From the NCBI GenBank assembly GCA_946183365.1, contig CAMHAH010000010.1, forward strand, positions 49,775-113,774: a DNA stretch of 64,000 bases, given 5' to 3'. Made by a program: the position numbers and the translations under genes. This DNA is from an uncultured Clostridia bacterium (GTDB lineage: Bacteria; Bacillota; Clostridia; Oscillospirales; Acutalibacteraceae). Shown here piece by piece: positions 1 through 64,000 of this stretch (within the stretch, counting starts at the first letter, position 1; the number at the start of each line of letters is the position of its first letter). Below the pieces are notes generated by a model. That model saw only the letters and a list, made by a program, of their open reading frames with translations. It was not told where the DNA came from and made no database searches.

Positions 1-635
1 GCGCCGTCGGCTATGACGGATATCAGGAGAGCCGCCTCGTCGCTGAGGGTAACGCCCTCTTTAGCGGCGATCTCATTCAATCTGTGTGAGATATCGGCGG
101 GACCTATACGGTGGAAATCAAAGCGCTGGCAGCGCGAGAGGATGGTCTCGGGGATCTTGTTGACCTCGGTGGTAGCGAGGATGAACACGACGTGAGCAGG
201 AGGCTCCTCAAGAGTTTTCAGCAGGGCGTTCCACGCGTCGCGGGAGAGCATATGGACCTCGTCGACGATATAAACTCGGTATTTGCCCCTTGCGGGAGCA
301 AAGGCTACCTCGTCGATGATGGCGCGGATATCGTCTATACCGCGGTTCGAGGCGGCGTCCATCTCAACTACGTCGAGTATCTCTCCGCTGTCTATGCCGC
401 GGCAGTTGGCGCACTGACCGCAGGGGTCGCCGTCACGCAGATCAAGGCAGTTGACAGCCTTTGCGAGTATCTTGGCGCAGGTGGTCTTGCCCGTTCCGCG
501 CGAGCCCGTAAAGAGATAAGCATGGTGTACCCTGCCGAGCCTGAGCTCATTGCGCAGGGTATCGGTAACGTGATCCTGACCGTATACGTCGTCAAAGGAC
601 GCGGGCCGATACTTACGGTATAATACCTGATACAT
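1..635 (-). CDS. dnaX: DNA polymerase III subunit gamma/tau, N-terminal part (3' end beyond window)
   Basis: The clamp-loader ATPase of the replicative polymerase. The visible part opens with MYQVLYRKYRPASFDDVYGQ, the typical DnaX start. It continues with a Walker A loop (GSRGTGKTT, about residues 42-50), the zinc-binding cysteines of the C-x8-C-x2-C-x2-C type around residues 60-75, the Walker B/DEVH box (VDEVHMLS, about 120-127), the LLKTLEEPP motif and the sensor-1 region ILATTEVNKIP. The start is ATG at 635 with GGAGG close upstream. It lies just downstream of the SRP RNA on the same strand, the order also known from Bacillus. Only about 211 codons are visible. The tau C-terminus lies outside the window. 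The open frames on the opposite strand here are shadows. Confidence 0.97.
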   Translation of the reverse strand, partial: MYQVLYRKYRPASFDDVYGQDHVTDTLRNELRLGRVHHAYLFTGSRGTGKTTCAKILAKAVNCLDLRDGDPCGQCANCRGIDSGEILDVVEMDAASNRGIDDIRAIIDEVAFAPARGKYRVYIVDEVHMLSRDAWNALLKTLEEPPAHVVFILATTEVNKIPETILSRCQRFDFHRIGPADISHRLNEIAAKEGVTLSDEAALLISVIADG

Positions 636-687
636 GGCTATCCCTCCTTAAATCAAAACGCAAGCCGCAGCCAAAACGGCTGATCGG

Positions 688-814
688 TATGTATAAGTGA
701 ACGACAGACTTACTGTATCGCATCTCCGAAAACACTTAATGCTGCTCACTTCCGCGCCTGACATGATTCATGCCCGGAAATCGTACAGGGCCTGTCGCTC
801 GCTTATCCATACCA
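688..814 (-). ncRNA. ffs: Signal recognition particle RNA (small bacterial 4.5S-like/scRNA)
   Basis: The minus strand carries the conserved SRP domain IV: CATGTCAGGCGCGGAAG followed by TGAGCAGCATTAAGTG. This closely matches the Ffh-binding core of Bacillus scRNA (GTCAGG, CGGAAG, AGCAGC). The flanks pair: a 5' arm around 798-814 and a 3' arm around 688-706 (GAGCGACAG with CTGTCGTTC) close the long rod. It lies between a strong promoter and dnaX. A short hairpin (668-682, CAGCC/GGCTG) sits between it and the dnaX ribosome site and may be a weak terminator or processing point. The exact ends are not certain to within about 10 bases. Confidence 0.88.
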
Positions 815-836
815 TGGACGGCTTGCGAACACAGTT

Positions 837-865
837 ATTATAACATACGGTTGAAACAAAAGCAA
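837..865 (-). promoter_or_regulatory. Sigma-A promoter of SRP RNA and dnaX
   Basis: On the minus strand: TTGCTT, 17-base spacer, perfect TATAAT (837-842). The predicted transcript start, near 830, lies just upstream of the SRP RNA. Confidence 0.8.
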
Positions 866-923
866 GTGTTTTGTTTTATACTGCCCGCTTTAATTCAATA
901 TCGCCCTTATTATGACGGTTTTC

Positions 924-952
924 TTGACCTGAGAGCAGGTGTTTGGTATAAT
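924..952 (+). promoter_or_regulatory. Sigma-A promoter of the O-acetyltransferase gene
   Basis: TTGACC, 17-base spacer, TATAAT. Transcription would start near 959, leaving a leader of only about 12 bases that consists almost entirely of the ribosome site GAGGTGAT before ATG 971. Confidence 0.8.
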
Positions 953-970
953 CCGACATGAGGTGATATC

Positions 971-1585
971 ATGACGCAAAAGGAAAGAATGCTCAGCGGA
1001 CTGCCGTATAAATCCTTCACGGAGGGTCTGCCCGAGGAAAGAAACAAAGCTAAAATTCTTTGCAAGAAAATAAATGAAGCTGAGGAGTATGATCCCGATA
1101 AGACAGCCGCCCTTATACATGAGCTCATCGGATCTCATAAGGAAAACTATTACTTTGAGCCGCCGTTCAGGTGCGACTACGGCTACAATATCGAGATCGG
1201 AGAGGATTTTTATTCAAACTACAACCTCAGCATACTTGACTGCGCTAAGGTGAAGATAGGCGATTATGTACTTATAGGTCCGAACGTCTGTATAACCACC
1301 GCGGGGCACCCCGTACACCCCTTGTCAAGATACATATATGAGTATGCTATGCCCGTGACCATAGGCAACGACGTATGGATAGGCGCTAACGTGGTCATCA
1401 ACCCGGGCGTGAATATCGGCGACGGCTGTGTTATAGGCTCGGGCTCGGTAGTGACCAAGGATATACCGCCTATGACTGTCGCGGCGGGAGTTCCGTGCAA
1501 AGTGATAAGAGAGATAACCGACGAGGATATCGACCGCTACTACAAGGACAGAAAATTTGACGTAGACGATTATAGAGAAGAATAA
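971..1585 (+). CDS. Maltose/galactoside-type O-acetyltransferase (left-handed beta-helix)
   Basis: A 204-residue acyltransferase of the Maa/LacA/NodL family, which moves acetyl from acetyl-CoA to a sugar hydroxyl. The N-terminal cap begins MTQKERMLSGLPYKS, the usual Maa start. The rest is hexapeptide repeats (for example IGNDVWIGANVVINPG and IGDGCVIGSGSVVTKDIP). The catalytic His lies in the TTAGHPVHP segment, about residues 116-124. Length and order fit the family. The acceptor sugar cannot be told from sequence. It has its own promoter and a terminator directly behind, so it is probably monocistronic. Confidence 0.93.
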   Translation: MTQKERMLSGLPYKSFTEGLPEERNKAKILCKKINEAEEYDPDKTAALIHELIGSHKENYYFEPPFRCDYGYNIEIGEDFYSNYNLSILDCAKVKIGDYVLIGPNVCITTAGHPVHPLSRYIYEYAMPVTIGNDVWIGANVVINPGVNIGDGCVIGSGSVVTKDIPPMTVAAGVPCKVIREITDEDIDRYYKDRKFDVDDYREE

Positions 1586-1604
1586 TACCAAGTATAAAAG
1601 CAAA

Positions 1605-1639
1605 AACGCTTCTGAGGCATATCCTGCTCCAGAAGCGTT
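1605..1639. terminator. Bidirectional terminator
   Basis: A 10-bp perfect stem AACGCTTCTG/CAGAAGCGTT, with T-rich sequence after it on the plus strand and an A-run before it (T-run on the minus strand). It serves the acetyltransferase and the converging lipoprotein gene. Confidence 0.85.
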
Positions 1640-1655
1640 ATATTTATGTCTTAAA

Positions 1656-2126
1656 TCACAGGCCGCGGATACGGGTGGCGAGCTTTGTCATGATATCATA
1701 GGGCTGCTGACCCTTGCCGTCCAGGGTTGCGATGGTGCAGTCCTCGTTAAGAGTTACGTCGCCGATGTGCATCTCTTCTTCACCGATAGAGATATAATAG
1801 CGGTTATCCTTGCTCTGTTCTCTGAGCATAGCGGCAGTCTTGTCGCCGAGCTTGAACAGGAGCTGGCAATCGTCGTCGTTTGAGCCTACGAACGCGAAAT
1901 ACTCAAAGTCCTTTTGAGTAGCGTAGACATAGTTGTTGTCCTTGAGATATACGGGTATCGCGATAGGCGTCCACTCGGGCTTGCTGACGTCAGAGCCCTT
2001 TACCAGCTGCTCTGTAGCCTCGGTAGCGGTCTGCTGAGCGGGCTGTGAATTCTGACAAGCGGTCAGCGATACAGCGGCGAGTATCATCACCGCGACAATA
2101 ATCAAAAGCACCTTATTTCTCATCAT
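1656..2126 (-). CDS. Small lipoprotein of unknown function
   Basis: A 156-residue secreted protein. It has a lysine/arginine-poor hydrophobic signal (residues 5-22) ending in the lipobox LTAC, so Cys24 should be lipidated. A short Gln/Thr linker follows, then a compact mixed domain (about 55-150) that I do not recognise. The start ATG overlaps the end of the upstream membrane-protein gene by 14 bases and AAGGAGG precedes it, so the two are translationally coupled. That suggests a shared envelope role. A possible second Met follows directly. Confidence 0.8.
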   Translation of the reverse strand: MMRNKVLLIIVAVMILAAVSLTACQNSQPAQQTATEATEQLVKGSDVSKPEWTPIAIPVYLKDNNYVYATQKDFEYFAFVGSNDDDCQLLFKLGDKTAAMLREQSKDNRYYISIGEEEMHIGDVTLNEDCTIATLDGKGQQPYDIMTKLATRIRGL

Positions 2127-3750
2127 GATTATCCTCCTTGGTTTTTGAGAGAAGATTTATCTTGCTCTCGATAAGCGTTACAGCCGCCCACGCGGCAGTG
2201 GGTATCATAAGAATGATATATGTCAGGATATACTGGCTCTTGCCCTCAAACAAGAGATGATATCCGAACGCGCCTAAAAGCACCAGCGGCAGCAGCACCT
2301 TAGCCGAATTCATCCTGCCCTTGGCGAGCAGGACGAGCATACCGCCCGCGAACAGCAAGAACAGCGCCTGCATATATATATTGAAGTAAAAATCGAGCAC
2401 CTTGCCCATGCCGCCGTCATATACGCTCTTGACTATGGAGTCGGGGTCTCCGTTGTAATGAGACTTGACCTTGCTGACCCATATGCTCTCGTATGACGGC
2501 TCGTTCCACTGGCTGAGTATCTTCTTTGAGAAGAAATCGGCGCCGTAGTTGAGGTTTGAGGTAAGCGCCTTGACGCGGGTATCAATATCCTGCTTCGCCT
2601 TGGCGTTGGCCTTATCACTGTCAAAGCCGCTCTCCATAAAGGTCTTCATGCCGATATTGGTATACCAGCCGGGTGCCATATAGCTCTCCTGCAGACCGAT
2701 ATCGAGATAGAGCGTCTGAGAAACGCCGGAGGTATACTTCTGACCCGAGCGGTTCTCATATGACATGATTATCAGCTTGCTGGCTCCTACCGTGCATATA
2801 CAGATAGCGAGTATGAACGCGAGGCTCTGCCACTTCTTCTGCCTGACAGCGTGAAGTATGAGCACGATAACAAACGCCACGAGGTATATCATATTGTTGT
2901 ACTTAGCGAGTGTGGAGAGTACAAGAAGCACGCCCGACGGGATAAGGAGCGTCCACTTCTCACCCTGAAGATATCTGATAAGGAAGTAACACGCCCATAC
3001 GGCGAACGCCATGCCCATGATGTTGCCGTAGGCAAAGGTCGTGAACAGCACCGGCTGCAGACAGCCCATCAGAAGCAGGATGGTTATGAACTCTACCGAA
3101 CGGCGCTTGAAGAGCTGTTTTGATATCTTGGCTATACCGAGATACGCCGCCGTGACGCAGATAACATTGATTATCTCAAGCGGCAAGGCGCTCTCTGTGC
3201 CGAAAAGCCGGTATATCAGCTCACAGATGAATACAAAGCCGAGCTGGAACGGATAAAACATGAAGTAGGAATTATCCTGATAATAAGCGTGATTATAAAA
3301 CTGAGCGTTGGAGCGCAGGTTGGTGAAATCGTTTTTGACCGCTCCCGTCGCGGAATAGAAGATATTCGCGCTGTCGGCCGCGGGAACGGACTGGACCTTC
3401 AGCACCCACACAAGACCGATGAACATCACAAAGGCCGCAAGCCCCATCTCCATAAAGGTCATGTTGACCTTCTTGAAGAAATCATACTTGTTCGCCATCG
3501 CCATGACAGCCATGAAGAAGAGCGCCGTCAGCGGCAGGTTTATCAGCAGGTTATCGGGCTGAAACAGGATATGCTCGTTGACGTATTTCTCGGGATCGAT
3601 AACGCTTGTCTGAAAAATGCTCATGATCGCGACAAAGCCGAACGCCACGAAAACCAGTACGGATATTATGTTTACGATTATTTTTTCAAAGCTTTCCTGC
3701 CATTTAAGCGTGCGCGCGACAGGCGGCCGCTCTGTCTTTGCTTTTCCCAT
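2113..3750 (-). CDS. Polytopic membrane protein, probable GT-C type glycosyltransferase
   Basis: About 545 residues with a cytoplasmic N-terminus and roughly 10-12 hydrophobic segments. Large soluble loops occur early (SNAQFYNHAYYQDNSYFMFYP) and around residues 330-440. This is the layout of GT-C/PMT-like transferases that use lipid-linked sugars, with a polar first loop. I see no unambiguous catalytic signature, so the activity is inferred. An open frame continues upstream to 3789, but the predicted transcript start is near 3787. Only the ATG at 3750 (MGKAKTERPP) has a proper ribosome site (GGAG), so I chose it. It ends overlapping the following lipoprotein gene. Confidence 0.75.
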   Translation of the reverse strand: MGKAKTERPPVARTLKWQESFEKIIVNIISVLVFVAFGFVAIMSIFQTSVIDPEKYVNEHILFQPDNLLINLPLTALFFMAVMAMANKYDFFKKVNMTFMEMGLAAFVMFIGLVWVLKVQSVPAADSANIFYSATGAVKNDFTNLRSNAQFYNHAYYQDNSYFMFYPFQLGFVFICELIYRLFGTESALPLEIINVICVTAAYLGIAKISKQLFKRRSVEFITILLLMGCLQPVLFTTFAYGNIMGMAFAVWACYFLIRYLQGEKWTLLIPSGVLLVLSTLAKYNNMIYLVAFVIVLILHAVRQKKWQSLAFILAICICTVGASKLIIMSYENRSGQKYTSGVSQTLYLDIGLQESYMAPGWYTNIGMKTFMESGFDSDKANAKAKQDIDTRVKALTSNLNYGADFFSKKILSQWNEPSYESIWVSKVKSHYNGDPDSIVKSVYDGGMGKVLDFYFNIYMQALFLLFAGGMLVLLAKGRMNSAKVLLPLVLLGAFGYHLLFEGKSQYILTYIILMIPTAAWAAVTLIESKINLLSKTKEDNHDEK

Positions 3751-3793
3751 AACACTCGCTCCGTTTTTATTATTCATAGTCATATACATAAAT

Positions 3794-3822
3794 ATTCTAC
3801 CACATACTTCAACTTACTACAA
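3794..3822 (-). promoter_or_regulatory. Likely promoter of the membrane protein/lipoprotein pair
   Basis: Minus strand TTGTAG, 17-base spacer, TAGAAT. The -35 is weak. It supports the internal start at 3750. Confidence 0.5.
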
Positions 3823-3899
3823 GCAAAATTTATCTCAGACGGTAAAATTGTGTTTTTTGGACAAATAAAAGGGACTGTTCACAAAGTTTACATGACAAA

Positions 3900-3921
3900 C
3901 GGCACGACAAAAGCCGTGCCG
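3900..3921 (-). terminator. Terminator of the dockerin-GH25 gene
   Basis: A 7-bp stem CGGCACG/CGTGCCG lying just past the stop codon at 3931, followed by a short T-rich stretch on the minus strand. Confidence 0.7.
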
Positions 3922-3930
3922 AAAAGTCGT

Positions 3931-5208
3931 TTATCTGTTCCTGAGCGAGTCGCCCATAACTCCGTTCAAGCCCTCGGGAAGGTTCTCACACGCTTCATAT
4001 ACGCTCATATCTGGAGCGGCTGCGGTAGACGCGAGACCGCCGCTGAGCAGGGCTGTATGATTATTATAGCCGTAGGCCTTGATTATCATGGGATAGTTCT
4101 TGTAGGAGTAATCCTTGTCAAAGGGTCCCTTGAGACCCGATATATACGGAGTGTCTATATAGTTGACCTCTCCGCCGTACTGCCACATACCGACCGGTCT
4201 GTCGGTATAATCGCAGGTGGTGTTCCACTGAGCATACCAGATATCGTATGTATCGATGATACTCGGGTGATTGAAGGCGCCCTTGAGCCAGCTGTAGCCG
4301 GTATAAAGAATAGGATAATAGCCGGCTGCCTTTATGCCCGAGAGATAGGTGCTGCATATATCGCGCAGAACGGAGTTTGAGGGCATTCCCATGCGCTGCT
4401 TATAATTATCGTCCTCCCAGTCAAAGGCGATCGGCATAGTAGGCTTCTTGCCCTTTAAGAGCCTTAAGGTATGACTGACCTCGCTCTTTGCTTCTTTCGC
4501 GCTCAGAGCGTATGAATAAATATACGCTCCCCAGTCAAGGCCTGCCGCCTCAGCCTTTTTGACGTTGGTCTCAAACATATTATCATCCTGGTCTTTTTCA
4601 TCATCGCCGTAGCCCAGACGTATCATAACAAATGTAAAGCCCTGAGCCTTGAGCTTGTTCATATCCACGTTGCCGTTGAACTCAGAGATATCGACGCCCT
4701 TTGAGCGCTCAAAACTATTAATCTCGTCAAGTATCTTCTGCTCTCTCTCCTTTTGCTCGGCAGCGGCTTTAGCATTCTTAGCTTTGTTGATATCCATTCC
4801 GAGATAGCACTCGGTCTCGATCCCGGCCAAATATCCCTGGATAAAGGACGCGTCGATCAGAGAGAAGCTGTTATCGAGATCGGCGTCCGAACGCTTCACT
4901 GCGTCATCCGGCAGGGTGATAAACCCCGCGTAATGGAGCCTGAGATAATAAGCGTCGTCGATGGTCACGGCAAGATCGGAGTCTATATCGCCGAGGATGG
5001 TCGAAGGGACGGCCGCCTCTGTCGGAGCGATATATGAGATCTCGGTGTTGCTCTGTCCCTCGGTAATCGCGGGGAGCTCATATTCATCGGCGGTCAAGGC
5101 TTCCGATCCGGTCTGAGAGAGAGCCTCGGCAGCCGAGGCTGAAGCAAAGCACAAAGCCGCGATAACTATACATAAAACTACAGCGGTAAACCGCTTATAA
5201 AGCCGCAT
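3931..5208 (-). CDS. Secreted GH25 lysozyme with N-terminal dockerin
   Basis: A 425-residue exported protein with a signal peptide (about 1-27, ending ASA). A type I dockerin follows with two calcium loops (DIDSDLAVTIDD and DADLDNSFSLID, about residues 74-125). A Lys/Glu-rich helix (about 135-165) joins it to a GH25 muramidase domain starting GVDISEFNGNVD. The acidic residues expected for GH25 are present: the Asp of VDIS, the WEDD stretch and the YAQW strand. It should cleave peptidoglycan beta-1,4 bonds while docked to a cohesin. The dockerin sits ahead of the enzyme rather than at the C-terminus. The ATG at 5208 is preferred over the TTG at 5211 because GGAGG lies 6 bases upstream. Confidence 0.92.
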   Translation of the reverse strand: MRLYKRFTAVVLCIVIAALCFASASAAEALSQTGSEALTADEYELPAITEGQSNTEISYIAPTEAAVPSTILGDIDSDLAVTIDDAYYLRLHYAGFITLPDDAVKRSDADLDNSFSLIDASFIQGYLAGIETECYLGMDINKAKNAKAAAEQKEREQKILDEINSFERSKGVDISEFNGNVDMNKLKAQGFTFVMIRLGYGDDEKDQDDNMFETNVKKAEAAGLDWGAYIYSYALSAKEAKSEVSHTLRLLKGKKPTMPIAFDWEDDNYKQRMGMPSNSVLRDICSTYLSGIKAAGYYPILYTGYSWLKGAFNHPSIIDTYDIWYAQWNTTCDYTDRPVGMWQYGGEVNYIDTPYISGLKGPFDKDYSYKNYPMIIKAYGYNNHTALLSGGLASTAAAPDMSVYEACENLPEGLNGVMGDSLRNR

Positions 5209-5249
5209 CAAATACCTCCGTTACATAAAAATCGCATAATTTGAATTTT

Positions 5250-5278
5250 ATTTTATCATATTTTTGCAAATATATCAA
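5250..5278 (-). promoter_or_regulatory. Promoter of the dockerin-GH25 gene
   Basis: Minus strand TTGATA, 17-base A/T-rich spacer, TAAAAT. Confidence 0.65.
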
Positions 5279-5398
5279 GTTACAGGTCGATCATTTACAG
5301 GGGGCTCTGTATCAGCCCGTGCAAAGGACAAAAGAAAAGCCGCACAAAAGCGCGTCTGCCTTTGCGCGGTAGGTTGAATAAGGGCACTTTTTCATTTC

Positions 5399-5569
5399 TT
5401 ATATTGAAATATAATATGCAAAAAAGCAAAAGGCAGTCAAGACGGCTAACAACAACAGCTCTAAAGCATAGCAAGAAAAATTATAATCAATAAACAATTG
5501 CAAAATACAAGTTATCAGCAGTCCTAAGCCGAAAACAGATATATCCAATACTGTTAACGATCTATTCAT
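5399..5569 (-). CDS. 56-residue two-helix membrane protein
   Basis: A short frame starting ATG 5569 and ending TAA 5399. The protein begins MNRSLTVLDISVFGLGLL and has two hydrophobic helices (about residues 7-26 and 35-54) separated by a short polar turn (DYNFSC). It has a full set of expression signals: CCGGAGG 9 bases before the ATG and a promoter (TTGCCA, 17, TACACT) directly upstream. No family is recognised. Small hydrophobic proteins of this kind may modulate a membrane partner or act as a toxin, but nothing here decides it. There is no antisense RNA or antitoxin gene beside it that I can see. Confidence 0.6.
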   Translation of the reverse strand: MNRSLTVLDISVFGLGLLITCILQLFIDYNFSCYALELLLLAVLTAFCFFAYYISI

Positions 5570-5627
5570 ACCGTATTACCTCCGGATCGTTTGAACAAAT
5601 ATCGTTTTTCAGCCCGTTGTTATCATT

Positions 5628-5656
5628 AGTGTACCACGGCAAGGATATTTTGGCAA
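5628..5656 (-). promoter_or_regulatory. Promoter of the 56-residue protein gene
   Basis: Minus strand TTGCCA, 17-base spacer, TACACT. The -35 hexamer abuts the 78-bp repeat copy at 5657. Confidence 0.6.
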
Positions 5657-5779
5657 CAAGAAATAGCGCTCTGCGCGTATTTCGCATAGCCATCGCTTGT
5701 TGCAGCTCAGCGGCAAACTGAGCGGGCATACAAACCCTTTTTCTTCACGGAAACAATCAGTTTTCTGTAAAGTAAAAAA
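5657..5779. repeat. 78-bp dispersed repeat, copy A, plus palindrome
   Basis: The body (5657-5734) begins CAAGAAA and ends GAGCGGGCATACAAA. It aligns without gaps to copies at 6745 and 39180. Attached is an imperfect palindrome (5738-5779, 5-base loop AATCA) whose arms TTTTTCTTCACGGAAAC and GTTTTCTGTAAAGTAAAAA resemble those in copy D at 39017-39059. Confidence 0.85.
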
Positions 5780-5794
5780 GACCCTTTCGGGTCT
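5779..5794. terminator. Terminator of tRNA-Arg(CCG)
   Basis: Stem AGACCC, loop TTTC, GGGTCT, with a T-run on each side, so it can act in both directions. It follows the tRNA on the minus strand. Confidence 0.85.
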
Positions 5795-5802
5795 CTTTTT
5801 AT

Positions 5803-5879
5803 TGGCCCGCCCGAAGAGATTTGAACTCCCGTTCTCCGGAATCGGAATCCGTTGCGTTATCCAGCTGCGCCACGGGCGG
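5803..5879 (-). tRNA. tRNA-Arg, anticodon CCG
   Basis: 77 bases on the minus strand. The 7-bp acceptor stem is CCGCCCG/CGGGCGG, with discriminator G and an encoded CCA. The D-arm is GGCGCAGCTGGATAACGC. The anticodon loop is TTCCGAT (CCG, reads CGG), and the T-loop is TTCAAAT. The stop-free frames crossing it on either strand are artefacts. Confidence 0.96.
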
Positions 5880-5910
5880 ATATCTTGCCGCTATAAGCGG
5901 CTACCGTTGT

Positions 5911-5939
5911 ATTATACACGCTTTCGAAACTTTTATCAA
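5911..5939 (-). promoter_or_regulatory. Promoter of tRNA-Arg(CCG)
   Basis: Minus strand TTGATA, 17-base spacer, TATAAT. Confidence 0.75.
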
Positions 5940-5943
5940 GTGG

Positions 5944-6282
5944 TTAGCCGAAAATGAAGAGAACAAAGTTTATCGAGTGATTGATACATAGCGCCAGATA
6001 GAACGCGATGATAACAGATGTAAAGCCGCTCACCTTAGACAAGCCGCCGATATCGAGCTTGCTCATAAGCCTGATGATAACAAATACCAATACTGCGGGA
6101 AGTGCGCACTTGACCAAAAAGCCAAGAGGCAGGCTATCTACCAAACCGCTCATAACAGGATTTGCCTCATAGAAATCGCCCGTGCGGATAAGAGCGAGGG
6201 TGCATATCCAATCGACGATATTCAAGGCGTATAATAAAAACAACTTCTTTTTTACATAATTGTATTTTGCGTAAAGCTCCAC
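5944..6282 (-). CDS. Small membrane protein, DUF5658-like
   Basis: 112 residues with three or four hydrophobic helices. The pattern LNIVDWICTLALIRTG followed by EANPVMSGLV (about residues 20-48) is the hallmark I associate with the DUF5658 family of unknown function. The start is GTG at 6282 with GGGGTGAT just upstream. It ends just before the tRNA-Arg promoter. No partner gene is evident. The function is unknown. Confidence 0.75.
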   Translation of the reverse strand: MELYAKYNYVKKKLFLLYALNIVDWICTLALIRTGDFYEANPVMSGLVDSLPLGFLVKCALPAVLVFVIIRLMSKLDIGGLSKVSGFTSVIIAFYLALCINHSINFVLFIFG

Positions 6283-6392
6283 GGTATCACCCCGTAAATA
6301 GCATTGCCGTTCAAGGCGCGTATTATTAACAGTCGCCTATAAATCAAATATTCTCTCATTTTAAAACAAAAATCGGATTTTGATAAAAACTG

Positions 6393-6421
6393 TTGACAAA
6401 ACCAATTCGATATGGTATTAT
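6393..6421 (+). promoter_or_regulatory. Promoter of the tRNA-Thr/tRNA-Tyr unit
   Basis: Consensus TTGACA, 17-base spacer, TATTAT. It lies 18 bases before tRNA-Thr. Confidence 0.85.
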
Positions 6422-6439
6422 ATTTGAGCACGAAAAAGT

Positions 6440-6515
6440 GCTGGTGTAGCTCAGTTGGTAGAGCAGCTGATTTGTAATCAGCAGGTCGGGGGTTCGAGTC
6501 CGTCCACCAGCTCCA
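6440..6515 (+). tRNA. tRNA-Thr, anticodon TGT
   Basis: 76 bases. The acceptor stem is GCTGGTG/CACCAGC, the anticodon loop TTTGTAA, the T-arm GGGGGTTCGAGTCC, and the CCA is encoded. Confidence 0.97.
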
Positions 6516-6521
6516 TAGTAT

Positions 6522-6606
6522 GGGAGAGTTCCCGAGTGGCCAAAGGGGGCAGACTGTAAATCTGTTGTCAGTGACTTCGGTGGTTCGAATCCACCCTCTC
6601 CCACCA
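6522..6606 (+). tRNA. tRNA-Tyr, anticodon GTA
   Basis: 85 bases, class II with a long variable arm (TTGTCAGTGACTTCGG). The acceptor stem is GGGAGAG/CTCTCCC, the anticodon loop CTGTAAA, and the CCA is encoded. It is separated from tRNA-Thr by 6 bases. Confidence 0.97.
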
Positions 6607-6615
6607 TTAAAATCA

Positions 6616-6644
6616 GGCGGTATCTTTTGATACCGTCTTTTTCA
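6616..6644 (+). terminator. Terminator of the tRNA-Thr/Tyr unit
   Basis: Stem GGCGGTATC/GATACCGTC with a TTTT loop, then a TTTTT tract. Confidence 0.9.
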
Positions 6645-6744
6645 TTATCCTTATGGGAGTGGGTGGATTGAAAATCCATCCACTGCCGTTTTTACTCTCG
6701 GCGTTAATGATCATCAGTTAATGACGCCTGTTTTGATATGTGTG

Positions 6745-6822
6745 CAAGAAAGAGCGCTTTGTGCTCATTTCGCGTAGCCATCGGTCGCTCTCGTATAACG
6801 GCAAACAGAGCGGGCATACAAA
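6745..6822. repeat. 78-bp dispersed repeat, copy B
   Basis: A gap-free match to copies A (5657) and C (39180), about 64 of 78 positions identical to C. It ends immediately before a strong hairpin. Confidence 0.85.
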
Positions 6823-6823
6823 T

Positions 6824-6872
6824 ACCCCCTTATGGTAGTTCTCTTTCATACTGCCATAAGGGGGTGCCTTTT
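6824..6872. terminator. Bidirectional hairpin terminator
   Basis: A 16-bp stem ACCCCCTTATGGTAGT/ACTGCCATAAGGGGGT (one G-T pair), followed by GCCTTTTTT on the plus strand. On the minus strand it lies about 90 bases after the stop of the cohesin-like gene and could end the giant operon. Confidence 0.75.
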
Positions 6873-6960
6873 TTGTCTGTTTTACCGGACCTGTTCAAAC
6901 GGAAGAGAGAGCTTTGTTACGGAACGTTAAGGCTCAACCTCCTGTTTACTCATGTATCGA

Positions 6961-8409
6961 TCAGAGTGTAGCTGTTTCGCCTATCGGGTACGGGACAGGG
7001 AAATGTGTAGCGTAGCGCTGGATGAATGTAGCGTCAAGTGCCGTAAGCTCGCCGTCGTCGTCAACGTCGCCGCGCATAAGCTGTTGCTCGGGATAAGGAA
7101 CATATATAAGTGTAGCGCAGCGCTGGATGACAGTAGCGTCCAACGCGGTAGCCTCGCCGTCGTCGTCAACGTCGCCGATAATATACATCCTCGGCAAAAC
7201 AACGGTTTTGATACTTGTATAAGCTTTACCCTCAAAGGTAACCGCGGCGCGATAGGTAAGCTCTCCGTCTTCAGTAAGAGAAGGGCGCTTGGTGATCGAT
7301 ATTGTGATATCGGCGCTTATACTGATATGATCGTCGCCTTTGGCACAGGTGAATACCGCAGTCGCTTCTTCATAGCCGTTCCAAATCCATTCGGGATCGC
7401 CGTAGGTATGTCCGGTAGCGGGAATGGTTTTATGAGTTCTGCTTATCTCCTCACCGCAGACTTTGCAATAAACGACTCTGTCATAGCTGCCTGCTTTTGT
7501 GCATGAAGCGGGAACTACGTTCTCTCTGACAGAAGCGGCGGGGGTATGGGCGAGCTTGTCGATCAGTGCGCCGCCTGAGATAATCTCGCCGCAATCTTTG
7601 CAGACTGTATAAGCCTCGCGTCCCGTTTTGGTACAGGTGGCAGGCTCGGCGGGGACCTCTTCACAAGTAAGGTGTGAGCATTGGACGTCCAAAACGCAGG
7701 ACGCGTCAAAACCGCCGTCGTTACTCTTGACGGTGATGACTGTCTCGCCCTTTTTAAGGAGCGTTACCACGCCGCCGTCGACTGTCGCGACCGTCTCGTC
7801 GCTGCTTGACCATGTGACATTTTGATCAGTAGCGTTAGTCGGTGTAAAAACAGGATTTAAGGTATAGGTTTTGTCGCCTGTTTTCACGACCGCATGGGTT
7901 TGATCCAGCGCTATACCCGTCACGGGGATAGTCACCTTCACGCCGCCGCTAACCGTTTTGAACGGGATATTATCTTCATCTATATTATACACATCGTCCT
8001 GATCATATGTGATGCTGACCGTGTGCTTACCGACGGAGGCTTTCTTTGAGACCGTAAAATTTAGGGTAGCGTAGATCATATCGCCAGTGGTATTCGCCTC
8101 ACCGTTGAACCAGTTCAGCGTCACGGGGCTGGTGAAGGTCTCGGGTTGTTGAGACCTTCCGCCCAGCGCCTTGTTGTAAGTAACACTGTTGAGCACAAGT
8201 CCGCTGTCGAACTTAGCTTTAAGCTTTATCGAGGCTACTCCGGGGTTGTTTTCGATACGTATAGCAACGCTTACCTTCTCTCCCCTGCTCGCCTGTTCCA
8301 TGGAGACTGCGAATGTCGGTCCATCATTTGCCGCGGCCGAAGCCGTCATTTGGTTCATAATCGGTATAAGCAGTAAAACCGCGAGCAAAAAGCATATGAT
8401 TTTCTTCAT
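6961..8409 (-). CDS. Secreted cohesin-like/Big_2/dockerin protein (small scaffoldin candidate)
   Basis: 482 residues, with a signal peptide (about 1-26, ending ASA). Residues about 28-160 look like a cohesin: SRGEKVSVAIRIENNPGV, then FDSGLVLNSVTY, and a closing GGVKV strand. A Big_2 immunoglobulin-like domain follows (165-245, ending TWSSSDETVATV and an ITVKS strand). Next come two Cys-x2-Cys modules (CKDCGEIISGG, CKVCGEEISR; about 250-345), a beta segment, and a C-terminal dockerin (about 408-475) with paired loops DVDDDGEATALD and DVDDDGELTALD. A protein with both a cohesin and a dockerin is an adaptor: it binds a dockerin partner and docks itself elsewhere. It starts 15 bases after the giant gene with AGGAGG, so the two are co-expressed. 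The cohesin call is by eye and is the main uncertainty. Confidence 0.82.
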   Translation of the reverse strand: MKKIICFLLAVLLLIPIMNQMTASAAANDGPTFAVSMEQASRGEKVSVAIRIENNPGVASIKLKAKFDSGLVLNSVTYNKALGGRSQQPETFTSPVTLNWFNGEANTTGDMIYATLNFTVSKKASVGKHTVSITYDQDDVYNIDEDNIPFKTVSGGVKVTIPVTGIALDQTHAVVKTGDKTYTLNPVFTPTNATDQNVTWSSSDETVATVDGGVVTLLKKGETVITVKSNDGGFDASCVLDVQCSHLTCEEVPAEPATCTKTGREAYTVCKDCGEIISGGALIDKLAHTPAASVRENVVPASCTKAGSYDRVVYCKVCGEEISRTHKTIPATGHTYGDPEWIWNGYEEATAVFTCAKGDDHISISADITISITKRPSLTEDGELTYRAAVTFEGKAYTSIKTVVLPRMYIIGDVDDDGEATALDATVIQRCATLIYVPYPEQQLMRGDVDDDGELTALDATFIQRYATHFPVPYPIGETATL

Positions 8410-8424
8410 TTTGCAACCTCCTTC

Positions 8425-11400
8425 TTAAAATATTTCGACATCTGAGCCGTGAAGATACTGATACAAACGGGTCAGATCCTTATTGTTGACCTTGCCGTCA
8501 CCGTTGATATCGAGGGCGGTCTCATCGACCTCGACGTTCCAGTCGGTAAGGTACTTGAACAGAAGATCAAGATCGAGATCGTTGACCTCTTTGTCGCCGT
8601 TGATATCACCCGGGAGCTTGAGCAGGACAACATCTATATCCTTGGATATATCGCCGTCGCTTACGGTGATGAGCATGCTGTCAGCAGCGAGCCTTTCGGA
8701 AGTATCGTCGAGGCTGAGGATATAGGTTCCCGCTATGACGTCTGTGAACGAATAGGTAGTCACGCCGTCGACGACCTCTACCGTCGCGGTATAGGTGACG
8801 GTACGGTCAGCCGTGTCGGTCAGAATGAATACAGCGCTGTTCAGATCCGCCTTTTCGTTATCGGGGATCAGCTTGCCGGAAACGGTATATCCGGGGATCT
8901 CGCCGATCTGTACAGCCGCGCTGCCGTGTCTGAGCACGGTATGTTTCACGCCGGTTACGGTAAGATTGCCGTTATCATCTGTCGTATAGATGTTTTCGCT
9001 CGCGATCTGGAGAACCTCGATATACTGACCGTCGCGTACGTCCTTCACGGTGAAGCTCGAGACCGCGCCGGCATTGATCCAGCCTGTCATGTCAAGGTCA
9101 GCGTTGACCGCGTAATCTGAGGTCGGCTCGCTGTCAATAACTCGGTAGAATATCTCGCCTGTCATGGTAAGGCCGGTGCTCTGAGCGCCAAATACGGTGA
9201 CGGTGACGTCTCTCCTGCCTTCGATCCGGGTAGCCTGAACCGAGGTAAAGGCGTCAGCGTATGTCTCGGTATGAGTATCGGGCTCGGTATATCCCTCTAC
9301 CTCATCGGACGTGGCGTCGGATAAGCCGCCCGCGGAGTTGACCGAAACTGCCGAGATCCTTCCGCTCAGATGAGGCTTAGAAATGATAACTCTGAAGCTG
9401 CCGTCCGCGTCGGGTTCAAGTACGGCGGCGATGCTCTTTGAGGTGTAAGTAAAGGGTTTGCCGTCTTCGTCCAAAGCCTCAAAGTCATCCTCATAGTACA
9501 GGATGACGAACGCGGCTCCGGGCGCTGTACCGGTAACAAGAACGGTACCTGACTTTTCGCCGTCTGTGATATCGAGATCGGGCGCGTCGGGAACGGTCAG
9601 GTCGACCGTGACCTTGACCTGAGCGGTATAAATGATCTTGTTGCCGTCAACGCTCCAGTGATCGGCGTCGTAGCCGGATGAAGCGAAGGATAAGAATACG
9701 GGATCGCACACCGCCGCGTCAAAGGTGACCGTGAGTGTACCTGTATAATCGCCGGCGGGTGTGTCGGGATCAGCCTTGATATCAAAGCTGCCGTTGAGAG
9801 CGCCGCCCGCGTCAAGCGTCATATCGTCAAGTCCGACGACAGACGCGGTGAGCTTCTCGCTCTCAAAATCGAGCGCCGCGCTGATAGTGCCCGCGCTGAT
9901 ACCCGCGCTCTCGCTGACAGAGAAGTTGATCGTGCCGTGGTTTTTGCCGTCCTCGGAAACATTGTTGCCGTTGACGACCGTCTCATACTCGGCGTGCACG
10001 GCGGTGATCGCCTTATCAAAGGACGATACCGCGCCCTCGACCGTGATCCTGTTATCAAAGCCCTCTGGCGTTGTGACCTTCACGGTATAGGAGCCCGCCT
10101 CACAATTGCGGATGATCGCGTAGTCACCTTCGTTGATGAAGGATTCGGCGGCTACCTTCTTGCCTGACGGAGAGATAAGCTCTATAGACAGCCTGCCGTT
10201 TACGGGAGCTGCGGCAAATATCCTGAGGCTCTGACCCTGTTTTACGGTGATCGAACCGGTGAGGGTCTGTTGACCGGTCACCCAACCGGATACGAGTGTT
10301 CCGGCGCTGACCTTGTTGCGCATAGCCGCGATCTGTCGTTCGGAGCCTGCGAAGAAGTGGATCACGAACGGTCCCTGTTCGGTAGCGATGGAGACCGTCT
10401 CAGGCTCGCTTGCCGAGTAGCTGAGCACCGCGGAATAACCGGTGCTGTCGAGCAGTACGGAACGGCTGACGGTGAATTCACCGATGAAATCAGCGCTCTG
10501 ACCTGCCGGGATCAGTATACTGTCGGTGTCAAAGTTCGCGGATGCGACCATGCCGGCGGAGGTATAGATGGATACGCTCGGGCTGACAGCGACAGTCTTG
10601 TCGCCGTCGTTGCGGAAGGTCACAAGCACGGTGCCTGTACCCGTCGCCGCGTTGTCGGGGATAACTGCATCCTTTATCGAGTAGGTGATAAGCTCAGTAT
10701 CGAGCGGCGGGTCAAAGACGACCGCTCTGTCAAGCGCCGCGATCAGATCATAGATCTTGTTCGCGATCTCTGCCTCTTTCATTACGGTGGAGCCCATGTT
10801 GAGCGCCAGTTCGGCTATCGACATTGCTGTGAGCAGCGAGCGCTGCTTCCACGCGTCGTCAAGCTTGGTGAATACCTGATCGGCAAGGCTGTCCCATGTT
10901 GCCGCGGCTGACGCGCCGAGTGACGATGAGATAGCGTTGGGGCTGAGTATCGTAACCATCAGAGCTGAGCGCACGATCAGATCGTACATCGCCGCTGTGT
11001 AGTAGTCTACAACGACCATCGAATTCTCGGCGTTGATGACGTCGGTGTTCAGCATCGCCTTGATATAATCGCGGAAGCTCATAGTGAAGTTCTTATCTAT
11101 CTTGAGCATCGTGCCGCTCTCGGAACGGACGGTCCAAAGGTTGATGTCCTTATACCGACGCGTTGAGAGCCAGTCGATGTTCGCCGCCGCCTGCAGTTTC
11201 TGTGACAGCTCGTCGAGATAAGCGACGATCTGCTTTGCGGGATATGATGAATTCTTGATTATCTTGTCACTGTAATGCATGACTATCGACTTAGCCGATT
11301 CGATCTTTGCGGCGGCTTCTTTTCTGACGTCACGGAAGATCTTCTTCGCGATCGTCTTATCAAGATAGCTGTCGAGCGCTTTCTTCGCGTCGGTCGTGTC

Positions 11401-14400
11401 GGATTTCTGCATATATTCAAGGATTTTCTCGGGCGTCGCCTGCTCGGTGATAGCAACGACATAGACCTGCTCAAAGAGAGCCGCCATTACGCCGCTGACA
11501 TGAGCGATCATCCAGAAGGAATCGGTGCGCTCGTCACGATCGTACTTAGCGCGCTGGACGTTCAGATACTTCACGAGATACGCGGCTACGTCTGCCTTGT
11601 CGGAGGCGGTCAGCGGTTTGAACGCGCCGGGCGCCTTCTCGTTGGATTTGACGATCGCTTCTTCTATAAGCGTCATCAGCTCCTTGACAAGCTGAGAATC
11701 CTTGGTGAGCGGGCCTGTAGAATTATCGTTGCGAACCGCTTCATAGGTATGATAGTTGAGTTTGAGGGTAGCGTCGCCGAACGCGCCCATCGCCTTGGTC
11801 ATTTCATCCTTCTCGTTAGCGAGCTGGATGAGGTTCATCGTGTTGGTGATGAACTCGGCGTATTTCTGCAGCGGTTCAAACTCATTCGCGAGCTCCAGCC
11901 CCTCGTTGCCGAGTACCGCGAGTACCGCGGAGGTGCCCTGTGTTGAGGCGGTGCCGAGCGCGGTGCTGAAGTTCTTGACCTTATCCTTCAGAGAACGGAA
12001 GCTCTCCTTAGCGTCATAAACATCCTTGACCTTGCTGATGCCGTCCGCCGTCTTGGGGAATATCTTTGCAAGATAGTTGTCGTTGATATCCTCGTCCTCA
12101 TATGCCGCCTTGACGGCCTCCCACGGAACATCGAGCTTATGATCCTTGATGTACTTGTCAAAGTCCTGCTCATAATCACCGCGCAGGTGATGATTGAGCA
12201 TTATATGACCCTTGACGAGACCGACTGTGACGTCGAGATTACCGACGGCGAGAGCCAGACCGGTAAGGATGTCGGACGCCTTGAGGAGCTTTTTCTGAAC
12301 ATCGTTATAATTGTAATAATCAGACGTTGCCGCTACCTGGTCGGAAACAGCCTTCATGTACAGGCTGTGTACCGTAGCGAAAGTATCGGCGTACTGTGCC
12401 GTTATCTCAACATTGATGTTGACCCAGTCGCTGACGATACTGTTCAGCTTAGCCTCTGCATCAGCGAGCTTAACGACGCTGACACCCGCCTCTTTAAGCA
12501 GCTCTTCATAAACGAACAGGCTGCTGTTTACTATATTGGCGAGAGATCTGAGCTTTTCATCAAGCTCTGAGAGAGAGGCGGTCAGTTCAGCGTTCACCCG
12601 CTTCTGCGGCTTCATGCTGCCCAGTCCCTCAAGCTGTCTGAGGCTGCCCTCGACCTGGCTCTTCTTGGCGATTCCGGTCTTGATGGCTCCCATGAAGGGC
12701 TGGATGCTGCCGATGATGCCGTCGGTCGCGTCGAAGAACGCGCCGAGCAGCAATGTACCGGTGAACAGCTGATCTACGAGTGATTTCTTGCCGTCGCCGT
12801 CATCTTCGCCGTCGGGGAGCTCGGGCTTCTGCGTCAGGTGTCCGCCCGCGAAGTCGAGAAGGTTAGCCGTGACGGTACCGATATAGGTCAGATACTTCTG
12901 AACGCCTACGATGACCTTTGCAGCCTGCATCATCTTGGCGTTTGTATAAGCGTCCTCTACCCTTGTGCCGAAGTCACCGACGGTAGAGTACATCATGATA
13001 GACAGGCTCTCGGAGATCTCATCAAGGAGCTCGGCGATCCTAGACGGATCGGCTGTGTTATCCTCATGAGCGTCGGGGTCACAGCTTTCGACCGGCTTGC
13101 CGCCGATGATGATCTTCGGCTTGAAGTTCTGCTTAGGCGGTTTGGGAAGGTCGATCGGATGAGGTTTGATGGGATCGGTAGGTTCAGGGTCATGGGGACC
13201 GATCGTCTTGATTCTGAAGATAAGGTAGATACTCTCTCCGGCTTTGATCGAATCGATAACGATCTCCTCGGGCACGGGATCATCCTCCCAGCTCAGGTAC
13301 CAATTCGCAAGCTCCTGAGCGGATGTATCGGCGCCGGGGAAGTCATTCATGCTGCCGGAGGCGAAAGAGGTCAGTCTGTGTCTTTCGCCGTTCAGAGACG
13401 GGATCTCGGGCGCGGTCATCCTGATCTCACCGGAATCTCCCAATCCGGAGTTAGTGAGAACTGTGACCAGATAGGAAACGCCGGATTCATCGTCGAGCGT
13501 GAATATCTCTTCATACGAGGTGATATCAGCCGGAAGCTCAACATTCTGCATGACGGGCTCGGTAGAGCCGGTATAGGTCCTGCCGTCTCTCTTGAAGCTG
13601 TATTCTACCCACGCATAGCTCGTACCTGCCGATTCTCTGAGCTGATCGGCGATCTTAGACGCCTCGTCGGCGGTCATATAACCGCTGTCGATCAGATAAG
13701 TGAACATATCGTTGCTGTAAAGCTGAGAAAGCGGCTCGAGGTCAAATACAAGACCAAAGCTACCGTTCGCGAGGAGTGTGCCGACGTCGATGCCGTTGCT
13801 TGTCGCGAACTTAGCGAGGATCTGCTGTTCGCTGAGACCCTGCCAGCCCTTGACGCCGACTGCCTTCTCGATCGAAGGCGAAACGTAGAATTCGGAGTTC
13901 TTGAGTGCGGCGCCGGGAGCGAGCTTGCCGTTCTCATCAGGCATCATATCGGAGATAATGACCTTGAACGAAAGCTCATCGATCGTCTCAACGCTGCTCG
14001 GGTTCTCAAATCCGACAGTCAGTCTTGAGTGCTCACCGCTCATGACCATATCCTGCTTGAAGCCGATATCAAAGCCATCGTTCTTCTGCGGGGACTGAGC
14101 GGGAGTTGAAGTCGTTCCGGAATTGTTCAGGAACTTCTTGCTGTATACCTTTGCGTTCGCGTTGGAGCCGGTCGAGAACGCGCCCTCCAAACGCTCGGTG
14201 GTATAGATAGTGTTGCTGCTCTCATCATTCAGATAATAGCCGTTGGGGATAAAGTCGACCTGTACGGGGATGGTTCGGGTGAGCTTCTTCATCTCGACCG
14301 ACCTTGTTCTCATACCGGTATCGGCAAACTCGAGAGCGCTCCTGCCCTCGATTATGATGTCGAAGCGATAGAGCTTAGGTACATCCTTGGTATAGATCGG

Positions 14401-17400
14401 AACTCTGCCGTCAGGTGCACCGATCTCGGTATCCGCCGGTGTGACGGTCAGCACTCTGCCGTCAGCTGAGACGGATACTTTGTTATACATATGCTTGGTC
14501 AGATAACCTCTCGCGTCTATGCGGGTATTCTCTCTGTCCCAAGCAGAGTAGTATGTGTTCCAGTCAAGGCCCTCGGGCAGCGTGAGCGTATAATTTACGC
14601 CGTCCTCTTCGACAGCGGCCTCGATATAGAGCGCCGAAAGATCGAGATTCCAAACGAAGTCGAAGGTCTCCTGCGGAGCGAGAGTGCCGACGTTCAGGGT
14701 ATCGGTCAGACCGTCCGCGGTCTTGAATTTGATGTACTCAGCCGGGATATCCTTTGAGTCGATACGTATCGTGATGTCTGTCACGTTATGCGCCTCGTTG
14801 CCGGTCACCATATCGGTATTCATGATAGCCAGACGGCTGGAGATCCTGCCGTTATAATAGGCGATCTCTATCTCGTCGATCGGGTAGTCGGGCAGGATAT
14901 CGGGCTTCTCGGACTCAAACGCGCTGCTGAACTGAAGCTTATACATAGCGTCGTCATACGCCGAGTTCTTTGAGGTATAGGAATCGAGAGTTTTTTCGGT
15001 AGACGAGGATGAGGTGATGATGAACATCTGCTGCTCGACAACGATCTTCTCGGGGATAGGATCTATGACCGGAAGAACCTCGATCTGCTTTGTTACCGCT
15101 TTGATCCCGTTGCCGGAAACGCTGACATTATAGGTGCCGGACGGGATATTGGTGAATTGCACCGTGCCGCCGAGGGACAGGTTGCTGCCTACCGTTACGG
15201 CTCCGCTGATATCGCCGGTATAGGACTTGGGATCGATCGGCTGGATGCTGTAAGAGGAAGATACGGGACCGTAAAGCGTGACCTTGCCGTCGGTGACGAT
15301 CGAGCCGTCTGTCGTGACGACCTGTATCACCTTGGTGCCGATCGAGTGGGCTGAGACATAGACCGTCATCGGGATGTTGACCGTATCGACGCCGTCGGCA
15401 CTGATCGTTAAGGTCATATCGTACCTGCCCGCGGCTATGTTCTCCTGCGGAGCGAAGGTAACGCCGATCCGCGCGGCTCCCTCTGCGGTGCCGATATCAT
15501 AACCCTTGTAATAGGGATAAACTGTGGTTGTAAGTCCGTCCTCAGAGGGTACGCCACCTGTCATAACAAGGCTCGCCCACGGGATCGAGTTGCCGTTTTT
15601 GTCAAACAGCTCTGCAGTAAGTCCTGTCAGATTTCCCGTTCCGAGGTTGACCACGCGGTAAGTGAAGGTCTTCATCTCGCCGGGAGCCGCGGAAGTATTG
15701 ACCGCGAGTTTGTTCTCGCCCTCGTCGTCCGCTCCTAAGGAATTCAGATTTGTGATATCCATGAGCGCCTTGGGCACAAGAACGCTGACGCTGATGAGCT
15801 TATCAAGGCTGTATTCTCCTCGGTCTGTAGAAGCGGTAACGGTAAGAACGATCTCATAATCGCCGGGTGTACAATCGGCAGCGTCGATCTGCATTTTGCA
15901 GTCGAGCGAGTTGTATTCGATTCCTCTGCCGTTGACCGATACGCCGTCGGTCACAGCCTCAAGCAGGCTGACGCTCTTCTCTGTAACAACATAAGCGTGA
16001 CCGCCTGACATAAATCTTACAGTGGGTACGGCAGAGCTCTGACCGTCCGCGCTCCTTGATGAGGCGCTTACGGTGACGCTGCGCATATCGAGATAACCGA
16101 TATTCTCGACCGAGCCTATTACAAAGGTCTTATCGCCCGCTGTAACAGAAGCGGAGCTTACCGTAGCAAAGTACGCGCCGTATACATAGATATCAGTGCT
16201 TGCCGTACGGTTGGCGCCTGCGTTTTTAACGGTGGCTTCGACCCTCATAGCGCCGCCCGCGTTCGCAGGGAGGTCGATCTTAAGGCTGAACCTGCCGCTC
16301 TTGTTGACAGTAGCGGTATATCTGTAGATCTGATCCCCGATGATCGAGATATCTATCTTCTCACCTGCGGAGAGACCCTTTACCGTTCCGCTTACGGTCA
16401 TTGTATCTCCGGTCTTATATACCGAAGAATCGGTTTTGACCGTCACACCGATTGCGGGAACGACCGTTGAGGTAAAACTGCTCGCGTCGCTCATGCCGTC
16501 AAACGAGGCTGAGGCGATGATAACGCGCTCGCCCGTCGGTACCGATGAAAGGTCAAGCTGAGCGATATAGCGGTCGGTGGAAGGATCATAGACCGCGGTG
16601 GAAACTATAGCGGTATCGGCGACCATCACCTTGACTTCGGCTGAGCCTGTGTTCGGCTTGCCGTCGGAACGGATGACGCGTACCCTGACCTTATTGTCGC
16701 TGCTCTCAGTCAGGTAAGCGGCGTCGCTTTCGACAGAAACGCTGATGCCGTCAGATACGGTGAAGGTTTCGTCAGCTCTAACACCCGCGCGCGAGGACAT
16801 CACGATATTGTACTCGGAATCGGCAAGCGCGGTGAGCTTGTACTCGCCTGTCGGCAGGACGTTTGCGATCCAGTTCACGGTAGTCTGAGCTACCGCTCCG
16901 GGGAGGATCGAGCGGTCGATGACCGACTCGCCGACCAGTATGCCCTGAGCAAACAGCGATACCTTGAACGCGCCCGAGGACTCACCGCTGCCGACGTTCT
17001 TGAGAGTGATCTCAGTCGACATATTCGCACCGAATCCGGCCGAGCCGCTTGTGGTCATCTTAGTGACCGTGATCGCCGGCATAGCGCGGCTCTCTACTAT
17101 ACTGCCCTCACCGTCGGAAGAAACCGTATAGGTGTTGTTGAGTTCATCCGTCTCGTCTACTGCTGACATCGCGTCGGCGACGGCGGTGATCCTGTCGGTT
17201 GCCTCGTAGTTCTTCCAGATAAACTTGACTTCTTTGGATTCGCCTGCCATGATCGAGCCGACCAGGGTCGCACCCAGATACCTCTCGTCGGCGTAGTAGG
17301 TCACGGTAGAGCTGTTCTCAGCCGTGACAGCGCCGATATTGGTGACGATCGCGGTGATGACGGCGTCGGAACCGTCGGTGGCGATGCTGACGTTGTCTAT

Positions 17401-20400
17401 TGTCAGATCTGCTTTTGAAAGGGTTATCGTACCCGCGTTATAGGTCCAGGTGTTATCCGAGCGGTCGGAATCGAGGGTGCGCGGATAAGGACCGTCAGCG
17501 GTAAAGGTGATAAGCTGTGAATCACCGCCGTCGGGAACAAAGGACAGGGTGACCGTTACCGACTTGCCGGGAGCGATCGAAGAAACCAATTCGCTCGCCG
17601 CCCACTTGCCGTTCACGCGAGCGGTAAGCGGGAATTCGCCGGTAGCTTCGGTTCCTGAGTTCTTGAGCGTGATATCGAAGGAGATAGCTTTGCCGAATGC
17701 AAGATTCATGCTCTTTGTCGCGACAGCGCCGTTTTTAATGGATCTGCCCTCGAAGGTCACAGCGGTGATACCGACATTCGGGAATACGGTACGTCCCGAA
17801 GCGCCGTATACGATACTGCTGCGCTGGTTATTGAACATATCCGCCTCATCAAAGGCGATTGATACGTCGTTTGCCCTTACTGTGTAAACATGGGACAGGT
17901 TATCAGCCGCGATATCGGTGAATTTGACGTCGGCGCACTGGACGGTGCGGGTCTGTGAGCCTATCTTATAGGTAGCCTCATAAACCGATGAGATACGCTG
18001 ATAACCGAGGTAAACATCGTCCTTATACAGGCTTACGATAAAGCTCGACGGAATGGGGTTCTCAGGCTTGTCGTTCATTACGCGCGCGTAGATCTCGATC
18101 TCTTCGCCTTCGTCAGCGGTATTGGTCTTTGATACGGGCTTGCCGCCGATGGTGATCTCAAGTCCCTTTCCTATAGAGGATGACAGAACGTCGGGAACGA
18201 TGATGAGGTCGGGTCTGTCGTCGCGGACGGTGACCATAACATTATGAACCGCGTAGGAATCTGTGGGCGATCCTTCTTTGTTATAACCCTTGGTGATCAG
18301 CGCGTTGGCGGTACCGTTATCATCGGTGACGGTAAGAGAAGCGATATAGGTACCTGATGATGTATAGATGTGGGTCGGAGCGACGCCCCATCCGGAGGAA
18401 CCGTCGCCGAAGTCCCATACAAAGCTCTTGATCTGACCGTCGGGATCATAGCTGCGGGAAGCGTCGAATACGACCGTCTTGTTGACGACGGCGTTGAAGT
18501 CTACGCCCGCGTTAGCGGTAGGCAGAGCGTTAATAACGGTCTGAGCGCTGACTGAGTAGTCCTCGGGGTTCTCAGATGTACCCGCGCGGAACTCATAAAC
18601 TCCCGCCGGCATCTCGGCGTTCGCGTAAAGGTCGATATAGAAGTATACTAACTCTATATTGTAAGAGGTAACGGTGATAGGCTTTTTATCCACAAGGGTA
18701 AAGGCGCCTGTCTTGCCGCTTACTACGGGAGCGCGGTACAGGTAGACCATCACGCTCTCGGGATTTTTACCGGAGTTGTAAACAGAGGTCTGTACGCCGA
18801 GAGGAACGGTATCGTCCTCATCGTGGAACCTGCCGGTGTCATAGAACACGGCGGTGCGCACGAGATTACCCATATCCTCGATATAGGTGATGCCGCTGGT
18901 CTTGATCTCGGTGATCGCGGTAGCGGAGCCGTAAACAACCTTGTAATAACGAGGCAGGATATTGCTGTTTTCGTCGCGGAGTATCTCATCCACTACATAG
19001 AGCAGATCCTTTTCTTCGCCGTCTACGGTATAGGTGTCCTTCCAGTAATTGGAGAACGAAAGCGAGGTCGGCTCGCCGCTGTAGTCGGCTGAGGTATAGC
19101 GATATACCGCAGAGATATTCTTATCGGCAAAGTCATCTGATTCGCCGAGCATAAGTATCTGATGTCTCAAAGCGGAATTATCATCGCTGAGAGCGGCAGA
19201 GGTGATCGGAGCCGTAAAGGTATACGCGTCTGCCCCGCTCTTATCTCCGCTGAGACCCTCGGGAACGAACACTCCGACACTCACGTTGGTCTCGGTGTTG
19301 CGGATGGACTCGGGAAGTCCGTTTGTGCCGACGATGACCTGCATCGTATCGATATATTCGCCGCTGCTGTCGTCAAGGATCTTGACACTGTCGCGCGCGA
19401 CGATATGGGTGTTGACCGCGTCGATCAGCGAATCGAGCTCAACGCCCTCATAAGGCTTATGGGTGATGGTAGCGGTGAAATCTCTTATCTCGCCGTAAAC
19501 ATCGTTGAGATAACCCTCTTCGAGCTCGGGCATAGTCCACAGGATGGTAAAGTAGCCCCATACCATGTTTGGCAGGTCGCTGCCGTCGTCGGCAAGACCG
19601 TTGTTCACACCCGGGATATCGCCGAGCACAAGTCGGAACGAGCCGGGATTATAGGAGCCGAATGAGGAACTGACTATCTCCCATACGGAGCGAAGATTTG
19701 AGGTGTTCGCCACGATATCGAGCTGGCTTGAATCGAGTATCACGTTCTTGGCGGTACCGGTACCCTCGTTGGTGACGGATACGCCCAAGCGGAAGCTCGA
19801 GTTGGGATAGATCTTATGCGGCAGATAATAATCGACCGTGAGCCTTGGCTGAGGCTTGACGTCGATCTCGGCCGCGTCGGTAGCGGTAGTCACAAGCTTG
19901 CCGTTCACCATATAGGTGATGCGCGCGAATACCTGATACTTTCTGCCGCTCTCGCCGCCCATGCCGATGCCGGGAATGATCTTCCACTTGCCGGTGTAGG
20001 TCGCTCCGGAGGCGACGCTCGATGTTGCAGCGCCCTGGGTCTGGATGATATATACGTTATCGGTTATAAACGAAACTTCATTTGTTTCGGGATCGGTGTA
20101 TTGGATGACAACCTCGGTGGTAAGGCTCTCGAGGTCGTAACCCGGATAATTGTTGGTGATCTTCAGCTCAGCGTCGAACGCCTGGCGCTCAAGCGAGGCT
20201 GTCTGGGACAGAGAGAGCTTGACCACTTCATAGACGTTACCTGAGGTCTTGTCCTTGTCCTTGATGCGGCCGCCGGTCTCTTCCTGATAGATGAAATAAT
20301 CCATCTCATCATAGCTGCTGTCGTCGGGCATATTGATCTCGAGCTTCTGCTTCTTCTCGCCGTCTCCGATCATGACCTCCATATTGACCTTCTGCTTGCC

Positions 20401-23400
20401 GGGGTTGTAGATCGGGATCTTGACGCTCGTGGTCTTTGCGGGATAGACCGGCAGACCGGTATCGGGATCGAAGCTGACATAACTGCCGGTAACGCGCAGA
20501 GCGGCCTTGTCCGCAGCTGTAGCGTCGCCGAAGGTGGGCAGGTCATAGTAGCCCGGCTGGACGAGGAGCTGTACGGTAACGTTAGACATAGCGGGTATCG
20601 TGCCGATATAGCCGCCGCCGACAACGGATATTCCGCTGACGTTGCCGTCGATCACAGCGACCGCATCGATGACGTCGATCAGACTGTGGTTGACGATCTT
20701 TGTCTCGAGCACCGCGGCGCTCTGCATATTCTTGGCTATCGTGAACCAAGGCATCGATGATCCGAGCTTCGGCTCGGGTATAACAACGCCAAGATCGACG
20801 GTGAGCTCGATCTCGTATTCATCTACGATGGTCGTCTCGGTGACCGTCCAGCTTATCTCGACGGGATTGGTAATAAGCTCGATCTCCTCAAAAGCGGGCT
20901 GAGTCATCGGCATGATATCAAGATCGCCGGTGTATGTCTGCTTGCCCTTTGCCGTAACGGTGAAATCATATACTCCGATCGGCTTATCGCTTAGAGAAGC
21001 GACGCCGTTTTCATCCGTTGTTACGGAATAGTTGAGGTAATAGATCGTTTCTTTTCCGTTGATATACTGTACATACGGATCGCGTCCGTAGAGAGTGATG
21101 ACAGCGCCCGCGACGCTCTCGCCGAAGTCGTCGCGCACCTTGAACTGAACTGAACCGTATTCGAGCACGGTGACCTCGAGACCGACGGGGATCGGGAGAG
21201 ATACCACGCCGTTCGTCACGGTGACGGTATCCTGATACTTGCCGTACTGTACCGAGGCTGTCGGAGCCATCACGATCTCAAAGGTCAGGCTCTCGCCGGG
21301 AGCGAGTGTGGTTTTTGAGGGCTCTGACGCGCGGATGAAGCTGAGATCGCCGCTTTCTACCGCGATATTCTTCATGGTGGCGATACCCTTGTTGGTGACC
21401 GTCACGGTCTTTGTAACGGTAGAACCGGGATTTGCCGCGGCTGTGACAGCCTTTTGATCCGCGTAGAGCTTCGGGACGCCGGGTCTCATACTCAGCTTGA
21501 TCGTAGCGGTAGCAGTCGCGCCCTCGATAGATGAGAACTGGATCACATACTCGGCGTTATCCGCGCAATCCTCATCGGTAAAGAAGTTGATAGTCACGGG
21601 GAAGGATTCGCCCGCGCCGAGAGTAGTCTTAACGGTAGAATAATCGAGGATCGCCGTGATACCGTCAAAATCATTGCCGTTGAGCAGTACCGCGGATATG
21701 CCTGTAAGACCGCCGTAGGTGCCGTCCCACGCGCTGTTGTACAGCTTGACTGTCGTGCTGAAATCGGTATTCTTAGCCGCGGTAACGGTAGTCGCGGTCG
21801 GCTTTGTCTCCATTCCGTAGATGGTGATGTCGCTCGCTCTGATGCCGCTGCCGAAGGCTTTCTCAAACGCGTAGGCATTGATGCTCCATCTGCCCGCGTC
21901 GGCGTTTGTCGCCTTGAACGAATAGGTAAAGTTACCGTTCTCATCAGCGGTCAGGAATATGGTCTTCTCACCGCGCCAGTATAGTTCATAGTTATCCGGA
22001 ACGTCGCCGTTGATCACAGCGCCGTCGGGCAGTCTGTAGCCGTAATACGGGTAGAGGTTGAGATCGAGAACGATGGTGCCGGTATAGGGAGTATTGCCGA
22101 CTCCCGCGTTGCCGGAGATCGTGACCATCTCGCCCGTGAAGTAGCTGTCAAGCGGTGTGGTGACGCTGCCGACGATATCGTCGATGAACATGATCTGAGT
22201 ATAATAATGAGCGATGTAAGAAGCACCCTGAGCGGAGAAGGTAAGGGTGTACATACCGCTTATAAGACCCTCGGTGAGGATCGCGCCGGTGAACTTGCCC
22301 GTACCGCTATCTGTGAGTACAGCCTCGCGGACGATACTGCTGTCTGAATTGCTCTCAAGACGGACAGTTATCATAGCACCGTCGCTGACGCTGTTGAGCA
22401 GACTGCCGGGCTTTGAGGCGAGGGACATCTCACCGCTGACGTCGATGGTATTGCTTGAGCCGACAAAGATATTCGCGCCGAAATCAGCGTCCTCGCCGCT
22501 CTTGTTGGGATTGACCTTGAGGGTCAGACCGTCTTTGACGGTAAACTCGTAGCTGTAGGCATAATCGCCGAACGCCGTATCGACTGTCTCCCAGTCGAGC
22601 GGCAGGTAATAGGTTGTGTCGAAATCAGCGCCGTTGCCCTTTTCAAGGGTGATGAGCAGGCGCCAGCTTCCGGATGACTTAGGATCCCAGTTGAGTATCT
22701 GAACAGAGGTGCTGTTGCCCTGGATGCCGTTATAGTTGCCGGAGCTTACGACATCCCACTTGGTGGGAGCGCCGTCGGGATCGAGCTTGTTTGCCCAAAG
22801 CTTGAGAACATAGGGCTGATAGAGGGTCGCGACGCTTCTGTTGGATACGCGAACGAGGAAAGCGGCGCTGTTGCCCCATTCGATAGTATCGGCGGGAGCC
22901 CATGAAACATCCGAAAGCCACAGGTCGGGCTTGATAACGGTGATATCAACGCTTTGCGCGCTGTCCTCTGAGGGCGTTTCAAGGACGGCAAGATCGGAGT
23001 CAGTCACGACGCTGATCGTGTGAACGCCGTCGCTGACGACCCATTTAGCGGAAAGTCCGGTGGAATAAGGAACGCCCTTCTTGAGAGTATCGGCGCCGAC
23101 CTTGACAGTCTTGATTATCGTTCCGTCGATATAGAAACGAACGTTGATCGCCTTTGAGATATCCGCGTTTGGGGTAAGGGTCGCGGTAAGTGTGACTGTA
23201 CCGCCCTGAGCGATCCTGCCGTCGGTCATGCCCGTCGGGTATTCGACGGTCAGCTCGGTGGATATCTCAGCCTTATCTACGGTGAACTCAGCCGTGGTAA
23301 AGGTAACGGAGTTATCGGTGGGATCGGTCTCGATCAGAAGCGGATCGTCCGCGGCGATAATCACGGTGTGTCTGCCTGAGACGGGCTGTTCATAGAAGTT

Positions 23401-26400
23401 GACGAGCCTTGAAGCGCCGGGCGCGAGGGTGACCGAGAGAGTATCCGCGAGCGCGCCGTCGATATAGAGCGAAACGTTGAACTTCGCGTTTGCTTTGCCG
23501 TGGTTTGAGACAGTAGCGGAGTAGATGACCTTTTCTTCTGAGGTCATGACCGCGGTCTTGTCGAGGGTAGAGCCGTTGCGCCAATCGCCGCCTGTAACGG
23601 TGATCTCGGCAAAATCGGTCTGCTGAGCGTTATAGCTCTCTGTCCTGCTGTTGTTCTGCTTATCGGACTCCTTAAGCGTATCGAGCAGATCGTTGGCGAC
23701 GATCTTTATGATCTGAGCGCCGGTCTCAGCGGTATAGGTAAAGGACACGGTCTTTTCGCCGCCGACCGGAACGCCGCCGCTGACTGTCTGATAGCCGCGG
23801 TATACGCCGTTAAGATAGAAGCCGACAAGGAACGCCATATCGGCGGGAACCGCGCCGTAAGCGGTCGGGCTGTTGCTGACAACGGCGTCGACGCGTACGG
23901 TGTCGTTTTCTTTGATGGTGTTAGCGCCGTCGACCGGCGTATATTCGCTGTCAGTCGCGCCCATGCGATAGGCCGTGATCGAGGAGATCAAGAGGTCGGG
24001 ACGTCTGTCGATGACCTTGACAGCTTTGGTAACGGAGGCGGAAGCGCCTCTTTGGTCGGTGGCAGTGAGGGTGATCGTATATTCGCCGGGCGACAGGTAA
24101 CGATGCTCGACGGTTTTGCCGTTCTTGACGGTGCCGTCGCCCATCTTCCAAACAAAGGTAAGGTTCTCGGTCTCGCCGTCGTCGATATCGGTCGATAGCT
24201 CAGCACTGTAGGTCTCGATATCGGAGGAATCGATTGTCGCCTTGGTGGTGATAACCGCGCGAGGCGCGTGGTTGACGGGATATGCGCTTGTGACGATATC
24301 CTTAGCGCACGCCTGAGCGGTAAAGATCAGAGAAGTCGCGTTCTCGGGAACGGTGAAATCGAAGGTGAAGGAGTGGTTGCCGGGAGCAAGACCACTGAAT
24401 TCCTTCTCAGCGACGGTCAGCGTCTGTGCGCCTGTATTCGCCGTGAGTACCAGCGTGCCCGCAGCCTTGGCAGGACCGTTGTTAGTGAAGTTGACGGTGA
24501 TCTTCATCGGTTTGCCGGCAGCGGGTACCGCTACATCAGTCATGACAGACTTGAACTCGAGTGTGAATACCGAGGTCGGAACGGCGCTGACCGTGCCGAC
24601 AGGCGCGGAAACATTGCCCGCTCTGTCTACGGATTCAAACCAGTAATAGTATCTGACGCCGTCTTTCAGTCCCGTATCGGTAAAGCTGCCCGACGCGGTC
24701 TCGCCGGCGACCTTGCGCTCAGACACGGATGCGGTTCGTTTTGTCGCTCTGAAAATGCGGGTATAGTAAACGTCGCTTGAAGCAGGCGTAAAGCTGAGCG
24801 TTACGGCGCCGCCGCTCATAGCGTCGACAGCCTTTAAGCCGCTCGGAGCTTCAGGCGGAACAGAATCGTATCTATACTTCGCGTAATACCATGATGAAGC
24901 GTATGCCGCGCCGCCGTTGTTCTCGGCTTTGACGCGCACGGCGAACCAAGCCCCCTCCTGAAGTCCGGACAGAGCCGAGAAATCGATCGTTGTCTGAGCT
25001 TGGAACGCGCTTTGTCCGAAGCCCGGGAGCATGGTCTGGTCGACCTCGATACGCTCGATGCCGTCGGTGATGACCGCGGCGGTCTGCCATATCAGGTTTT
25101 CATCAGGCTCGATCGCTGAGCTTGTGCCGATGTAAGCGTACTCAAAGGTGAAGCGCTTGACGGCGATCCTGTCGGAAGCGACCGCGGTAACGGTCAAATC
25201 GCCGTTGAAGCTTGAGGAGCGCAGCGGGTCGAGATAAATGACAGTTGGAGGTGTTTTCTGCTCACCGGGGAGCGCGGTAACGATATTGGAGTAGCTGCCT
25301 CTTGTATCTCCCGCGACCGCGCATACCGTATATCGGTATGTTACGGTGGGATCGAGTTCGTCATCAGTGTAAACACCGGTGTTTGAGGGGACCTCGGCAA
25401 GGAACTCAAAGCTGCCGCTTCCCTTAGCTCTGTAGATACGATAGCCTGTTACGTCAAGGCGAAGAACGCTCTGCCAGCCGAGGGATATCTTGCGCTCGCC
25501 GGGCTCGGCAAGGAGCTGAGAAGGAGCTGAGACAGTGTCGCCGAAGGCATAAGCGTTGGTGATCCACTCGCTCTTGTTGCCCGAGGGATCAAGTACGCGG
25601 AAGCGTACAAAGATATTCTGTGACGCGCCCGCGTGGACCTTTGAGAAGTCCACCGTGATCTCTCCGTCATTGAAGCTGCCGTTATACAGCTCGGCAAAGA
25701 CGGCGTTTATATCGTCATAGCTCTTCCACTCGACAACGGCAGAGGATACCTTTACGTTGTCGTACGCTGAGAGCGTGAAGATCTGAGAGGATGAGATATG
25801 CGTTCTCTCATCGGGCTTGACCGAACGCAGTGTAGGAGCGGAATCGTCCTTCTGCATCGAAACGGGAGTATCCGTTACAGCCGCCGCGCCGATTACAGGC
25901 TGACCCGCTACGGTCGCCGCCGCGGCAACGGCGTAGTAATACTGACCTCCTACGCTGTCTAGGATATCGTTATAGGAGCGCGAGGCGGTCTCGGCGATAA
26001 TATTGCTATTGCTGACGATATTCTCACGGGTGGTGCTCCTGTAGATGAGATACTTCTCACTGTTGGGAACACTGCCCCAACGAATGTTGATCTTACCGAT
26101 CTCTGAGGATACGGTGACGTATTCGGGAGCGAAGAGCTTGAGACCGATCTCAATCTCTTTGATCTCACTGCCGAAGTTAGCGTTGCCGTAATACTCAGCG
26201 TAGATGTACTGCGTGCCGATCCAGGAGGAATCGGTAGCGGGAACGGTATATTCGATCACAGCCGTACCGTCAGCCGCGAATTTGCCCTCCGCGAACCAAC
26301 GCTTTGTGTTATCTACGACCCTGTACAGTCTTAATACCGTGCCCTGCTTCGCGACATTGGAAGTCGCCGTAAAGGTCAGCTTGTCGCCGAGCATGACGCT

Positions 26401-29400
26401 GTCAAAATCCGGTGAACCGTTCACCTTAACGGAAAGGGTGTACTTCGGCTCACCGCCGAATACGATACTGCTGAGCAGCATATCGCTGCGGTTGCCCGCC
26501 TTATCAACGGCGGTAAGGATATATACATAGTATCTGCCCGAGGATATGCCGTTCTCGGCGGTTCTCAGCTCGGGGTCGGTAGAAATAACGGAGTAGTAAT
26601 ACTGACCCGCGTACGCGGCGGGATCGTGGATAAGGTTTTGAGCTTTTTCAAGCTCTGAGAACTCATAGCGGCGGATCTCGACAGCGCTCAGCGCTTCGAC
26701 ATTATTCGGGATCGACCAGCTGATGTTGGTAACGAGCCTCTCATAGCTGTACGCGGCGTCAGGACCTTTGACCGCGACCGCGGTATTCAATTTGCCGCCG
26801 CTGATATCGGGAGCAAGATTGTCTACCGTGATCTCCTGCTCATAATTACAGGTAAGGTCGGAGAAATCGGTAACGGTAAGGGTGAGTTTATAGACGCCGT
26901 CGGGGATATAACGCTTGCCGTTTTTATCGGTCAGCGCGCTGTCGCCCGCCGAATCGCCGAGGTCGAGGGTGTTGAATACTCCCGACTCCTCGCACAAACC
27001 GCCGATATACCCGTAGTAATAATAGTATCGGTAGCCCCAGTTCCTTTCATCGGTAACGTCGAAGATCCATGTCGCGTAGACCTTGCCTTTGTTATCGACG
27101 ACCTTTACATGAAGGGTCCTTATATAGTTATTATCGCGGGCGTTGACCTTGAAGTTTATCCTGCCGTTTGTGTTAGTACCCGCAAGAACGGTCGTGTCGG
27201 CAGTAAACGCGGCGGTAGGCGGAGTATTGTCGGCAAAAGGAGTGACGTCGTTTGACTTCTCGCTCTTATCGCCCAGACCGCCCGTTGAGGTCAGTACAGC
27301 GACCTTGAAGTAGTAAGAGCCCGTATACTTTGTAGCGTCAAGCGGGATCTCGGCTGATGTTACGCCGGGAGCCACGTCGGTCTCGGAGAAGGCGCGGTAG
27401 TCCTCCCCTACCTTGTACGCGTAGACGCGGTAGCCGTATTCGGGAGAGCCCGCAACGACATCTGCGGGGAGCTCGACCTTGTTCCAGCTGACAACAGCGC
27501 CGGCGTTTGAAGGCGTGACGGTCACGCCTGTCGGCGGGTCGATCTGTACATAGGTATAGGTAGCTGTCTTAACAGCGGACTTGTTGCCGTGATGATCGAC
27601 GGCGTAGGCGACGATCTCGACGATATCGCCGTTTTGAAGGTCGATATCTCTGTAGTAGCCGTTATAGTCGCCATGATCGTTTGTGTTGTAACGCAGCCAG
27701 CTGATATCTATAGCGGCGGTGACGGAGGATCTTCTGTCGGAAGGATTATCGGTGATGGTAAGTCTGCCGTTATGATAATAGGTGCTTTCGTCGCTCTTAA
27801 ACCAGTTACCTCCGTTGACGCGGTATTCAAATACGACTTCTTTGAGGAGCTGGTCATCGGTGACATCAACGGAGATGACAGAGGCATTGTCAACGTTCAC
27901 AATGCCCGAGGTGTTGATGATATCGCTGACTTCGGGAGCGCCCGTATCGTCGAGCAGCTTGATAGGTAAGGTAGGCAGAGAGTTGACCCATACATAGTCG
28001 TTGCCGCCCTCAAGCAGATCTCTCTGCCATTCGGTCAAATCTACGTTATTATTCTTTACCAATCTTACATAGAAGAGATAGTAGCAATCGGGTATCGGAG
28101 AATAATAGTCGGTGTTGTCCGCAAACGGGAGCTTATTTCCGCCGGTAAAACGGTAGGTGAGCTCGCCGTTGACGATATAATCGGTGATATTGGTGCTTCT
28201 GTCCCAGCTACTGCGAATGAAGAAGTACTCGACATGAGCGTATTCGAGGATATGATCGAGGTAATCATTAATGATCTCCTCGGTCAGTTCATAGCCTCTC
28301 CTGTTCCAATAGTCGATGTAATCTATACAGATCCTTTCTCTGAGATAGCTGTCATAATACGGTACATACGGCTCAATGTAGAAGCGGTCGCTGCCGGCAG
28401 TCACATTCGGAGCAGGCAGGGGGGTCCTGAACACAGCGTCTTTATCGACCGTCATCTTCGCGTATGTCCAATCGGACGTATTGCCCGCAGTATCGGTCAC
28501 TCTCGCGCCGACATAATACTCGCCGGGTTCAACGCCGCGGCAATCATACGGAGCGTTGTTCCATATCTCGCCGTTAAACAGATCATCTATATGCGCTTTA
28601 GAATAATAATATGTTGCGGCGCTCGGCAAGCCCTCGGCGGGCGTATAGACATAGCTGCCCTCTTCGCCCGAGCGGGTATAGAACGCGATCTCCATGCTGT
28701 ACAAACGTCCGTCGTCCCAAGCGCGGACCGCGACGCGTCTGTTGCCGTAACCGCCGTCATTTCCATCGGCGGGATGGATCTCTCTGATGATCGGCGCTTC
28801 GTCATCGGCGCCTACGGAGCAATCATATTTGTACACATAATCAAGTCCGATATTGTATTCGCTCTCATAGGTCTCCTGACGCTGTCTGATCGTAAAGGTA
28901 GGATACTTGATAGGATCGACATAGATCCTCAGATTGCCGTTTTCGGGAGAGGTGTTATCGTAATTATACCAGTAGCTCGACTTCACAGCATTGCCGTTCG
29001 TGTCAAGGATATCATAGGTGAACCGATAACCCTTCTTCGGCGTCCAGCTGATGATAACGCTGTTGGAATCCTGTGTATAGCTAAAATCCTGCGGCGCGGG
29101 GATATCCTCGGCGACCGCGGTAAAGGTTTTGACGTCTGAATTACCGGAGGAGTCGAGCACGGTATAGCGGAAGGTGTATCTCTCGCCGGGCGTCAGATCG
29201 ACGTAACGCATATGTCTGTAATAAGAATATACCTTCTTCCAGACATCGTCGCTCTGCTGTATCATCTGATATTTGTCATCGGAGTCGGTCGAGAGCTTAT
29301 ATTCGAGCCTGTAGGACCTGATCCTCTGATTATCCGTCGCATCAGTGAAGATCGTAGCGGCTTTGGATATCTTGTCAGTCTCAACGCCGCCGGGCAGACG

Positions 29401-32400
29401 GAAATATAAAGCGGTGATCTCGGGCGCTTCATCATCCTCGGGGAGGACATAGAGCGGAGCGGAACGGTTCGTCTGGAACCAGCCGTAGATACCGTGGCGG
29501 TCGAATACATCTCTGTACCACTGACCGTAGGTATTCTTCAAATAGATCTCAGCGACATAAACATATCCGGTGTCGGCGTCGAGGTTCTCGCTGCCGTCCA
29601 TGCATTTCCAGCCGCTGTCGGCATAGATATTGTTTAGCTGAGCCCAACCGGAGGAGTTTCTGGCTCTGCGCCAGACAGAAACGCGGTCATAATTATCGTT
29701 GTCCTCAAGGAACTCCTTGATGACCGCCTTCGCCTGTGCTTCGGTTGCGGTAGCCGAGCCGGTGATCTGCTCGATAGTCTTGCCTTTATTGACGGTGATA
29801 TAGGTGTATAGCTCGTCTATGACCGCGTCGGGTACGGTTATATCGTTGACGTCGATCTCCATGCCGTCGATATAAGGAGTGACCTTCAAGCCCTCAAGGC
29901 GCGGGAAATAGCTGAAGTCATCAGCGTTATTATCACTGTGGTATTGCAGGAAAACGATCGCTTTCTGACCGACGGCGGAATCGGGCGTCGCCTTTATTGT
30001 CAGGCGCCAGTCGCCTGCTGTCAGGAACGGACCTTCGGTATAATACATACCGTTTTTATACGGGATATTGTACCAATAATCGTCCACGGTCACATACGCG
30101 CCGTCGACCTTCTTTTGCAAAATGATATATGCTTCGCACTCTGAATCAAAGTTGCCCTGACTGATCGTGCGCAGAGAGTAGAACTGATATTTAAGACCCG
30201 AAGGCACTGAGATATCGACCGACTGAGTCATCCCGCCCGCCGTTATCGGGATATAGTATTCATCAGACCACTGACCGGACGCGGTAACCGAGGGAATACC
30301 GAAGGACCCGACCTCGGTCGACTCGATGAACTGCATCGGTACGACGGAAATACCGTTGTTAAGTCCGCTGTAGGTAACAGAGCTTTCCCATACAGCCTCC
30401 GCGGTGAAGGTAAGGTTGCGGTCAAACGTGATCGGACCGGTGTACTCGGTCATATTATATGATGGGTTGCCGTAGCCTGTGTCATATTTGAACGAATAAT
30501 AGAGCTTCGCACCCTCAGACAAGGTAGACAGAGTGATCGTGTTGCCGTTCACCTTAACTTCAGGCTTTGCAGGCATACTGTAAAGATAAATATAATTATC
30601 CGAATTGAAACGGTATACCTTACCGTCGACGGTAACGACCGCGCCCGCTCTGACGTAGATGCTGCAATCACGTTGATAATCATCCATTCCCGCGGCTTCT
30701 GCCAGATCGGCAAGAGTGATCTTACCGGGGACATACTCACGGGCGTCCGCATTCAGCGTACCGTCGCTGTTAAAGATGTACGAGCTTTTGGAGTTATAGT
30801 AATACTTTACGTCAACTGCCTTGCCGGGGAAAATATCCGAGAGGTCGGGCTTGCCGATATACAGGTTGCCGGTCTTGTCGTAGATGACGTCTGTGGTGCC
30901 GTTTAAATTGCTGTAGCCGACCGTAGTCCTGTTGCCGTTCTCGTCAACAGCATAGATATCGAACTGACCCGCGTAGATAAAGTATCCGCTGTAGACGCGT
31001 CCGAATGTGCCGGTATCAGCGTCATAGACCGCCGCTTTGATTTTGACGCGCGGTTTCCCTGAACCGACATAAACGACGGAATAATAGCCCGCTTTAGCGC
31101 TTGAGAGGGTCGGAGCAGCGGGCTCGGAGCCGTCTGTGGTAAGGTTATAATAAATCGCCGAGTTTGGTTTAGCGGTGCTCAGATACAGATAGAAGCCGCG
31201 GTCGGAAACATACCGCTCGCCCATATCGTTGACAGCGCCGTTGAAGAACACCTTATCCTCGGCGGATACGGTGAAGTTTTTGAGCCTCACTTTATGAGCA
31301 AAATCCTCGTCATCATAGACAACGAGCGTATATTTACCCGCCGGGAGCAGAGTATCGTTTTTATAAAAGTGAGTATATCCGTTCAGATCATCATAGCCGG
31401 GATACTCCCAGCAAACCGTGCCGTCAGCCGCTTTTATATACGACCAGTAGAATGCGTATGAGTAGTAGCCCGCATCTACGGCGGTCTCGGACTGCAGATC
31501 GAAAGAGATCAGGCTCGGCGCGGTCAGGGTAAAGGTGAACTCCTGTGCAATATCCTCATAATCACCCGAAGCGTTTTGCAGCTTGCTGACATAAAACTCG
31601 ATAGGAGCGTCGCCGGATGAATACGGAGTATCAAGCGTACCGAGGTCATAATCGCCGCCGTCGGCGTACATCTCGGACACAGCGGAATACGCGCCGTCGC
31701 CGTAAGTGACCGCGCGGACAAGTTGATTAGCGCCGCCCAGAGAGAACGGAGCCGAATACGCTTTTCGTGTGGGAGAAGAGGACGGATCGGTGCCGTCGAG
31801 CGTGTAGTAGATCTTGCCGCCGTCAGCTTTGAGCGTAACGGTACCGCCCGCGGCGGTGATGGTCGGCGCGGTCTCGGTGACGGTGATAGTCCTCTCGGCA
31901 ACATTGCCGACGATATTGACGGTACCGTTCGACAGCTTGGAATATGCCTTTAAGGTGACGACGTCGCCCTTGACATAATCGACCGTGCTGATGGGGCCTG
32001 TGTATAGAGTGCCGTTCGACGTAGGATCGCTGCCGTCGAGCGTATAATAGATCTCTGATGTATAATCATTGGGGACGCCTGTGCTCTCGAGCTTTATCGC
32101 CGATACAGCTGTATCGCTGTCCCCCTCGACCGAAGTATCCGCGACACGGATCAACGGCTTTTCAAAGATAACGTATTTGCCGTCATCACCGCTGTAGCCC
32201 TCGCCGCTTTCGCCGTTGACCAGAACGGCATAGAGCGCAACGTCGTCGGCGTTGATATCGCCGCTAACCTCAAAGGTACCGTCAGCCTTTGTCCAACCTT
32301 CGGTAGATGCGGTATCCCCTATCCGACCTATACCGTAGTATACGGTATCAAAGCCGCCGCCGTATAAAACGCGCGCGCTCAGTCGGCAGGGATAGTAAAG

Positions 32401-33624
32401 AATATCGGTGTCGTCGTACTCGTTAGAGAAGATCAGGGTCGGCGACAGCTCAAAATCGTAGGTGTTTTCTACAACGGGCGATGTATATACAGCCTCGCCG
32501 TCCTTAGAATAAACGCAGATACCCTTATAATTCAGAGCGACGCTGCCGGTGAGACCGTCGAGGATATCGTTGAGATAACCGGGCTCGCTGTCAGTAAGCA
32601 TGAAATCGTAGTCGATCTCGCTCGGGATATCGGCTTCACCGTTCGCGGCGGCGTTGATATAATAGGTCTGCGTGATATTGGTCGCGGTCGCGTCGGAAAG
32701 GTTGAGATAATCGGTCATCCTGAGATTGTAGCCGCCGACGCCGCCGTATACGCCGATATGGCGGTAGCAGTCGAGCTCCCAGAAATTGGTGCTGATAAAG
32801 GTACCCTTGATCGCCCTGTCGTTTATGTCAGTCATGACAGCGCCGACGCGCGCGTAACTGTCGGTAAACTGAACGGTGATGTGATCGGTGTACTCGCTCC
32901 AGCCGCTGTTTTCAGCCGAAAAATCAAAAGCGGGATCGGCTTTGTACGCTTCGATAGCGCTGTTTGAAGCGGTGAAATACACCTTTGAGCCTTCGGGTTC
33001 GTTGGAGGTGGTGAGCGTTACGGTATCATCGGGTGTGAGATAATACTCGTTAGCGAGCTCACTTCCGCCCCAGCGAGCAAAAAGGCCGTTGCCTGTGCCG
33101 AAGGTGATCTTAGGCGCGTAGGGAGAAGCCTCGTCGATATCCGTCTCGGGATCGGTCGAGGTATCATCCTTAGGCTTATTCGGGTCAAGCGGAGTGTCTT
33201 TGTCGCCAGTGTCGCTCGAAGCGGGGATCGTATCGGTCCTTGTACCGGGAGCGTCAAGACGCAACAGGTCATCAAGGTTGAGATCATCCGGCATTACGAT
33301 ATGGACAACAGGCTCGCCGACTGCGGCTTCGCCGTCAGCTCCGCTGTCAACGGTCACCGATGTATTTTCGGAGGGCTGAACGAGTTCCGTCGCATCCTGA
33401 GTATCGGGCGGCGCGGAATCGCCGTCAAAGAGCTTCATCAAAGCCGGAACTCTTTTGCCGGTATCCTCCTTTACGGGTTCATCGGGAACATACTCCTCGG
33501 CCGGAGGACTGTTCGTCTCCAGATAAACGGAATTCGCCCGGGTATTGAAGCATACCCCGAGCATGAGCACTATCGCGAGCAACAGCGCCAGCCCGTTTCT
33601 GGCCATTCGTTTTGTCTTTAGCAT
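8425..33624 (-). CDS. Giant secreted modular protein (8399 aa) with C-terminal dockerin
   Basis: One uninterrupted frame with a signal peptide (1-31) and an acidic Pro/Thr linker (32-165). Chitobiase-like modules follow (YYTLDGSDPTSNGTLYTGP near 527, YYTLDGTDPSSS near 605), then FN3-like modules (near 1515, 2028, 2501, 2701, 2921). There are two PKD domains (about 3118-3205 and 5030-5133, WDFGDG type), each leading into chains of CARDB-like domains (PDLLISS, PDLIIVP, DLTIDNVS), and two carboxypeptidase-regulatory-like folds (about 4155-4245 and 6096-6188). A Pro-rich hinge precedes an all-helical block (about 6846-7641), more beta domains, and a dockerin (8338-8398, DINGDKEVNDLD and DINGDGKVNNKD). 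No enzyme motif or LPXTG signal is seen. It is probably a surface adhesin or scaffold held by a cohesin. The start is ATG after AAGGTGAT. It leads an operon with the cohesin-like gene. Confidence 0.93.
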   Translation of the reverse strand: MLKTKRMARNGLALLLAIVLMLGVCFNTRANSVYLETNSPPAEEYVPDEPVKEDTGKRVPALMKLFDGDSAPPDTQDATELVQPSENTSVTVDSGADGEAAVGEPVVHIVMPDDLNLDDLLRLDAPGTRTDTIPASSDTGDKDTPLDPNKPKDDTSTDPETDIDEASPYAPKITFGTGNGLFARWGGSELANEYYLTPDDTVTLTTSNEPEGSKVYFTASNSAIEAYKADPAFDFSAENSGWSEYTDHITVQFTDSYARVGAVMTDINDRAIKGTFISTNFWELDCYRHIGVYGGVGGYNLRMTDYLNLSDATATNITQTYYINAAANGEADIPSEIDYDFMLTDSEPGYLNDILDGLTGSVALNYKGICVYSKDGEAVYTSPVVENTYDFELSPTLIFSNEYDDTDILYYPCRLSARVLYGGGFDTVYYGIGRIGDTASTEGWTKADGTFEVSGDINADDVALYAVLVNGESGEGYSGDDGKYVIFEKPLIRVADTSVEGDSDTAVSAIKLESTGVPNDYTSEIYYTLDGSDPTSNGTLYTGPISTVDYVKGDVVTLKAYSKLSNGTVNIVGNVAERTITVTETAPTITAAGGTVTLKADGGKIYYTLDGTDPSSSPTRKAYSAPFSLGGANQLVRAVTYGDGAYSAVSEMYADGGDYDLGTLDTPYSSGDAPIEFYVSKLQNASGDYEDIAQEFTFTLTAPSLISFDLQSETAVDAGYYSYAFYWSYIKAADGTVCWEYPGYDDLNGYTHFYKNDTLLPAGKYTLVVYDDEDFAHKVRLKNFTVSAEDKVFFNGAVNDMGERYVSDRGFYLYLSTAKPNSAIYYNLTTDGSEPAAPTLSSAKAGYYSVVYVGSGKPRVKIKAAVYDADTGTFGRVYSGYFIYAGQFDIYAVDENGNRTTVGYSNLNGTTDVIYDKTGNLYIGKPDLSDIFPGKAVDVKYYYNSKSSYIFNSDGTLNADAREYVPGKITLADLAEAAGMDDYQRDCSIYVRAGAVVTVDGKVYRFNSDNYIYLYSMPAKPEVKVNGNTITLSTLSEGAKLYYSFKYDTGYGNPSYNMTEYTGPITFDRNLTFTAEAVWESSVTYSGLNNGISVVPMQFIESTEVGSFGIPSVTASGQWSDEYYIPITAGGMTQSVDISVPSGLKYQFYSLRTISQGNFDSECEAYIILQKKVDGAYVTVDDYWYNIPYKNGMYYTEGPFLTAGDWRLTIKATPDSAVGQKAIVFLQYHSDNNADDFSYFPRLEGLKVTPYIDGMEIDVNDITVPDAVIDELYTYITVNKGKTIEQITGSATATEAQAKAVIKEFLEDNDNYDRVSVWRRARNSSGWAQLNNIYADSGWKCMDGSENLDADTGYVYVAEIYLKNTYGQWYRDVFDRHGIYGWFQTNRSAPLYVLPEDDEAPEITALYFRLPGGVETDKISKAATIFTDATDNQRIRSYRLEYKLSTDSDDKYQMIQQSDDVWKKVYSYYRHMRYVDLTPGERYTFRYTVLDSSGNSDVKTFTAVAEDIPAPQDFSYTQDSNSVIISWTPKKGYRFTYDILDTNGNAVKSSYWYNYDNTSPENGNLRIYVDPIKYPTFTIRQRQETYESEYNIGLDYVYKYDCSVGADDEAPIIREIHPADGNDGGYGNRRVAVRAWDDGRLYSMEIAFYTRSGEEGSYVYTPAEGLPSAATYYYSKAHIDDLFNGEIWNNAPYDCRGVEPGEYYVGARVTDTAGNTSDWTYAKMTVDKDAVFRTPLPAPNVTAGSDRFYIEPYVPYYDSYLRERICIDYIDYWNRRGYELTEEIINDYLDHILEYAHVEYFFIRSSWDRSTNITDYIVNGELTYRFTGGNKLPFADNTDYYSPIPDCYYLFYVRLVKNNNVDLTEWQRDLLEGGNDYVWVNSLPTLPIKLLDDTGAPEVSDIINTSGIVNVDNASVISVDVTDDQLLKEVVFEYRVNGGNWFKSDESTYYHNGRLTITDNPSDRRSSVTAAIDISWLRYNTNDHGDYNGYYRDIDLQNGDIVEIVAYAVDHHGNKSAVKTATYTYVQIDPPTGVTVTPSNAGAVVSWNKVELPADVVAGSPEYGYRVYAYKVGEDYRAFSETDVAPGVTSAEIPLDATKYTGSYYFKVAVLTSTGGLGDKSEKSNDVTPFADNTPPTAAFTADTTVLAGTNTNGRINFKVNARDNNYIRTLHVKVVDNKGKVYATWIFDVTDERNWGYRYYYYYGYIGGLCEESGVFNTLDLGDSAGDSALTDKNGKRYIPDGVYKLTLTVTDFSDLTCNYEQEITVDNLAPDISGGKLNTAVAVKGPDAAYSYERLVTNISWSIPNNVEALSAVEIRRYEFSELEKAQNLIHDPAAYAGQYYYSVISTDPELRTAENGISSGRYYVYILTAVDKAGNRSDMLLSSIVFGGEPKYTLSVKVNGSPDFDSVMLGDKLTFTATSNVAKQGTVLRLYRVVDNTKRWFAEGKFAADGTAVIEYTVPATDSSWIGTQYIYAEYYGNANFGSEIKEIEIGLKLFAPEYVTVSSEIGKINIRWGSVPNSEKYLIYRSTTRENIVSNSNIIAETASRSYNDILDSVGGQYYYAVAAAATVAGQPVIGAAAVTDTPVSMQKDDSAPTLRSVKPDERTHISSSQIFTLSAYDNVKVSSAVVEWKSYDDINAVFAELYNGSFNDGEITVDFSKVHAGASQNIFVRFRVLDPSGNKSEWITNAYAFGDTVSAPSQLLAEPGERKISLGWQSVLRLDVTGYRIYRAKGSGSFEFLAEVPSNTGVYTDDELDPTVTYRYTVCAVAGDTRGSYSNIVTALPGEQKTPPTVIYLDPLRSSSFNGDLTVTAVASDRIAVKRFTFEYAYIGTSSAIEPDENLIWQTAAVITDGIERIEVDQTMLPGFGQSAFQAQTTIDFSALSGLQEGAWFAVRVKAENNGGAAYASSWYYAKYRYDSVPPEAPSGLKAVDAMSGGAVTLSFTPASSDVYYTRIFRATKRTASVSERKVAGETASGSFTDTGLKDGVRYYYWFESVDRAGNVSAPVGTVSAVPTSVFTLEFKSVMTDVAVPAAGKPMKITVNFTNNGPAKAAGTLVLTANTGAQTLTVAEKEFSGLAPGNHSFTFDFTVPENATSLIFTAQACAKDIVTSAYPVNHAPRAVITTKATIDSSDIETYSAELSTDIDDGETENLTFVWKMGDGTVKNGKTVEHRYLSPGEYTITLTATDQRGASASVTKAVKVIDRRPDLLISSITAYRMGATDSEYTPVDGANTIKENDTVRVDAVVSNSPTAYGAVPADMAFLVGFYLNGVYRGYQTVSGGVPVGGEKTVSFTYTAETGAQIIKIVANDLLDTLKESDKQNNSRTESYNAQQTDFAEITVTGGDWRNGSTLDKTAVMTSEEKVIYSATVSNHGKANAKFNVSLYIDGALADTLSVTLAPGASRLVNFYEQPVSGRHTVIIAADDPLLIETDPTDNSVTFTTAEFTVDKAEISTELTVEYPTGMTDGRIAQGGTVTLTATLTPNADISKAINVRFYIDGTIIKTVKVGADTLKKGVPYSTGLSAKWVVSDGVHTISVVTDSDLAVLETPSEDSAQSVDITVIKPDLWLSDVSWAPADTIEWGNSAAFLVRVSNRSVATLYQPYVLKLWANKLDPDGAPTKWDVVSSGNYNGIQGNSTSVQILNWDPKSSGSWRLLITLEKGNGADFDTTYYLPLDWETVDTAFGDYAYSYEFTVKDGLTLKVNPNKSGEDADFGANIFVGSSNTIDVSGEMSLASKPGSLLNSVSDGAMITVRLESNSDSSIVREAVLTDSGTGKFTGAILTEGLISGMYTLTFSAQGASYIAHYYTQIMFIDDIVGSVTTPLDSYFTGEMVTISGNAGVGNTPYTGTIVLDLNLYPYYGYRLPDGAVINGDVPDNYELYWRGEKTIFLTADENGNFTYSFKATNADAGRWSINAYAFEKAFGSGIRASDITIYGMETKPTATTVTAAKNTDFSTTVKLYNSAWDGTYGGLTGISAVLLNGNDFDGITAILDYSTVKTTLGAGESFPVTINFFTDEDCADNAEYVIQFSSIEGATATATIKLSMRPGVPKLYADQKAVTAAANPGSTVTKTVTVTNKGIATMKNIAVESGDLSFIRASEPSKTTLAPGESLTFEIVMAPTASVQYGKYQDTVTVTNGVVSLPIPVGLEVTVLEYGSVQFKVRDDFGESVAGAVITLYGRDPYVQYINGKETIYYLNYSVTTDENGVASLSDKPIGVYDFTVTAKGKQTYTGDLDIMPMTQPAFEEIELITNPVEISWTVTETTIVDEYEIELTVDLGVVIPEPKLGSSMPWFTIAKNMQSAAVLETKIVNHSLIDVIDAVAVIDGNVSGISVVGGGYIGTIPAMSNVTVQLLVQPGYYDLPTFGDATAADKAALRVTGSYVSFDPDTGLPVYPAKTTSVKIPIYNPGKQKVNMEVMIGDGEKKQKLEINMPDDSSYDEMDYFIYQEETGGRIKDKDKTSGNVYEVVKLSLSQTASLERQAFDAELKITNNYPGYDLESLTTEVVIQYTDPETNEVSFITDNVYIIQTQGAATSSVASGATYTGKWKIIPGIGMGGESGRKYQVFARITYMVNGKLVTTATDAAEIDVKPQPRLTVDYYLPHKIYPNSSFRLGVSVTNEGTGTAKNVILDSSQLDIVANTSNLRSVWEIVSSSFGSYNPGSFRLVLGDIPGVNNGLADDGSDLPNMVWGYFTILWTMPELEEGYLNDVYGEIRDFTATITHKPYEGVELDSLIDAVNTHIVARDSVKILDDSSGEYIDTMQVIVGTNGLPESIRNTETNVSVGVFVPEGLSGDKSGADAYTFTAPITSAALSDDNSALRHQILMLGESDDFADKNISAVYRYTSADYSGEPTSLSFSNYWKDTYTVDGEEKDLLYVVDEILRDENSNILPRYYKVVYGSATAITEIKTSGITYIEDMGNLVRTAVFYDTGRFHDEDDTVPLGVQTSVYNSGKNPESVMVYLYRAPVVSGKTGAFTLVDKKPITVTSYNIELVYFYIDLYANAEMPAGVYEFRAGTSENPEDYSVSAQTVINALPTANAGVDFNAVVNKTVVFDASRSYDPDGQIKSFVWDFGDGSSGWGVAPTHIYTSSGTYIASLTVTDDNGTANALITKGYNKEGSPTDSYAVHNVMVTVRDDRPDLIIVPDVLSSSIGKGLEITIGGKPVSKTNTADEGEEIEIYARVMNDKPENPIPSSFIVSLYKDDVYLGYQRISSVYEATYKIGSQTRTVQCADVKFTDIAADNLSHVYTVRANDVSIAFDEADMFNNQRSSIVYGASGRTVFPNVGITAVTFEGRSIKNGAVATKSMNLAFGKAISFDITLKNSGTEATGEFPLTARVNGKWAASELVSSIAPGKSVTVTLSFVPDGGDSQLITFTADGPYPRTLDSDRSDNTWTYNAGTITLSKADLTIDNVSIATDGSDAVITAIVTNIGAVTAENSSTVTYYADERYLGATLVGSIMAGESKEVKFIWKNYEATDRITAVADAMSAVDETDELNNTYTVSSDGEGSIVESRAMPAITVTKMTTSGSAGFGANMSTEITLKNVGSGESSGAFKVSLFAQGILVGESVIDRSILPGAVAQTTVNWIANVLPTGEYKLTALADSEYNIVMSSRAGVRADETFTVSDGISVSVESDAAYLTESSDNKVRVRVIRSDGKPNTGSAEVKVMVADTAIVSTAVYDPSTDRYIAQLDLSSVPTGERVIIASASFDGMSDASSFTSTVVPAIGVTVKTDSSVYKTGDTMTVSGTVKGLSAGEKIDISIIGDQIYRYTATVNKSGRFSLKIDLPANAGGAMRVEATVKNAGANRTASTDIYVYGAYFATVSSASVTAGDKTFVIGSVENIGYLDMRSVTVSASSRSADGQSSAVPTVRFMSGGHAYVVTEKSVSLLEAVTDGVSVNGRGIEYNSLDCKMQIDAADCTPGDYEIVLTVTASTDRGEYSLDKLISVSVLVPKALMDITNLNSLGADDEGENKLAVNTSAAPGEMKTFTYRVVNLGTGNLTGLTAELFDKNGNSIPWASLVMTGGVPSEDGLTTTVYPYYKGYDIGTAEGAARIGVTFAPQENIAAGRYDMTLTISADGVDTVNIPMTVYVSAHSIGTKVIQVVTTDGSIVTDGKVTLYGPVSSSYSIQPIDPKSYTGDISGAVTVGSNLSLGGTVQFTNIPSGTYNVSVSGNGIKAVTKQIEVLPVIDPIPEKIVVEQQMFIITSSSSTEKTLDSYTSKNSAYDDAMYKLQFSSAFESEKPDILPDYPIDEIEIAYYNGRISSRLAIMNTDMVTGNEAHNVTDITIRIDSKDIPAEYIKFKTADGLTDTLNVGTLAPQETFDFVWNLDLSALYIEAAVEEDGVNYTLTLPEGLDWNTYYSAWDRENTRIDARGYLTKHMYNKVSVSADGRVLTVTPADTEIGAPDGRVPIYTKDVPKLYRFDIIIEGRSALEFADTGMRTRSVEMKKLTRTIPVQVDFIPNGYYLNDESSNTIYTTERLEGAFSTGSNANAKVYSKKFLNNSGTTSTPAQSPQKNDGFDIGFKQDMVMSGEHSRLTVGFENPSSVETIDELSFKVIISDMMPDENGKLAPGAALKNSEFYVSPSIEKAVGVKGWQGLSEQQILAKFATSNGIDVGTLLANGSFGLVFDLEPLSQLYSNDMFTYLIDSGYMTADEASKIADQLRESAGTSYAWVEYSFKRDGRTYTGSTEPVMQNVELPADITSYEEIFTLDDESGVSYLVTVLTNSGLGDSGEIRMTAPEIPSLNGERHRLTSFASGSMNDFPGADTSAQELANWYLSWEDDPVPEEIVIDSIKAGESIYLIFRIKTIGPHDPEPTDPIKPHPIDLPKPPKQNFKPKIIIGGKPVESCDPDAHEDNTADPSRIAELLDEISESLSIMMYSTVGDFGTRVEDAYTNAKMMQAAKVIVGVQKYLTYIGTVTANLLDFAGGHLTQKPELPDGEDDGDGKKSLVDQLFTGTLLLGAFFDATDGIIGSIQPFMGAIKTGIAKKSQVEGSLRQLEGLGSMKPQKRVNAELTASLSELDEKLRSLANIVNSSLFVYEELLKEAGVSVVKLADAEAKLNSIVSDWVNINVEITAQYADTFATVHSLYMKAVSDQVAATSDYYNYNDVQKKLLKASDILTGLALAVGNLDVTVGLVKGHIMLNHHLRGDYEQDFDKYIKDHKLDVPWEAVKAAYEDEDINDNYLAKIFPKTADGISKVKDVYDAKESFRSLKDKVKNFSTALGTASTQGTSAVLAVLGNEGLELANEFEPLQKYAEFITNTMNLIQLANEKDEMTKAMGAFGDATLKLNYHTYEAVRNDNSTGPLTKDSQLVKELMTLIEEAIVKSNEKAPGAFKPLTASDKADVAAYLVKYLNVQRAKYDRDERTDSFWMIAHVSGVMAALFEQVYVVAITEQATPEKILEYMQKSDTTDAKKALDSYLDKTIAKKIFRDVRKEAAAKIESAKSIVMHYSDKIIKNSSYPAKQIVAYLDELSQKLQAAANIDWLSTRRYKDINLWTVRSESGTMLKIDKNFTMSFRDYIKAMLNTDVINAENSMVVVDYYTAAMYDLIVRSALMVTILSPNAISSSLGASAAATWDSLADQVFTKLDDAWKQRSLLTAMSIAELALNMGSTVMKEAEIANKIYDLIAALDRAVVFDPPLDTELITYSIKDAVIPDNAATGTGTVLVTFRNDGDKTVAVSPSVSIYTSAGMVASANFDTDSILIPAGQSADFIGEFTVSRSVLLDSTGYSAVLSYSASEPETVSIATEQGPFVIHFFAGSERQIAAMRNKVSAGTLVSGWVTGQQTLTGSITVKQGQSLRIFAAAPVNGRLSIELISPSGKKVAAESFINEGDYAIIRNCEAGSYTVKVTTPEGFDNRITVEGAVSSFDKAITAVHAEYETVVNGNNVSEDGKNHGTINFSVSESAGISAGTISAALDFESEKLTASVVGLDDMTLDAGGALNGSFDIKADPDTPAGDYTGTLTVTFDAAVCDPVFLSFASSGYDADHWSVDGNKIIYTAQVKVTVDLTVPDAPDLDITDGEKSGTVLVTGTAPGAAFVILYYEDDFEALDEDGKPFTYTSKSIAAVLEPDADGSFRVIISKPHLSGRISAVSVNSAGGLSDATSDEVEGYTEPDTHTETYADAFTSVQATRIEGRRDVTVTVFGAQSTGLTMTGEIFYRVIDSEPTSDYAVNADLDMTGWINAGAVSSFTVKDVRDGQYIEVLQIASENIYTTDDNGNLTVTGVKHTVLRHGSAAVQIGEIPGYTVSGKLIPDNEKADLNSAVFILTDTADRTVTYTATVEVVDGVTTYSFTDVIAGTYILSLDDTSERLAADSMLITVSDGDISKDIDVVLLKLPGDINGDKEVNDLDLDLLFKYLTDWNVEVDETALDINGDGKVNNKDLTRLYQYLHGSDVEIF

Positions 33625-33780
33625 AACATCACCTTAATACTGTAAATAATGTTTTACACAAAGTTAATATCTTTATATCGCCGGATGCACAAAATTTTAT
33701 TTATTGTTACTATATCATTATGTCAATAGCTTTTTCAACACAAGACACTTATTTGTCCGTGACATTTTTATGGCAACACC

Positions 33781-33809
33781 TTGCATAAGCTGCAAGTATA
33801 TTCTATAAT
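33781..33809 (+). promoter_or_regulatory. Promoter and possible operator of the HTH regulator gene
   Basis: TTGCAT, 17-base spacer, TATAAT. The -35 sits in a 5-bp inverted repeat TTGCA-TAAGC-TGCAA (33781-33795), a candidate autoregulatory site. The intergenic region 33625-33826 is A/T-rich. No clear sigma-A promoter for the giant gene stands out in it. Confidence 0.65.
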
Positions 33810-33826
33810 TGAGCTGAGGTGAGCTT

Positions 33827-35626
33827 ATGTTTCATGAAAGACTGAATATGCTTTTGATATCTATCGGCGCGTCGGGATCGGATATCGCGGTCCATATGGA
33901 ATGTGACCGCTCTAATGTCAATCGCTTTATCAAAGGACAAAGAACGCCTAAGCCCGGCGGAAGCTCCGCTGTGAAGCTTATCGAAGCGATATGCTCCTTT
34001 GCCGATAAACACGGCAAAACGGACGAGATGCGCTCGGTCATCGGATGTGAGAGCTCAGCGACCGCGGCTCAGGTCAGGGAGCGCCTCGCGCTGTGGCTGT
34101 TTGAGAGCACGGCATGGAACAATAATGTTCACCCGAACGGTACCGCGATGTATCGCGAGTTCGGTCAGCGGCTTAGCATACTCATGAAGCTAACGGGGCT
34201 CTCGAACAGCAGGCTAAGTCAGCTGTTGAGCATTGACGCGTCATACATCAGCAGATTCAGGAACGGTTCGCGCTATCCGAGATCCAACACAAAAATAAAG
34301 AGCGGCATATGCGCCGCTCTGTTGGAACGTATTTATGAACAGGGAAAACTGTCTGAGCTCGCCGCTCTGACGGGCATATCAGCCGACACGCTGAGCGGCA
34401 GGGACAGCGCCTATAACGAATTGTTCCGCTGGCTGTACGGAACGGATAAAGAAGCGACCTTCGCTCTTGAGAAGCTCGTAAATCATATCGGGAATTTTTC
34501 GGCGGAGATCAAAGCTCCGGTCATGTCGGTCGAAGAGGCGATCGGGTCTATTGATGATCCGTCAGCCGTTTATTTCGGCATGGATGGATTGAGAAAGGCG
34601 GTCATTCGGTTTTTCTCGGATATACTTACCGAGCACCCGCGCGAGGTATTCCTCTACTCCGATCAGAATATGGACTGGATGACCTCAGACAGCTCCTACG
34701 CTCTGCGGTGGGCGACGCTGATTGCGGCTTGTATCAGGAGCGGCACAAAGATCAATATCATACATAACATATCCCGTGATCTCAGCGAAATGGCTGACGC
34801 GATAAAAAGCTGGCTCCCGCTGTATCCGTCGGGAATGATACGCTCCTTTTACTGCAAGCGCAGACAAGACGAGAGATTTTCGACCACGCTGTTCCTCTGT
34901 CCCGAAACAGCCTGCATATCGGGCAGCAATTTCAAGGGGACCGAAAATGAACACGGCCTGTATCGATATGATACCGACCCCGGATTATTGAACGCCCACA
35001 GACAGGCGTATGATGACCTGCTCGCCGATTCCGAGGAGCTCGTGAAAGCGTACAATACGACGGATTGTGAAAAACTGACGATCCGATCGGAATCCGAGGT
35101 CATCGTTTTTTCGGGCAAGCTCTCGCTCGCCACTATGCCCGAGAGCGTCCTGAGATCTATATCAGACCGTCATAAGATACAAAATGAAGGTCGGGCGCTT
35201 CTGTTTGAAATGTGGAAAAAGCAGCGGGATTTTTATCATAAATGTATAGGTAAAAACGGTATACAGGAGTGTATTCCGGTCGCGGCGTTCAGCGAGTATG
35301 ATAAAGCTCCGATCGCCGATATGCCGGGCTTTGAGCTCAGCTATACGAAAGAGGAATATGATGAGCATTTGAGAAACATCATTTCGCTGTCTGAGAGCTT
35401 CGGATATCGGTTCTATCCTCTTACAAATCCCGTGTTTGACAAAATCCGCGTCCGCGTATCAAAGGAAGAGGTGGTCGTAAGCAGGATGACGGAACCCTTT
35501 ATCACTATCACGCTTGAGCATCCCTCTATGTGCGACGCGTTTGTTTCTTATGCCGAAGTCATCTTGAAGGAACACTATCTCGACAAAAGCTCAACAAAAG
35601 CTCTGTTGGAAAAATGTACGGAATAA
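33827..35626 (+). CDS. HTH regulator with two XRE-like domains and a PLD-fold-like sensor region
   Basis: 599 residues with two helix-turn-helix segments. One is near 15-40 (GSDIAVHMECDRSNVNRFIKG) and one is near 112-145 (LSNSRLSQLLSIDASYISRFR then NGSRYPR). The middle (about 225-410) has a fold hinted at by GTKINIIHNISRD, WLPLYPSGMI and TACISGSNFKG. This combination occurs in Firmicute regulators with a catalytically silent phospholipase-D-like module. The C-terminus is unassigned. It is transcribed away from the giant-protein operon across a 202-bp gap, so it is the obvious candidate regulator of that operon, but this is inference from position. The start is ATG 33827 with GAGGTG upstream. 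Confidence 0.75.
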   Translation: MFHERLNMLLISIGASGSDIAVHMECDRSNVNRFIKGQRTPKPGGSSAVKLIEAICSFADKHGKTDEMRSVIGCESSATAAQVRERLALWLFESTAWNNNVHPNGTAMYREFGQRLSILMKLTGLSNSRLSQLLSIDASYISRFRNGSRYPRSNTKIKSGICAALLERIYEQGKLSELAALTGISADTLSGRDSAYNELFRWLYGTDKEATFALEKLVNHIGNFSAEIKAPVMSVEEAIGSIDDPSAVYFGMDGLRKAVIRFFSDILTEHPREVFLYSDQNMDWMTSDSSYALRWATLIAACIRSGTKINIIHNISRDLSEMADAIKSWLPLYPSGMIRSFYCKRRQDERFSTTLFLCPETACISGSNFKGTENEHGLYRYDTDPGLLNAHRQAYDDLLADSEELVKAYNTTDCEKLTIRSESEVIVFSGKLSLATMPESVLRSISDRHKIQNEGRALLFEMWKKQRDFYHKCIGKNGIQECIPVAAFSEYDKAPIADMPGFELSYTKEEYDEHLRNIISLSESFGYRFYPLTNPVFDKIRVRVSKEEVVVSRMTEPFITITLEHPSMCDAFVSYAEVILKEHYLDKSSTKALLEKCTE

Positions 35627-35641
35627 TCAAAAGAAACGTAA

Positions 35642-35691
35642 AACAACGTGGATACGCAGGTCGCGAGCCTGTATATCCACGTTGTTTTTAT
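35642..35691. terminator. Terminator of the HTH regulator gene
   Basis: A long stem AACAACGTGGATA/TATCCACGTTGTT around CGCAGGTCGCGAGCCTG, then TTTTTATTTT. It is nearly symmetric and could also stop the converging gene. Confidence 0.88.
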
Positions 35692-35756
35692 TTTGAGTTC
35701 ACGCGATCAAAAGTATCTCTGCTGAACAAAACGTTTATTTATCCTGCCGTTTGCTG

Positions 35757-36443
35757 TCATTTCAGCAGTCTTTTGATAACGTTTATATCGGTATTCGGGA
35801 ACAGCCGTGTGAAGTGCTCCAAGAGCCGCTCATATGACTGCTCGGGCGTACGCTGATAAACGGCGCTCGTGAACCTCTCGCCCATAAACACCTCGGGAGT
35901 TGAATACTCCGCTACGCCCCAGCCGTAGGTCGAGCCGTTCTTGCCCCTCATATACACAAAGTCGCTGATGACTGCATAACATTGGCTCTGCAGACGGGTA
36001 ATCATCGTATCAAAGCCCTTGACGCCACCCTTTCTGTAATTGCCGAGCCTCTTGAGCTCCTTTGAGAGAATGGGAGAGTTGGCTTCTATCAGGTCATAGA
36101 GCTGTTTATCCTTGAGCGGAGCGAGGCCGTCGTCATAGCGCGCGTCAAAATCATAGCCGTCGCGGCGGTAGTTGGCGAAATCAGGGAACCACTCGGGGCT
36201 GATGTAACAAGCCTTCTTCTCAAAGAACTTGCCGTAGGCGCAGCCTGTCTCGCGTATCACCGGACCCTTCCACTCCCACACGGGCCAAGAGCCCGACGAA
36301 TAATCGTACCAGCACTCGGGCGAGGTGTGCTCCTCTATCGAAAAGCCCTCTATTGAATTCTCAAAGAAAGGCAGAAAGCCGAACTCGTGAACAGCCTCGA
36401 TAAGGTCGGCTTTGCTGCTTATGACTAAATCAGTAATCTTCAT
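35757..36443 (-). CDS. AlkZ-related protein of unknown function
   Basis: About 228 residues, soluble. It resembles a clostridial family that databases label AlkZ-related: GFLPFFENSIEGFSIEEHT, then WPVWEWKGPVIRE, then CYISPEWFPDFANYRRDGYD. Paired aromatic/acidic motifs suggest a nucleic-acid or ligand-binding fold, but the reaction is unproven. A GTG at 36452 is in frame. The ATG at 36443 sits at better distance from GGTGAT. It is the last gene of a set with acyP and a small Cys-x2-Cys protein, 15 bases after the latter. Confidence 0.7.
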   Translation of the reverse strand: MKITDLVISSKADLIEAVHEFGFLPFFENSIEGFSIEEHTSPECWYDYSSGSWPVWEWKGPVIRETGCAYGKFFEKKACYISPEWFPDFANYRRDGYDFDARYDDGLAPLKDKQLYDLIEANSPILSKELKRLGNYRKGGVKGFDTMITRLQSQCYAVISDFVYMRGKNGSTYGWGVAEYSTPEVFMGERFTSAVYQRTPEQSYERLLEHFTRLFPNTDINVIKRLLK

Positions 36444-36458
36444 TTTTATCACCGTAAA

Positions 36459-36695
36459 TCAGTATTCGACCCTCAAGCTGTCTACCTTATAAAGTCTCTT
36501 GAACTCTTCCTCATCCTCGGGTGTGCGGATAAGCATTATCTCGGTAAAATGACCGCCGTGCTTATCCTTGAAGCCCGCGACCTTCTCGCCGGTACAGATA
36601 GAACAGCGAATGATCGCCTCCTGCGTCTCGGGGTCATAGGGCTCGACCTCAAAGCGTGAACCGGACTTAATAAAACCGAATAGTTTATGCTTCAT
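36459..36695 (-). CDS. 78-residue conserved CSICTGE protein
   Basis: A small soluble protein with the motif IRCSICTGEKVAGFKDK followed by GGHFTEIMLIR. The motif is conserved in short clostridial proteins that are often labelled aspartate dehydrogenase. That label is unlikely here: there is no room for a Rossmann fold. The Cys-x2-Cys pair could bind a metal. The ribosome site GGGAGG precedes the ATG. It lies between acyP and the AlkZ-related gene in one operon. The function is unknown. Confidence 0.75.
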   Translation of the reverse strand: MKHKLFGFIKSGSRFEVEPYDPETQEAIIRCSICTGEKVAGFKDKHGGHFTEIMLIRTPEDEEEFKRLYKVDSLRVEY

Positions 36696-36708
36696 ATAAG
36701 CCTCCCTG

Positions 36709-36999
36709 TCAGCTGTACCTCACCCTGAAACCTCTTTCGTCAGGGTCGACCTCTATGGTCTTGACATCCATGTGATAAATTCGGATATATGTACCGCGTT
36801 CGATACCCGCGATAACGTCGTCTATCTGTTTCTCGGTACCCTGTATCTCCATCGATACCGAGCCGTCGTATTCGTTGCGCACCCATCCGGTGGCTCCGTA
36901 CATATCAGCTGAGTTCTTTGCGTAATAGCGAAAGCCCACAGCCTGGACGCTGCCGTAAAAGCGGATATACTTGCGGACGATCTTTCTCTTGGTAAACAT
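36709..36999 (-). CDS. acyP: Acylphosphatase
   Basis: 96 residues, family-typical length. It hydrolyses carboxyl-phosphate mixed anhydrides such as acetyl phosphate. The signature YGSVQAVGFRYYAKNSA contains the phosphate-binding loop and the catalytic Arg. The second signature, GATGWVRNEYDGSVSMEIQG, contains the catalytic Asn. The start is ATG with AGGGGTGA upstream. It lies in a likely operon after the LRR gene (48-base gap) and before two small genes. Confidence 0.93.
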   Translation of the reverse strand: MFTKRKIVRKYIRFYGSVQAVGFRYYAKNSADMYGATGWVRNEYDGSVSMEIQGTEKQIDDVIAGIERGTYIRIYHMDVKTIEVDPDERGFRVRYS

Positions 37000-37047
37000 T
37001 ATCTCACCCCTGTGCGGTATCTTTCATGTTCTTGGCGATAAGCTTTC

Positions 37048-37545
37048 TCAGGTATTCAGCTCTTTGGCTTCAAACGCCTTTTCGCTGACCTGAGTTGCAG
37101 GCTCGCAGATGAACTCTTTGAGGCTGTCACAGCCGGCGAACGCCCATGAATAGACCTTCTTGAGGCTTTTGTTACAAACGACCTTCCTAAGGTTTTTGCA
37201 ATCCTTGAAGCAGAACGGCGGGACGGTCATGAGCTTCTCGGGCAGAACTATCTCTTCGATACCCGAGCGCACAAAGGTGTAGCCCCAAAGGCAGCTGAGC
37301 GATGAAGGTAGATCGATGTACCTGAGAGCGGTGCAGCCGTCAAAGATGAACTCGCCCATATCGGTGACCGTATCGGGGATACGGACGGACAGTATCTCGC
37401 TGTGACCGCTGAAAACACCGTCGCCGATAATGGTGACGGGCGCCTTGCCGTAGGTATCGGGGATAACGACGTCGGCTTCATCGCCCGAATACCCCGTGAT
37501 ACAATATGTACCGTCCTCAAGCGCTTTATAAATGAACTCCTGCAT
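37048..37545 (-). CDS. BspA-type leucine-rich-repeat protein, cytoplasmic
   Basis: About 165 residues of LRR_5 repeats: VIPDTYGKAPVTIIGDGVF, LSVRIPDTVTDMGEFIFDGC, YIDLPSSLSCLWGYTF, IVLPEKLMTVPPFCFKDC, VVCNKSLKKVYSWAFAGC. It has no signal peptide or membrane helix, unlike the usual surface BspA proteins, so it should stay in the cytoplasm. The start is ATG 37545; an in-frame TTG 3 bases earlier is also possible. A sigma-A-like promoter lies at 37581-37609. It is likely the first gene of the acyP operon. Confidence 0.82.
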   Translation of the reverse strand: MQEFIYKALEDGTYCITGYSGDEADVVIPDTYGKAPVTIIGDGVFSGHSEILSVRIPDTVTDMGEFIFDGCTALRYIDLPSSLSCLWGYTFVRSGIEEIVLPEKLMTVPPFCFKDCKNLRKVVCNKSLKKVYSWAFAGCDSLKEFICEPATQVSEKAFEAKELNT

Positions 37546-37580
37546 CAAACTCAGGCTCCTCTCAAAATAATTCTGCTATT

Positions 37581-37609
37581 ATTATACTACCCGATGTCAC
37601 GCTTGTCTA
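37581..37609 (-). promoter_or_regulatory. Promoter of the LRR/acyP operon
   Basis: Minus strand TAGACA, 17-base spacer, TATAAT. Confidence 0.7.
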
Positions 37610-37639
37610 CTTTTAGAAGATATAAAACAGTAAAAAAGA

Positions 37640-37662
37640 AAGCGCCCTCACAGAAGGCGCTT
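37640..37662 (-). terminator. Terminator of the GH3-like gene
   Basis: Minus strand stem AAGCGCC/GGCGCTT followed by TCTTTTTT. Confidence 0.85.
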
Positions 37663-37673
37663 GGTAATATTCA

Positions 37674-38909
37674 TCACGGTGAGTTCACTATACCCGCCGT
37701 ATACTTATACGCAAGGATACGGGTGCAGGCATTTTTGAGCTGATCTTCGTTGATGGTACCGTCACCGAGAGCGGCGATGATATCATTATAGGCAGAAGCG
37801 TAGTCGCGTACGAGGATGATATCATTGCCCGCCAGGACCGCCTGTACAACGGGCTTTTTGCCGTCGGCATAGGCTGAGTAGTCAGCGCCGTCAAGAACAT
37901 CTGTGATAATAACTCCGCTGAAGCCTACGGTATCGCGCAGCTCGTTGTGGATAGACGGAGAGAGAGCGGCGGTATGGGCGGAGTCGATATTCTTCACCAC
38001 TACGTTTGAAACCATCACAAAATGAGCGCCTGCCTGTACGCCTTTTATAAACGGCTGATAATCGGTGTTGCGTATAGTATCGGCGGCGCGCTCGTCTACT
38101 ACAGCGCCTGTACCTGTATTAGCGCTGTCGTGAATGGTACCGTAACCGGGGAAGTGCTTGAGGGCTACGGATACGCCTTTAGCCTGATTGAACTTAGCCG
38201 CATACTCAGCGAAGGCAGATACCGTATTGACGTCGTTGCTGATAGAACGAGAGTACATGATCTGATCGGCTGAGTCGGGCATATCTACCACCGGAGCGAG
38301 GTTGAGGTTGAAGCCGAGAGTTTTGAGCATGTTGGACTTATCATCCTCAGCCTTCTCGACAGCCTGCAGACCGCCCGCGGCAAAATCCACTCTCAGCGAA
38401 TTGAAATCATGATCCGAGAATGTGCTCAAGTCGGAAACGGTGGTATATGAACCGCCCTCCTCCTGAGCAGCGAGTATCGGCTTGAGCTCTGACTGAGCGG
38501 TGACCGAATGCAGAGCGGTAGTAACCTGCTCGGGCGTCATGCCCTCAAAGTTCGTGGACTCAAAGAGCATACCCGACAAGCTATACTTATTGATCTCAGA
38601 GGCAGCCGCCGAAGGATCGGCACAAATGCCCATCAGCACCTGACCCGCCATCTGCTCCTTTGTCATAGTATCGACATAGACCTTTGCCTTTTCATAATTC
38701 GCGGCGAATATACCGCCGTCGGATGAGGCGCTCTGTTCGTCTGACGCCTCGGATGCGCTCTGATCCTTTTTTTCGCCCGTTTCGTCGGTTGTCTTGACCG
38801 TCTCGGGCTTGATGAGCTCGGTGACCTGCATATAGTGATACAGCGAATAACCGAAGAAGCCCGCGGCAAGCAGGATCAGTATTGTAGATATGATTACGAA
38901 TTTTTTCAT
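37674..38909 (-). CDS. GH3 family (NagZ-like) membrane-anchored protein, altered active site
   Basis: 411 residues. One N-terminal membrane helix (about 4-24) and a Ser/Glu-rich linker (35-70) precede a GH3 (beta/alpha)8 barrel. Barrel marks are AAQEEGG (usual DQEGG), LNLAPVVDMPD, MYSRSIS, ALKHFPGYG and VIITDVLDG, which holds the nucleophile Asp. The loop that normally reads DTHTG or DSH, carrying the acid/base His, reads DSANTGTG here, so that His is missing. The protein may have no or changed activity. The family releases N-acetylglucosamine from cell-wall fragments. GGAGG precedes the ATG. It is preceded by a long leader containing repeat copy D. Confidence 0.85.
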   Translation of the reverse strand: MKKFVIISTILILLAAGFFGYSLYHYMQVTELIKPETVKTTDETGEKKDQSASEASDEQSASSDGGIFAANYEKAKVYVDTMTKEQMAGQVLMGICADPSAAASEINKYSLSGMLFESTNFEGMTPEQVTTALHSVTAQSELKPILAAQEEGGSYTTVSDLSTFSDHDFNSLRVDFAAGGLQAVEKAEDDKSNMLKTLGFNLNLAPVVDMPDSADQIMYSRSISNDVNTVSAFAEYAAKFNQAKGVSVALKHFPGYGTIHDSANTGTGAVVDERAADTIRNTDYQPFIKGVQAGAHFVMVSNVVVKNIDSAHTAALSPSIHNELRDTVGFSGVIITDVLDGADYSAYADGKKPVVQAVLAGNDIILVRDYASAYNDIIAALGDGTINEDQLKNACTRILAYKYTAGIVNSP

Positions 38910-38940
38910 GTTGATCCTCCGTGTAACGAAGATGTGTTTC

Positions 38941-39059
38941 CAAGAAAGCGCGTCCGCTTTCGTCTACCCATCGCTCGTGTGTGCGCAGCACGCAACTGAG
39001 CGGGGACTGTAAATCATTTTTACTTTATGAGAAACGAGCAGTTTCTTATAAAGTAAAAA
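38941..39059. repeat. Dispersed repeat, diverged copy D with 19-bp palindrome
   Basis: It begins CAAGAAAGCGCG and keeps the core CAACTGAGCGGG, but it is shortened and diverged in the middle. The attached palindrome (39017-39059) has 19-base arms (left arm TTTTTACTTTATGAGAAAC) and loop GAGCA, with a single non-Watson-Crick position. Its arms match the palindrome of copy A. Confidence 0.75.
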
Positions 39060-39077
39060 AGCGGAACACCCGAATAG

Positions 39078-39106
39078 ATATTAACATAAGAAATGACTGT
39101 TTTCAA
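39078..39106 (-). promoter_or_regulatory. Promoter of the GH3-like gene
   Basis: Minus strand TTGAAA, 17-base spacer, TAATAT. It places repeat D and its palindrome inside a leader of about 160 bases. Confidence 0.7.
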
Positions 39107-39179
39107 CAATTATTGCCAAAGTGTAACCTTTAACGATCTATAGTCTGTTCTGCGGTCATTACACAAATTATCATATATA

Positions 39180-39257
39180 CAAGAAAGCTCGCTTTGCGCG
39201 CATTTTGCATAGTTATCGGCCGCTCTTGCACAGCGGCAAACTGAGCGGGCATACAAA
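39180..39257. repeat. 78-bp dispersed repeat, copy C
   Basis: A gap-free 78-bp match to A and B. It directly abuts the terminator of the LCP gene. Confidence 0.88.
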
Positions 39258-39284
39258 AAGCTCCCCCGAGTTCAGGAGAGCTTT
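39257..39284 (-). terminator. Terminator of the sortase/LCP operon
   Basis: Stem AAAGCTCTCC/CCCGAGCTTT-like (AAAGCTC with GAGCTTT arms), followed on the minus strand by TTTTTG, which runs into repeat copy C. Confidence 0.85.
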
Positions 39285-39291
39285 ATCGATA

Positions 39292-41106
39292 TTATTTCTC
39301 TGTTTCTTTGATGGATTTGAATTGGATAGGTCTGTAGAATACATCGAGCATAGTGCGAATGGTCTCTTCGTTTGAGGGATACATCTCAGCGTTCTCACCC
39401 TTAGTGATCTTACCCTTAAGGTTAAGATACTGGATATCCGATGCGTTCTTCATATGTGAAAGCGCTGTAGAAGTGATATATGTGATCTTGGTGAGATCAA
39501 GGGTCGAATCGGAATTGCTCTTTATAGCGTTATAAAGATTGGTGACAACGGAGATATCCTTCTTAGCCGCGGGGAATATCGACGAGATAAAGGCGCGGAT
39601 ATACTCCTGCTGGCGCTGCATACGGTCGTTGTTAGACTCAAGCTCTGACTTATCACGGTTACGGATATACTGCTCCGCTTCTTTACCGCTGAGCGTAACG
39701 CTCTCGCCCTCGCTGATCGTTCTGCCTGTATCGGCAGATACAAAGGTCATAGAGGATGTAAGCGTCACACCGCCTATAGCGTCGTTTAGTGTATGCAAAG
39801 CATCAAGGTTTATCGCGAAATAATCTTTTAATGGCAGACCGTAGAAAAGTCTGGATAAGGATGTAAGGGTGTTCTGACCGCCGGTCACTCCATCACCCGA
39901 ATAAGCGTGGGCATATGCCATCTGTCGCTTCTCGGTATCGATGAATTTGCCCTCTGAGGAATAGATATCTATATCAGCCATGGTGTCGCGGGAGATGCCG
40001 AGGATCTTGATACTGCCGGTCTTGGTATCTATCGCCAAGATATAGATAGCGTCGCTCATCTTCAGATTTTCCTCACCTCTGCTGCCATTATCGACGCCTA
40101 TGAACGCCACGCTCATGATATTATCGTTGAATTCATATGACACGCCGTCGTACTTGATAACTCGGCCTGTCGCGTCAAGGGTATCGATGGCGTTGCCCGA
40201 CTCATCCCTTGATGGAGCGGATATATCTATCTTATTATAATCGTGCATTTTGCTGCGTCCGATCTCACGCATGATAAAGAAGGTAGAGACGACTCCGACG
40301 ATCAGGGCAAGTATCACGCATAATATAGAGATAAGTACTACTTTAACCTTGCTCTTCTTGCGCTTTTTCTTTTTGCCCTGTTTGAGCGATGTATGCTTGT
40401 CGGGGTTATCATCCTCTTCAAAAACATATCCCTCGTCATAATCGGGGTCAACCTCGTCTATGCTTTTTGCAAGTGTGACCGAACGATCCGAGTCGCTTGA
40501 ATGGCTCCTGTGCTTTTTATGTTTCTTTGACCTATGGGTGGGCATGACATAATCGATATCGTCATCGGATATAGGAGCCTTGGCTTCGTTTGTCGCTTCT
40601 GCGGCCTTTTCAGCAACGGGCTGTTCTTCGGGCGTTTCGGTCTTAACGTCCGCCTTAACGGCAGTTTCGGCAGCCGCCTGTTCTGTCGGCTGCTTCGCCG
40701 CTGCGGTATCGTTCTCAGACGCCTTTGCCGTTTCGGTATCGTTCTCAGATACCTTTGCCGCTGCGGTATCGTTCTCAGATACGTTTGCCGTTTCGGCGGG
40801 CTTCTCAGCGGGAGCGTCTGTAGCCGCGGAAGCTGCTTTTTCAGCATAAATATCTTCTATTAACTTATCAGCTCTTGTAACAGGGTTCTTCGAAGCGGGC
40901 TTTACAGCGATATTATCGTCGGGAACACGTACCCTTGAAGGTATCTTGACCTCGCGCGCGGCTTTATTATTAAGATCGTCTGAGGCTTCTACGTGCTGAA
41001 CCATGTATTTCTTGGATGAAACAGAACCTCTCAGCTTTTTTTCGGCATTGCCCACAGACTCATCTCTGAAACGGCGAGGCTTATAATGTCTATCTTTCGC
41101 GCTCAT
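39292..41106 (-). CDS. LytR-CpsA-Psr (LCP) family wall polymer ligase
   Basis: 604 residues. The unusually long cytoplasmic N-terminus (about 1-250) is disordered and rich in Ala/Glu/Lys, with tandem SENDTAAAK-like repeats and a His/Lys/Ser stretch (HRSKKHKKHRSHSSDSD). A basic stop-transfer precedes one membrane helix (about 258-282). The LCP domain runs from about 328 to 530: SVAFIGVDNGSRGE, SDAIYILAIDTKTG, ISRDTMADID, and RNRDKSELESNNDRMQRQQE with the conserved Arg/Asp residues. The family transfers teichoic acid or capsule from undecaprenyl phosphate to peptidoglycan. Its ATG overlaps the sortase stop by 17 bases, so the two are coupled. Confidence 0.93.
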   Translation of the reverse strand: MSAKDRHYKPRRFRDESVGNAEKKLRGSVSSKKYMVQHVEASDDLNNKAAREVKIPSRVRVPDDNIAVKPASKNPVTRADKLIEDIYAEKAASAATDAPAEKPAETANVSENDTAAAKVSENDTETAKASENDTAAAKQPTEQAAAETAVKADVKTETPEEQPVAEKAAEATNEAKAPISDDDIDYVMPTHRSKKHKKHRSHSSDSDRSVTLAKSIDEVDPDYDEGYVFEEDDNPDKHTSLKQGKKKKRKKSKVKVVLISILCVILALIVGVVSTFFIMREIGRSKMHDYNKIDISAPSRDESGNAIDTLDATGRVIKYDGVSYEFNDNIMSVAFIGVDNGSRGEENLKMSDAIYILAIDTKTGSIKILGISRDTMADIDIYSSEGKFIDTEKRQMAYAHAYSGDGVTGGQNTLTSLSRLFYGLPLKDYFAINLDALHTLNDAIGGVTLTSSMTFVSADTGRTISEGESVTLSGKEAEQYIRNRDKSELESNNDRMQRQQEYIRAFISSIFPAAKKDISVVTNLYNAIKSNSDSTLDLTKITYITSTALSHMKNASDIQYLNLKGKITKGENAEMYPSNEETIRTMLDVFYRPIQFKSIKETEK

Positions 41107-41911
41107 CTACAAGTACCCCCTGTACCAAATATCTTGTGTTTGCCGCACCATTCGTACAGGTGCTAAGCGTCAAGATCTTATGATCTTCATTTAGCTCTAC
41201 GCCCTCTCTGACATTAGCGTCATATGAATGCGGCTCGAGCGTGGAAGCGAGATATTCTTTGAATACTCCGTCCTCACGGAAATTGTATGTATTGAGTATA
41301 TGTCTGTCATCAAAGGTATAGGCTGAATAGATAAGATAGGTATACACCTTGTACTTTGTGAGGATAAACGCCGTATTGTGCTCGTTAAAGAAGTCCGAGT
41401 CATTGAACCTGTGCAGAGTAGCGAACATAGAGCCGTTGAGCATATTATGTCCGTAGAGCACGGTTACCGGATCATGGAAATCGGTGCTGTTCTGTATCTC
41501 GGAATATATCGTTCCGGAGAACTGATACTGCTTGTATATATTATGATCCAGATAGAACGCGTCGTCGCGGTCGTTGATACTCTGAACAACGGGATAATCG
41601 ACCTCGGTACCGGGGATATATATCCATCCGTAGATATCGGTGTTGATATCGTTGAGCTCATTGAAATCGACATTGAAATCACCAAGCTCATCAAGAGTAT
41701 ATCCAAACGCCTTTACGGGGCCTTTCTCGGTAGGCGCCTCGGTGGGAGCCTCTGTGAGCTCAGTCGCGACTGTAGGCTCTGTCGGAGTGAAATCCTCACG
41801 CTTTATATCCTTCTGACCGAAATTGATTATCAGGAACACCACGCCAGCGGCTATTATCAGCAGGCTTATTATCAAAACTATTATCCATACGGTTTTTTTC
41901 TTGTTTTTCAT
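41090..41911 (-). CDS. srtB: Class B sortase
   Basis: About 273 residues with an N-terminal membrane helix (about 7-28) and a Thr/Glu/Pro linker. The catalytic domain carries GWIYIPGTEVDYPVVQ, the catalytic His in VLYGHNM, the nucleophile Cys in LTLSTCTNGA, and the Arg in NTRYLVQGVLV. The long insertion between His and Cys is class B-like. It joins secreted proteins to the wall. No sorting signal is seen on any protein in this window, so its substrates lie elsewhere. A GTG at 41944 is in frame, but ATG 41911 fits the homologous start. It is first in the operon with the LCP gene. Confidence 0.93.
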   Translation of the reverse strand: MKNKKKTVWIIVLIISLLIIAAGVVFLIINFGQKDIKREDFTPTEPTVATELTEAPTEAPTEKGPVKAFGYTLDELGDFNVDFNELNDINTDIYGWIYIPGTEVDYPVVQSINDRDDAFYLDHNIYKQYQFSGTIYSEIQNSTDFHDPVTVLYGHNMLNGSMFATLHRFNDSDFFNEHNTAFILTKYKVYTYLIYSAYTFDDRHILNTYNFREDGVFKEYLASTLEPHSYDANVREGVELNEDHKILTLSTCTNGAANTRYLVQGVLVDERER

Positions 41912-41967
41912 CTTAACACCGTCCGAATTAATAAGGCTAATCACTATATTTTCCTATTATCTTAATT

Positions 41968-41997
41968 ATTATATCTTATACTGTGTCAGGATGTCAA
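41968..41997 (-). promoter_or_regulatory. Promoter of the sortase/LCP operon
   Basis: Minus strand consensus TTGACA, 18-base spacer, TATAAT. Confidence 0.8.
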
Positions 41998-42097
41998 ATG
42001 AATTTATTATGAATTTTCTACAAACCAAGCAATAAATATTAGGTAAAAAAGACGAAAACAGGGCTTTTTTATAGGAAAAGAAAGCTGACACAAGAAA

Positions 42098-42119
42098 GAC
42101 CGCCTCCGAAGAGACGGTC
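42098..42119 (-). terminator. Terminator of pyrR-uraA
   Basis: Minus strand stem GACCGTCTC/GAGGCGGTC with a TTCG tetraloop, then TTTCTTG. Confidence 0.85.
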
Positions 42120-42149
42120 CGTAAACAGTATATCAACAGATCGAAAGGA

Positions 42150-43508
42150 TTATTTCTCTTTCTTCTTGCCGAGCATGATGTTGGTAAGGATACCTAAGAT
42201 CAGCGCGCAGGCGACCTCGGTGATGGTGACGTTGCCGAACTTGAGCACCATACCGCCTACGCCGGCGATAAGGATAACAGAAGCGGTGAACAGGTTGCGG
42301 TTATCGTCAAGGTCGACCTTCTGGAGCATCTTAAGACCCGATACGGCGATGAAGCCGTAGAGAGCGATACATACGCCGCCCATTACACAGCTCGGGATAG
42401 TTGAAAGGAAGCCGACGAACGGAGCGATGAACGCGATGAGCATAGCCTCAAATGCTGTGACGATGATGGTCGCGACGGAAGCGTTCTTTGTGATAGCTAC
42501 ACAGCCGACAGACTCGCCGTAGGTGGTGTTGGGGCAGCCGCCGAAGAAGGCGCCTACCATAGAGCCTACGCCGTCGCCGAGGAGCGTACGGCTAAGACCG
42601 GGATCCTCAAGCAGGTCGTGCTCGATGATAGAGCTTAAGTTCTTATGGTCGGCGATATGCTCGGCGAATACGACGAAGGCAACGGGGATATAGGCGACAG
42701 CGATAGTGCCGACATATGAGCCGCTGAGCTCGCCGAAGCCGCCGAAAGCGGTGAGGAAGGTGAAGTCGGGAACAGCGATGAAGCTGCTGAAGCTAACGTT
42801 CTCAAAGAGAGAGGTCAGAGCGGTATAGTCGATGACCTTGAGAGCGTCGTTACCGGTTGCGTTGCCGATGATATAGAAGATCGAAGCGGCAGCGTAACCT
42901 GCAAGTATACCGATGATAAAGGGAATGAGCTTGCTCATCTTCTTGCCGTATACCGAGCAGAGCATGGTAACGGCGAGAGTGATAAGACCGCAGATTATCT
43001 TGATATATACGTTGACGGGAGTTTCGGCAGCCTCAAAATTCGCGGCGTTCGCGCCGAGGTCGCCGATAGCGTTGCCTGCTAAAGACAGTCCGATGATAGC
43101 GACGGTAGGTCCGATAACTACGGCGGGCATGAGCTTTGAGATCCACTTAACGCCTACAGCCTTTACTATGATAGCGAGAACTACATATACGAGACCCGCG
43201 AACACAGCGCCCAGGATAAGTCCGACATAGCCGAGCGACATAGAAACGCCGCCGGCGAAAGCAGCCGCCATAGAGCCGAGGAAGGCGAAGGACGAGCCGA
43301 GGAACACAGGGCTCTTAGCCTTAGTGAACAGAACATAAACGAGTGTGCCTACACCCGCGCCGAACAGAGCGGCTGAGGTGCTCATGCCGTTGCCTACGAT
43401 CATAGGTACGGCGATAGTAGCCGCCATGATAGCGAGCAGCTGTTGGAACGCAAAAACGATAAGCTGACCGAATTTGGGCTTATCCTTTACGTTATAAATC
43501 ATTTGCAT
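42150..43508 (-). CDS. uraA: Uracil permease (NCS2 family)
   Basis: About 452 residues, 12-14 membrane helices. NCS2 marks: FAFQQLLAIMAATIAVPMIV at the start, SSFAFLGSMAAAFAGG, the SGSYVGTIAVAYIPVAFVVF helix with AEHIADH, and GCPNTTYGESVG. It takes up uracil (possibly xanthine; the AEHIADH and NTTYGE motifs favour uracil). The in-frame upstream extension to 43580 is not used: ATG 43508 follows AAGGGGG by 8 bases. It lies directly behind pyrR in one unit under PyrR attenuation. Confidence 0.93.
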   Translation of the reverse strand: MQMIYNVKDKPKFGQLIVFAFQQLLAIMAATIAVPMIVGNGMSTSAALFGAGVGTLVYVLFTKAKSPVFLGSSFAFLGSMAAAFAGGVSMSLGYVGLILGAVFAGLVYVVLAIIVKAVGVKWISKLMPAVVIGPTVAIIGLSLAGNAIGDLGANAANFEAAETPVNVYIKIICGLITLAVTMLCSVYGKKMSKLIPFIIGILAGYAAASIFYIIGNATGNDALKVIDYTALTSLFENVSFSSFIAVPDFTFLTAFGGFGELSGSYVGTIAVAYIPVAFVVFAEHIADHKNLSSIIEHDLLEDPGLSRTLLGDGVGSMVGAFFGGCPNTTYGESVGCVAITKNASVATIIVTAFEAMLIAFIAPFVGFLSTIPSCVMGGVCIALYGFIAVSGLKMLQKVDLDDNRNLFTASVILIAGVGGMVLKFGNVTITEVACALILGILTNIMLGKKKEK

Positions 43509-43601
43509 TTGAATTTCCCCCTTGTAAGAATTAAGGTTATATAAGATTATATAAATCAGGAGCAGAAAAAAACACCGCATAAGTCATGTTTTATTCTACC
43601 C

Positions 43602-44138
43602 TCATTTTATACAGATCTTGACGCATTCCTCATCGTCGGTCTCGCGCAGTCTGACCGCCACGACCTCGTCAACGGAGGTCGGTATGTTCTTGCCGACGAA
43701 ATTCGGACGGATAGGCAGCTCGGTATGTCCTCTGTCAACGAGGACGCAAAGCTGGACCTTTGCGGGTCTGCCGAGCTTCATGATAGCCTCGAGAGCCGCT
43801 CTCGCGGTGCGCGAGGTATAGATGACGTCATCGACCAGCACCACCGTCATATCCTCAATGCTGAAATCGATATTGCTGCCCTTTACCGCGGGAGTTTCGG
43901 CGATACGTGAGAGATCGTCGCGATAGAGCGTGATATCGAGCTCTCCGACGAGCGGAGCGACGCCCTCTATAGCCTCGATGTTCTCAGCCAGACGGCGAGC
44001 GAGCGGAACTCCTCTGGTCCTGATACCGATCAGGCAGAGATTATTAAGCCCGTGGTTTTTCTCGATTATCTGATGCGATATTCGCTTGAGCGCTCTGCCG
44101 ATATCCTCGGCGGTCATCAGCGTAGCCTTGTACTCCAT
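43602..44138 (-). CDS. pyrR: PyrR regulator/uracil phosphoribosyltransferase
   Basis: 178 residues, family-typical. An RNA-binding attenuation protein that senses UMP, with uracil phosphoribosyltransferase activity. The N-terminal region has MTAEDIGRALKRISHQIIEK and GIRTRGVPLARRLA. The PRPP-binding loop is VVLVDDVIYTSRTARAALEA (about 103-122), followed by VLVDRGHTELPIRPNFVGKN. AGGAG precedes the ATG. The leader upstream holds a PyrR-binding loop and a terminator, so it controls its own operon. Confidence 0.96.
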   Translation of the reverse strand: MEYKATLMTAEDIGRALKRISHQIIEKNHGLNNLCLIGIRTRGVPLARRLAENIEAIEGVAPLVGELDITLYRDDLSRIAETPAVKGSNIDFSIEDMTVVLVDDVIYTSRTARAALEAIMKLGRPAKVQLCVLVDRGHTELPIRPNFVGKNIPTSVDEVVAVRLRETDDEECVKICIK

Positions 44139-44181
44139 AAACAGCTCCTGCGGTCAGCCGGCAGTGACATTTACAAACAGT

Positions 44182-44287
44182 AAAAAAGCCCTGTCCGACG
44201 CGGACAAGGCATAGTTGACTAAGGTATAAAAAACCAAACCTTGTCGGCATCTCTGTACCGACTTAAAAGTTATCGTTAGGTATAATA
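44182..44287 (-). promoter_or_regulatory. PyrR attenuator leader of pyrR-uraA
   Basis: On the minus strand, in order: a -10-like TATTAT (44282-44287); a binding hairpin GTCGG-TACAGAGAT-GCCGAC (44243-44262) carrying the CAGAGA core of PyrR sites; and an intrinsic terminator GCCTTGTCC/GGACAGGGC with TTTTTT (44182-44210). At high UMP, PyrR would hold the hairpin and allow termination. Confidence 0.82.
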
Positions 44288-44347
44288 CTACTTTTACGCT
44301 TTACTTTGTTGCTATATAAGAATTAAAAGAAAATTTGAGGGAATTTT

Positions 44348-44428
44348 ATGAACAATAACGAAAACCAGTCCCCATATGACGCTATTCTTGACATAATTAT
44401 CGCTTTGATGATATTATTTAGCGGATAA
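44348..44428 (+). CDS. 26-residue hydrophobic leader or small protein
   Basis: ATG 44348 follows GAGGG by 6 bases and opens a 26-codon frame, MNNNENQSPYDAILDIIIAL ending MILFSG. Its polar N-terminus and hydrophobic tail would fit a membrane-inserted micropeptide. It ends 24 bases before the ribosome site region of the EamA transporter. It may be a leader peptide or a small partner of the transporter. No attenuator hairpin is seen between them. Confidence 0.45.
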   Translation: MNNNENQSPYDAILDIIIALMILFSG

Positions 44429-44452
44429 ATATGGATTAAAAAGAAGGTATTT

Positions 44453-45379
44453 ATGAAAAGCAAACAGATACTTTCGTCCGCGCTGCTGCTGGCGGCTGCC
44501 GTCATCTGGGGGTTCGCGTTCGTAGCTCAGGAGAAGATAGCCGATACGGTGCCGCCGTTCACGGTCAACGCGATACGCTCGCTGATAGCCTCGGTCGCGC
44601 TGATACCCGTCGCGGCAGTAACAAGAAAGATAAACGACAAAAAGCTGCTTGAGAGCGATCCCGCGGACAGAAAAAGGCTGATAAAAGCGGGAATAATATG
44701 CGGCGTTATGCTGTGTATCTCGGTCAACCTTCAGCAATTCGGCATAGCCCTCTACCCCGAGGGAGCTCCCGCGTCGGCTCACAGCGGTTTTCTGACCGCC
44801 ATGTATATCATATTTGTACCTATATTCGGACTTTTCCTCAAGAAAAAGCTGAACACTCTGATAATCATAGCGGTGATACTGGCGACGATCGGACTGTACT
44901 TCCTCTGCTTATACGGCGGCTTCGGTAAGCTGTACACGGGCGATATCGTGGTGCTTATTTGCGGAGCGGCGTTCGCCGTACAGATACTGTGCGTGGATCA
45001 TTACATCGATACGGTCGACGGAGTGAAGCTAAGCTCGATACAGTTCTTGGTGACGGGTATACTCTCGGCTATACTGATGCTGATATTTGAAAAGCCCTAC
45101 TTCAGCGCTGTTCTCGCGGCGTGGAAGCCGCTGCTGTATCTCGCGCTGATGTCAAGCGGCGTAGGTTATACCCTGCAGATAATAGGTCAGAAGTATACCT
45201 CAAGCCCGGCTCTCGCCTCGATATTGATGAGCATGGAGAGCGTGTTCGCCGTGATAGGCGGTGTGATCTTCCTCGGCGCGGTACCCGCTGTCAACGAATG
45301 GATAGGCTGCGGACTGATGTTCGCGGCGATAATACTGGCTCAGCTGCCGGCGGATATATTTAAGAAACGAGTTGATTAG
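44453..45379 (+). CDS. EamA/DMT family transporter
   Basis: 308 residues with ten hydrophobic helices in two EamA repeats. The first starts ALLLAAAVIWGFAFVAQ, the second AAFAVQILCVDHYIDTV. The C-terminal half holds SSGVGYTLQIIGQKYTSSP and SILMSMESVFAVIGGVIFLG, typical of the family. It exports or takes up a small metabolite; the substrate cannot be predicted. AGAAGG precedes the ATG. Upstream is a 26-codon frame on the same strand. Confidence 0.9.
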   Translation: MKSKQILSSALLLAAAVIWGFAFVAQEKIADTVPPFTVNAIRSLIASVALIPVAAVTRKINDKKLLESDPADRKRLIKAGIICGVMLCISVNLQQFGIALYPEGAPASAHSGFLTAMYIIFVPIFGLFLKKKLNTLIIIAVILATIGLYFLCLYGGFGKLYTGDIVVLICGAAFAVQILCVDHYIDTVDGVKLSSIQFLVTGILSAILMLIFEKPYFSAVLAAWKPLLYLALMSSGVGYTLQIIGQKYTSSPALASILMSMESVFAVIGGVIFLGAVPAVNEWIGCGLMFAAIILAQLPADIFKKRVD

Positions 45380-45426
45380 TTGGCAGTTAGTAGTCAGGAA
45401 AAAATATCGTGTAGGAACAATACTCG

Positions 45427-45520
45427 ATCATTGTTTATAGACCCCCGGCCGCTTCGCACCAGCTCCCTATAGGAAAGGGGACCTCAATCAGGTTCAGGTG
45501 TCCCCTATTCTCTTGTATCA
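45427..45520. repeat. Structured intergenic sequence, probable repeat remnant
   Basis: It contains GGGGACCTCAA and GGTTCAGGTGTCCCC, which pair, next to CCTATAGG and GGCCGCTTCG. The CTCCCTATAGG and CGCTTCGC pieces resemble widespread short palindromic repeats of gut Firmicutes. It may act as the EamA gene's terminator. No gene is seen in 45380-45545. Confidence 0.45.
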
Positions 45521-45545
45521 GCTATCCGACGACCAAGCAAAGCAA

Positions 45546-45569
45546 AAGCCCCTCCGTAAGGAAGGGCTT
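45546..45569 (-). terminator. Terminator of the membrane protein/PP2C/YkuD operon
   Basis: Minus strand stem AAGCCCTTCC/GGAGGGGCTT with a short loop, followed by TTGCTTTG. Confidence 0.75.
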
Positions 45570-45578
45570 AATTCTTTA

Positions 45579-46493
45579 TCAGAAAATACAGACCATCGGA
45601 TGGCTCTCGGGATCAAGCCACTGCATGATGGTTCTGAGAGCGTTCTCAGACATACCGACGCCGCCGTAGGTAGGTCCGTCGGCAACGTGCATAAAGCGCG
45701 CGCAGCCTAAAGCGGGGTTGACGGGGTTGCGGTTATAATCGAGCACCACTGCATAAGGATAAGAGCGGGTATACTCGTAGAGCTCCTGACAGTCGGTATA
45801 ATCGATCTCGGTCTCGGCGTCTACCATCCTGTTATAGTTTATCGACGCGGGATCGGTGACCCAGCGCAGGCCGTAATAGATGGTAGTATAGGGCAGCTTA
45901 GTGCCCGGGTCGGCATTAGTACCGAAGGCGAATTCGACATTGAAATTGCCCTTGGGAGTGGTGTTGTCGGCAGGACCGACGACATCGGCAACTCCGCCCT
46001 CGCCGACAAAACCGTTGACTACGTCAAACAGACGCGTCCATCTGCCGTTAGCGTCCGTCTCAAAGAAATATACCTTAGCCGAAGTACCCTCGCTCTCAAA
46101 GAAAATGAGCTGTGTGCTGTTTATCTCGTTTATATTCAGCCCCGCGGCGGCGGCAAGACGGGTGAAATCTGCGTCAGCCACGATCGGCTGCTCGGTAGCG
46201 GGGGGCTGGGTCTCGGGCTCAGTAGGGTCGGTAGTCTCGAGCTCTATGCCTATGGTCTCAGCCTCTGAGGGAATGATAGCCGAGGGGTGGAAGGCGTTAT
46301 CGAGAGCGGCGTAGATCTTATCTCCGAAGGTGAAGGTCAGCACAAGAGACGCCAGCACCACAAAGGTAGCTATACCGATAAGTATCGGAGCTCGCTTGCC
46401 GTTTGAGGGGTGCTTGGCCTTGTAGTTATGAGGGCTGTGATAGCGGGATTTATATCTCCTGCGGTTAGCGGTTCTTTTGTTTTTATATTCCAT
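45579..46493 (-). CDS. YkuD-fold (L,D-transpeptidase-like) membrane protein lacking the catalytic Cys
   Basis: 304 residues. A very basic N-terminus (KNKRTANRRRYKSRYHS), one membrane helix (about 37-58), a Thr/Pro/Glu linker (75-100), then a YkuD-like domain (about 120-304). Fold marks: FFETDANGRWTRLFDVVNGFVGEGG, TPKGNFNVEFAFG, TTIYYGLRWVTD, and the active-site stretch GCARFMHVADGPTYGGVGMS. In relatives this stretch reads HxxxxxPTxGC; the His is kept but the Cys codon position reads GGC (Gly). A Cys lies nine to ten residues earlier (GCARF). Catalysis is therefore doubtful. It is last in an operon behind the PP2C gene. Confidence 0.8.
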   Translation of the reverse strand: MEYKNKRTANRRRYKSRYHSPHNYKAKHPSNGKRAPILIGIATFVVLASLVLTFTFGDKIYAALDNAFHPSAIIPSEAETIGIELETTDPTEPETQPPATEQPIVADADFTRLAAAAGLNINEINSTQLIFFESEGTSAKVYFFETDANGRWTRLFDVVNGFVGEGGVADVVGPADNTTPKGNFNVEFAFGTNADPGTKLPYTTIYYGLRWVTDPASINYNRMVDAETEIDYTDCQELYEYTRSYPYAVVLDYNRNPVNPALGCARFMHVADGPTYGGVGMSENALRTIMQWLDPESHPMVCIF

Positions 46494-46564
46494 AGTTATC
46501 CCTTATCTTTGTTGGGTATGCGTAATAGTTTCTGTTTTATGTTTCTGTTTTGTTTTCGGGATCA

Positions 46565-47299
46565 TTAAAATCTCAGTAATACAGCCGTGGTGTTGTCGAT
46601 ACCTCCGCGCTCGAGAGCCGCGTCTACAAGATCGCGGGCTATCATACTCAGCTCACGCTTATCATCGATAATATCGCGTATCTCATCATCGGAGAGCATA
46701 TCGGTAACTCCGTCTGAGCATAAAAGAAAGACGTCGCCCGATCTATACTTGCCCATGGCTATGTAGGGTCGAAGGCTGTGACCCTCGGGAAGTCCGAGGA
46801 ACTTTGTGATAGCCTTGCCCGAGCCCGAGGCGACTATGTGCTCCTCGGAGATCTGTCTGAGCTCATGCTTGCTGAGCTTATATATACGGCTATCGCCCGC
46901 GTTGAGGATATAGATATCGTCGCCCGATATCTGGAGCATAGCCGCCGTGGTACCTATCAATACCAGAGAACGCGCCTCAGTCTCTTCACGTACCTTTTCG
47001 TTAAGGCGCTCGGCGAGCTCATAGAGATATTCCTCATACTGAGCTCTGTCGTCAGCGAACAGGCGGGATTCATAAGCCGCTACATATGACGCGACCTCTC
47101 CGCAAGCCTCTCCGCCCATGCCGTCAAAAACAGCAAAAAGCTCGTTTGTATCCGAATAGACCGTGCCGCTGAGCTCAGTATCGGCTGTTGAATCCACATC
47201 CTCGCGGATATGTCCGTCACAGTAAAAATTATCTTCGTTATTGCGTCTGAGCCTGCCTACGCTGCACACGCAGGCATACTCTACCTTATTGCGCCGCAT
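46565..47299 (-). CDS. PP2C-type Ser/Thr protein phosphatase
   Basis: 244 residues, typical of PrpC/Stp. Metal-binding motifs: RRNNEDNFYCDG (about 18-29), VFDGMGGEACGEVAS (about 57-71), LLCSDGVTDML (about 193-203), and the closing GGIDNTTAVLLRF. It reverses Hanks-type kinase phosphorylation. No kinase gene is adjacent. The operon instead holds a membrane protein of unknown function upstream and the YkuD-like protein downstream, which suggests an envelope target. The start is ATG with GAGGTGA upstream. Confidence 0.93.
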   Translation of the reverse strand: MRRNKVEYACVCSVGRLRRNNEDNFYCDGHIREDVDSTADTELSGTVYSDTNELFAVFDGMGGEACGEVASYVAAYESRLFADDRAQYEEYLYELAERLNEKVREETEARSLVLIGTTAAMLQISGDDIYILNAGDSRIYKLSKHELRQISEEHIVASGSGKAITKFLGLPEGHSLRPYIAMGKYRSGDVFLLCSDGVTDMLSDDEIRDIIDDKRELSMIARDLVDAALERGGIDNTTAVLLRF

Positions 47300-47322
47300 A
47301 CACGGTCACCTCTTTTCTGTTA

Positions 47323-48315
47323 TTATTCGGTCGGTGTTACGGTAGCCGTCTCAAGGAATTCAACCGGTATCTCGGTCACGGCAAGATTGAAATTGCTCAT
47401 AGAGCAGTTCATTGAATAGCTGTTTTCGGCAGTAGCTACCCTGACCGTAAGCTCGGTCAGATAACCCTGTTGATCTATGGTAAAGGCAATCTTACAGTCA
47501 GCGTCCGATAGGTTTTTCTTATTGAGTTCATATTTTTCTTTGAACGCATTATAATCTTCCGCGTTATTAAAAATCGAAGCTCCGTCAGATACTATGGCGT
47601 CAAACAGCGCGTTAAGGTCGACGTCATAGCTGTACTCAGTGCCTTTCTCGGTATTCTGAGCGTTCGCCTTGGCGACAGAGCTGTCAGAGACAAACTTATC
47701 CTTTATCGTATCGATATAAGCGTCGAGCTCCTTAGCGTTGTATTTTGACGTAAGATCGGTAAACCTGAGGAAGGAACCGGTATCGAAATCGCCGTTTTTA
47801 TAATCCTTGGCAAAATCGAAGTAATAATTTATCTTATCCTCGCAGTCGCGGACTGTCCATTTATCCTTATAATAAAAGCCTCTGACCGCCTTAGCGTCAT
47901 CGGAATACACTATCCCCTTATAGCTGTAATCGGTATAATCGGCGTCATACGCTACTTTTATACTGTGCTTATGGTCATCTATATCGGCGCTGCCCTTGTA
48001 GCTCATCACGGGCTTATCATCCTTAGAAAGCTCTACGGAGAACTCAAACGGCACACTGAAATCCTTAGCCGAAGCGCTCATCAGACGACTGATCGGACTG
48101 GAATTTTGGTTATACAGGCTGATGAAAAGAACTACCAGACCGACCACGACCACAGCTATCGCCGCGAAAATATATGTTATATGAGAGCGTATCCACTCGC
48201 GTCGGTACTCAGCCTTTTCTTCGGCGATGATATCCGCTTCGCGCCGAGGGGTGACGGGTTTACTGACGTCAGCGGGCTCGAACTCCTGATTTCCGTCCCA
48301 TTCGTTATAATCCAA
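47323..48315 (-). CDS. Membrane-anchored extracellular protein of unknown function
   Basis: 330 residues. A short acidic N-terminus, one membrane helix (about 50-72, YIFAAIAVVVVGLVVLFISL), and a large outside domain rich in Tyr/Asp/Lys with alternating beta strands (SADIDDHKHSIKVAYDADY). It resembles lipoprotein-like sensor domains, but I do not recognise the family. No in-frame ATG fits the ribosome site; TTG 48315 lies 7 bases after GGAG and begins the sensible N-terminus LDYNEWDGNQ, so I take TTG as the start. It is first in the operon with the PP2C phosphatase, 23 bases ahead of it. Confidence 0.75.
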   Translation of the reverse strand: MDYNEWDGNQEFEPADVSKPVTPRREADIIAEEKAEYRREWIRSHITYIFAAIAVVVVGLVVLFISLYNQNSSPISRLMSASAKDFSVPFEFSVELSKDDKPVMSYKGSADIDDHKHSIKVAYDADYTDYSYKGIVYSDDAKAVRGFYYKDKWTVRDCEDKINYYFDFAKDYKNGDFDTGSFLRFTDLTSKYNAKELDAYIDTIKDKFVSDSSVAKANAQNTEKGTEYSYDVDLNALFDAIVSDGASIFNNAEDYNAFKEKYELNKKNLSDADCKIAFTIDQQGYLTELTVRVATAENSYSMNCSMSNFNLAVTEIPVEFLETATVTPTE

Positions 48316-48428
48316 TACTAAGCTCCTCTCAAGGGATATTTCAATCGTGACGCGCTCGGTCAAAACGGATCGCGTCACCTTGCAGTAGAGAAACTAATCC
48401 TACTATTCCTATTATACATATATATAGT

Positions 48429-48458
48429 ATTATATCAAAGATTATATTTCTTTGTCAA
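48429..48458 (-). promoter_or_regulatory. Promoter of the membrane protein/PP2C/YkuD operon
   Basis: Minus strand TTGACA, 18-base spacer, TATAAT. Confidence 0.8.
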
Positions 48459-48506
48459 TATAGATAGAAGAAGGGAAGAAATTTTTTGTTTATTTTCTCT
48501 CAGCTA

Positions 48507-48534
48507 TTGAAATCTGCGGCTATTGAATTATAAT
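48507..48534 (+). promoter_or_regulatory. Promoter of the dockerin-esterase gene
   Basis: TTGAAA, 16-base spacer, TATAAT, leaving a leader of about 60 bases before ATG 48602. Confidence 0.65.
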
Positions 48535-48601
48535 TAGATCAAATAGTGTTTTTTATACTGATAATCAACATCTATTATTATTCAACAAAGACGGTGAAAT
48601 T

Positions 48602-50041
48602 ATGAAAAAACGAATACTCTCAATCCTTCTTATCCTGACCTTGGCCGTATCTACAGCGGTATGCGCGACGACAGCCTCGGGCGCTTCTGTACTTTACGGC
48701 GACGCTGACGGCGACGGCGTAGTGACCATTATGGACGTAACGTGTATACAAAGACATCTCATCGGCATAATCAAACTCGATGATGCCGCTGTCAAGCGCT
48801 CGATGGTCTCGGGTGAAGATGAGCTTGATATCACAGACGCCACATATGTACAGCGATATCTGGCGGATATGATAGACAAATTCCCTATAGAGAACAAGCA
48901 GCCCGAGGAGCAGGAGGAAGTCACGAAGGTGAAGGACAATATCACTATCTATTTCTCAAACAACAAGAAATGGAGCACGGTCAACGCCTACATCTATAAT
49001 AACGATACAGGTGCGGAGATGAAGACCTGGCCCGGCACCGCTATGACCAACCCCACCGTGAACGACTTAGGCCAGCAGGTATTCTCTATGACCGTTGACG
49101 CGACAAAATACAACCGCGTCATCTTTAACAACGGCTCGACACAGACCCATGATCTGCCGCTCTCAAAAGCAAGCTCCGGCTACTTCATCGACAAGAAGAT
49201 GAACGGCAAGCTCATGGCGAGCCTCTACCCTTACGGTCAGAGCGGAGAGGGCAAGATCACGAACGTAAATATGGATTATCCCGACGGCTACAAAAAGAGG
49301 ATATATATCTGGACGCCCGAAGGATACGACCCGAGCGACAAGAGCAAGAAATACTCAGTGCTTTATATGTGCGACGGTCAGAACCTCTTCGGTCAGGCGA
49401 CCACACTCTCAGGCTATGAGTGGGAGTGCGACGAGACCGTGCTCTCTCTTATGCAGAACGGCGGCGACGGGATAATCGTAGTCGGTATAGCTTGCGGCAA
49501 CACCGAGGCTTTGAGAAACCACGAGCTGACCCCAAACATCGGTAATCTCGCTACGGGCATGGGCATCGACTCTTCATACGAGAACGGCGGCGGCAAGGTA
49601 TTCTCTGATTTCGTTACGGATACCGTTATCCCCTATGTAGAGAACAACTATAACGTCAATTCGATCAGAGGTATCGCGGGTTCATCCTCAGGCGGTATAG
49701 AGGCGTTCTATATCGGCATGGAGAACATGGATAAGTTCCGCTATATCGGAGCGCTCTCTCCCGCGTTCATCCTGTATAACAAGTCAGTATGGGATGAGTA
49801 CCTCGGCGCTAAGGATTTCTCGGGCAATGTTCCGCGTATCTACTTCTTCAACGGCAACAGCAAGAACGACCAGCTTGAGCAGGCGCTGTATACCAATGCC
49901 ACGGCTATGGAGGGCTGGATGAAAGCAAAGGGATATCCTGCCGACAAAATGACGACGGTAGTCGATCAGAACGGCACCCACAGCGAAGCGTTCTGGGCGC
50001 TGTACTTCCCTGAGATGCTGAGCTGGTGTCTCGACCTGTGA
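48602..50041 (+). CDS. Secreted dockerin-CBM-esterase
   Basis: 479 residues with a signal peptide (1-25). The N-terminal dockerin (about 32-95) has a first loop DADGDGVVTIMD; the second loop is degenerate (SGEDELDITD, first Asp missing). A carbohydrate-binding module (about 112-205: ITIYFSNNKKW, YIYNNDTGAEMKTWPGTAM, RVIFNNGS) resembles the starch-binding CBM25/26 type. The alpha/beta-hydrolase esterase (about 220-479, esterase D family) carries RIYIWTPEGYDPSDKSKKYS, nucleophile Ser in GIAGSSSGGIEAF, and His in QNGTHSEAFW. It probably removes acyl groups from a polysaccharide. It has its own promoter and terminator. Confidence 0.9.
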   Translation: MKKRILSILLILTLAVSTAVCATTASGASVLYGDADGDGVVTIMDVTCIQRHLIGIIKLDDAAVKRSMVSGEDELDITDATYVQRYLADMIDKFPIENKQPEEQEEVTKVKDNITIYFSNNKKWSTVNAYIYNNDTGAEMKTWPGTAMTNPTVNDLGQQVFSMTVDATKYNRVIFNNGSTQTHDLPLSKASSGYFIDKKMNGKLMASLYPYGQSGEGKITNVNMDYPDGYKKRIYIWTPEGYDPSDKSKKYSVLYMCDGQNLFGQATTLSGYEWECDETVLSLMQNGGDGIIVVGIACGNTEALRNHELTPNIGNLATGMGIDSSYENGGGKVFSDFVTDTVIPYVENNYNVNSIRGIAGSSSGGIEAFYIGMENMDKFRYIGALSPAFILYNKSVWDEYLGAKDFSGNVPRIYFFNGNSKNDQLEQALYTNATAMEGWMKAKGYPADKMTTVVDQNGTHSEAFWALYFPEMLSWCLDL

Positions 50042-50056
50042 TAATCAATACATGAT

Positions 50057-50092
50057 AAGACGGCGCCCACGGATCAACGTGAGCGCCGTCTT
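50057..50092. terminator. Bidirectional terminator
   Basis: Stem AAGACGGCGC/GCGCCGTCTT extended by CACG/CGTG. It lies between the converging esterase and anti-sigma genes. Confidence 0.88.
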
Positions 50093-50131
50093 TATGCGTT
50101 GTTCTGTTTTATGAGTTCATTACTGTCGGAC

Positions 50132-50965
50132 TTATTCCAGTTTAGCGCCGACAGTAACGGTTCCATTTTCAGTTACGTTATCACAGGTGAACACAAGCGT
50201 TTTTGTGATAACGTTACCGCTCCTATCGGTTATGTTGACTTTTACCGACAACCTTTTGAACATAGCTGAAAATACGGTCTTTTTTACAGTGGTGATATCA
50301 AAAGAGCCGGTTTCAAACCCTTCGTTAACGGATCCACCGAGCTTACTGTTAGCGTGATCGGCATAATCGCGTATAGCTTGACGGATCTCGTCACTCAAAT
50401 AGTTATCGGCAGAAGATAAGGTCAGGCGCATGAGCGTGATATGCTTATCAGGCTCGCCGTCATTGGGAGCTTCGGGATTATTCGCTATGCTGAAATCCTT
50501 TGAAGCGTCGTTTGACGAAAGCTTATCATAATACTCACGGCTGTCGTTATAGTTAAATACGCCGCCCTCCGCAATATAATCGACCCGAGAGATATCCTTG
50601 CCGGTTATGCCGATACCGAATTCAAAGCATTCTGTCAGAATGACTTCATTACTTTCAGTAAAATCAAGCTCTCCGCTTATGTTTTTCATTTCGCCGATAT
50701 CAGTGAACTTCTCGTCTGTTATTTCAGCCGCGTTGACACTGATAACGAACGGACTCGAACCGCTTTTGAACACGTCTGTACCTAATAATCCGCCAAGCAG
50801 CAGGGCAAGCACCAGTGAAGCCGCAACGACTGTCCTTTTAAACATTTTCATATTGATTATCTTCTCCTTTTTTTCAGAGTTTCGAACTGTATCGAGCATT
50901 TTACGAACGGCTCTTTCCGGAGCTTTGATACTGTCTACAGCCTCAACATATAAATTCTTATCCAT
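50132..50965 (-). CDS. Putative anti-sigma factor (DUF4179-like)
   Basis: 277 residues. A cytoplasmic N-terminus (about 1-45) contains KAPERAVRKMLDTVRNSEKK, one membrane helix follows (about 47-67), then an outside beta-rich domain with paired strands (about 85-277). The gene overlaps the end of the sigma factor gene by 8 bases and both are read together, the standard sigma/anti-sigma layout. The outer domain would sense an envelope signal. The DUF4179 assignment is from memory of the layout, not from a search. Confidence 0.75.
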   Translation of the reverse strand: MDKNLYVEAVDSIKAPERAVRKMLDTVRNSEKKEKIINMKMFKRTVVAASLVLALLLGGLLGTDVFKSGSSPFVISVNAAEITDEKFTDIGEMKNISGELDFTESNEVILTECFEFGIGITGKDISRVDYIAEGGVFNYNDSREYYDKLSSNDASKDFSIANNPEAPNDGEPDKHITLMRLTLSSADNYLSDEIRQAIRDYADHANSKLGGSVNEGFETGSFDITTVKKTVFSAMFKRLSVKVNITDRSGNVITKTLVFTCDNVTENGTVTVGAKLE

Positions 50966-51389
50966 GGTTATAACCTCCTTCTATAAGAAGCTTTTTGAGC
51001 TTTTTTCGCGCTCGCTGAAGCGATGAACTGACCGTGTTCGCGTTTATGTGAAGGATAGACGATATTTCAGCTATCGTATACTTTTCATAATAATACAAAT
51101 AGATTATATTGCGTTCCTTCTTAGGCAGTGATAGCACCTCGTCCATAATTCCCCGATGCTCCTCAGCAACAAGGTCGAGGTGGTCATCAAGGCTGTCTCT
51201 GCGGCTCTGCCATACCAATCTGCGAAAGCTGTTACACTTGTTTACGGTGACGCGTATCAGCCATGCCTTCAGACGGTCGCCGGTGTAATCATCTGGACAC
51301 TTAGTCAACAGCTCAATCAAGACCTCCTGCATAATATCCTCCGCGTCCGAAGGATGTTTAAGATTATGCACCGCAATGCGGTATATCAT
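50958..51389 (-). CDS. ECF-type RNA polymerase sigma factor
   Basis: 143 residues from the first ATG. Region 2 is seen in YRIAVHNLKHPSDAEDIMQE followed by VLIELL. Region 4 is seen in LPKKERNIIYLYYYEKYTIA followed by EISSILHINANTVSSSLQRA. The ATG at 51389 falls inside region 2.1. The same frame stays open upstream through TEKAEEIILQYSD to an ATA codon at 51443 that lies 5 bases after a perfect AAAGGAGG. The true product is therefore probably 161 residues with a non-standard AUA start. It is coupled to the anti-sigma gene. Confidence 0.85.
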   Translation of the reverse strand: MIYRIAVHNLKHPSDAEDIMQEVLIELLTKCPDDYTGDRLKAWLIRVTVNKCNSFRRLVWQSRRDSLDDHLDLVAEEHRGIMDEVLSLPKKERNIIYLYYYEKYTIAEISSILHINANTVSSSLQRARKKLKKLLIEGGYNHG

Positions 51390-51460
51390 ATCTGAATATT
51401 GTAAAATGATTTCTTCTGCTTTTTCGGTACCGAGCTTCGTTATAACAACCTCCTTTCACT

Positions 51461-51494
51461 TATAACACGTATCAGAGTACGGGTTTTCGTGCAA
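51461..51494 (-). promoter_or_regulatory. Candidate ECF-sigma autoregulated promoter
   Basis: The minus strand has TTGCACGAAAACC and, about 20 bases on, CGTGTTATA. This resembles GCAAC/CGTCTTATA promoters I associate with Firmicute ECF operons. It is inference only. Confidence 0.4.
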
Positions 51495-51529
51495 TGAAAG
51501 CGCAAAAATAATATATGCTTATAAAATCA

Positions 51530-51558
51530 AAAGCTCCGCACATTACGCACGGAGCTTT
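51530..51558 (-). terminator. Terminator of the AsnB-like/lipoprotein operon
   Basis: Stem AAAGCTCCG/CGGAGCTTT followed on the minus strand by TTGATTTTAT. Confidence 0.8.
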
Positions 51559-51575
51559 GAACTGTTATATTTACA

Positions 51576-52298
51576 TCATCCTAATAAAGAGGCGAGATCG
51601 AGGGGTGTAGCGTTGATCACATCGGTCTTGCCGTTAAGGTCTGCATAGATGATAAAGATCTGATAATACGCGAGGGTATCGCCCTCGGCGGGCATAAGGC
51701 ACAGAAAAGCGTAATTCGTACCGGCAACGACCTGAGTGCCGAGCATGGCTACGGGCTCAGGCTTTGTACCGTTATAGTTCTCAAGCGCTTTGTCAAATAC
51801 ACTCTTATCCTTATCTGAGATCTTTGCTTCGGGGATTTCGTCGGGTATACTCCAGCCGCCCGCGCGCTGATCGGGGGTCGCGGCGGAGGTATTGGTATAA
51901 TTCGCGATAACAAAATCGACATTATCGGTTATTTCGGAATTGCCGTCGGTATCGGTATAGATGACAGCTGCGCTTAAATACTCGGCGGCGTTATCGGTCT
52001 TAGAGGTCGACTTGCACAATATGGCGTGATTGAGGCCTGATACCACCTTAGTGCCGAGATACGCTACGGGGATGTACTCGGCGCCGCGAGCGCCGGCGAA
52101 GTTCTTGTCAAACGCCTTCTGCACATCCTCGGGGAGCTTTACGGCAGAGAGCTCATGGTTTACTGTCCAGCCGCCCGAGAGGGTCTCTCTCGATGAGGCT
52201 GTAGGCGCGGTGTTCTCCTTCTTATTCTTATTCGACGAGCAGGCGACGAGCGATATCATCAATACCGCCGTGAGCATCAAAGCAAAAAGTCTTTTCAT
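51576..52298 (-). CDS. Lipoprotein with two tandem cystatin-like domains
   Basis: 240 residues with a signal and lipobox LVAC (Cys20). Two homologous halves follow (about 42-135 and 145-238). Each has GGW(T/S), a helix with AFDKN or VFDKAL, then a beta-hairpin: PVAYLGTKVVSGLNHAILCK in the first and PVAMLGTQVVAGTNYAFLCL in the second. QVVAG after a helix and before a Tyr-containing strand is the inhibitory-loop signature of cystatins, cysteine-protease inhibitors. The outer-face role is inferred. It lies 30 bases after the AsnB-like gene and is probably co-transcribed with it. AGGAG precedes the ATG. Confidence 0.8.
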   Translation of the reverse strand: MKRLFALMLTAVLMISLVACSSNKNKKENTAPTASSRETLSGGWTVNHELSAVKLPEDVQKAFDKNFAGARGAEYIPVAYLGTKVVSGLNHAILCKSTSKTDNAAEYLSAAVIYTDTDGNSEITDNVDFVIANYTNTSAATPDQRAGGWSIPDEIPEAKISDKDKSVFDKALENYNGTKPEPVAMLGTQVVAGTNYAFLCLMPAEGDTLAYYQIFIIYADLNGKTDVINATPLDLASLLG

Positions 52299-52328
52299 AA
52301 ACTATCTCCTGTTATATTCATTAAAAAA

Positions 52329-53870
52329 TCAAAACTTGATATCATACCAGAGCAGGAACACATATACGGCGTAAACACGGTTCCATAACAGCTCCTCGCC
52401 GCCGATGAAGCGGCTCCACATATCTTTGATCTCAGACTGATCGAAGAGCTGCTGTGAGCTTTCGCCGAAAAGCTTCTCTTCTACCTGTTTATTATAACGG
52501 CTGTCGGCAAGCCACTTTTTGACGGGCACGGGGAAGCCCACCTTCTTGCGGAAGGCGACCTCGTCGGGCAGTACACTGCTCGCCGCCTTACGGAACACAT
52601 ATTTGTTCTGATCCTCGGCGAACTTATACTCGGCGGGGATCTTGCGAGCCGCGTCAAAGAGGCGAAGGTCGCTGAACGGGGTGTGCAGCTCTATACCGCA
52701 GGCGGTAGAGGTGCGGTCGGTGTTGAGATAGATATCGCCCTCGAGCCAGAGAGATATATCGACAGTCAGCTTCTGAGCAAGCTCGTCGGCGCCCTGTACG
52801 TCCTGCCAGATATCGGCTATCGGATCAGCGGGCTTGACTGAGGGATCATAGTCCTTTAAGAGAGCTTTGATCACATCCTCGTTCATGATGTGTGAGCAGG
52901 TCAGATATACCCAGTCGGAGGGGATATGTCTCTTGTGAGCGTTGTAGCCGCCGAAAAACTCGTCTATACCCTCGCCCGAATATACTACGTCGGCGTGCTC
53001 CTTAACAGCCGCGCAGCCTATGGAGAAGGCTACGGCTGAGGCGTCGCCGAGAGGCTGGCCGAGCTTATCTATTACGGTAGGTATGCGATCAAAATACTCC
53101 TCGGGGCTTATCATCTTTTTATTGAAGCCCTTGCCGAGGATATCGGCGGTCTTTTTCGCGAGGGCGGACTCGTCAAAGCCACTGTCCTCAAAGCCGACAT
53201 AACCGACGGTGTTCGCCGCCTGAGCGTCGCTCGCCGCTAAAAGGTAGGATGAGTCTACGCCGCCCGAGAGGAACGACTCTTTATAAGGCAGCTGAGTATC
53301 CTGACGCTCCTCGTCGAGTATCTCTGACACTACCCTCTTGAGCTCATCGGCCCACTCGTCGACGGTCTTTGAGGTATCGGGCTCAAAAACAGGCTTGAAG
53401 TAGCAGTTAACGGAAGCCACTTTACCGTCCCACTCGATATAATGACCGGGCTTTAGCTTATACACGCCCTCATAAAAGGTCTCTTCGCCGATGGGATAAC
53501 CGTAGAAGAGATACTGCTGGAGCATACGGCGGTTGAGCTTCTTTTCAAAGCGGGGATCTGAAACTATCTCGTCTATATCGCCTGAGCAGAGGAGCTCGCC
53601 GCCGATAACGGCATAGAACATCTGCTTTTGACCGACCTGGTCGCGGATGACATAGAGCTTGTCCGAGCTCTCATCATACAGAGCGATGGCAAAGGCTCCG
53701 TAGAGGTGAGACATCATATCCGTGCCCCACTTTGAGAAAGCTCTCTTCAATATCTCAGTCTCGCGCTGTTCTCTGCCGAGTGACTGCTCTATAGAAAGCT
53801 CATCACAGAGCTTTTTGAAATTGCGGATATAACCGCTGAAATAACGTACCTGGACCGTGCTTGCTTCCAT
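52329..53870 (-). CDS. Asparagine synthetase-like protein without N-terminal catalytic Cys
   Basis: 513 residues. The C-terminal synthetase domain is complete, with the ATP pyrophosphatase loop FLSGGVDSSYLL (about 207-218), VYSGEGIDEFFGGYN (about 296-310), and FRKKVGFPVPVKKW. The N-terminal glutaminase-like fold (IRDQVGQKQMFYAVIGGELL) lacks the opening MCG of active class II amidotransferases: the gene starts MEASTVQVRYFSG with a good ribosome site (GGAGG) and promoter, so no upstream piece is missing. It may use ammonia, or form an amide on another substrate. It is followed by the cystatin-like lipoprotein. Confidence 0.88.
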   Translation of the reverse strand: MEASTVQVRYFSGYIRNFKKLCDELSIEQSLGREQRETEILKRAFSKWGTDMMSHLYGAFAIALYDESSDKLYVIRDQVGQKQMFYAVIGGELLCSGDIDEIVSDPRFEKKLNRRMLQQYLFYGYPIGEETFYEGVYKLKPGHYIEWDGKVASVNCYFKPVFEPDTSKTVDEWADELKRVVSEILDEERQDTQLPYKESFLSGGVDSSYLLAASDAQAANTVGYVGFEDSGFDESALAKKTADILGKGFNKKMISPEEYFDRIPTVIDKLGQPLGDASAVAFSIGCAAVKEHADVVYSGEGIDEFFGGYNAHKRHIPSDWVYLTCSHIMNEDVIKALLKDYDPSVKPADPIADIWQDVQGADELAQKLTVDISLWLEGDIYLNTDRTSTACGIELHTPFSDLRLFDAARKIPAEYKFAEDQNKYVFRKAASSVLPDEVAFRKKVGFPVPVKKWLADSRYNKQVEEKLFGESSQQLFDQSEIKDMWSRFIGGEELLWNRVYAVYVFLLWYDIKF

Positions 53871-53900
53871 ACATATACCTCCGTGTCGTATTTTGTCAAA

Positions 53901-53929
53901 ATTATAACATTTCTCACTTCAACAGTCAA
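53901..53929 (-). promoter_or_regulatory. Promoter of the AsnB-like gene
   Basis: Minus strand TTGACT, 17-base spacer, TATAAT. Confidence 0.8.
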
Positions 53930-53956
53930 TTACCTTTTATATCATGTCATTTTGAC

Positions 53957-53985
53957 TTTACAGCGTATCGCTCGTCTGCTATAAT
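53957..53985 (+). promoter_or_regulatory. Promoter of the PPC-domain gene
   Basis: TTTACA, 17-base spacer, TATAAT. It is divergent from the AsnB-like promoter. Confidence 0.75.
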
Positions 53986-54022
53986 ATTACCCGAACAACG
54001 ATCAATTAAACGGAGGTTTATC

Positions 54023-54454
54023 ATGGATTACAGAAAATTCGGAGAAAAATACTATATCCGTCTCGACAAAGGCGACGAGGTGCTCGGCTCGCTGATAGAT
54101 ATCTGCGGCAAAGAGGGGCTCAAAGCTGCTCAGATACAGGGCATCGGCGGCTGTATGAAGGTAACGACAGGGGTATTTGACCTCGAGAAAAGGGAGTATA
54201 ACAAAGAGACTGTCGAGGGTATGCTCGAGCTGATCTCTCTCGACGGCAACCTGACCGAATGTGAAGGCAAGCCCTATATCCACGCTCACGCGACCTTTGC
54301 TTATCAAAGGGACGGTGAGACAAAGCTGCTCTCAGGTCATTTACTCGAAGCAGTTATCGGGCTTACGGGCGAGATAGTAGTCACCCCCGCCGACGGTCAT
54401 ATCACCAGAAAATACATAGACGAGCTCGGTATACGCGTCTGGGATTTTGACTGA
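54023..54454 (+). CDS. PPC/DUF296-domain protein
   Basis: 143 residues, a single PPC domain: MDYRKFGEKYYIRLDKGDEV, GIGGCMKVTTGVFD, and the metal-binding-type HAHATFA motif (about 91-97), closing with RVWDFD. In plants the domain goes with AT-hooks; bacterial versions stand alone, form trimers and have no settled role. The start is ATG 54023 with CGGAGG just upstream; an open frame back to 53861 lies before the promoter and is not used. It lies just upstream of the cysteine synthase gene, which has its own promoter. Confidence 0.9.
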   Translation: MDYRKFGEKYYIRLDKGDEVLGSLIDICGKEGLKAAQIQGIGGCMKVTTGVFDLEKREYNKETVEGMLELISLDGNLTECEGKPYIHAHATFAYQRDGETKLLSGHLLEAVIGLTGEIVVTPADGHITRKYIDELGIRVWDFD

Positions 54455-54460
54455 TTTGCT

Positions 54461-54489
54461 TTGACAACACAGCGCTGTTCTGCTATACT
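54461..54489 (+). promoter_or_regulatory. Promoter of cysteine synthase with palindromic spacer
   Basis: TTGACA, 17-base spacer, TATACT. The spacer contains the perfect palindrome ACAGCGCTGT, a candidate operator. Confidence 0.75.
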
Positions 54490-54510
54490 GAGTAATCAGC
54501 GCGGGAGGTT

Positions 54511-55446
54511 ATGAAAATGATATATGAAAACGTACTGGAGGCAGTCGGACAAACTCCGCTGATAAGGCTCAACCGCATGGTTGATGATGACAGCGCGGAT
54601 ATCCTCGTTAAGTTTGAGGGGCTGAACGTCGGCGGCTCGATAAAGACCCGCACGGCTCTCAACATGATACGCAAGGCTGAGAAGGAAGGTCTCATTAACA
54701 AGGACAGCATAATAGTAGAGCCCACCAGCGGCAATCAGGGCATCGGTCTGGCTCTTGTGGGAGCCGTAAGAGGCTACCGCACGATAATCATCATGCCCGA
54801 CTCGGTCAGCGAAGAGCGCAGACTGCTCATCCGTCACTACGGAGCCGAGGTCAAGCTGATACACGACGCGGGCGATATAGGCGCGTGCATCGACGAGTGT
54901 CTGAAAACCGCCATGAGGATGAAGGAGGAGGACAGCAGGGTATTCGTACCTCAGCAGTTCTCAAATTACAATAACGTCAAGGCTCACAAGAAATATACCG
55001 CTCTCGAGATAATGCAGCAGTGCGCCGACACCATCGACGGTTTCTGCTCGGGTATAGGCACGGGCGGCACCATAACGGGTATCGGCGAGGTGCTCAAGGC
55101 TCAATACCCCGATATCGAGATATGGGCGGTAGAGCCCGAGAACGCCGCTATACTCGCGGGCGGCACGATCGGCACCCATATGCAGATGGGAATCGGCGAC
55201 GGGCTTATCCCCGAGATACTCAACACCAAAATATACGACGCGATCTATGTAGTCACCGATGAAGAGGCGCTGAACACAGCAAAACGCCTTGCCAGAGAAG
55301 AGGGGCTGATGTGCGGAATATCGAGCGGCACCAACGTAGCCGCCGCATTGAAGCTCGCGAAGAAGCTCGGCAAGGGTAAGACGGTAGTCACCGTCCTCCC
55401 CGATACCGCCGAAAGATACTTCTCCACTCCCCTGTTCTACGAATAA
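54511..55446 (+). CDS. cysK: Cysteine synthase-like PLP enzyme
   Basis: 311 residues, fold type II PLP enzyme that makes cysteine from O-acetylserine and sulfide. Motifs: TPLIRLNRM, the PLP lysine in NVGGSIKTRTALNMI (usual PGGSVKDRIA), the substrate loop VEPTSGNQGIGLAL, where the usual Thr after Asn is Gln, the phosphate loop GIGTGGTITGIGEVL, and GISSGTNVAAAL. The loop changes may alter substrate choice, so a cysteine synthase-like role is likely but not certain. Two ATGs lie close: 54511 and 54517. The second is 8 bases after GGAGG and may be the real start. Confidence 0.88.
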   Translation: MKMIYENVLEAVGQTPLIRLNRMVDDDSADILVKFEGLNVGGSIKTRTALNMIRKAEKEGLINKDSIIVEPTSGNQGIGLALVGAVRGYRTIIIMPDSVSEERRLLIRHYGAEVKLIHDAGDIGACIDECLKTAMRMKEEDSRVFVPQQFSNYNNVKAHKKYTALEIMQQCADTIDGFCSGIGTGGTITGIGEVLKAQYPDIEIWAVEPENAAILAGGTIGTHMQMGIGDGLIPEILNTKIYDAIYVVTDEEALNTAKRLAREEGLMCGISSGTNVAAALKLAKKLGKGKTVVTVLPDTAERYFSTPLFYE

Positions 55447-55449
55447 GAT

Positions 55450-55481
55450 AATCCGTGCAGTCCGAAAGGATCGCACGGATT
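55450..55481. terminator. Bidirectional terminator
   Basis: Stem AATCCGTGC/GCACGGATT followed by TTTTTG. It lies between cysK and the converging GNAT gene. Confidence 0.88.
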
Positions 55482-55492
55482 TTTTGTGTTGT

Positions 55493-55948
55493 TTATATTA
55501 TTTTGAGAAGCTTTACGAACCTGCCGTATTCATCCTCTCCGATAAAAATGATCTTATCAAAGCCCGCGTCTATATAAAGCTTTAGAGCGGGATAGTTGTC
55601 AAGGTCTACACCTATAGACATTTCGCTGTATCCGAGCTCAATCGCCCTGTCTATACTGTAGCTCAAAAGCTTTTTACCTATTCCCTGCCGTCTGAACTCC
55701 GGCTTTACTATAAGTCGTGAAACATAAATACGCCTGCCGGGTATGGTATAATCGGGATCAGCTTCATCCTTTACGAGAGATATCTCGCCGATAAACTCTT
55801 TGTCAACGGTAAAGATATATGTTATTCGGTTGCCTGAGATAAGCTCTCTGCGGCACATCTCGGCGAGCTCTTTTTGCTGATCTATATCCCATATATTACC
55901 GCATTTTTCAAAATCAGCTATATCAAGCTTTATGATCTCTGTTTTCAT
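55493..55948 (-). CDS. GNAT family N-acetyltransferase
   Basis: About 151 residues, one GNAT domain. The acetyl-CoA site is seen as RLIVKPEFRRQGIGKKLLSY (about 80-99), followed by SIGVDLDNYPALKLYIDAGF. The acceptor is unknown. ATG 55948 is preferred because the purine-rich ribosome site runs into the ATG at 55954. It lies 23 bases after the methyltransferase gene on the same strand, so the two probably form one unit. Confidence 0.9.
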   Translation of the reverse strand: MKTEIIKLDIADFEKCGNIWDIDQQKELAEMCRRELISGNRITYIFTVDKEFIGEISLVKDEADPDYTIPGRRIYVSRLIVKPEFRRQGIGKKLLSYSIDRAIELGYSEMSIGVDLDNYPALKLYIDAGFDKIIFIGEDEYGRFVKLLKII

Positions 55949-55971
55949 AATCATCCCTTCTTATGACAAGA

Positions 55972-56757
55972 TCACTTTATGACCCTATAAATCTCTATAT
56001 GTATCTGATGCTTAAGGCACAGCGGCTCGGGGTATTTATCGAGCATGGAGCGGTATTCGCTCTCAAACCCTCTTATCTCTCTGTCGCTGAGGCTCGCGCC
56101 TACTCCGCGGCAGGTCATCACCCTGCCCAGCCACGCTTCTTTAGTAAAGCTGAGCTCGGTATTATAGGAATGGACGGTATCTATCTCAAACCTGCCGTCA
56201 GCCCAATCGGGATAGCTATACTTAAAGCTCTTGAAGCCGCAGCCGTTCCAGCTCGGATTATATTTTAGTACAAGGCTCTCCATCTCTGCGAGCTTTTCAT
56301 CCTCATAGGGCAGCCAGTCCATGAATATCTTGCAGAAAACGCCGTTCGTCTTTAATACTCTCTTTATCTCCTTAGCCGCCTTATCGGCGTCAAAATACTG
56401 AAAGCACTGTACGGCTGTCACAACGTCAAAGCTGTTATCATCAAAGCCCGTATCCTCGGCTGAACAGACCTTGAAGGAGATATCTATGCCTCTCTCTGCG
56501 CCCGCCCTTCTGCCGTATTCTATCTGATTTTCGGAGATATCGGTCGCGGTAAAGCGCGCGCCTGTATGATACAGATTGATCGGCAAAACGGCAGTACCGC
56601 TGCCGAGGTCGAGGATACGCTGACCCTCTCTGCCGATGCCGAAGCTTATCAGCTTTTTATACATACTCTCGGGATAAATATCGCGGTAAAGGGCGTAACC
56701 CTCAGACGTCCTGCCGAAATCGAAATCTTTATTGTCGTCGATACTGTTGAGCTTCAT
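55972..56757 (-). CDS. SAM-dependent methyltransferase
   Basis: About 261 residues, class I methyltransferase. Motif I is RILDLGSGTAVLPINL (about 45-60), then TATDISENQIEYGRR, then DDNSFDVVTAVQCFQYFD (post I/motif II), then EIKRVLKTNGVFCKIF. The C-terminal half gives substrate choice and is not recognised. The in-frame GTG at 56766 overlaps the ribosome site, so ATG 56757, 5 bases after AAGGTGA, is taken. It shares a divergent promoter region with the deacylase gene. Confidence 0.9.
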   Translation of the reverse strand: MKLNSIDDNKDFDFGRTSEGYALYRDIYPESMYKKLISFGIGREGQRILDLGSGTAVLPINLYHTGARFTATDISENQIEYGRRAGAERGIDISFKVCSAEDTGFDDNSFDVVTAVQCFQYFDADKAAKEIKRVLKTNGVFCKIFMDWLPYEDEKLAEMESLVLKYNPSWNGCGFKSFKYSYPDWADGRFEIDTVHSYNTELSFTKEAWLGRVMTCRGVGASLSDREIRGFESEYRSMLDKYPEPLCLKHQIHIEIYRVIK

Positions 56758-56775
56758 AACGATCACCTTAGGTGG

Positions 56776-56804
56776 ATTGTATCACGCAGCGCAGATAACG
56801 TCAA
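56776..56804 (-). promoter_or_regulatory. Promoter of the methyltransferase/GNAT unit
   Basis: Minus strand TTGACG, 17-base spacer, TACAAT. Its -35 lies 6 bases from the -35 of the divergent promoter. Confidence 0.75.
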
Positions 56805-56810
56805 CAGCTA

Positions 56811-56839
56811 TTGCAAAATTCGTTTGAACATAGTATTAT
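56811..56839 (+). promoter_or_regulatory. Promoter of the ybaK gene
   Basis: TTGCAA, 17-base spacer, TATTAT. Confidence 0.75.
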
Positions 56840-56854
56840 TAACACGGTGATGAT

Positions 56855-57337
56855 ATGAAAAACAAGAAAGCCGAAAAGACAAATGTAATGCGAATAATAG
56901 AACAACACAAGCTGCCGTATGAGAGCCACGACTATAGCTCTACGGGAGCTATAAGCGGCATGGAGGTGGTCGAGGCTCTGGGTCAGGAGCCCGGCAGGAT
57001 GTTCAAGACCTTGGTCACTCAGGGTGCGAGCAAGACCTACTATGTATTCATGGTGCCCGTCAACGGTGAGCTCGACCTTAAGAAGGCGGCAAAGGCGGTC
57101 GGCGAAAAAAGCATAGCCATGATAAAGAGCAAAGAGCTGTTGCCGCTCACGGGATATATCCACGGCGGGTGCTCGCCCATAGGCATGAAAAAGCAATTCA
57201 GAACTACCATCCATCAAACCGCAGACGGATATGACACGATAATGTTCAGCGGAGGCAAGATAGGCTGTCAGATAGAGATGTCGCCCGACGACCTCAGAAA
57301 GATCATCAAAGTCGACAGCGCGGGTATTATTGTATAA
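56855..57337 (+). CDS. ybaK: Cys-tRNA(Pro)/Cys-tRNA(Cys) deacylase
   Basis: 160 residues, family-typical for YbaK/EbsC. It hydrolyses cysteine wrongly joined to tRNA-Pro. Motifs: TNVMRIIEQHKLPYESHDY, GQEPGRMFKTLVTQG with the conserved Lys, YYVFMVPVNGELDLKKAAKA, and LTGYIHGGCSPIGMKK, followed by the closing GGKIGCQIEMSPDDL. The start is ATG after GGTGAT. It is monocistronic between its own promoter and a hairpin. Confidence 0.95.
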   Translation: MKNKKAEKTNVMRIIEQHKLPYESHDYSSTGAISGMEVVEALGQEPGRMFKTLVTQGASKTYYVFMVPVNGELDLKKAAKAVGEKSIAMIKSKELLPLTGYIHGGCSPIGMKKQFRTTIHQTADGYDTIMFSGGKIGCQIEMSPDDLRKIIKVDSAGIIV

Positions 57338-57349
57338 CCGAATAAAGTA

Positions 57350-57377
57350 AGACCGCTCAGCGTCAGCCGGGCGGTCT
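57350..57377. terminator. Hairpin between ybaK and the malic enzyme gene
   Basis: Stem AGACCGC/GCGGTCT with a 14-base loop. The T-tract is weak in both directions. Confidence 0.6.
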
Positions 57378-57390
57378 GTTTCATTTATTC

Positions 57391-58563
57391 TCATATTCTC
57401 GCGACGCCTGTCTCACGGGCGGCTTTTATCACCGCGTCGGCTACTACTCTGCCGACGTTCTTATCAAGAGCCGATACTATGATATTATCAGCCCTGAGCT
57501 CACTCTCAGGTATCATTGAAGCGAGCGCGTATGAGGTAGCGACCTTCATCTCTTCGTTTATGCAGGATGCTCGGCAGTCGAGAGCTCCGCGGAAGATACC
57601 CGGGAACGCTAAGACATTGTTGATCTGGTTCGGGAAATCCGACCTGCCTGTGCCGACTACGGCAGCGCCCGCCTCGAGAGCCTTATCGGGCATGATCTCG
57701 GGCGTGGGGTTAGCCATCGGGAACACGATGGGGCGCTCAGCCATAGAGCGTATCATAGCCTCGTCAACGATATTCGGAGCGGATACGCCGATAAACACAT
57801 CAGCGCCCTTCATAGCGTCAGCGAGAGTACCGCTGAGTTTCTCCCGGTTGGTGAGCTTCGCTATCTCGGCGTGAGCAGAGTTCAGACCCTCGTCGCCCTC
57901 ACGGATGATACCGAAGCGGTCTACCATGGTCAGATGCTCAACGCCCATGTTCAACAGATGTCTGCCGATGGCGATACCCGCTGAGCCCGCGCCATTGATG
58001 ACGACCTTGACCTTATCTATACTCTTATCGACTACCTTGAGAGCGTTGAGCAGAGCCGCGGCTACTACGATAGCGGTACCGTGCTGATCATCGTGGAACA
58101 CGGGGATATCGCAGATCTCCTTTAACTTTCGCTCTATCTCAAAGCACCTCGGCGCGCTTATGTCCTCCAGATTGATACCGCCGAATGAGCCCGATATCAG
58201 ATAGATGGTGCGGACTATCTCGTCGACGTCCTTGCTTCTTACACAAAGCGGAAAGGCGTCTACGTCAGCGAACTCCTTGAACAAGGCGCATTTGCCCTCC
58301 ATTACTGGCATACCCGCCTCGGGGCCTATATCGCCCAAACCTAAAACTGCTGTGCCGTCTGTGACCACAGCCACAAGGTTACTGCGGCGGGTCAGCTCAT
58401 AGCTCTTGTTTATATCCTTCTGTATCTCAAGACAGGGCTGAGCCACGCCGGGAGTATACGCCAGGGAGAGATCCTCGCGCGTTTCTATCCTGCATCGGGT
58501 ATTGACCTCGATCTTGCCCTGCCATTCATAATGCTTTTCAAGCGACTTTTCTCTAATATCCAT
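57391..58563 (-). CDS. NAD(P)-dependent malic enzyme
   Basis: 390 residues, the short bacterial form without the phosphotransacetylase-like tail. It oxidises and decarboxylates malate to pyruvate. Motifs: [64 protein letters not shown], the metal-binding [12 protein letters not shown], the Rossmann loop [17 protein letters not shown], and [10 protein letters not shown]. The start is ATG after AAGGAG. It lies 32 bases after fumC in the same operon, giving a fumarate to malate to pyruvate route. Confidence 0.95.
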
Positions 58564-58595
58564 AGTTTCTCCTTTATATACCTATCCAAAGGATG

Positions 58596-59969
58596 TCAGA
58601 CCAGTTCCTCGGGATGAAAAACCTTGTCAAATTCCTCCTCGTTCATAAAGCCGAGCTGCAAGCAGGCTTCTTTCAGCGAGAGGTTCTCTTTATAGGCTTT
58701 CTTAGCGACCTTAGCGGCGTTATCATAGCCGATATAGGGATTGAGCGAGGTTACGAGCATAAGCGAACGGTGGAGGTTCTCACTCATCTTCTCCTTATTA
58801 GCAGTGATACCGCTGACGCAGCGCTGCTCGAACGACACAATACCGTCTGCCAGCAGTTTCGCGCTTTGCAGGAAGTTGTAAGCCGTCACCGGCAGAAAAA
58901 CATTGAGCTGGAAATTCCCCTGTGACGCCGCCATGCCGATAGTCGCGTCGTTGCCCATCACCTGTACCGCGATCATCGTGATTGCCTCGCACTGGGTGGG
59001 GTTGACTTTTCCGGGCATTATTGACGACCCCGGTTCGTTCTCGGGGATGGATATCTCACCTAATCCGCACCTCGGACCCGAACTGAGCCAGCGAACATCA
59101 TTCGCGATCTTCATCATATCCGCCGCCAGCGCCTTAAGGGCGCCGTGAGCGAATACCATTCTGTCAAGAGAGGTCAGTGCGTGGAATTTGTTGGGATTGC
59201 TGACGAACGGGAGCCCTGTCGCTTTGCTGAGCTTCTCGGCGACAAGCTCACCGAAGCCCTTAGGCGCGTTAAGTCCCGTGCCGACAGCAGTGCCGCCGAT
59301 CGCAAGCTGATAAAGACCGTCAAGCGACTTTTCGAGCTGTCTTTCATCCGCTTCAAGCATACCTCGCCAACCCGATATCTCTTGAGAGAAGGATATCGGT
59401 ACGGCGTCCTGCAGATGGGTCCTGCCGCTCTTGACTATCCCTTCATTTTGCCTTTCAAGCAGTTCAAGGGTAGCGATCAACAGATCGACCGCGGGGATCA
59501 CCTGCAAAAAAACAGCGTTCGCCGCCGCGATATGCATAGCGGTCGGGAAGGTATCGTTGGAGCTCTGCGACATATTTACGTCGTCGTTCGGGTGCAGGAG
59601 CTTTTTTCCCGCGATAGCGTTGCCTCGATTGGCGATGACCTCGTTTACGTTCATGTTGCTTTGGGTGCCCGAGCCCGTCTGCCACACCGCGAGAGGGAAC
59701 TCGCCTTCAAGCTTGCCCTCTGATATCTCGTCACACGCGGCGCAGATGGCGGCGCATTTCTCCTCGGTCATCTTCTCGGGCTTCAGCTCGCGGTTTGCCT
59801 GCGCTGCAGCCTTCTTTAGCTGAGCAAAGGCACGGATGATCTCCTTGGGCATCTTCTCCCAACCGATGGGGAAGTTCTCAAAACTGCGCTGTGTCTGAGC
59901 GCCCCAGTATCGTTCGGCGGGCACTTTCATCTCTCCCATCGAGTCGCGTTCTATCCTGAATTTTTCCAT
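58596..59969 (-). CDS. fumC: Class II fumarate hydratase
   Basis: 457 residues. It interconverts fumarate and malate. Motifs: [20 protein letters not shown] at the start, [51 protein letters not shown] with the catalytic His, and the superfamily signature [16 protein letters not shown], followed by the Asn/Phe-rich C-terminus. Class II rather than aspartase is favoured by the Gln-Thr-Gln-Arg start and the neighbour malic enzyme, though the two families are close. ATG 59969 follows GGGAGG; the in-frame ATG at 59987 has no ribosome site. Confidence 0.93.
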
Positions 59970-60005
59970 ATATTCCTCCCAAATCATCTGTGATCTGCCG
60001 CTATT

Positions 60006-60034
60006 ATTGTATCACAGCAGAGCGCCGTTCGCAA
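60006..60034 (-). promoter_or_regulatory. Promoter of fumC-malic enzyme
   Basis: Minus strand TTGCGA, 17-base spacer, TACAAT. The -35 lies inside the end of the upstream nucleosidase gene. Confidence 0.65.
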
Positions 60035-60770
60035 TAATCCGCCTGATGACTTCAAGCACAAACATTTGACAGTATTCGCCGTATTTTTGGTCAAATTCTT
60101 CATCGGGGTACCATTCGCTGTTGCTGATGACTCTGATATCGGCGCACGGTATATCAGCCGCTCTGCATACCTGAGCTACGCCGAAGCCCTCCATCTCTTC
60201 ACAGCTTGTACCGACCGTATCATGCAGGTGAGCTATAACGTCGAGCTCACGGTTCCAGATATCCGCCGCTCCTATAGTGCCCTTGACGACCTTGCCGAAA
60301 CTGTACGGGACAGATAAAGCGATATCCGTAATACGGCTGTCGCCGTAGAGATAGGTCACATTCCGGGGCTCGGCTGAACCCGCGACCTCACGTTCGGGAA
60401 CTGTGCGGTCAAAAAAGCCGCAACCCTCTCCCCTGCCTTTGCGCGGTGTGATGAAGCTGCCGAGCTCCGCAAGCCTCTCTCCGAGCACTATATCGCCTTG
60501 ATGAAGCTCGGGGTCATGAGCGCCCGAGGTGCCCTGGATTATGATACACAGCGGAGAATAGAGCTGGGCGGCGAGAGCCGCTGCGACGGCGGAGTTCACC
60601 ACTCCGATGAAACACCTGCACACCACTGTCGGATATCCGTCAATATAGCCTTCATAAAACGTATAACCGCAGGATCGCCGCTCCTTGACATTTTCAAGCG
60701 ATGATATTAGATAAGCGGACTCGCTCAGCATAGGACCGAGCACTATGACAGGTTTCTTGAATTCTGACAT
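60012..60770 (-). CDS. Phosphorylase-superfamily nucleosidase (MTA/SAH nucleosidase-like)
   Basis: 252 residues, PNP/UDP phosphorylase fold. Marks: GPMLSESAYLISSLE (MTAN proteins start with a related GAM-E motif), VVCRCFIGVVNSAVAAALA, IIQGTSGAHDPELHQGDIVL (usual GxAGG), and CEEMEGFGVAQVCRAADIPC, holding the Met-Glu ribose-binding pair, followed by DIRVISN, where the usual catalytic Asp is replaced by Asn. It probably cleaves adenosylhomocysteine or a related nucleoside, but the changed GTSGAHD loop and the SN pair make the substrate uncertain. Confidence 0.82.
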   Translation of the reverse strand: MSEFKKPVIVLGPMLSESAYLISSLENVKERRSCGYTFYEGYIDGYPTVVCRCFIGVVNSAVAAALAAQLYSPLCIIIQGTSGAHDPELHQGDIVLGERLAELGSFITPRKGRGEGCGFFDRTVPEREVAGSAEPRNVTYLYGDSRITDIALSVPYSFGKVVKGTIGAADIWNRELDVIAHLHDTVGTSCEEMEGFGVAQVCRAADIPCADIRVISNSEWYPDEEFDQKYGEYCQMFVLEVIRRIIANGALL

Positions 60771-60798
60771 AAACTACCTTCTTTCTGTTGTTTTCGAT

Positions 60799-60827
60799 TG
60801 TATCATATCCTTTCTCTGAGGTCAAAT
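60799..60827 (-). promoter_or_regulatory. Promoter of the nucleosidase gene
   Basis: Minus strand TTGACC, 17-base spacer, TACAAT. Confidence 0.75.
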
Positions 60828-60882
60828 CCGAGGAATTGTACAGTTTCACAAAAAATATAATACAAAACTTTCAATCTTTTAC

Positions 60883-60911
60883 TTGCATTTTAAAAAGAAA
60901 TGTGGTAATAT
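60883..60911 (+). promoter_or_regulatory. Promoter of the tRNA-Arg(ACG) transcript
   Basis: TTGCAT, 17-base spacer, TAATAT. The transcript would start near 60918, about 160 bases before the tRNA, so the tandem repeats are in the precursor leader. Confidence 0.7.
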
Positions 60912-60944
60912 ATCAATTACGGCGATAAGCCGTGACCTTAATAT

Positions 60945-61079
60945 GCGGGTAGCTCGCCTTTAGAGTGGGCGGCTACGAAGCACACAAGCGCCGGTAGCTC
61001 GCCTTTAGAATGACGAGCACTACGCAAAGATACGCGCTGGTAGCTCGCCTTTAGAATGACGAGCACTACGCAAAGATAC
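60945..61079 (+). repeat. Three tandem tRNA-like hairpin units leading into tRNA-Arg(ACG)
   Basis: Unit 1 is 60945-60987 (43 bp); units 2 (60988-61033) and 3 (61034-61079) are each 46 bp and differ at one base. Unit 3 opens with GCGCTGGTAGCTC, identical to the first 13 bases of the tRNA that follows; units 1 and 2 carry close variants. Each unit folds: GTAGCTCG with CGAGCACTAC in units 2-3, and GTAGCTCGCC with GGCGGCTAC in unit 1, so the stem is kept by paired changes. Confidence 0.85.
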
Positions 61080-61156
61080 GCGCTGGTAGCTCAGCTGGAT
61101 AGAGTGTTTGGCTACGAACCAAAAGGTCGGGGGTTCGAGTCCCTTCCAGCGCGCCA
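61080..61156 (+). tRNA. tRNA-Arg, anticodon ACG
   Basis: 77 bases. The acceptor stem is GCGCTGG/CCAGCGC, with discriminator G and an encoded CCA. The D-arm is GCTCAGCTGGATAGAGT, the anticodon loop CTACGAA, and the T-arm GGGGGTTCGAGTCCC. The integrase gene downstream suggests that its 3' end is an attachment site. Confidence 0.97.
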
Positions 61157-61192
61157 TAACAGCTCTCGATATTTCGGTATCGGGAGCTGTTA
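61157..61192 (+). terminator. Terminator of tRNA-Arg(ACG)
   Basis: A 15-bp stem TAACAGCTCTCGATA/TATCGGGAGCTGTTA with a TTTCGG-type loop, then TCTTTTG. Confidence 0.85.
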
Positions 61193-61199
61193 TCTTTTG

Positions 61200-61365
61200 C
61201 CCAAAAGTGGCTTAAACAGTGGCTTTTTGGGGCATTGTGATTTTTTACGCGCTTCATTGAGTCTGAAAACAGCTCTGAAAGATTTTGAGAATAATTGTGG
61301 TCAAAACCGCTTTTGACCACAATTTGACCACAACGCAAAAAGCGACTTTAATTAATCAAATAGAC
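61200..61365. other. Probable attachment-site region with integrase arm-type repeats
   Basis: Short direct and inverted repeats crowd this non-coding stretch: AGTGGCTT twice (61206, 61218), and TTGTGGTCAAAA, TTTTGACCACAA, TTTGACCACAA at 61295-61333. Such sites beside a tyrosine integrase and a tRNA 3' end are typical of integrative-element ends. The core crossover is not identified because the other end is outside the window. Confidence 0.55.
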
Positions 61366-61404
61366 AATTCTTAGTTTTTGAGGTTGGTATCTCAATCAAG
61401 CTCC

Positions 61405-61456
61405 TTATAATCGGTTGAGATTGCCACAGCCCCTAAAGGGGCTTCGCAATGACCGT
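61405..61456. repeat. Short dispersed Firmicute-type repeat
   Basis: GAGATTGCCACAGCCCCT, then a GGGGCTTCGCAATGACC half. Sequences of this form recur in many gut Firmicute genomes; only one copy is in this window. Confidence 0.4.
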
Positions 61457-61464
61457 AAAAAAGA

Positions 61465-61493
61465 TTTCGGCAGGATCGCTCCTGCCGATTTTT
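61465..61493 (-). terminator. Terminator of the integrase gene
   Basis: Stem CGGCAGGA/TCCTGCCG with a short loop; on the minus strand it is followed by AATCTTTTTT. The T-run on the other strand makes it symmetric. Confidence 0.85.
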
Positions 61494-61508
61494 CTTTATA
61501 TTGACTTG

Positions 61509-62717
61509 CTATGCCGGGAACTTGATGATCTTTTCTTCGTTCTCGTCCTTTTTGCTTTTTAGTAGCTCTCCCATCGTGCCGGCGACGTTCTGTTGCATCG
61601 AGTCGGTCACGTGCATATATGTGTTCATCGTGAAGCCCGCGTCGGTATGACCGAGCATATGCGAGATCGTTTTGATGTCCATGCCCTGCTCAATGGACAG
61701 GGTCGCGAAGCTGTGTCTAAGGTCATGGAAACGTATCTGCGGTAATCCCGTACGACGCTGGATCCTGTGCAGCCTGTATGTGATTGATTTCGGATCGTAG
61801 TAGGTTCCCGTTACGGGAGACGGGAATATCAGCTTTGTTCCGACAGGCTGTTTTGCTTTCAATCCTTTGAGCAATTTCAGACATTCATCGCTGATGCTGA
61901 TGGTGCGGATGGATGCCTGGGTTTTCGGAGTGGATACTTCCATTCCGTTTTTGGAGCGCCTGACTTGCTTGTTCACACGAATCGTTTTGTTTTCTTCATC
62001 AAGATCCTCCCACTCGAGCGCAAGGATCTCCCCCAATCTCAGACCTGTCGTAATCTCGAGAAAGTAGAATTCGTAGCAGTCGGAGCGGATCGTTTCGTTG
62101 AGGAACGCGCTCAGCTCACTCACCTTCAAGGTTTTCATTTCCTTCTTCTGGAGCTTCGGGAGCTTTACTCCTTTGACGGGATTTCCGGATATGAGTTCCT
62201 CGTCTTCCGCCTTTTGCAGACAGGATTGGAGCGCGATCTTGACGTTTTTGACTGTTTTCAGGCTGTAGCCTGTTCCGGCTTTACCCTGAGAAGTATCAAT
62301 CAAGCGTCCTTTGGTATACAGCTCCATCAGCAGTTGTTGGCAGATAATGGTGGAGATATTACGGATCTCCATACTGCCGATTCTGGGGTTGATATATCTT
62401 TCGAAGAAATAGACGTAATTTTCATAGGTAGATTCACGGATGATGCCCTTGCAGTAGGAGCTGAGCCAGATGTCGGACCACTCGCTGAGCGTGGGGTTCG
62501 GATTTGTGAGGAAGGTACAGCGCTCGGCGATCTCTTTATCATGTTCATATTCCTCGATCGCGGCTTTCAGCTTGCGGGCACATTCCGCCTGTGTTTTGGC
62601 GAGAATGTACTTGACCTTCGGCTTACCGTTTTCGTTCACGCCGATATTGAAGCGACCTTCCCAGCGACCGTCACTGCGCTTGCGTAAGGTTCCTTTCCCG
62701 TTCTGCCTTTTTGCCAT
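61509..62717 (-). CDS. int: Tyrosine recombinase/integrase of an integrated element
   Basis: 402 residues. The N-terminal arm-binding beta domain (GTLRKRSDGRWEGRFNIG, about 8-25) and the core-binding domain (about 70-185) precede the catalytic domain. Catalytic residues: Arg in ITTGLRLGEILALEWEDL, HDLRHSFATLSIEQG (HxxR), HMLGHTDAGFTMNTYMHV with the second His and the nucleophile Tyr. It is typical of Tn916-like and phage integrases. It points toward the tRNA-Arg 3' end 350 bases away, the expected arrangement for a tRNA-targeting element. The start is ATG with GAGGTG upstream. Confidence 0.95.
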   Translation of the reverse strand: MAKRQNGKGTLRKRSDGRWEGRFNIGVNENGKPKVKYILAKTQAECARKLKAAIEEYEHDKEIAERCTFLTNPNPTLSEWSDIWLSSYCKGIIRESTYENYVYFFERYINPRIGSMEIRNISTIICQQLLMELYTKGRLIDTSQGKAGTGYSLKTVKNVKIALQSCLQKAEDEELISGNPVKGVKLPKLQKKEMKTLKVSELSAFLNETIRSDCYEFYFLEITTGLRLGEILALEWEDLDEENKTIRVNKQVRRSKNGMEVSTPKTQASIRTISISDECLKLLKGLKAKQPVGTKLIFPSPVTGTYYDPKSITYRLHRIQRRTGLPQIRFHDLRHSFATLSIEQGMDIKTISHMLGHTDAGFTMNTYMHVTDSMQQNVAGTMGELLKSKKDENEEKIIKFPA

Positions 62718-63092
62718 TGTTTTTCACCTCATTTCATGGTTGCCTACCGACCGGATCGGCTCCGATCGATAGCTATGCAGTTCAAAACAATACCACATAA
62801 ATTCAGTAAAGTCGATATCCAAACCTAACAATTATCTCTCCGATTTTTTGTCGATTCAGCTCTATTTATTTCGGCTTTTCTTTGTCAATGCGAAGTAAAC
62901 TTTTCGCTTATGCTTGAAATGGGACGACCCTTTAGCAACCCACCTAAGGAAAAGTCCAACAAACGGCGAAACGGTCGGCTCTGCCGTCCGATGTGACAGG
63001 TGGGGGAAGCCGCGTAAGCGACCCCCGCTTTTACCTGCTCAAAATCGTTGGGTTTCAAACGCTGAAAAACCCTCTGATTATGGTACGATGAT
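62718..63092. other. Non-coding stretch inside the integrated element
   Basis: Holds the integrase ribosome site, an integrase promoter candidate, the inverted repeat ATCGG/CCGAT near 62755-62770, and a G/C-rich hairpin-forming stretch (GGGGGAAGCCGCG with CGACCCCCGC, about 63002-63030). A minus-strand frame (62885-63145) overlaps the next gene and lacks a ribosome site, so I treat the stretch as non-coding. Confidence 0.5.
62787..62815 (-). promoter_or_regulatory. Candidate promoter of the integrase gene
   Basis: Minus strand TCGACT, 17-base spacer, TATTGT. Confidence 0.5.
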
Positions 63093-64000
63093 TTACGCGG
63101 TACGGTGCAGACCGTTCTCAGAAATGCCGACAAACGGCTCCTCACCGGGCTTTTTCAAAGCTTCAGGGGTGTATGCCGATTTCATCGTACCATCGTACTC
63201 GGGCTCTTTTCGGTTGTAATTCAGGGTGAAAACTTTATGGTTATTTCGCTTCTCCTTGGTGTAATCAACGCCGAGTTTTTGAAGCGATTTTTTGTATTTA
63301 CTGAGCTTGGAGCTGAGGTTATTCGCGCCGATATTCAGACCCAAACGCTCGCACAAATCTGTCGCCGTTCCCTCATAGATCAGCTCCTGTTTCATGAACG
63401 AAACGAGAGCGGACATAGCATCATCCGCGAGGAGTAATTCGCGTTCCATATCTGACGAAGCGATCGGATACCAGCGGCAGGTATCGTGATCAAAACGGAC
63501 AGGAAGATCGCCGTCGGGCAGGTCTCGGCTGATGAAGGAAAGCCTGCCGAAAGGTTTACCGTCCGCCTTGCGCTCGAGCACATAAATGCCGTCCGCAGCC
63601 GCTGTCAAACCTGTCGAACCGAGCACCGAATCAAAGGTATCTTTCGCCTTCATCTTCCGTGTGTGGTGGATGCAAACGATGGCGATATCCAGTCGGTCGG
63701 CGAGGTTTTTCAGAGCGGAAATGACAGCGTAATCGCCCGCGTAAGTGTCGCCCTTCGGCTTGCGGATCTTCTGCAAAGTATCGATAACAACAAGGTTGGT
63801 GTCGGGGTGCTCTTTGACGAAATCCTCGATCTGTTCGGTGAGACCTCCGCCGAGTCTGCCTGCCTTAGTTGCCTCATGGAACTTGGAAGGAATGACATCG
63901 CGTATTCCTCTCGCGCGCTGGATCAGTCTCAACTCGGGATCTTCGAGATCGAGGTACAGAACCGTGCCTTGCTCGGTGTCATGGTCGAGAAACTTCTCGC
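63093..64000 (-). CDS. RepA-like AAA/RecA-fold ATPase of the element (5' end beyond window)
   Basis: The visible 302 codons begin inside the RecA-like core. VLYLDLEDPELRLIQRARG (strand 2 region) is followed by LVVIDTLQKIRKPKG, the Walker B and sensor region, IAIVCIHHTRKMKAKD, GSTGLTAAADGIYVLERK, then a winged-helix-like C-terminus (GTATDLCERLGLNIGANNLS). This fits AAA_25/RepA-like replication helicase loaders carried by plasmids, phages and integrative elements. The Walker A loop and the start lie outside the window. It is the second marker, with the integrase, of a mobile element extending to the right. Confidence 0.88.
   Translation of the reverse strand, partial: EKFLDHDTEQGTVLYLDLEDPELRLIQRARGIRDVIPSKFHEATKAGRLGGGLTEQIEDFVKEHPDTNLVVIDTLQKIRKPKGDTYAGDYAVISALKNLADRLDIAIVCIHHTRKMKAKDTFDSVLGSTGLTAAADGIYVLERKADGKPFGRLSFISRDLPDGDLPVRFDHDTCRWYPIASSDMERELLLADDAMSALVSFMKQELIYEGTATDLCERLGLNIGANNLSSKLSKYKKSLQKLGVDYTKEKRNNHKVFTLNYNRKEPEYDGTMKSAYTPEALKKPGEEPFVGISENGLHRTA

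Follow-up and report, generated by a model that had tools for sequence, protein, structure and literature searches.

A stretch of 64,000 nucleotides, which we call the window (its genome is G000), carries on its minus strand a gene for a giant protein that ends in a dockerin and, directly after it, a gene for a small protein with a cohesin and a dockerin of its own. The pair raises the question of how the giant is held at the cell and what the small protein, hereafter the adaptor, contributes. When typed by sequence profile, the two dockerins belong to different classes. We consider it likely that the giant is a non-catalytic surface protein and that the adaptor is its dedicated converter, which would turn a type-B plug into a type-A plug and so display the giant on the cell.

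Results

The giant protein

The original prediction described an open frame of 25.2 kb that encodes 8,399 residues and a C-terminal dockerin, with a partner gene 15 bp on; the coordinates and a Pfam Dockerin_1 match agree with this description (Table 1). The frame is not a product of chance, because it is intact in a homologue of 8,378 aa from the same genus (G175; 70.9% identity over 8,340 columns) and in one of 8,363 aa from another genus of the same family (G203; 71.1% over 8,333 columns), that is, at about 71% over more than 8,300 residues. From the gene spacing we infer that giant and adaptor would be co-transcribed.

The predicted signal peptide stands on a by-eye reading of the hydrophobic N-terminus, whereas the "dozens of beta modules" that had been claimed do not, as Pfam assigns about 12 such stretches and leaves most of the length without a match. 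Scanned against the families as two halves, the giant contains two Fn3_assoc/chitobiase-C-like modules, one fn3, two PKD, six CARDB and one HYDIN-like module, followed by the C-terminal Dockerin_1. A beta module of 100 residues spans about 4 nm, at which rate the giant could reach about 0.3 micrometre; to our knowledge, it is among the longest dockerin clients. The helix-rich stretch (taken here as about residues 6868-7665) found no PDB relative at E below 0.1 and no PHROG match, and its AlphaFold model, built from three sequences, is mostly helix with a pLDDT of 39.9, which makes the model unusable, so that we claim no fold for it.

The absence of enzyme motifs had also been noted, and it holds: Pfam at E ≤ 0.1 and NCBIfam at its cut-offs reveal neither a catalytic nor a carbohydrate-binding module in the giant, including the region beside its dockerin where a cellulosomal enzyme would carry its catalytic module. 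The one weak NCBIfam match is to the pectate lyase PelI (residues 2941-3005, 17.8 bits against a cut-off of 620). A cohesin, the defining feature of a primary scaffoldin, was not found in the giant either; one sub-threshold cohesin stretch (C10:66495) lies on the opposite strand. The giant is a client with no cohesin of its own, and on that ground the proposal that it forms a fibre or scaffold gains no support.

The GC content of the giant is 54.2%, against 49.2% for the remaining window, and its GC3 of 0.672 is in line with seven neighbour genes (0.61-0.70). Since the GC3 values are equal, composition is uninformative on recent transfer, and we dropped it as a means of judging this. The 20 largest of at least 60 families of internal DNA repeats are short and diverged, and thus give no sign of recent repeat expansion.

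Table 1. Features of the giant/adaptor pair and its surroundings, in window positions
Feature	Position	Strand	Basis
Giant protein gene, 8,399 aa	8425..33624	-	Open frame; homologues of 8,378 and 8,363 aa at 71% identity
Giant, predicted signal peptide, about residues 1-30	33535..33624	-	Hydrophobic N-terminus, by-eye reading of translation
Giant, Fn3_assoc / CHB_HEX_C_1 module, residues 596-650, best of two	31675..31839	-	E 4e-23 for family
Giant, fibronectin type III module, residues 2699-2783	25276..25530	-	E 5e-14
Giant, PKD module 1, residues 3118-3202	24019..24273	-	E 1.5e-15
Giant, CARDB module, residues 3359-3440, best of three in first half	23305..23550	-	E 3.7e-17 for family
Giant, PKD module 2, residues 5032-5108	18301..18531	-	E 1.5e-21
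Giant, CARDB module, residues 5405-5500, best of three in second half	17125..17412	-	E 4.9e-31 for family
Giant, helix-rich stretch, about residues 6868-7630	10735..13023	-	Composition rich in helix-forming residues
Giant, type-B dockerin, residues 8338-8391	8452..8613	-	Pfam Dockerin_1; B 108.4 vs A 37.8 bits
Promoter-like site TTGAAA-18-TATAGT, 5' of giant	33709..33738	-	Consensus scan; 3 sites vs 1.4 expected in region
Intergenic gap giant/adaptor, 15 bp, AGGAGG-type ribosome-binding site	8410..8424	-	Sequence
Adaptor gene, 482 aa (signal peptide, cohesin, Big_2, Cys-rich stretch, dockerin)	6961..8409	-	Open frame, Pfam; signal peptide and Cys-rich stretch by eye
Adaptor, cohesin domain, residues 31-159	7933..8319	-	PF00963 25.5 bits in genome search; Foldseek
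Adaptor, Big_2 Ig-like domain, residues 162-238	7696..7926	-	E 1.4e-12
Adaptor, type-A dockerin, residues 412-466	7012..7176	-	Pfam; A 107.3 vs B 13.9 bits
Divergent HTH gene beside giant, 599 aa	33827..35626	+	Pfam HTH_31; positional homologue in G175, 24% identity, E 6e-35

The adaptor

The cohesin-like domain that had been proposed for the small protein is missed by hmmscan and passes the Pfam cut-off of 24.1 bits in a search of the whole genome (PF00963, 25.5 bits). The lack of a cohesin fold had been named as the result that would speak against the proposal; Foldseek instead matches the AlphaFold model of the adaptor to solved cohesins, with the single-cohesin chains listed starting from E 1.2e-9 and a target TM of up to 0.82. 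The adaptor's own dockerin, also foreseen, is found by Pfam at the end of the protein (Dockerin_1, 33.8 bits vs a cut-off of 22.9). PHROG matches of the adaptor overlap its Ig-like part and were set aside. Pfam reports no other cohesin over cut-off within the window, where the pair has tRNAs and the HTH gene as neighbours. In a cohesin tree, the window cohesin groups with the giant-linked one of G175 (94/94), apart from the two cohesins on contig C3 of its own genome.

Ten loci in named genomes hold relatives of the adaptor, nine of which align only past the end of the cohesin, mainly in the Big_2/Cys-rich part. The best relative, at L038, is an 815-aa surface protein (31% identity over query residues 2-338) that has no match to the cohesin profile, and no giant was found in the 21.7 kb examined there. 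Directly after it in this uncultured Clostridia bacterium (L038:9947-16057) comes a 1,163-aa protein ending in the sole Pfam dockerin of that genome, and the two proteins are possibly a minimal plug-and-socket pair.

Two dockerin types

We parsed 66 dockerins in the own genome, made up of 63 Pfam hits and three found separately; a further dockerin-like stretch, seen by eye in a GH25 lysozyme (window 3931-5211) and missed by Pfam, was left out. Profile A was built from 63 own-genome dockerins and profile B from 19 dockerins of G203, and the type labels thus come from profiles that were trained in part on genomes to which they are applied. Type A accounts for 64 of the 66; the two of type B belong to the giant and to a 1,875-aa LRR protein on contig C3, and in both cases the next gene encodes a cohesin and a type-A dockerin. 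Profile A derives from this genome, which makes G175 the independent test, and there the giant's dockerin is the only B among 22 distinct dockerins scored (23 rows, with one dockerin, L284, entered twice) of the 40 in the genome. G203, on which profile B was trained, has 29 dockerins; of the 26 that were read, 21 are type B, with a margin of just 2 bits in one case. Among 20 adaptor homologues from the database (P0003-P0022), 18 carry a type-A dockerin; the dockerins of the other two (P0021 and P0022) are nearer B, with low scores on both profiles.

Since the giant and the small protein carry dockerins of different type, the small protein probably acts as a type converter, beyond simply holding the giant. 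The profile scores and the genomic linkage together point to a cohesin and a dockerin of different predicted specificity within the adaptor.

Candidate A sockets are two cohesin proteins on contig C1, of 416 and 713 aa, each with a membrane helix by eye; the adaptor cohesin is 16% identical to the C1 membrane-anchored cohesin. We scanned the C3 protein for domains, together with 17 type-A dockerin proteins besides the adaptor, a chosen rather than random set from the 64. In six of the 17 the dockerin is the sole named domain, and the others contain mainly LRR_5, C-type or ricin-type lectin, lipase, papain-like protease, Big_2 and InlB-type repeats; one has GH85 C-terminal and transglutaminase-like domains. 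This range suggests a contact surface rather than a plant-wall cellulosome. On contig C27, which encodes at least three LRR dockerin proteins, one dockerin protein (L119:229-4278) combines six C-type lectin stretches with ricin-type lectin domains, which is unusual for a bacterium. The window itself encodes a 479-aa protein with an N-terminal dockerin (48602-50041).

Recurrence of the pair

A genus search with the giant's dockerin covered 161 genomes, with at most 31 candidates scored per genome. Adaptor-like cohesins gave 59 matches in 28 of the 161 genomes, and hence are not the general socket of the genus. Among the candidates scored, 11 of the 12 best giant-like dockerins (E ≤ 1e-10, own excluded) lie within 3 kb of an adaptor-like cohesin, where about 0.12 would be expected from the cohesin counts and an assumed 1.9-Mb genome; relaxing the threshold to E ≤ 1e-7 gives 14 of 45, again among candidates scored. 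One of the twelve, G092, comes from a genome without such a cohesin hit, and its dockerin types as A. Nine of the 11 linked dockerins share a protein with their nearest cohesin, and a neighbouring gene has a cohesin too in all 11.

From the dockerin and cohesin search hits we picked 26 loci to read. An adjacent pair, consisting of a protein with a giant-like dockerin and a cohesin protein, is present at 16 of them. Within the dockerin protein, a cohesin immediately precedes the dockerin in 14 of these 16 pairs; the exceptions are the window giant and the G175 giant. The linkage statistic therefore mostly reflects the cohesin in the dockerin protein itself. The dockerin protein comes first in 13 pairs; in the other three (L087, L189, L201) the cohesin protein comes first, and the cohesin-dockerin part sits near the protein start rather than the end. 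The cohesin protein carries a type-A dockerin in ten pairs and none in six. Five of the six without one (L192, L195, L196, L197, L199) end, by eye, in a lysine-rich tail, which is perhaps a charge-based hold on the cell wall; the one tested of this set, L192, contains Big_2. A further cohesin protein, in G083, ends by eye in a membrane helix.

The partner dockerin is slightly nearer A in two of the 16 pairs (L196, L201), and the margin is about 1 bit in L086 and L199. The frame filter missed a seventeenth pair, L202, whose partner dockerin leans towards A by 2 bits. Elsewhere, L203, L207 and L208 have a cohesin and more than one dockerin within one protein, L085, L198, L205 and L206 are without such a cohesin, and L200 and L204 each have one cohesin protein, with no B partner in the stretch read.

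The own genome holds a second pair on contig C3 (L048:2780-9123), in which the 1,875-aa LRR protein, ending in cohesin-DocB, is followed by a 245-aa cohesin-DocA protein, and the two genes overlap by 22 bp. Less than 9 kb away are genes for a MobA-type relaxase (14473-15690) and for a phage-type integrase (16105-17382), so that the C3 pair may sit on a mobile element.

Giants in other genomes

A search of related genomes for the same gene pair had been proposed, and the pair recurs in a second species: G175 has a type-B giant, a gap of 14 bp and a type-A adaptor, in the order seen in the window. Two other genomes provide contrasts. The giant of G035 ends in an A-type dockerin (95.4 vs 20.0 bits); the gene next to it encodes no cohesin protein, and the Pfam cohesins over cut-off in that genome are on another contig. 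The giant of G203 has a B dockerin, the majority type there, and no cohesin/type-A neighbour gene; G203 also encodes a 230-aa cohesin-DocB protein and a 306-aa cohesin frame with a C-terminal membrane helix (by eye), 42% identical to the adaptor cohesin.

G035 is the closest to the own genome of the species compared in core proteins (malic enzyme 85.5%, PyrR 84%), ahead of G175 (malic enzyme 75.1%, no PyrR match) and G203 (malic enzyme 66.9%, PyrR 55%). The G035 giant is cut by a contig edge; over 1,410 common columns of the giant's C-terminus, identity to the window giant is 59.4% in G035, 69.5% in G203 and 68.0% in G175. This discordance points to a transfer of the giant between lineages. 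We keep the transfer apart from the main finding, because it draws on two core proteins, one of them unmatched in G175, and on a giant tree of only six rows with one weak fork (0.72).

Region 6191-7700 of the giant is matched in three of 161 genus genomes and in five of 295 genomes drawn from the order, own included in both counts, and two long giant pieces (P0123 and P0124) are the only hits among 582 protein database candidates scored. Three of the order matches are in other families, G293 (7,849 aa, cut by the contig end), G382 (9,744 aa) and G231 (9,007 aa), at 22-32% identity over the matched parts of that region; the G382 and G231 giants (L220-L223) are 22-28% identical to part of the window giant. 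G382 ends without a C-terminal dockerin, and in G231 a single weak dockerin stretch lies close to the end; a dockerin is therefore not a universal part of such giants.

Discussion

The dockerin typing, the recurring pairs and the comparisons with G035 and G203 lend independent support, at the level of genomes, to the earlier proposal that an adaptor encoded with the giant holds it. The holding may work as follows. The giant's B dockerin would plug into the adaptor cohesin, which we infer to bind class B, and the adaptor's A dockerin would plug into resident A cohesins, for example the membrane-anchored ones of C1. The giant would thereby be displayed at the cell surface, from which it could extend outward to contact a polymer, the host or another microbe.

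The alternative that survives best, though we think it unlikely, is that the two proteins are neighbours but not partners, with the giant docking on the C3 cohesins and the small protein's cohesin serving other B clients. The two C3 cohesins are of the same broad class, so other sockets exist that could receive the giant, and one dockerin group can bind several cohesins in R. flavefaciens, as described in PMC5301203. However, each of the only two B-type dockerins among the 66 has its own cohesin neighbour, the pair is kept in G175 at a spacing of 14-15 bp, and the window cohesin clusters with that of G175, away from C3.

We give still less weight to the idea that proteins with a cohesin and a B dockerin (the 1,875-aa C3 protein and its relatives) polymerise head to tail, with the giant as the end unit and the adaptor as the foot. 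The placement of a cohesin directly before the dockerin in 14 of 16 dockerin proteins would suit such a chain, as would two precedents: R. bromii Amy4, which has both modules and is proposed to self-aggregate (PMC5814915), and R. flavefaciens ScaH, whose dockerin binds its own cohesin (PMC5301203). The giant, lacking a cohesin, cannot be the repeating unit; a chain of the other proteins is compatible with the adaptor acting as a converter.

At a similarly low probability stands an ordinary degradative cellulosome, in which a ScaC-type adaptor would recruit the giant as a catalytic or substrate-binding subunit, much as R. flavefaciens ScaC recruits enzymes with minority-type dockerins (PMC5934362, PMC5301203): the Fn3_assoc and chitobiase-C-like modules and the very weak PelI match speak for it, but the giant has no catalytic or carbohydrate-binding module within the searches given above, and of the 17 type-A proteins scanned, a chosen sample, six show nothing but the dockerin and the others are mostly of LRR, lectin, lipase, papain-type protease and InlB character, with a single GH85 C-terminal domain.

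We return to the adaptor as the giant's probable converter, for which ScaC is the nearest known parallel. As described in PMC5934362 and PMC5301203, the group-1 dockerin of ScaC locks onto the main scaffoldins and its cohesin takes group 3 and 6 dockerins. The adaptor is alike in having one cohesin and one dockerin, the dockerin of the majority group and the cohesin (here by prediction) for a minority group (PMC5934362, PMC5301203, PMC2930009). In these accounts, ScaC serves many proteins, mainly hemicellulases of groups 3 and 6, from within the sca cluster, whereas the adaptor directly follows one non-catalytic giant, has additional Big_2 and Cys-rich parts, and would serve a client with the plug type that predominates in another genus. 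Because Pfam finds no sca cluster of multi-cohesin scaffoldins around the adaptor in the window, we call it ScaC-like in working rather than a ScaC.

According to PMC11557425, adaptor scaffoldins allow type-switching. The monovalent adaptor scaffoldins of Acetivibrio and Ruminococcus treated there likewise join a cohesin and a dockerin on one polypeptide; they belong to enzyme complexes, whereas no enzyme client was found for the adaptor here. The amylosome of Ruminococcus bromii (PMC5814915) is also a surface assembly of cohesins and dockerins, but its clients are amylases and attachment is described as running through sortase signals on Sca2 and Sca5. The mucinolysome of Limousia (PMC12997984) resembles our case as a cohesin/dockerin assembly with an anchoring scaffoldin in a gut genus, and differs in its multi-cohesin scaffoldins with mucin-degrading enzymes; its main text does not use the word adaptor. 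Giant1-5 of Apilactobacillus kunkeei (PMC12863079) are extracellular proteins of 3,000-8,000 aa with sequence exchange between genera. We consider them as analogues in size only; Giant1-4 have beta-solenoid N-termini, and the abstract names neither a dockerin nor an adaptor. In titles and abstract openings of the open-licence papers listed in our searches we found no giant dockerin protein with a dedicated adaptor. Adaptor scaffoldins as such are already known; the variant seen here, in which an adaptor for one client accompanies a non-catalytic giant of mismatched code, is new.

It is quite possible, without our leaning towards it, that the giant is a surface module that travels between genera of differing dockerin codes. 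An adjacent one-client adaptor would let a recipient mount the giant at once; the dockerin might later be swapped to the local code and the adaptor lost, as in G035, and no converter would be needed where the code is B, as in G203. If so, adaptors would be a means for cohesin/dockerin surfaces to acquire foreign parts.

If the converter role of the adaptor is right, the pair represents a non-degradative, one-client use of cohesin/dockerin pairing. The genomes then amount to a natural experiment on a change of dockerin code: G000 and G175 combine the giant with a foreign plug and a converter, G035 has a giant with a local plug and no adjacent converter, and the plug of G203 is of the majority type. 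With these contrasts, the question of why adaptor scaffoldins exist becomes directly testable. The pairs are also new candidate orthogonal cohesin/dockerin pairs for assembly work.

Neighbourhood of the pair

The divergent 599-aa HTH protein is a possible regulator of the giant system, of unsure membership. The identity to its homologue beside the G175 giant (L084:7246-9000) is far below the 71% of the giants themselves, and the gene is absent from the giant's side in G203. At the far end of the window (61080-64000), a phage-type integrase and an AAA_25 protein come after a tRNA-Arg; together they probably mark the border of an integrated element that has no relation to the giant. At the near end, positions 699-797 of the minus strand encode a bacterial small SRP RNA.
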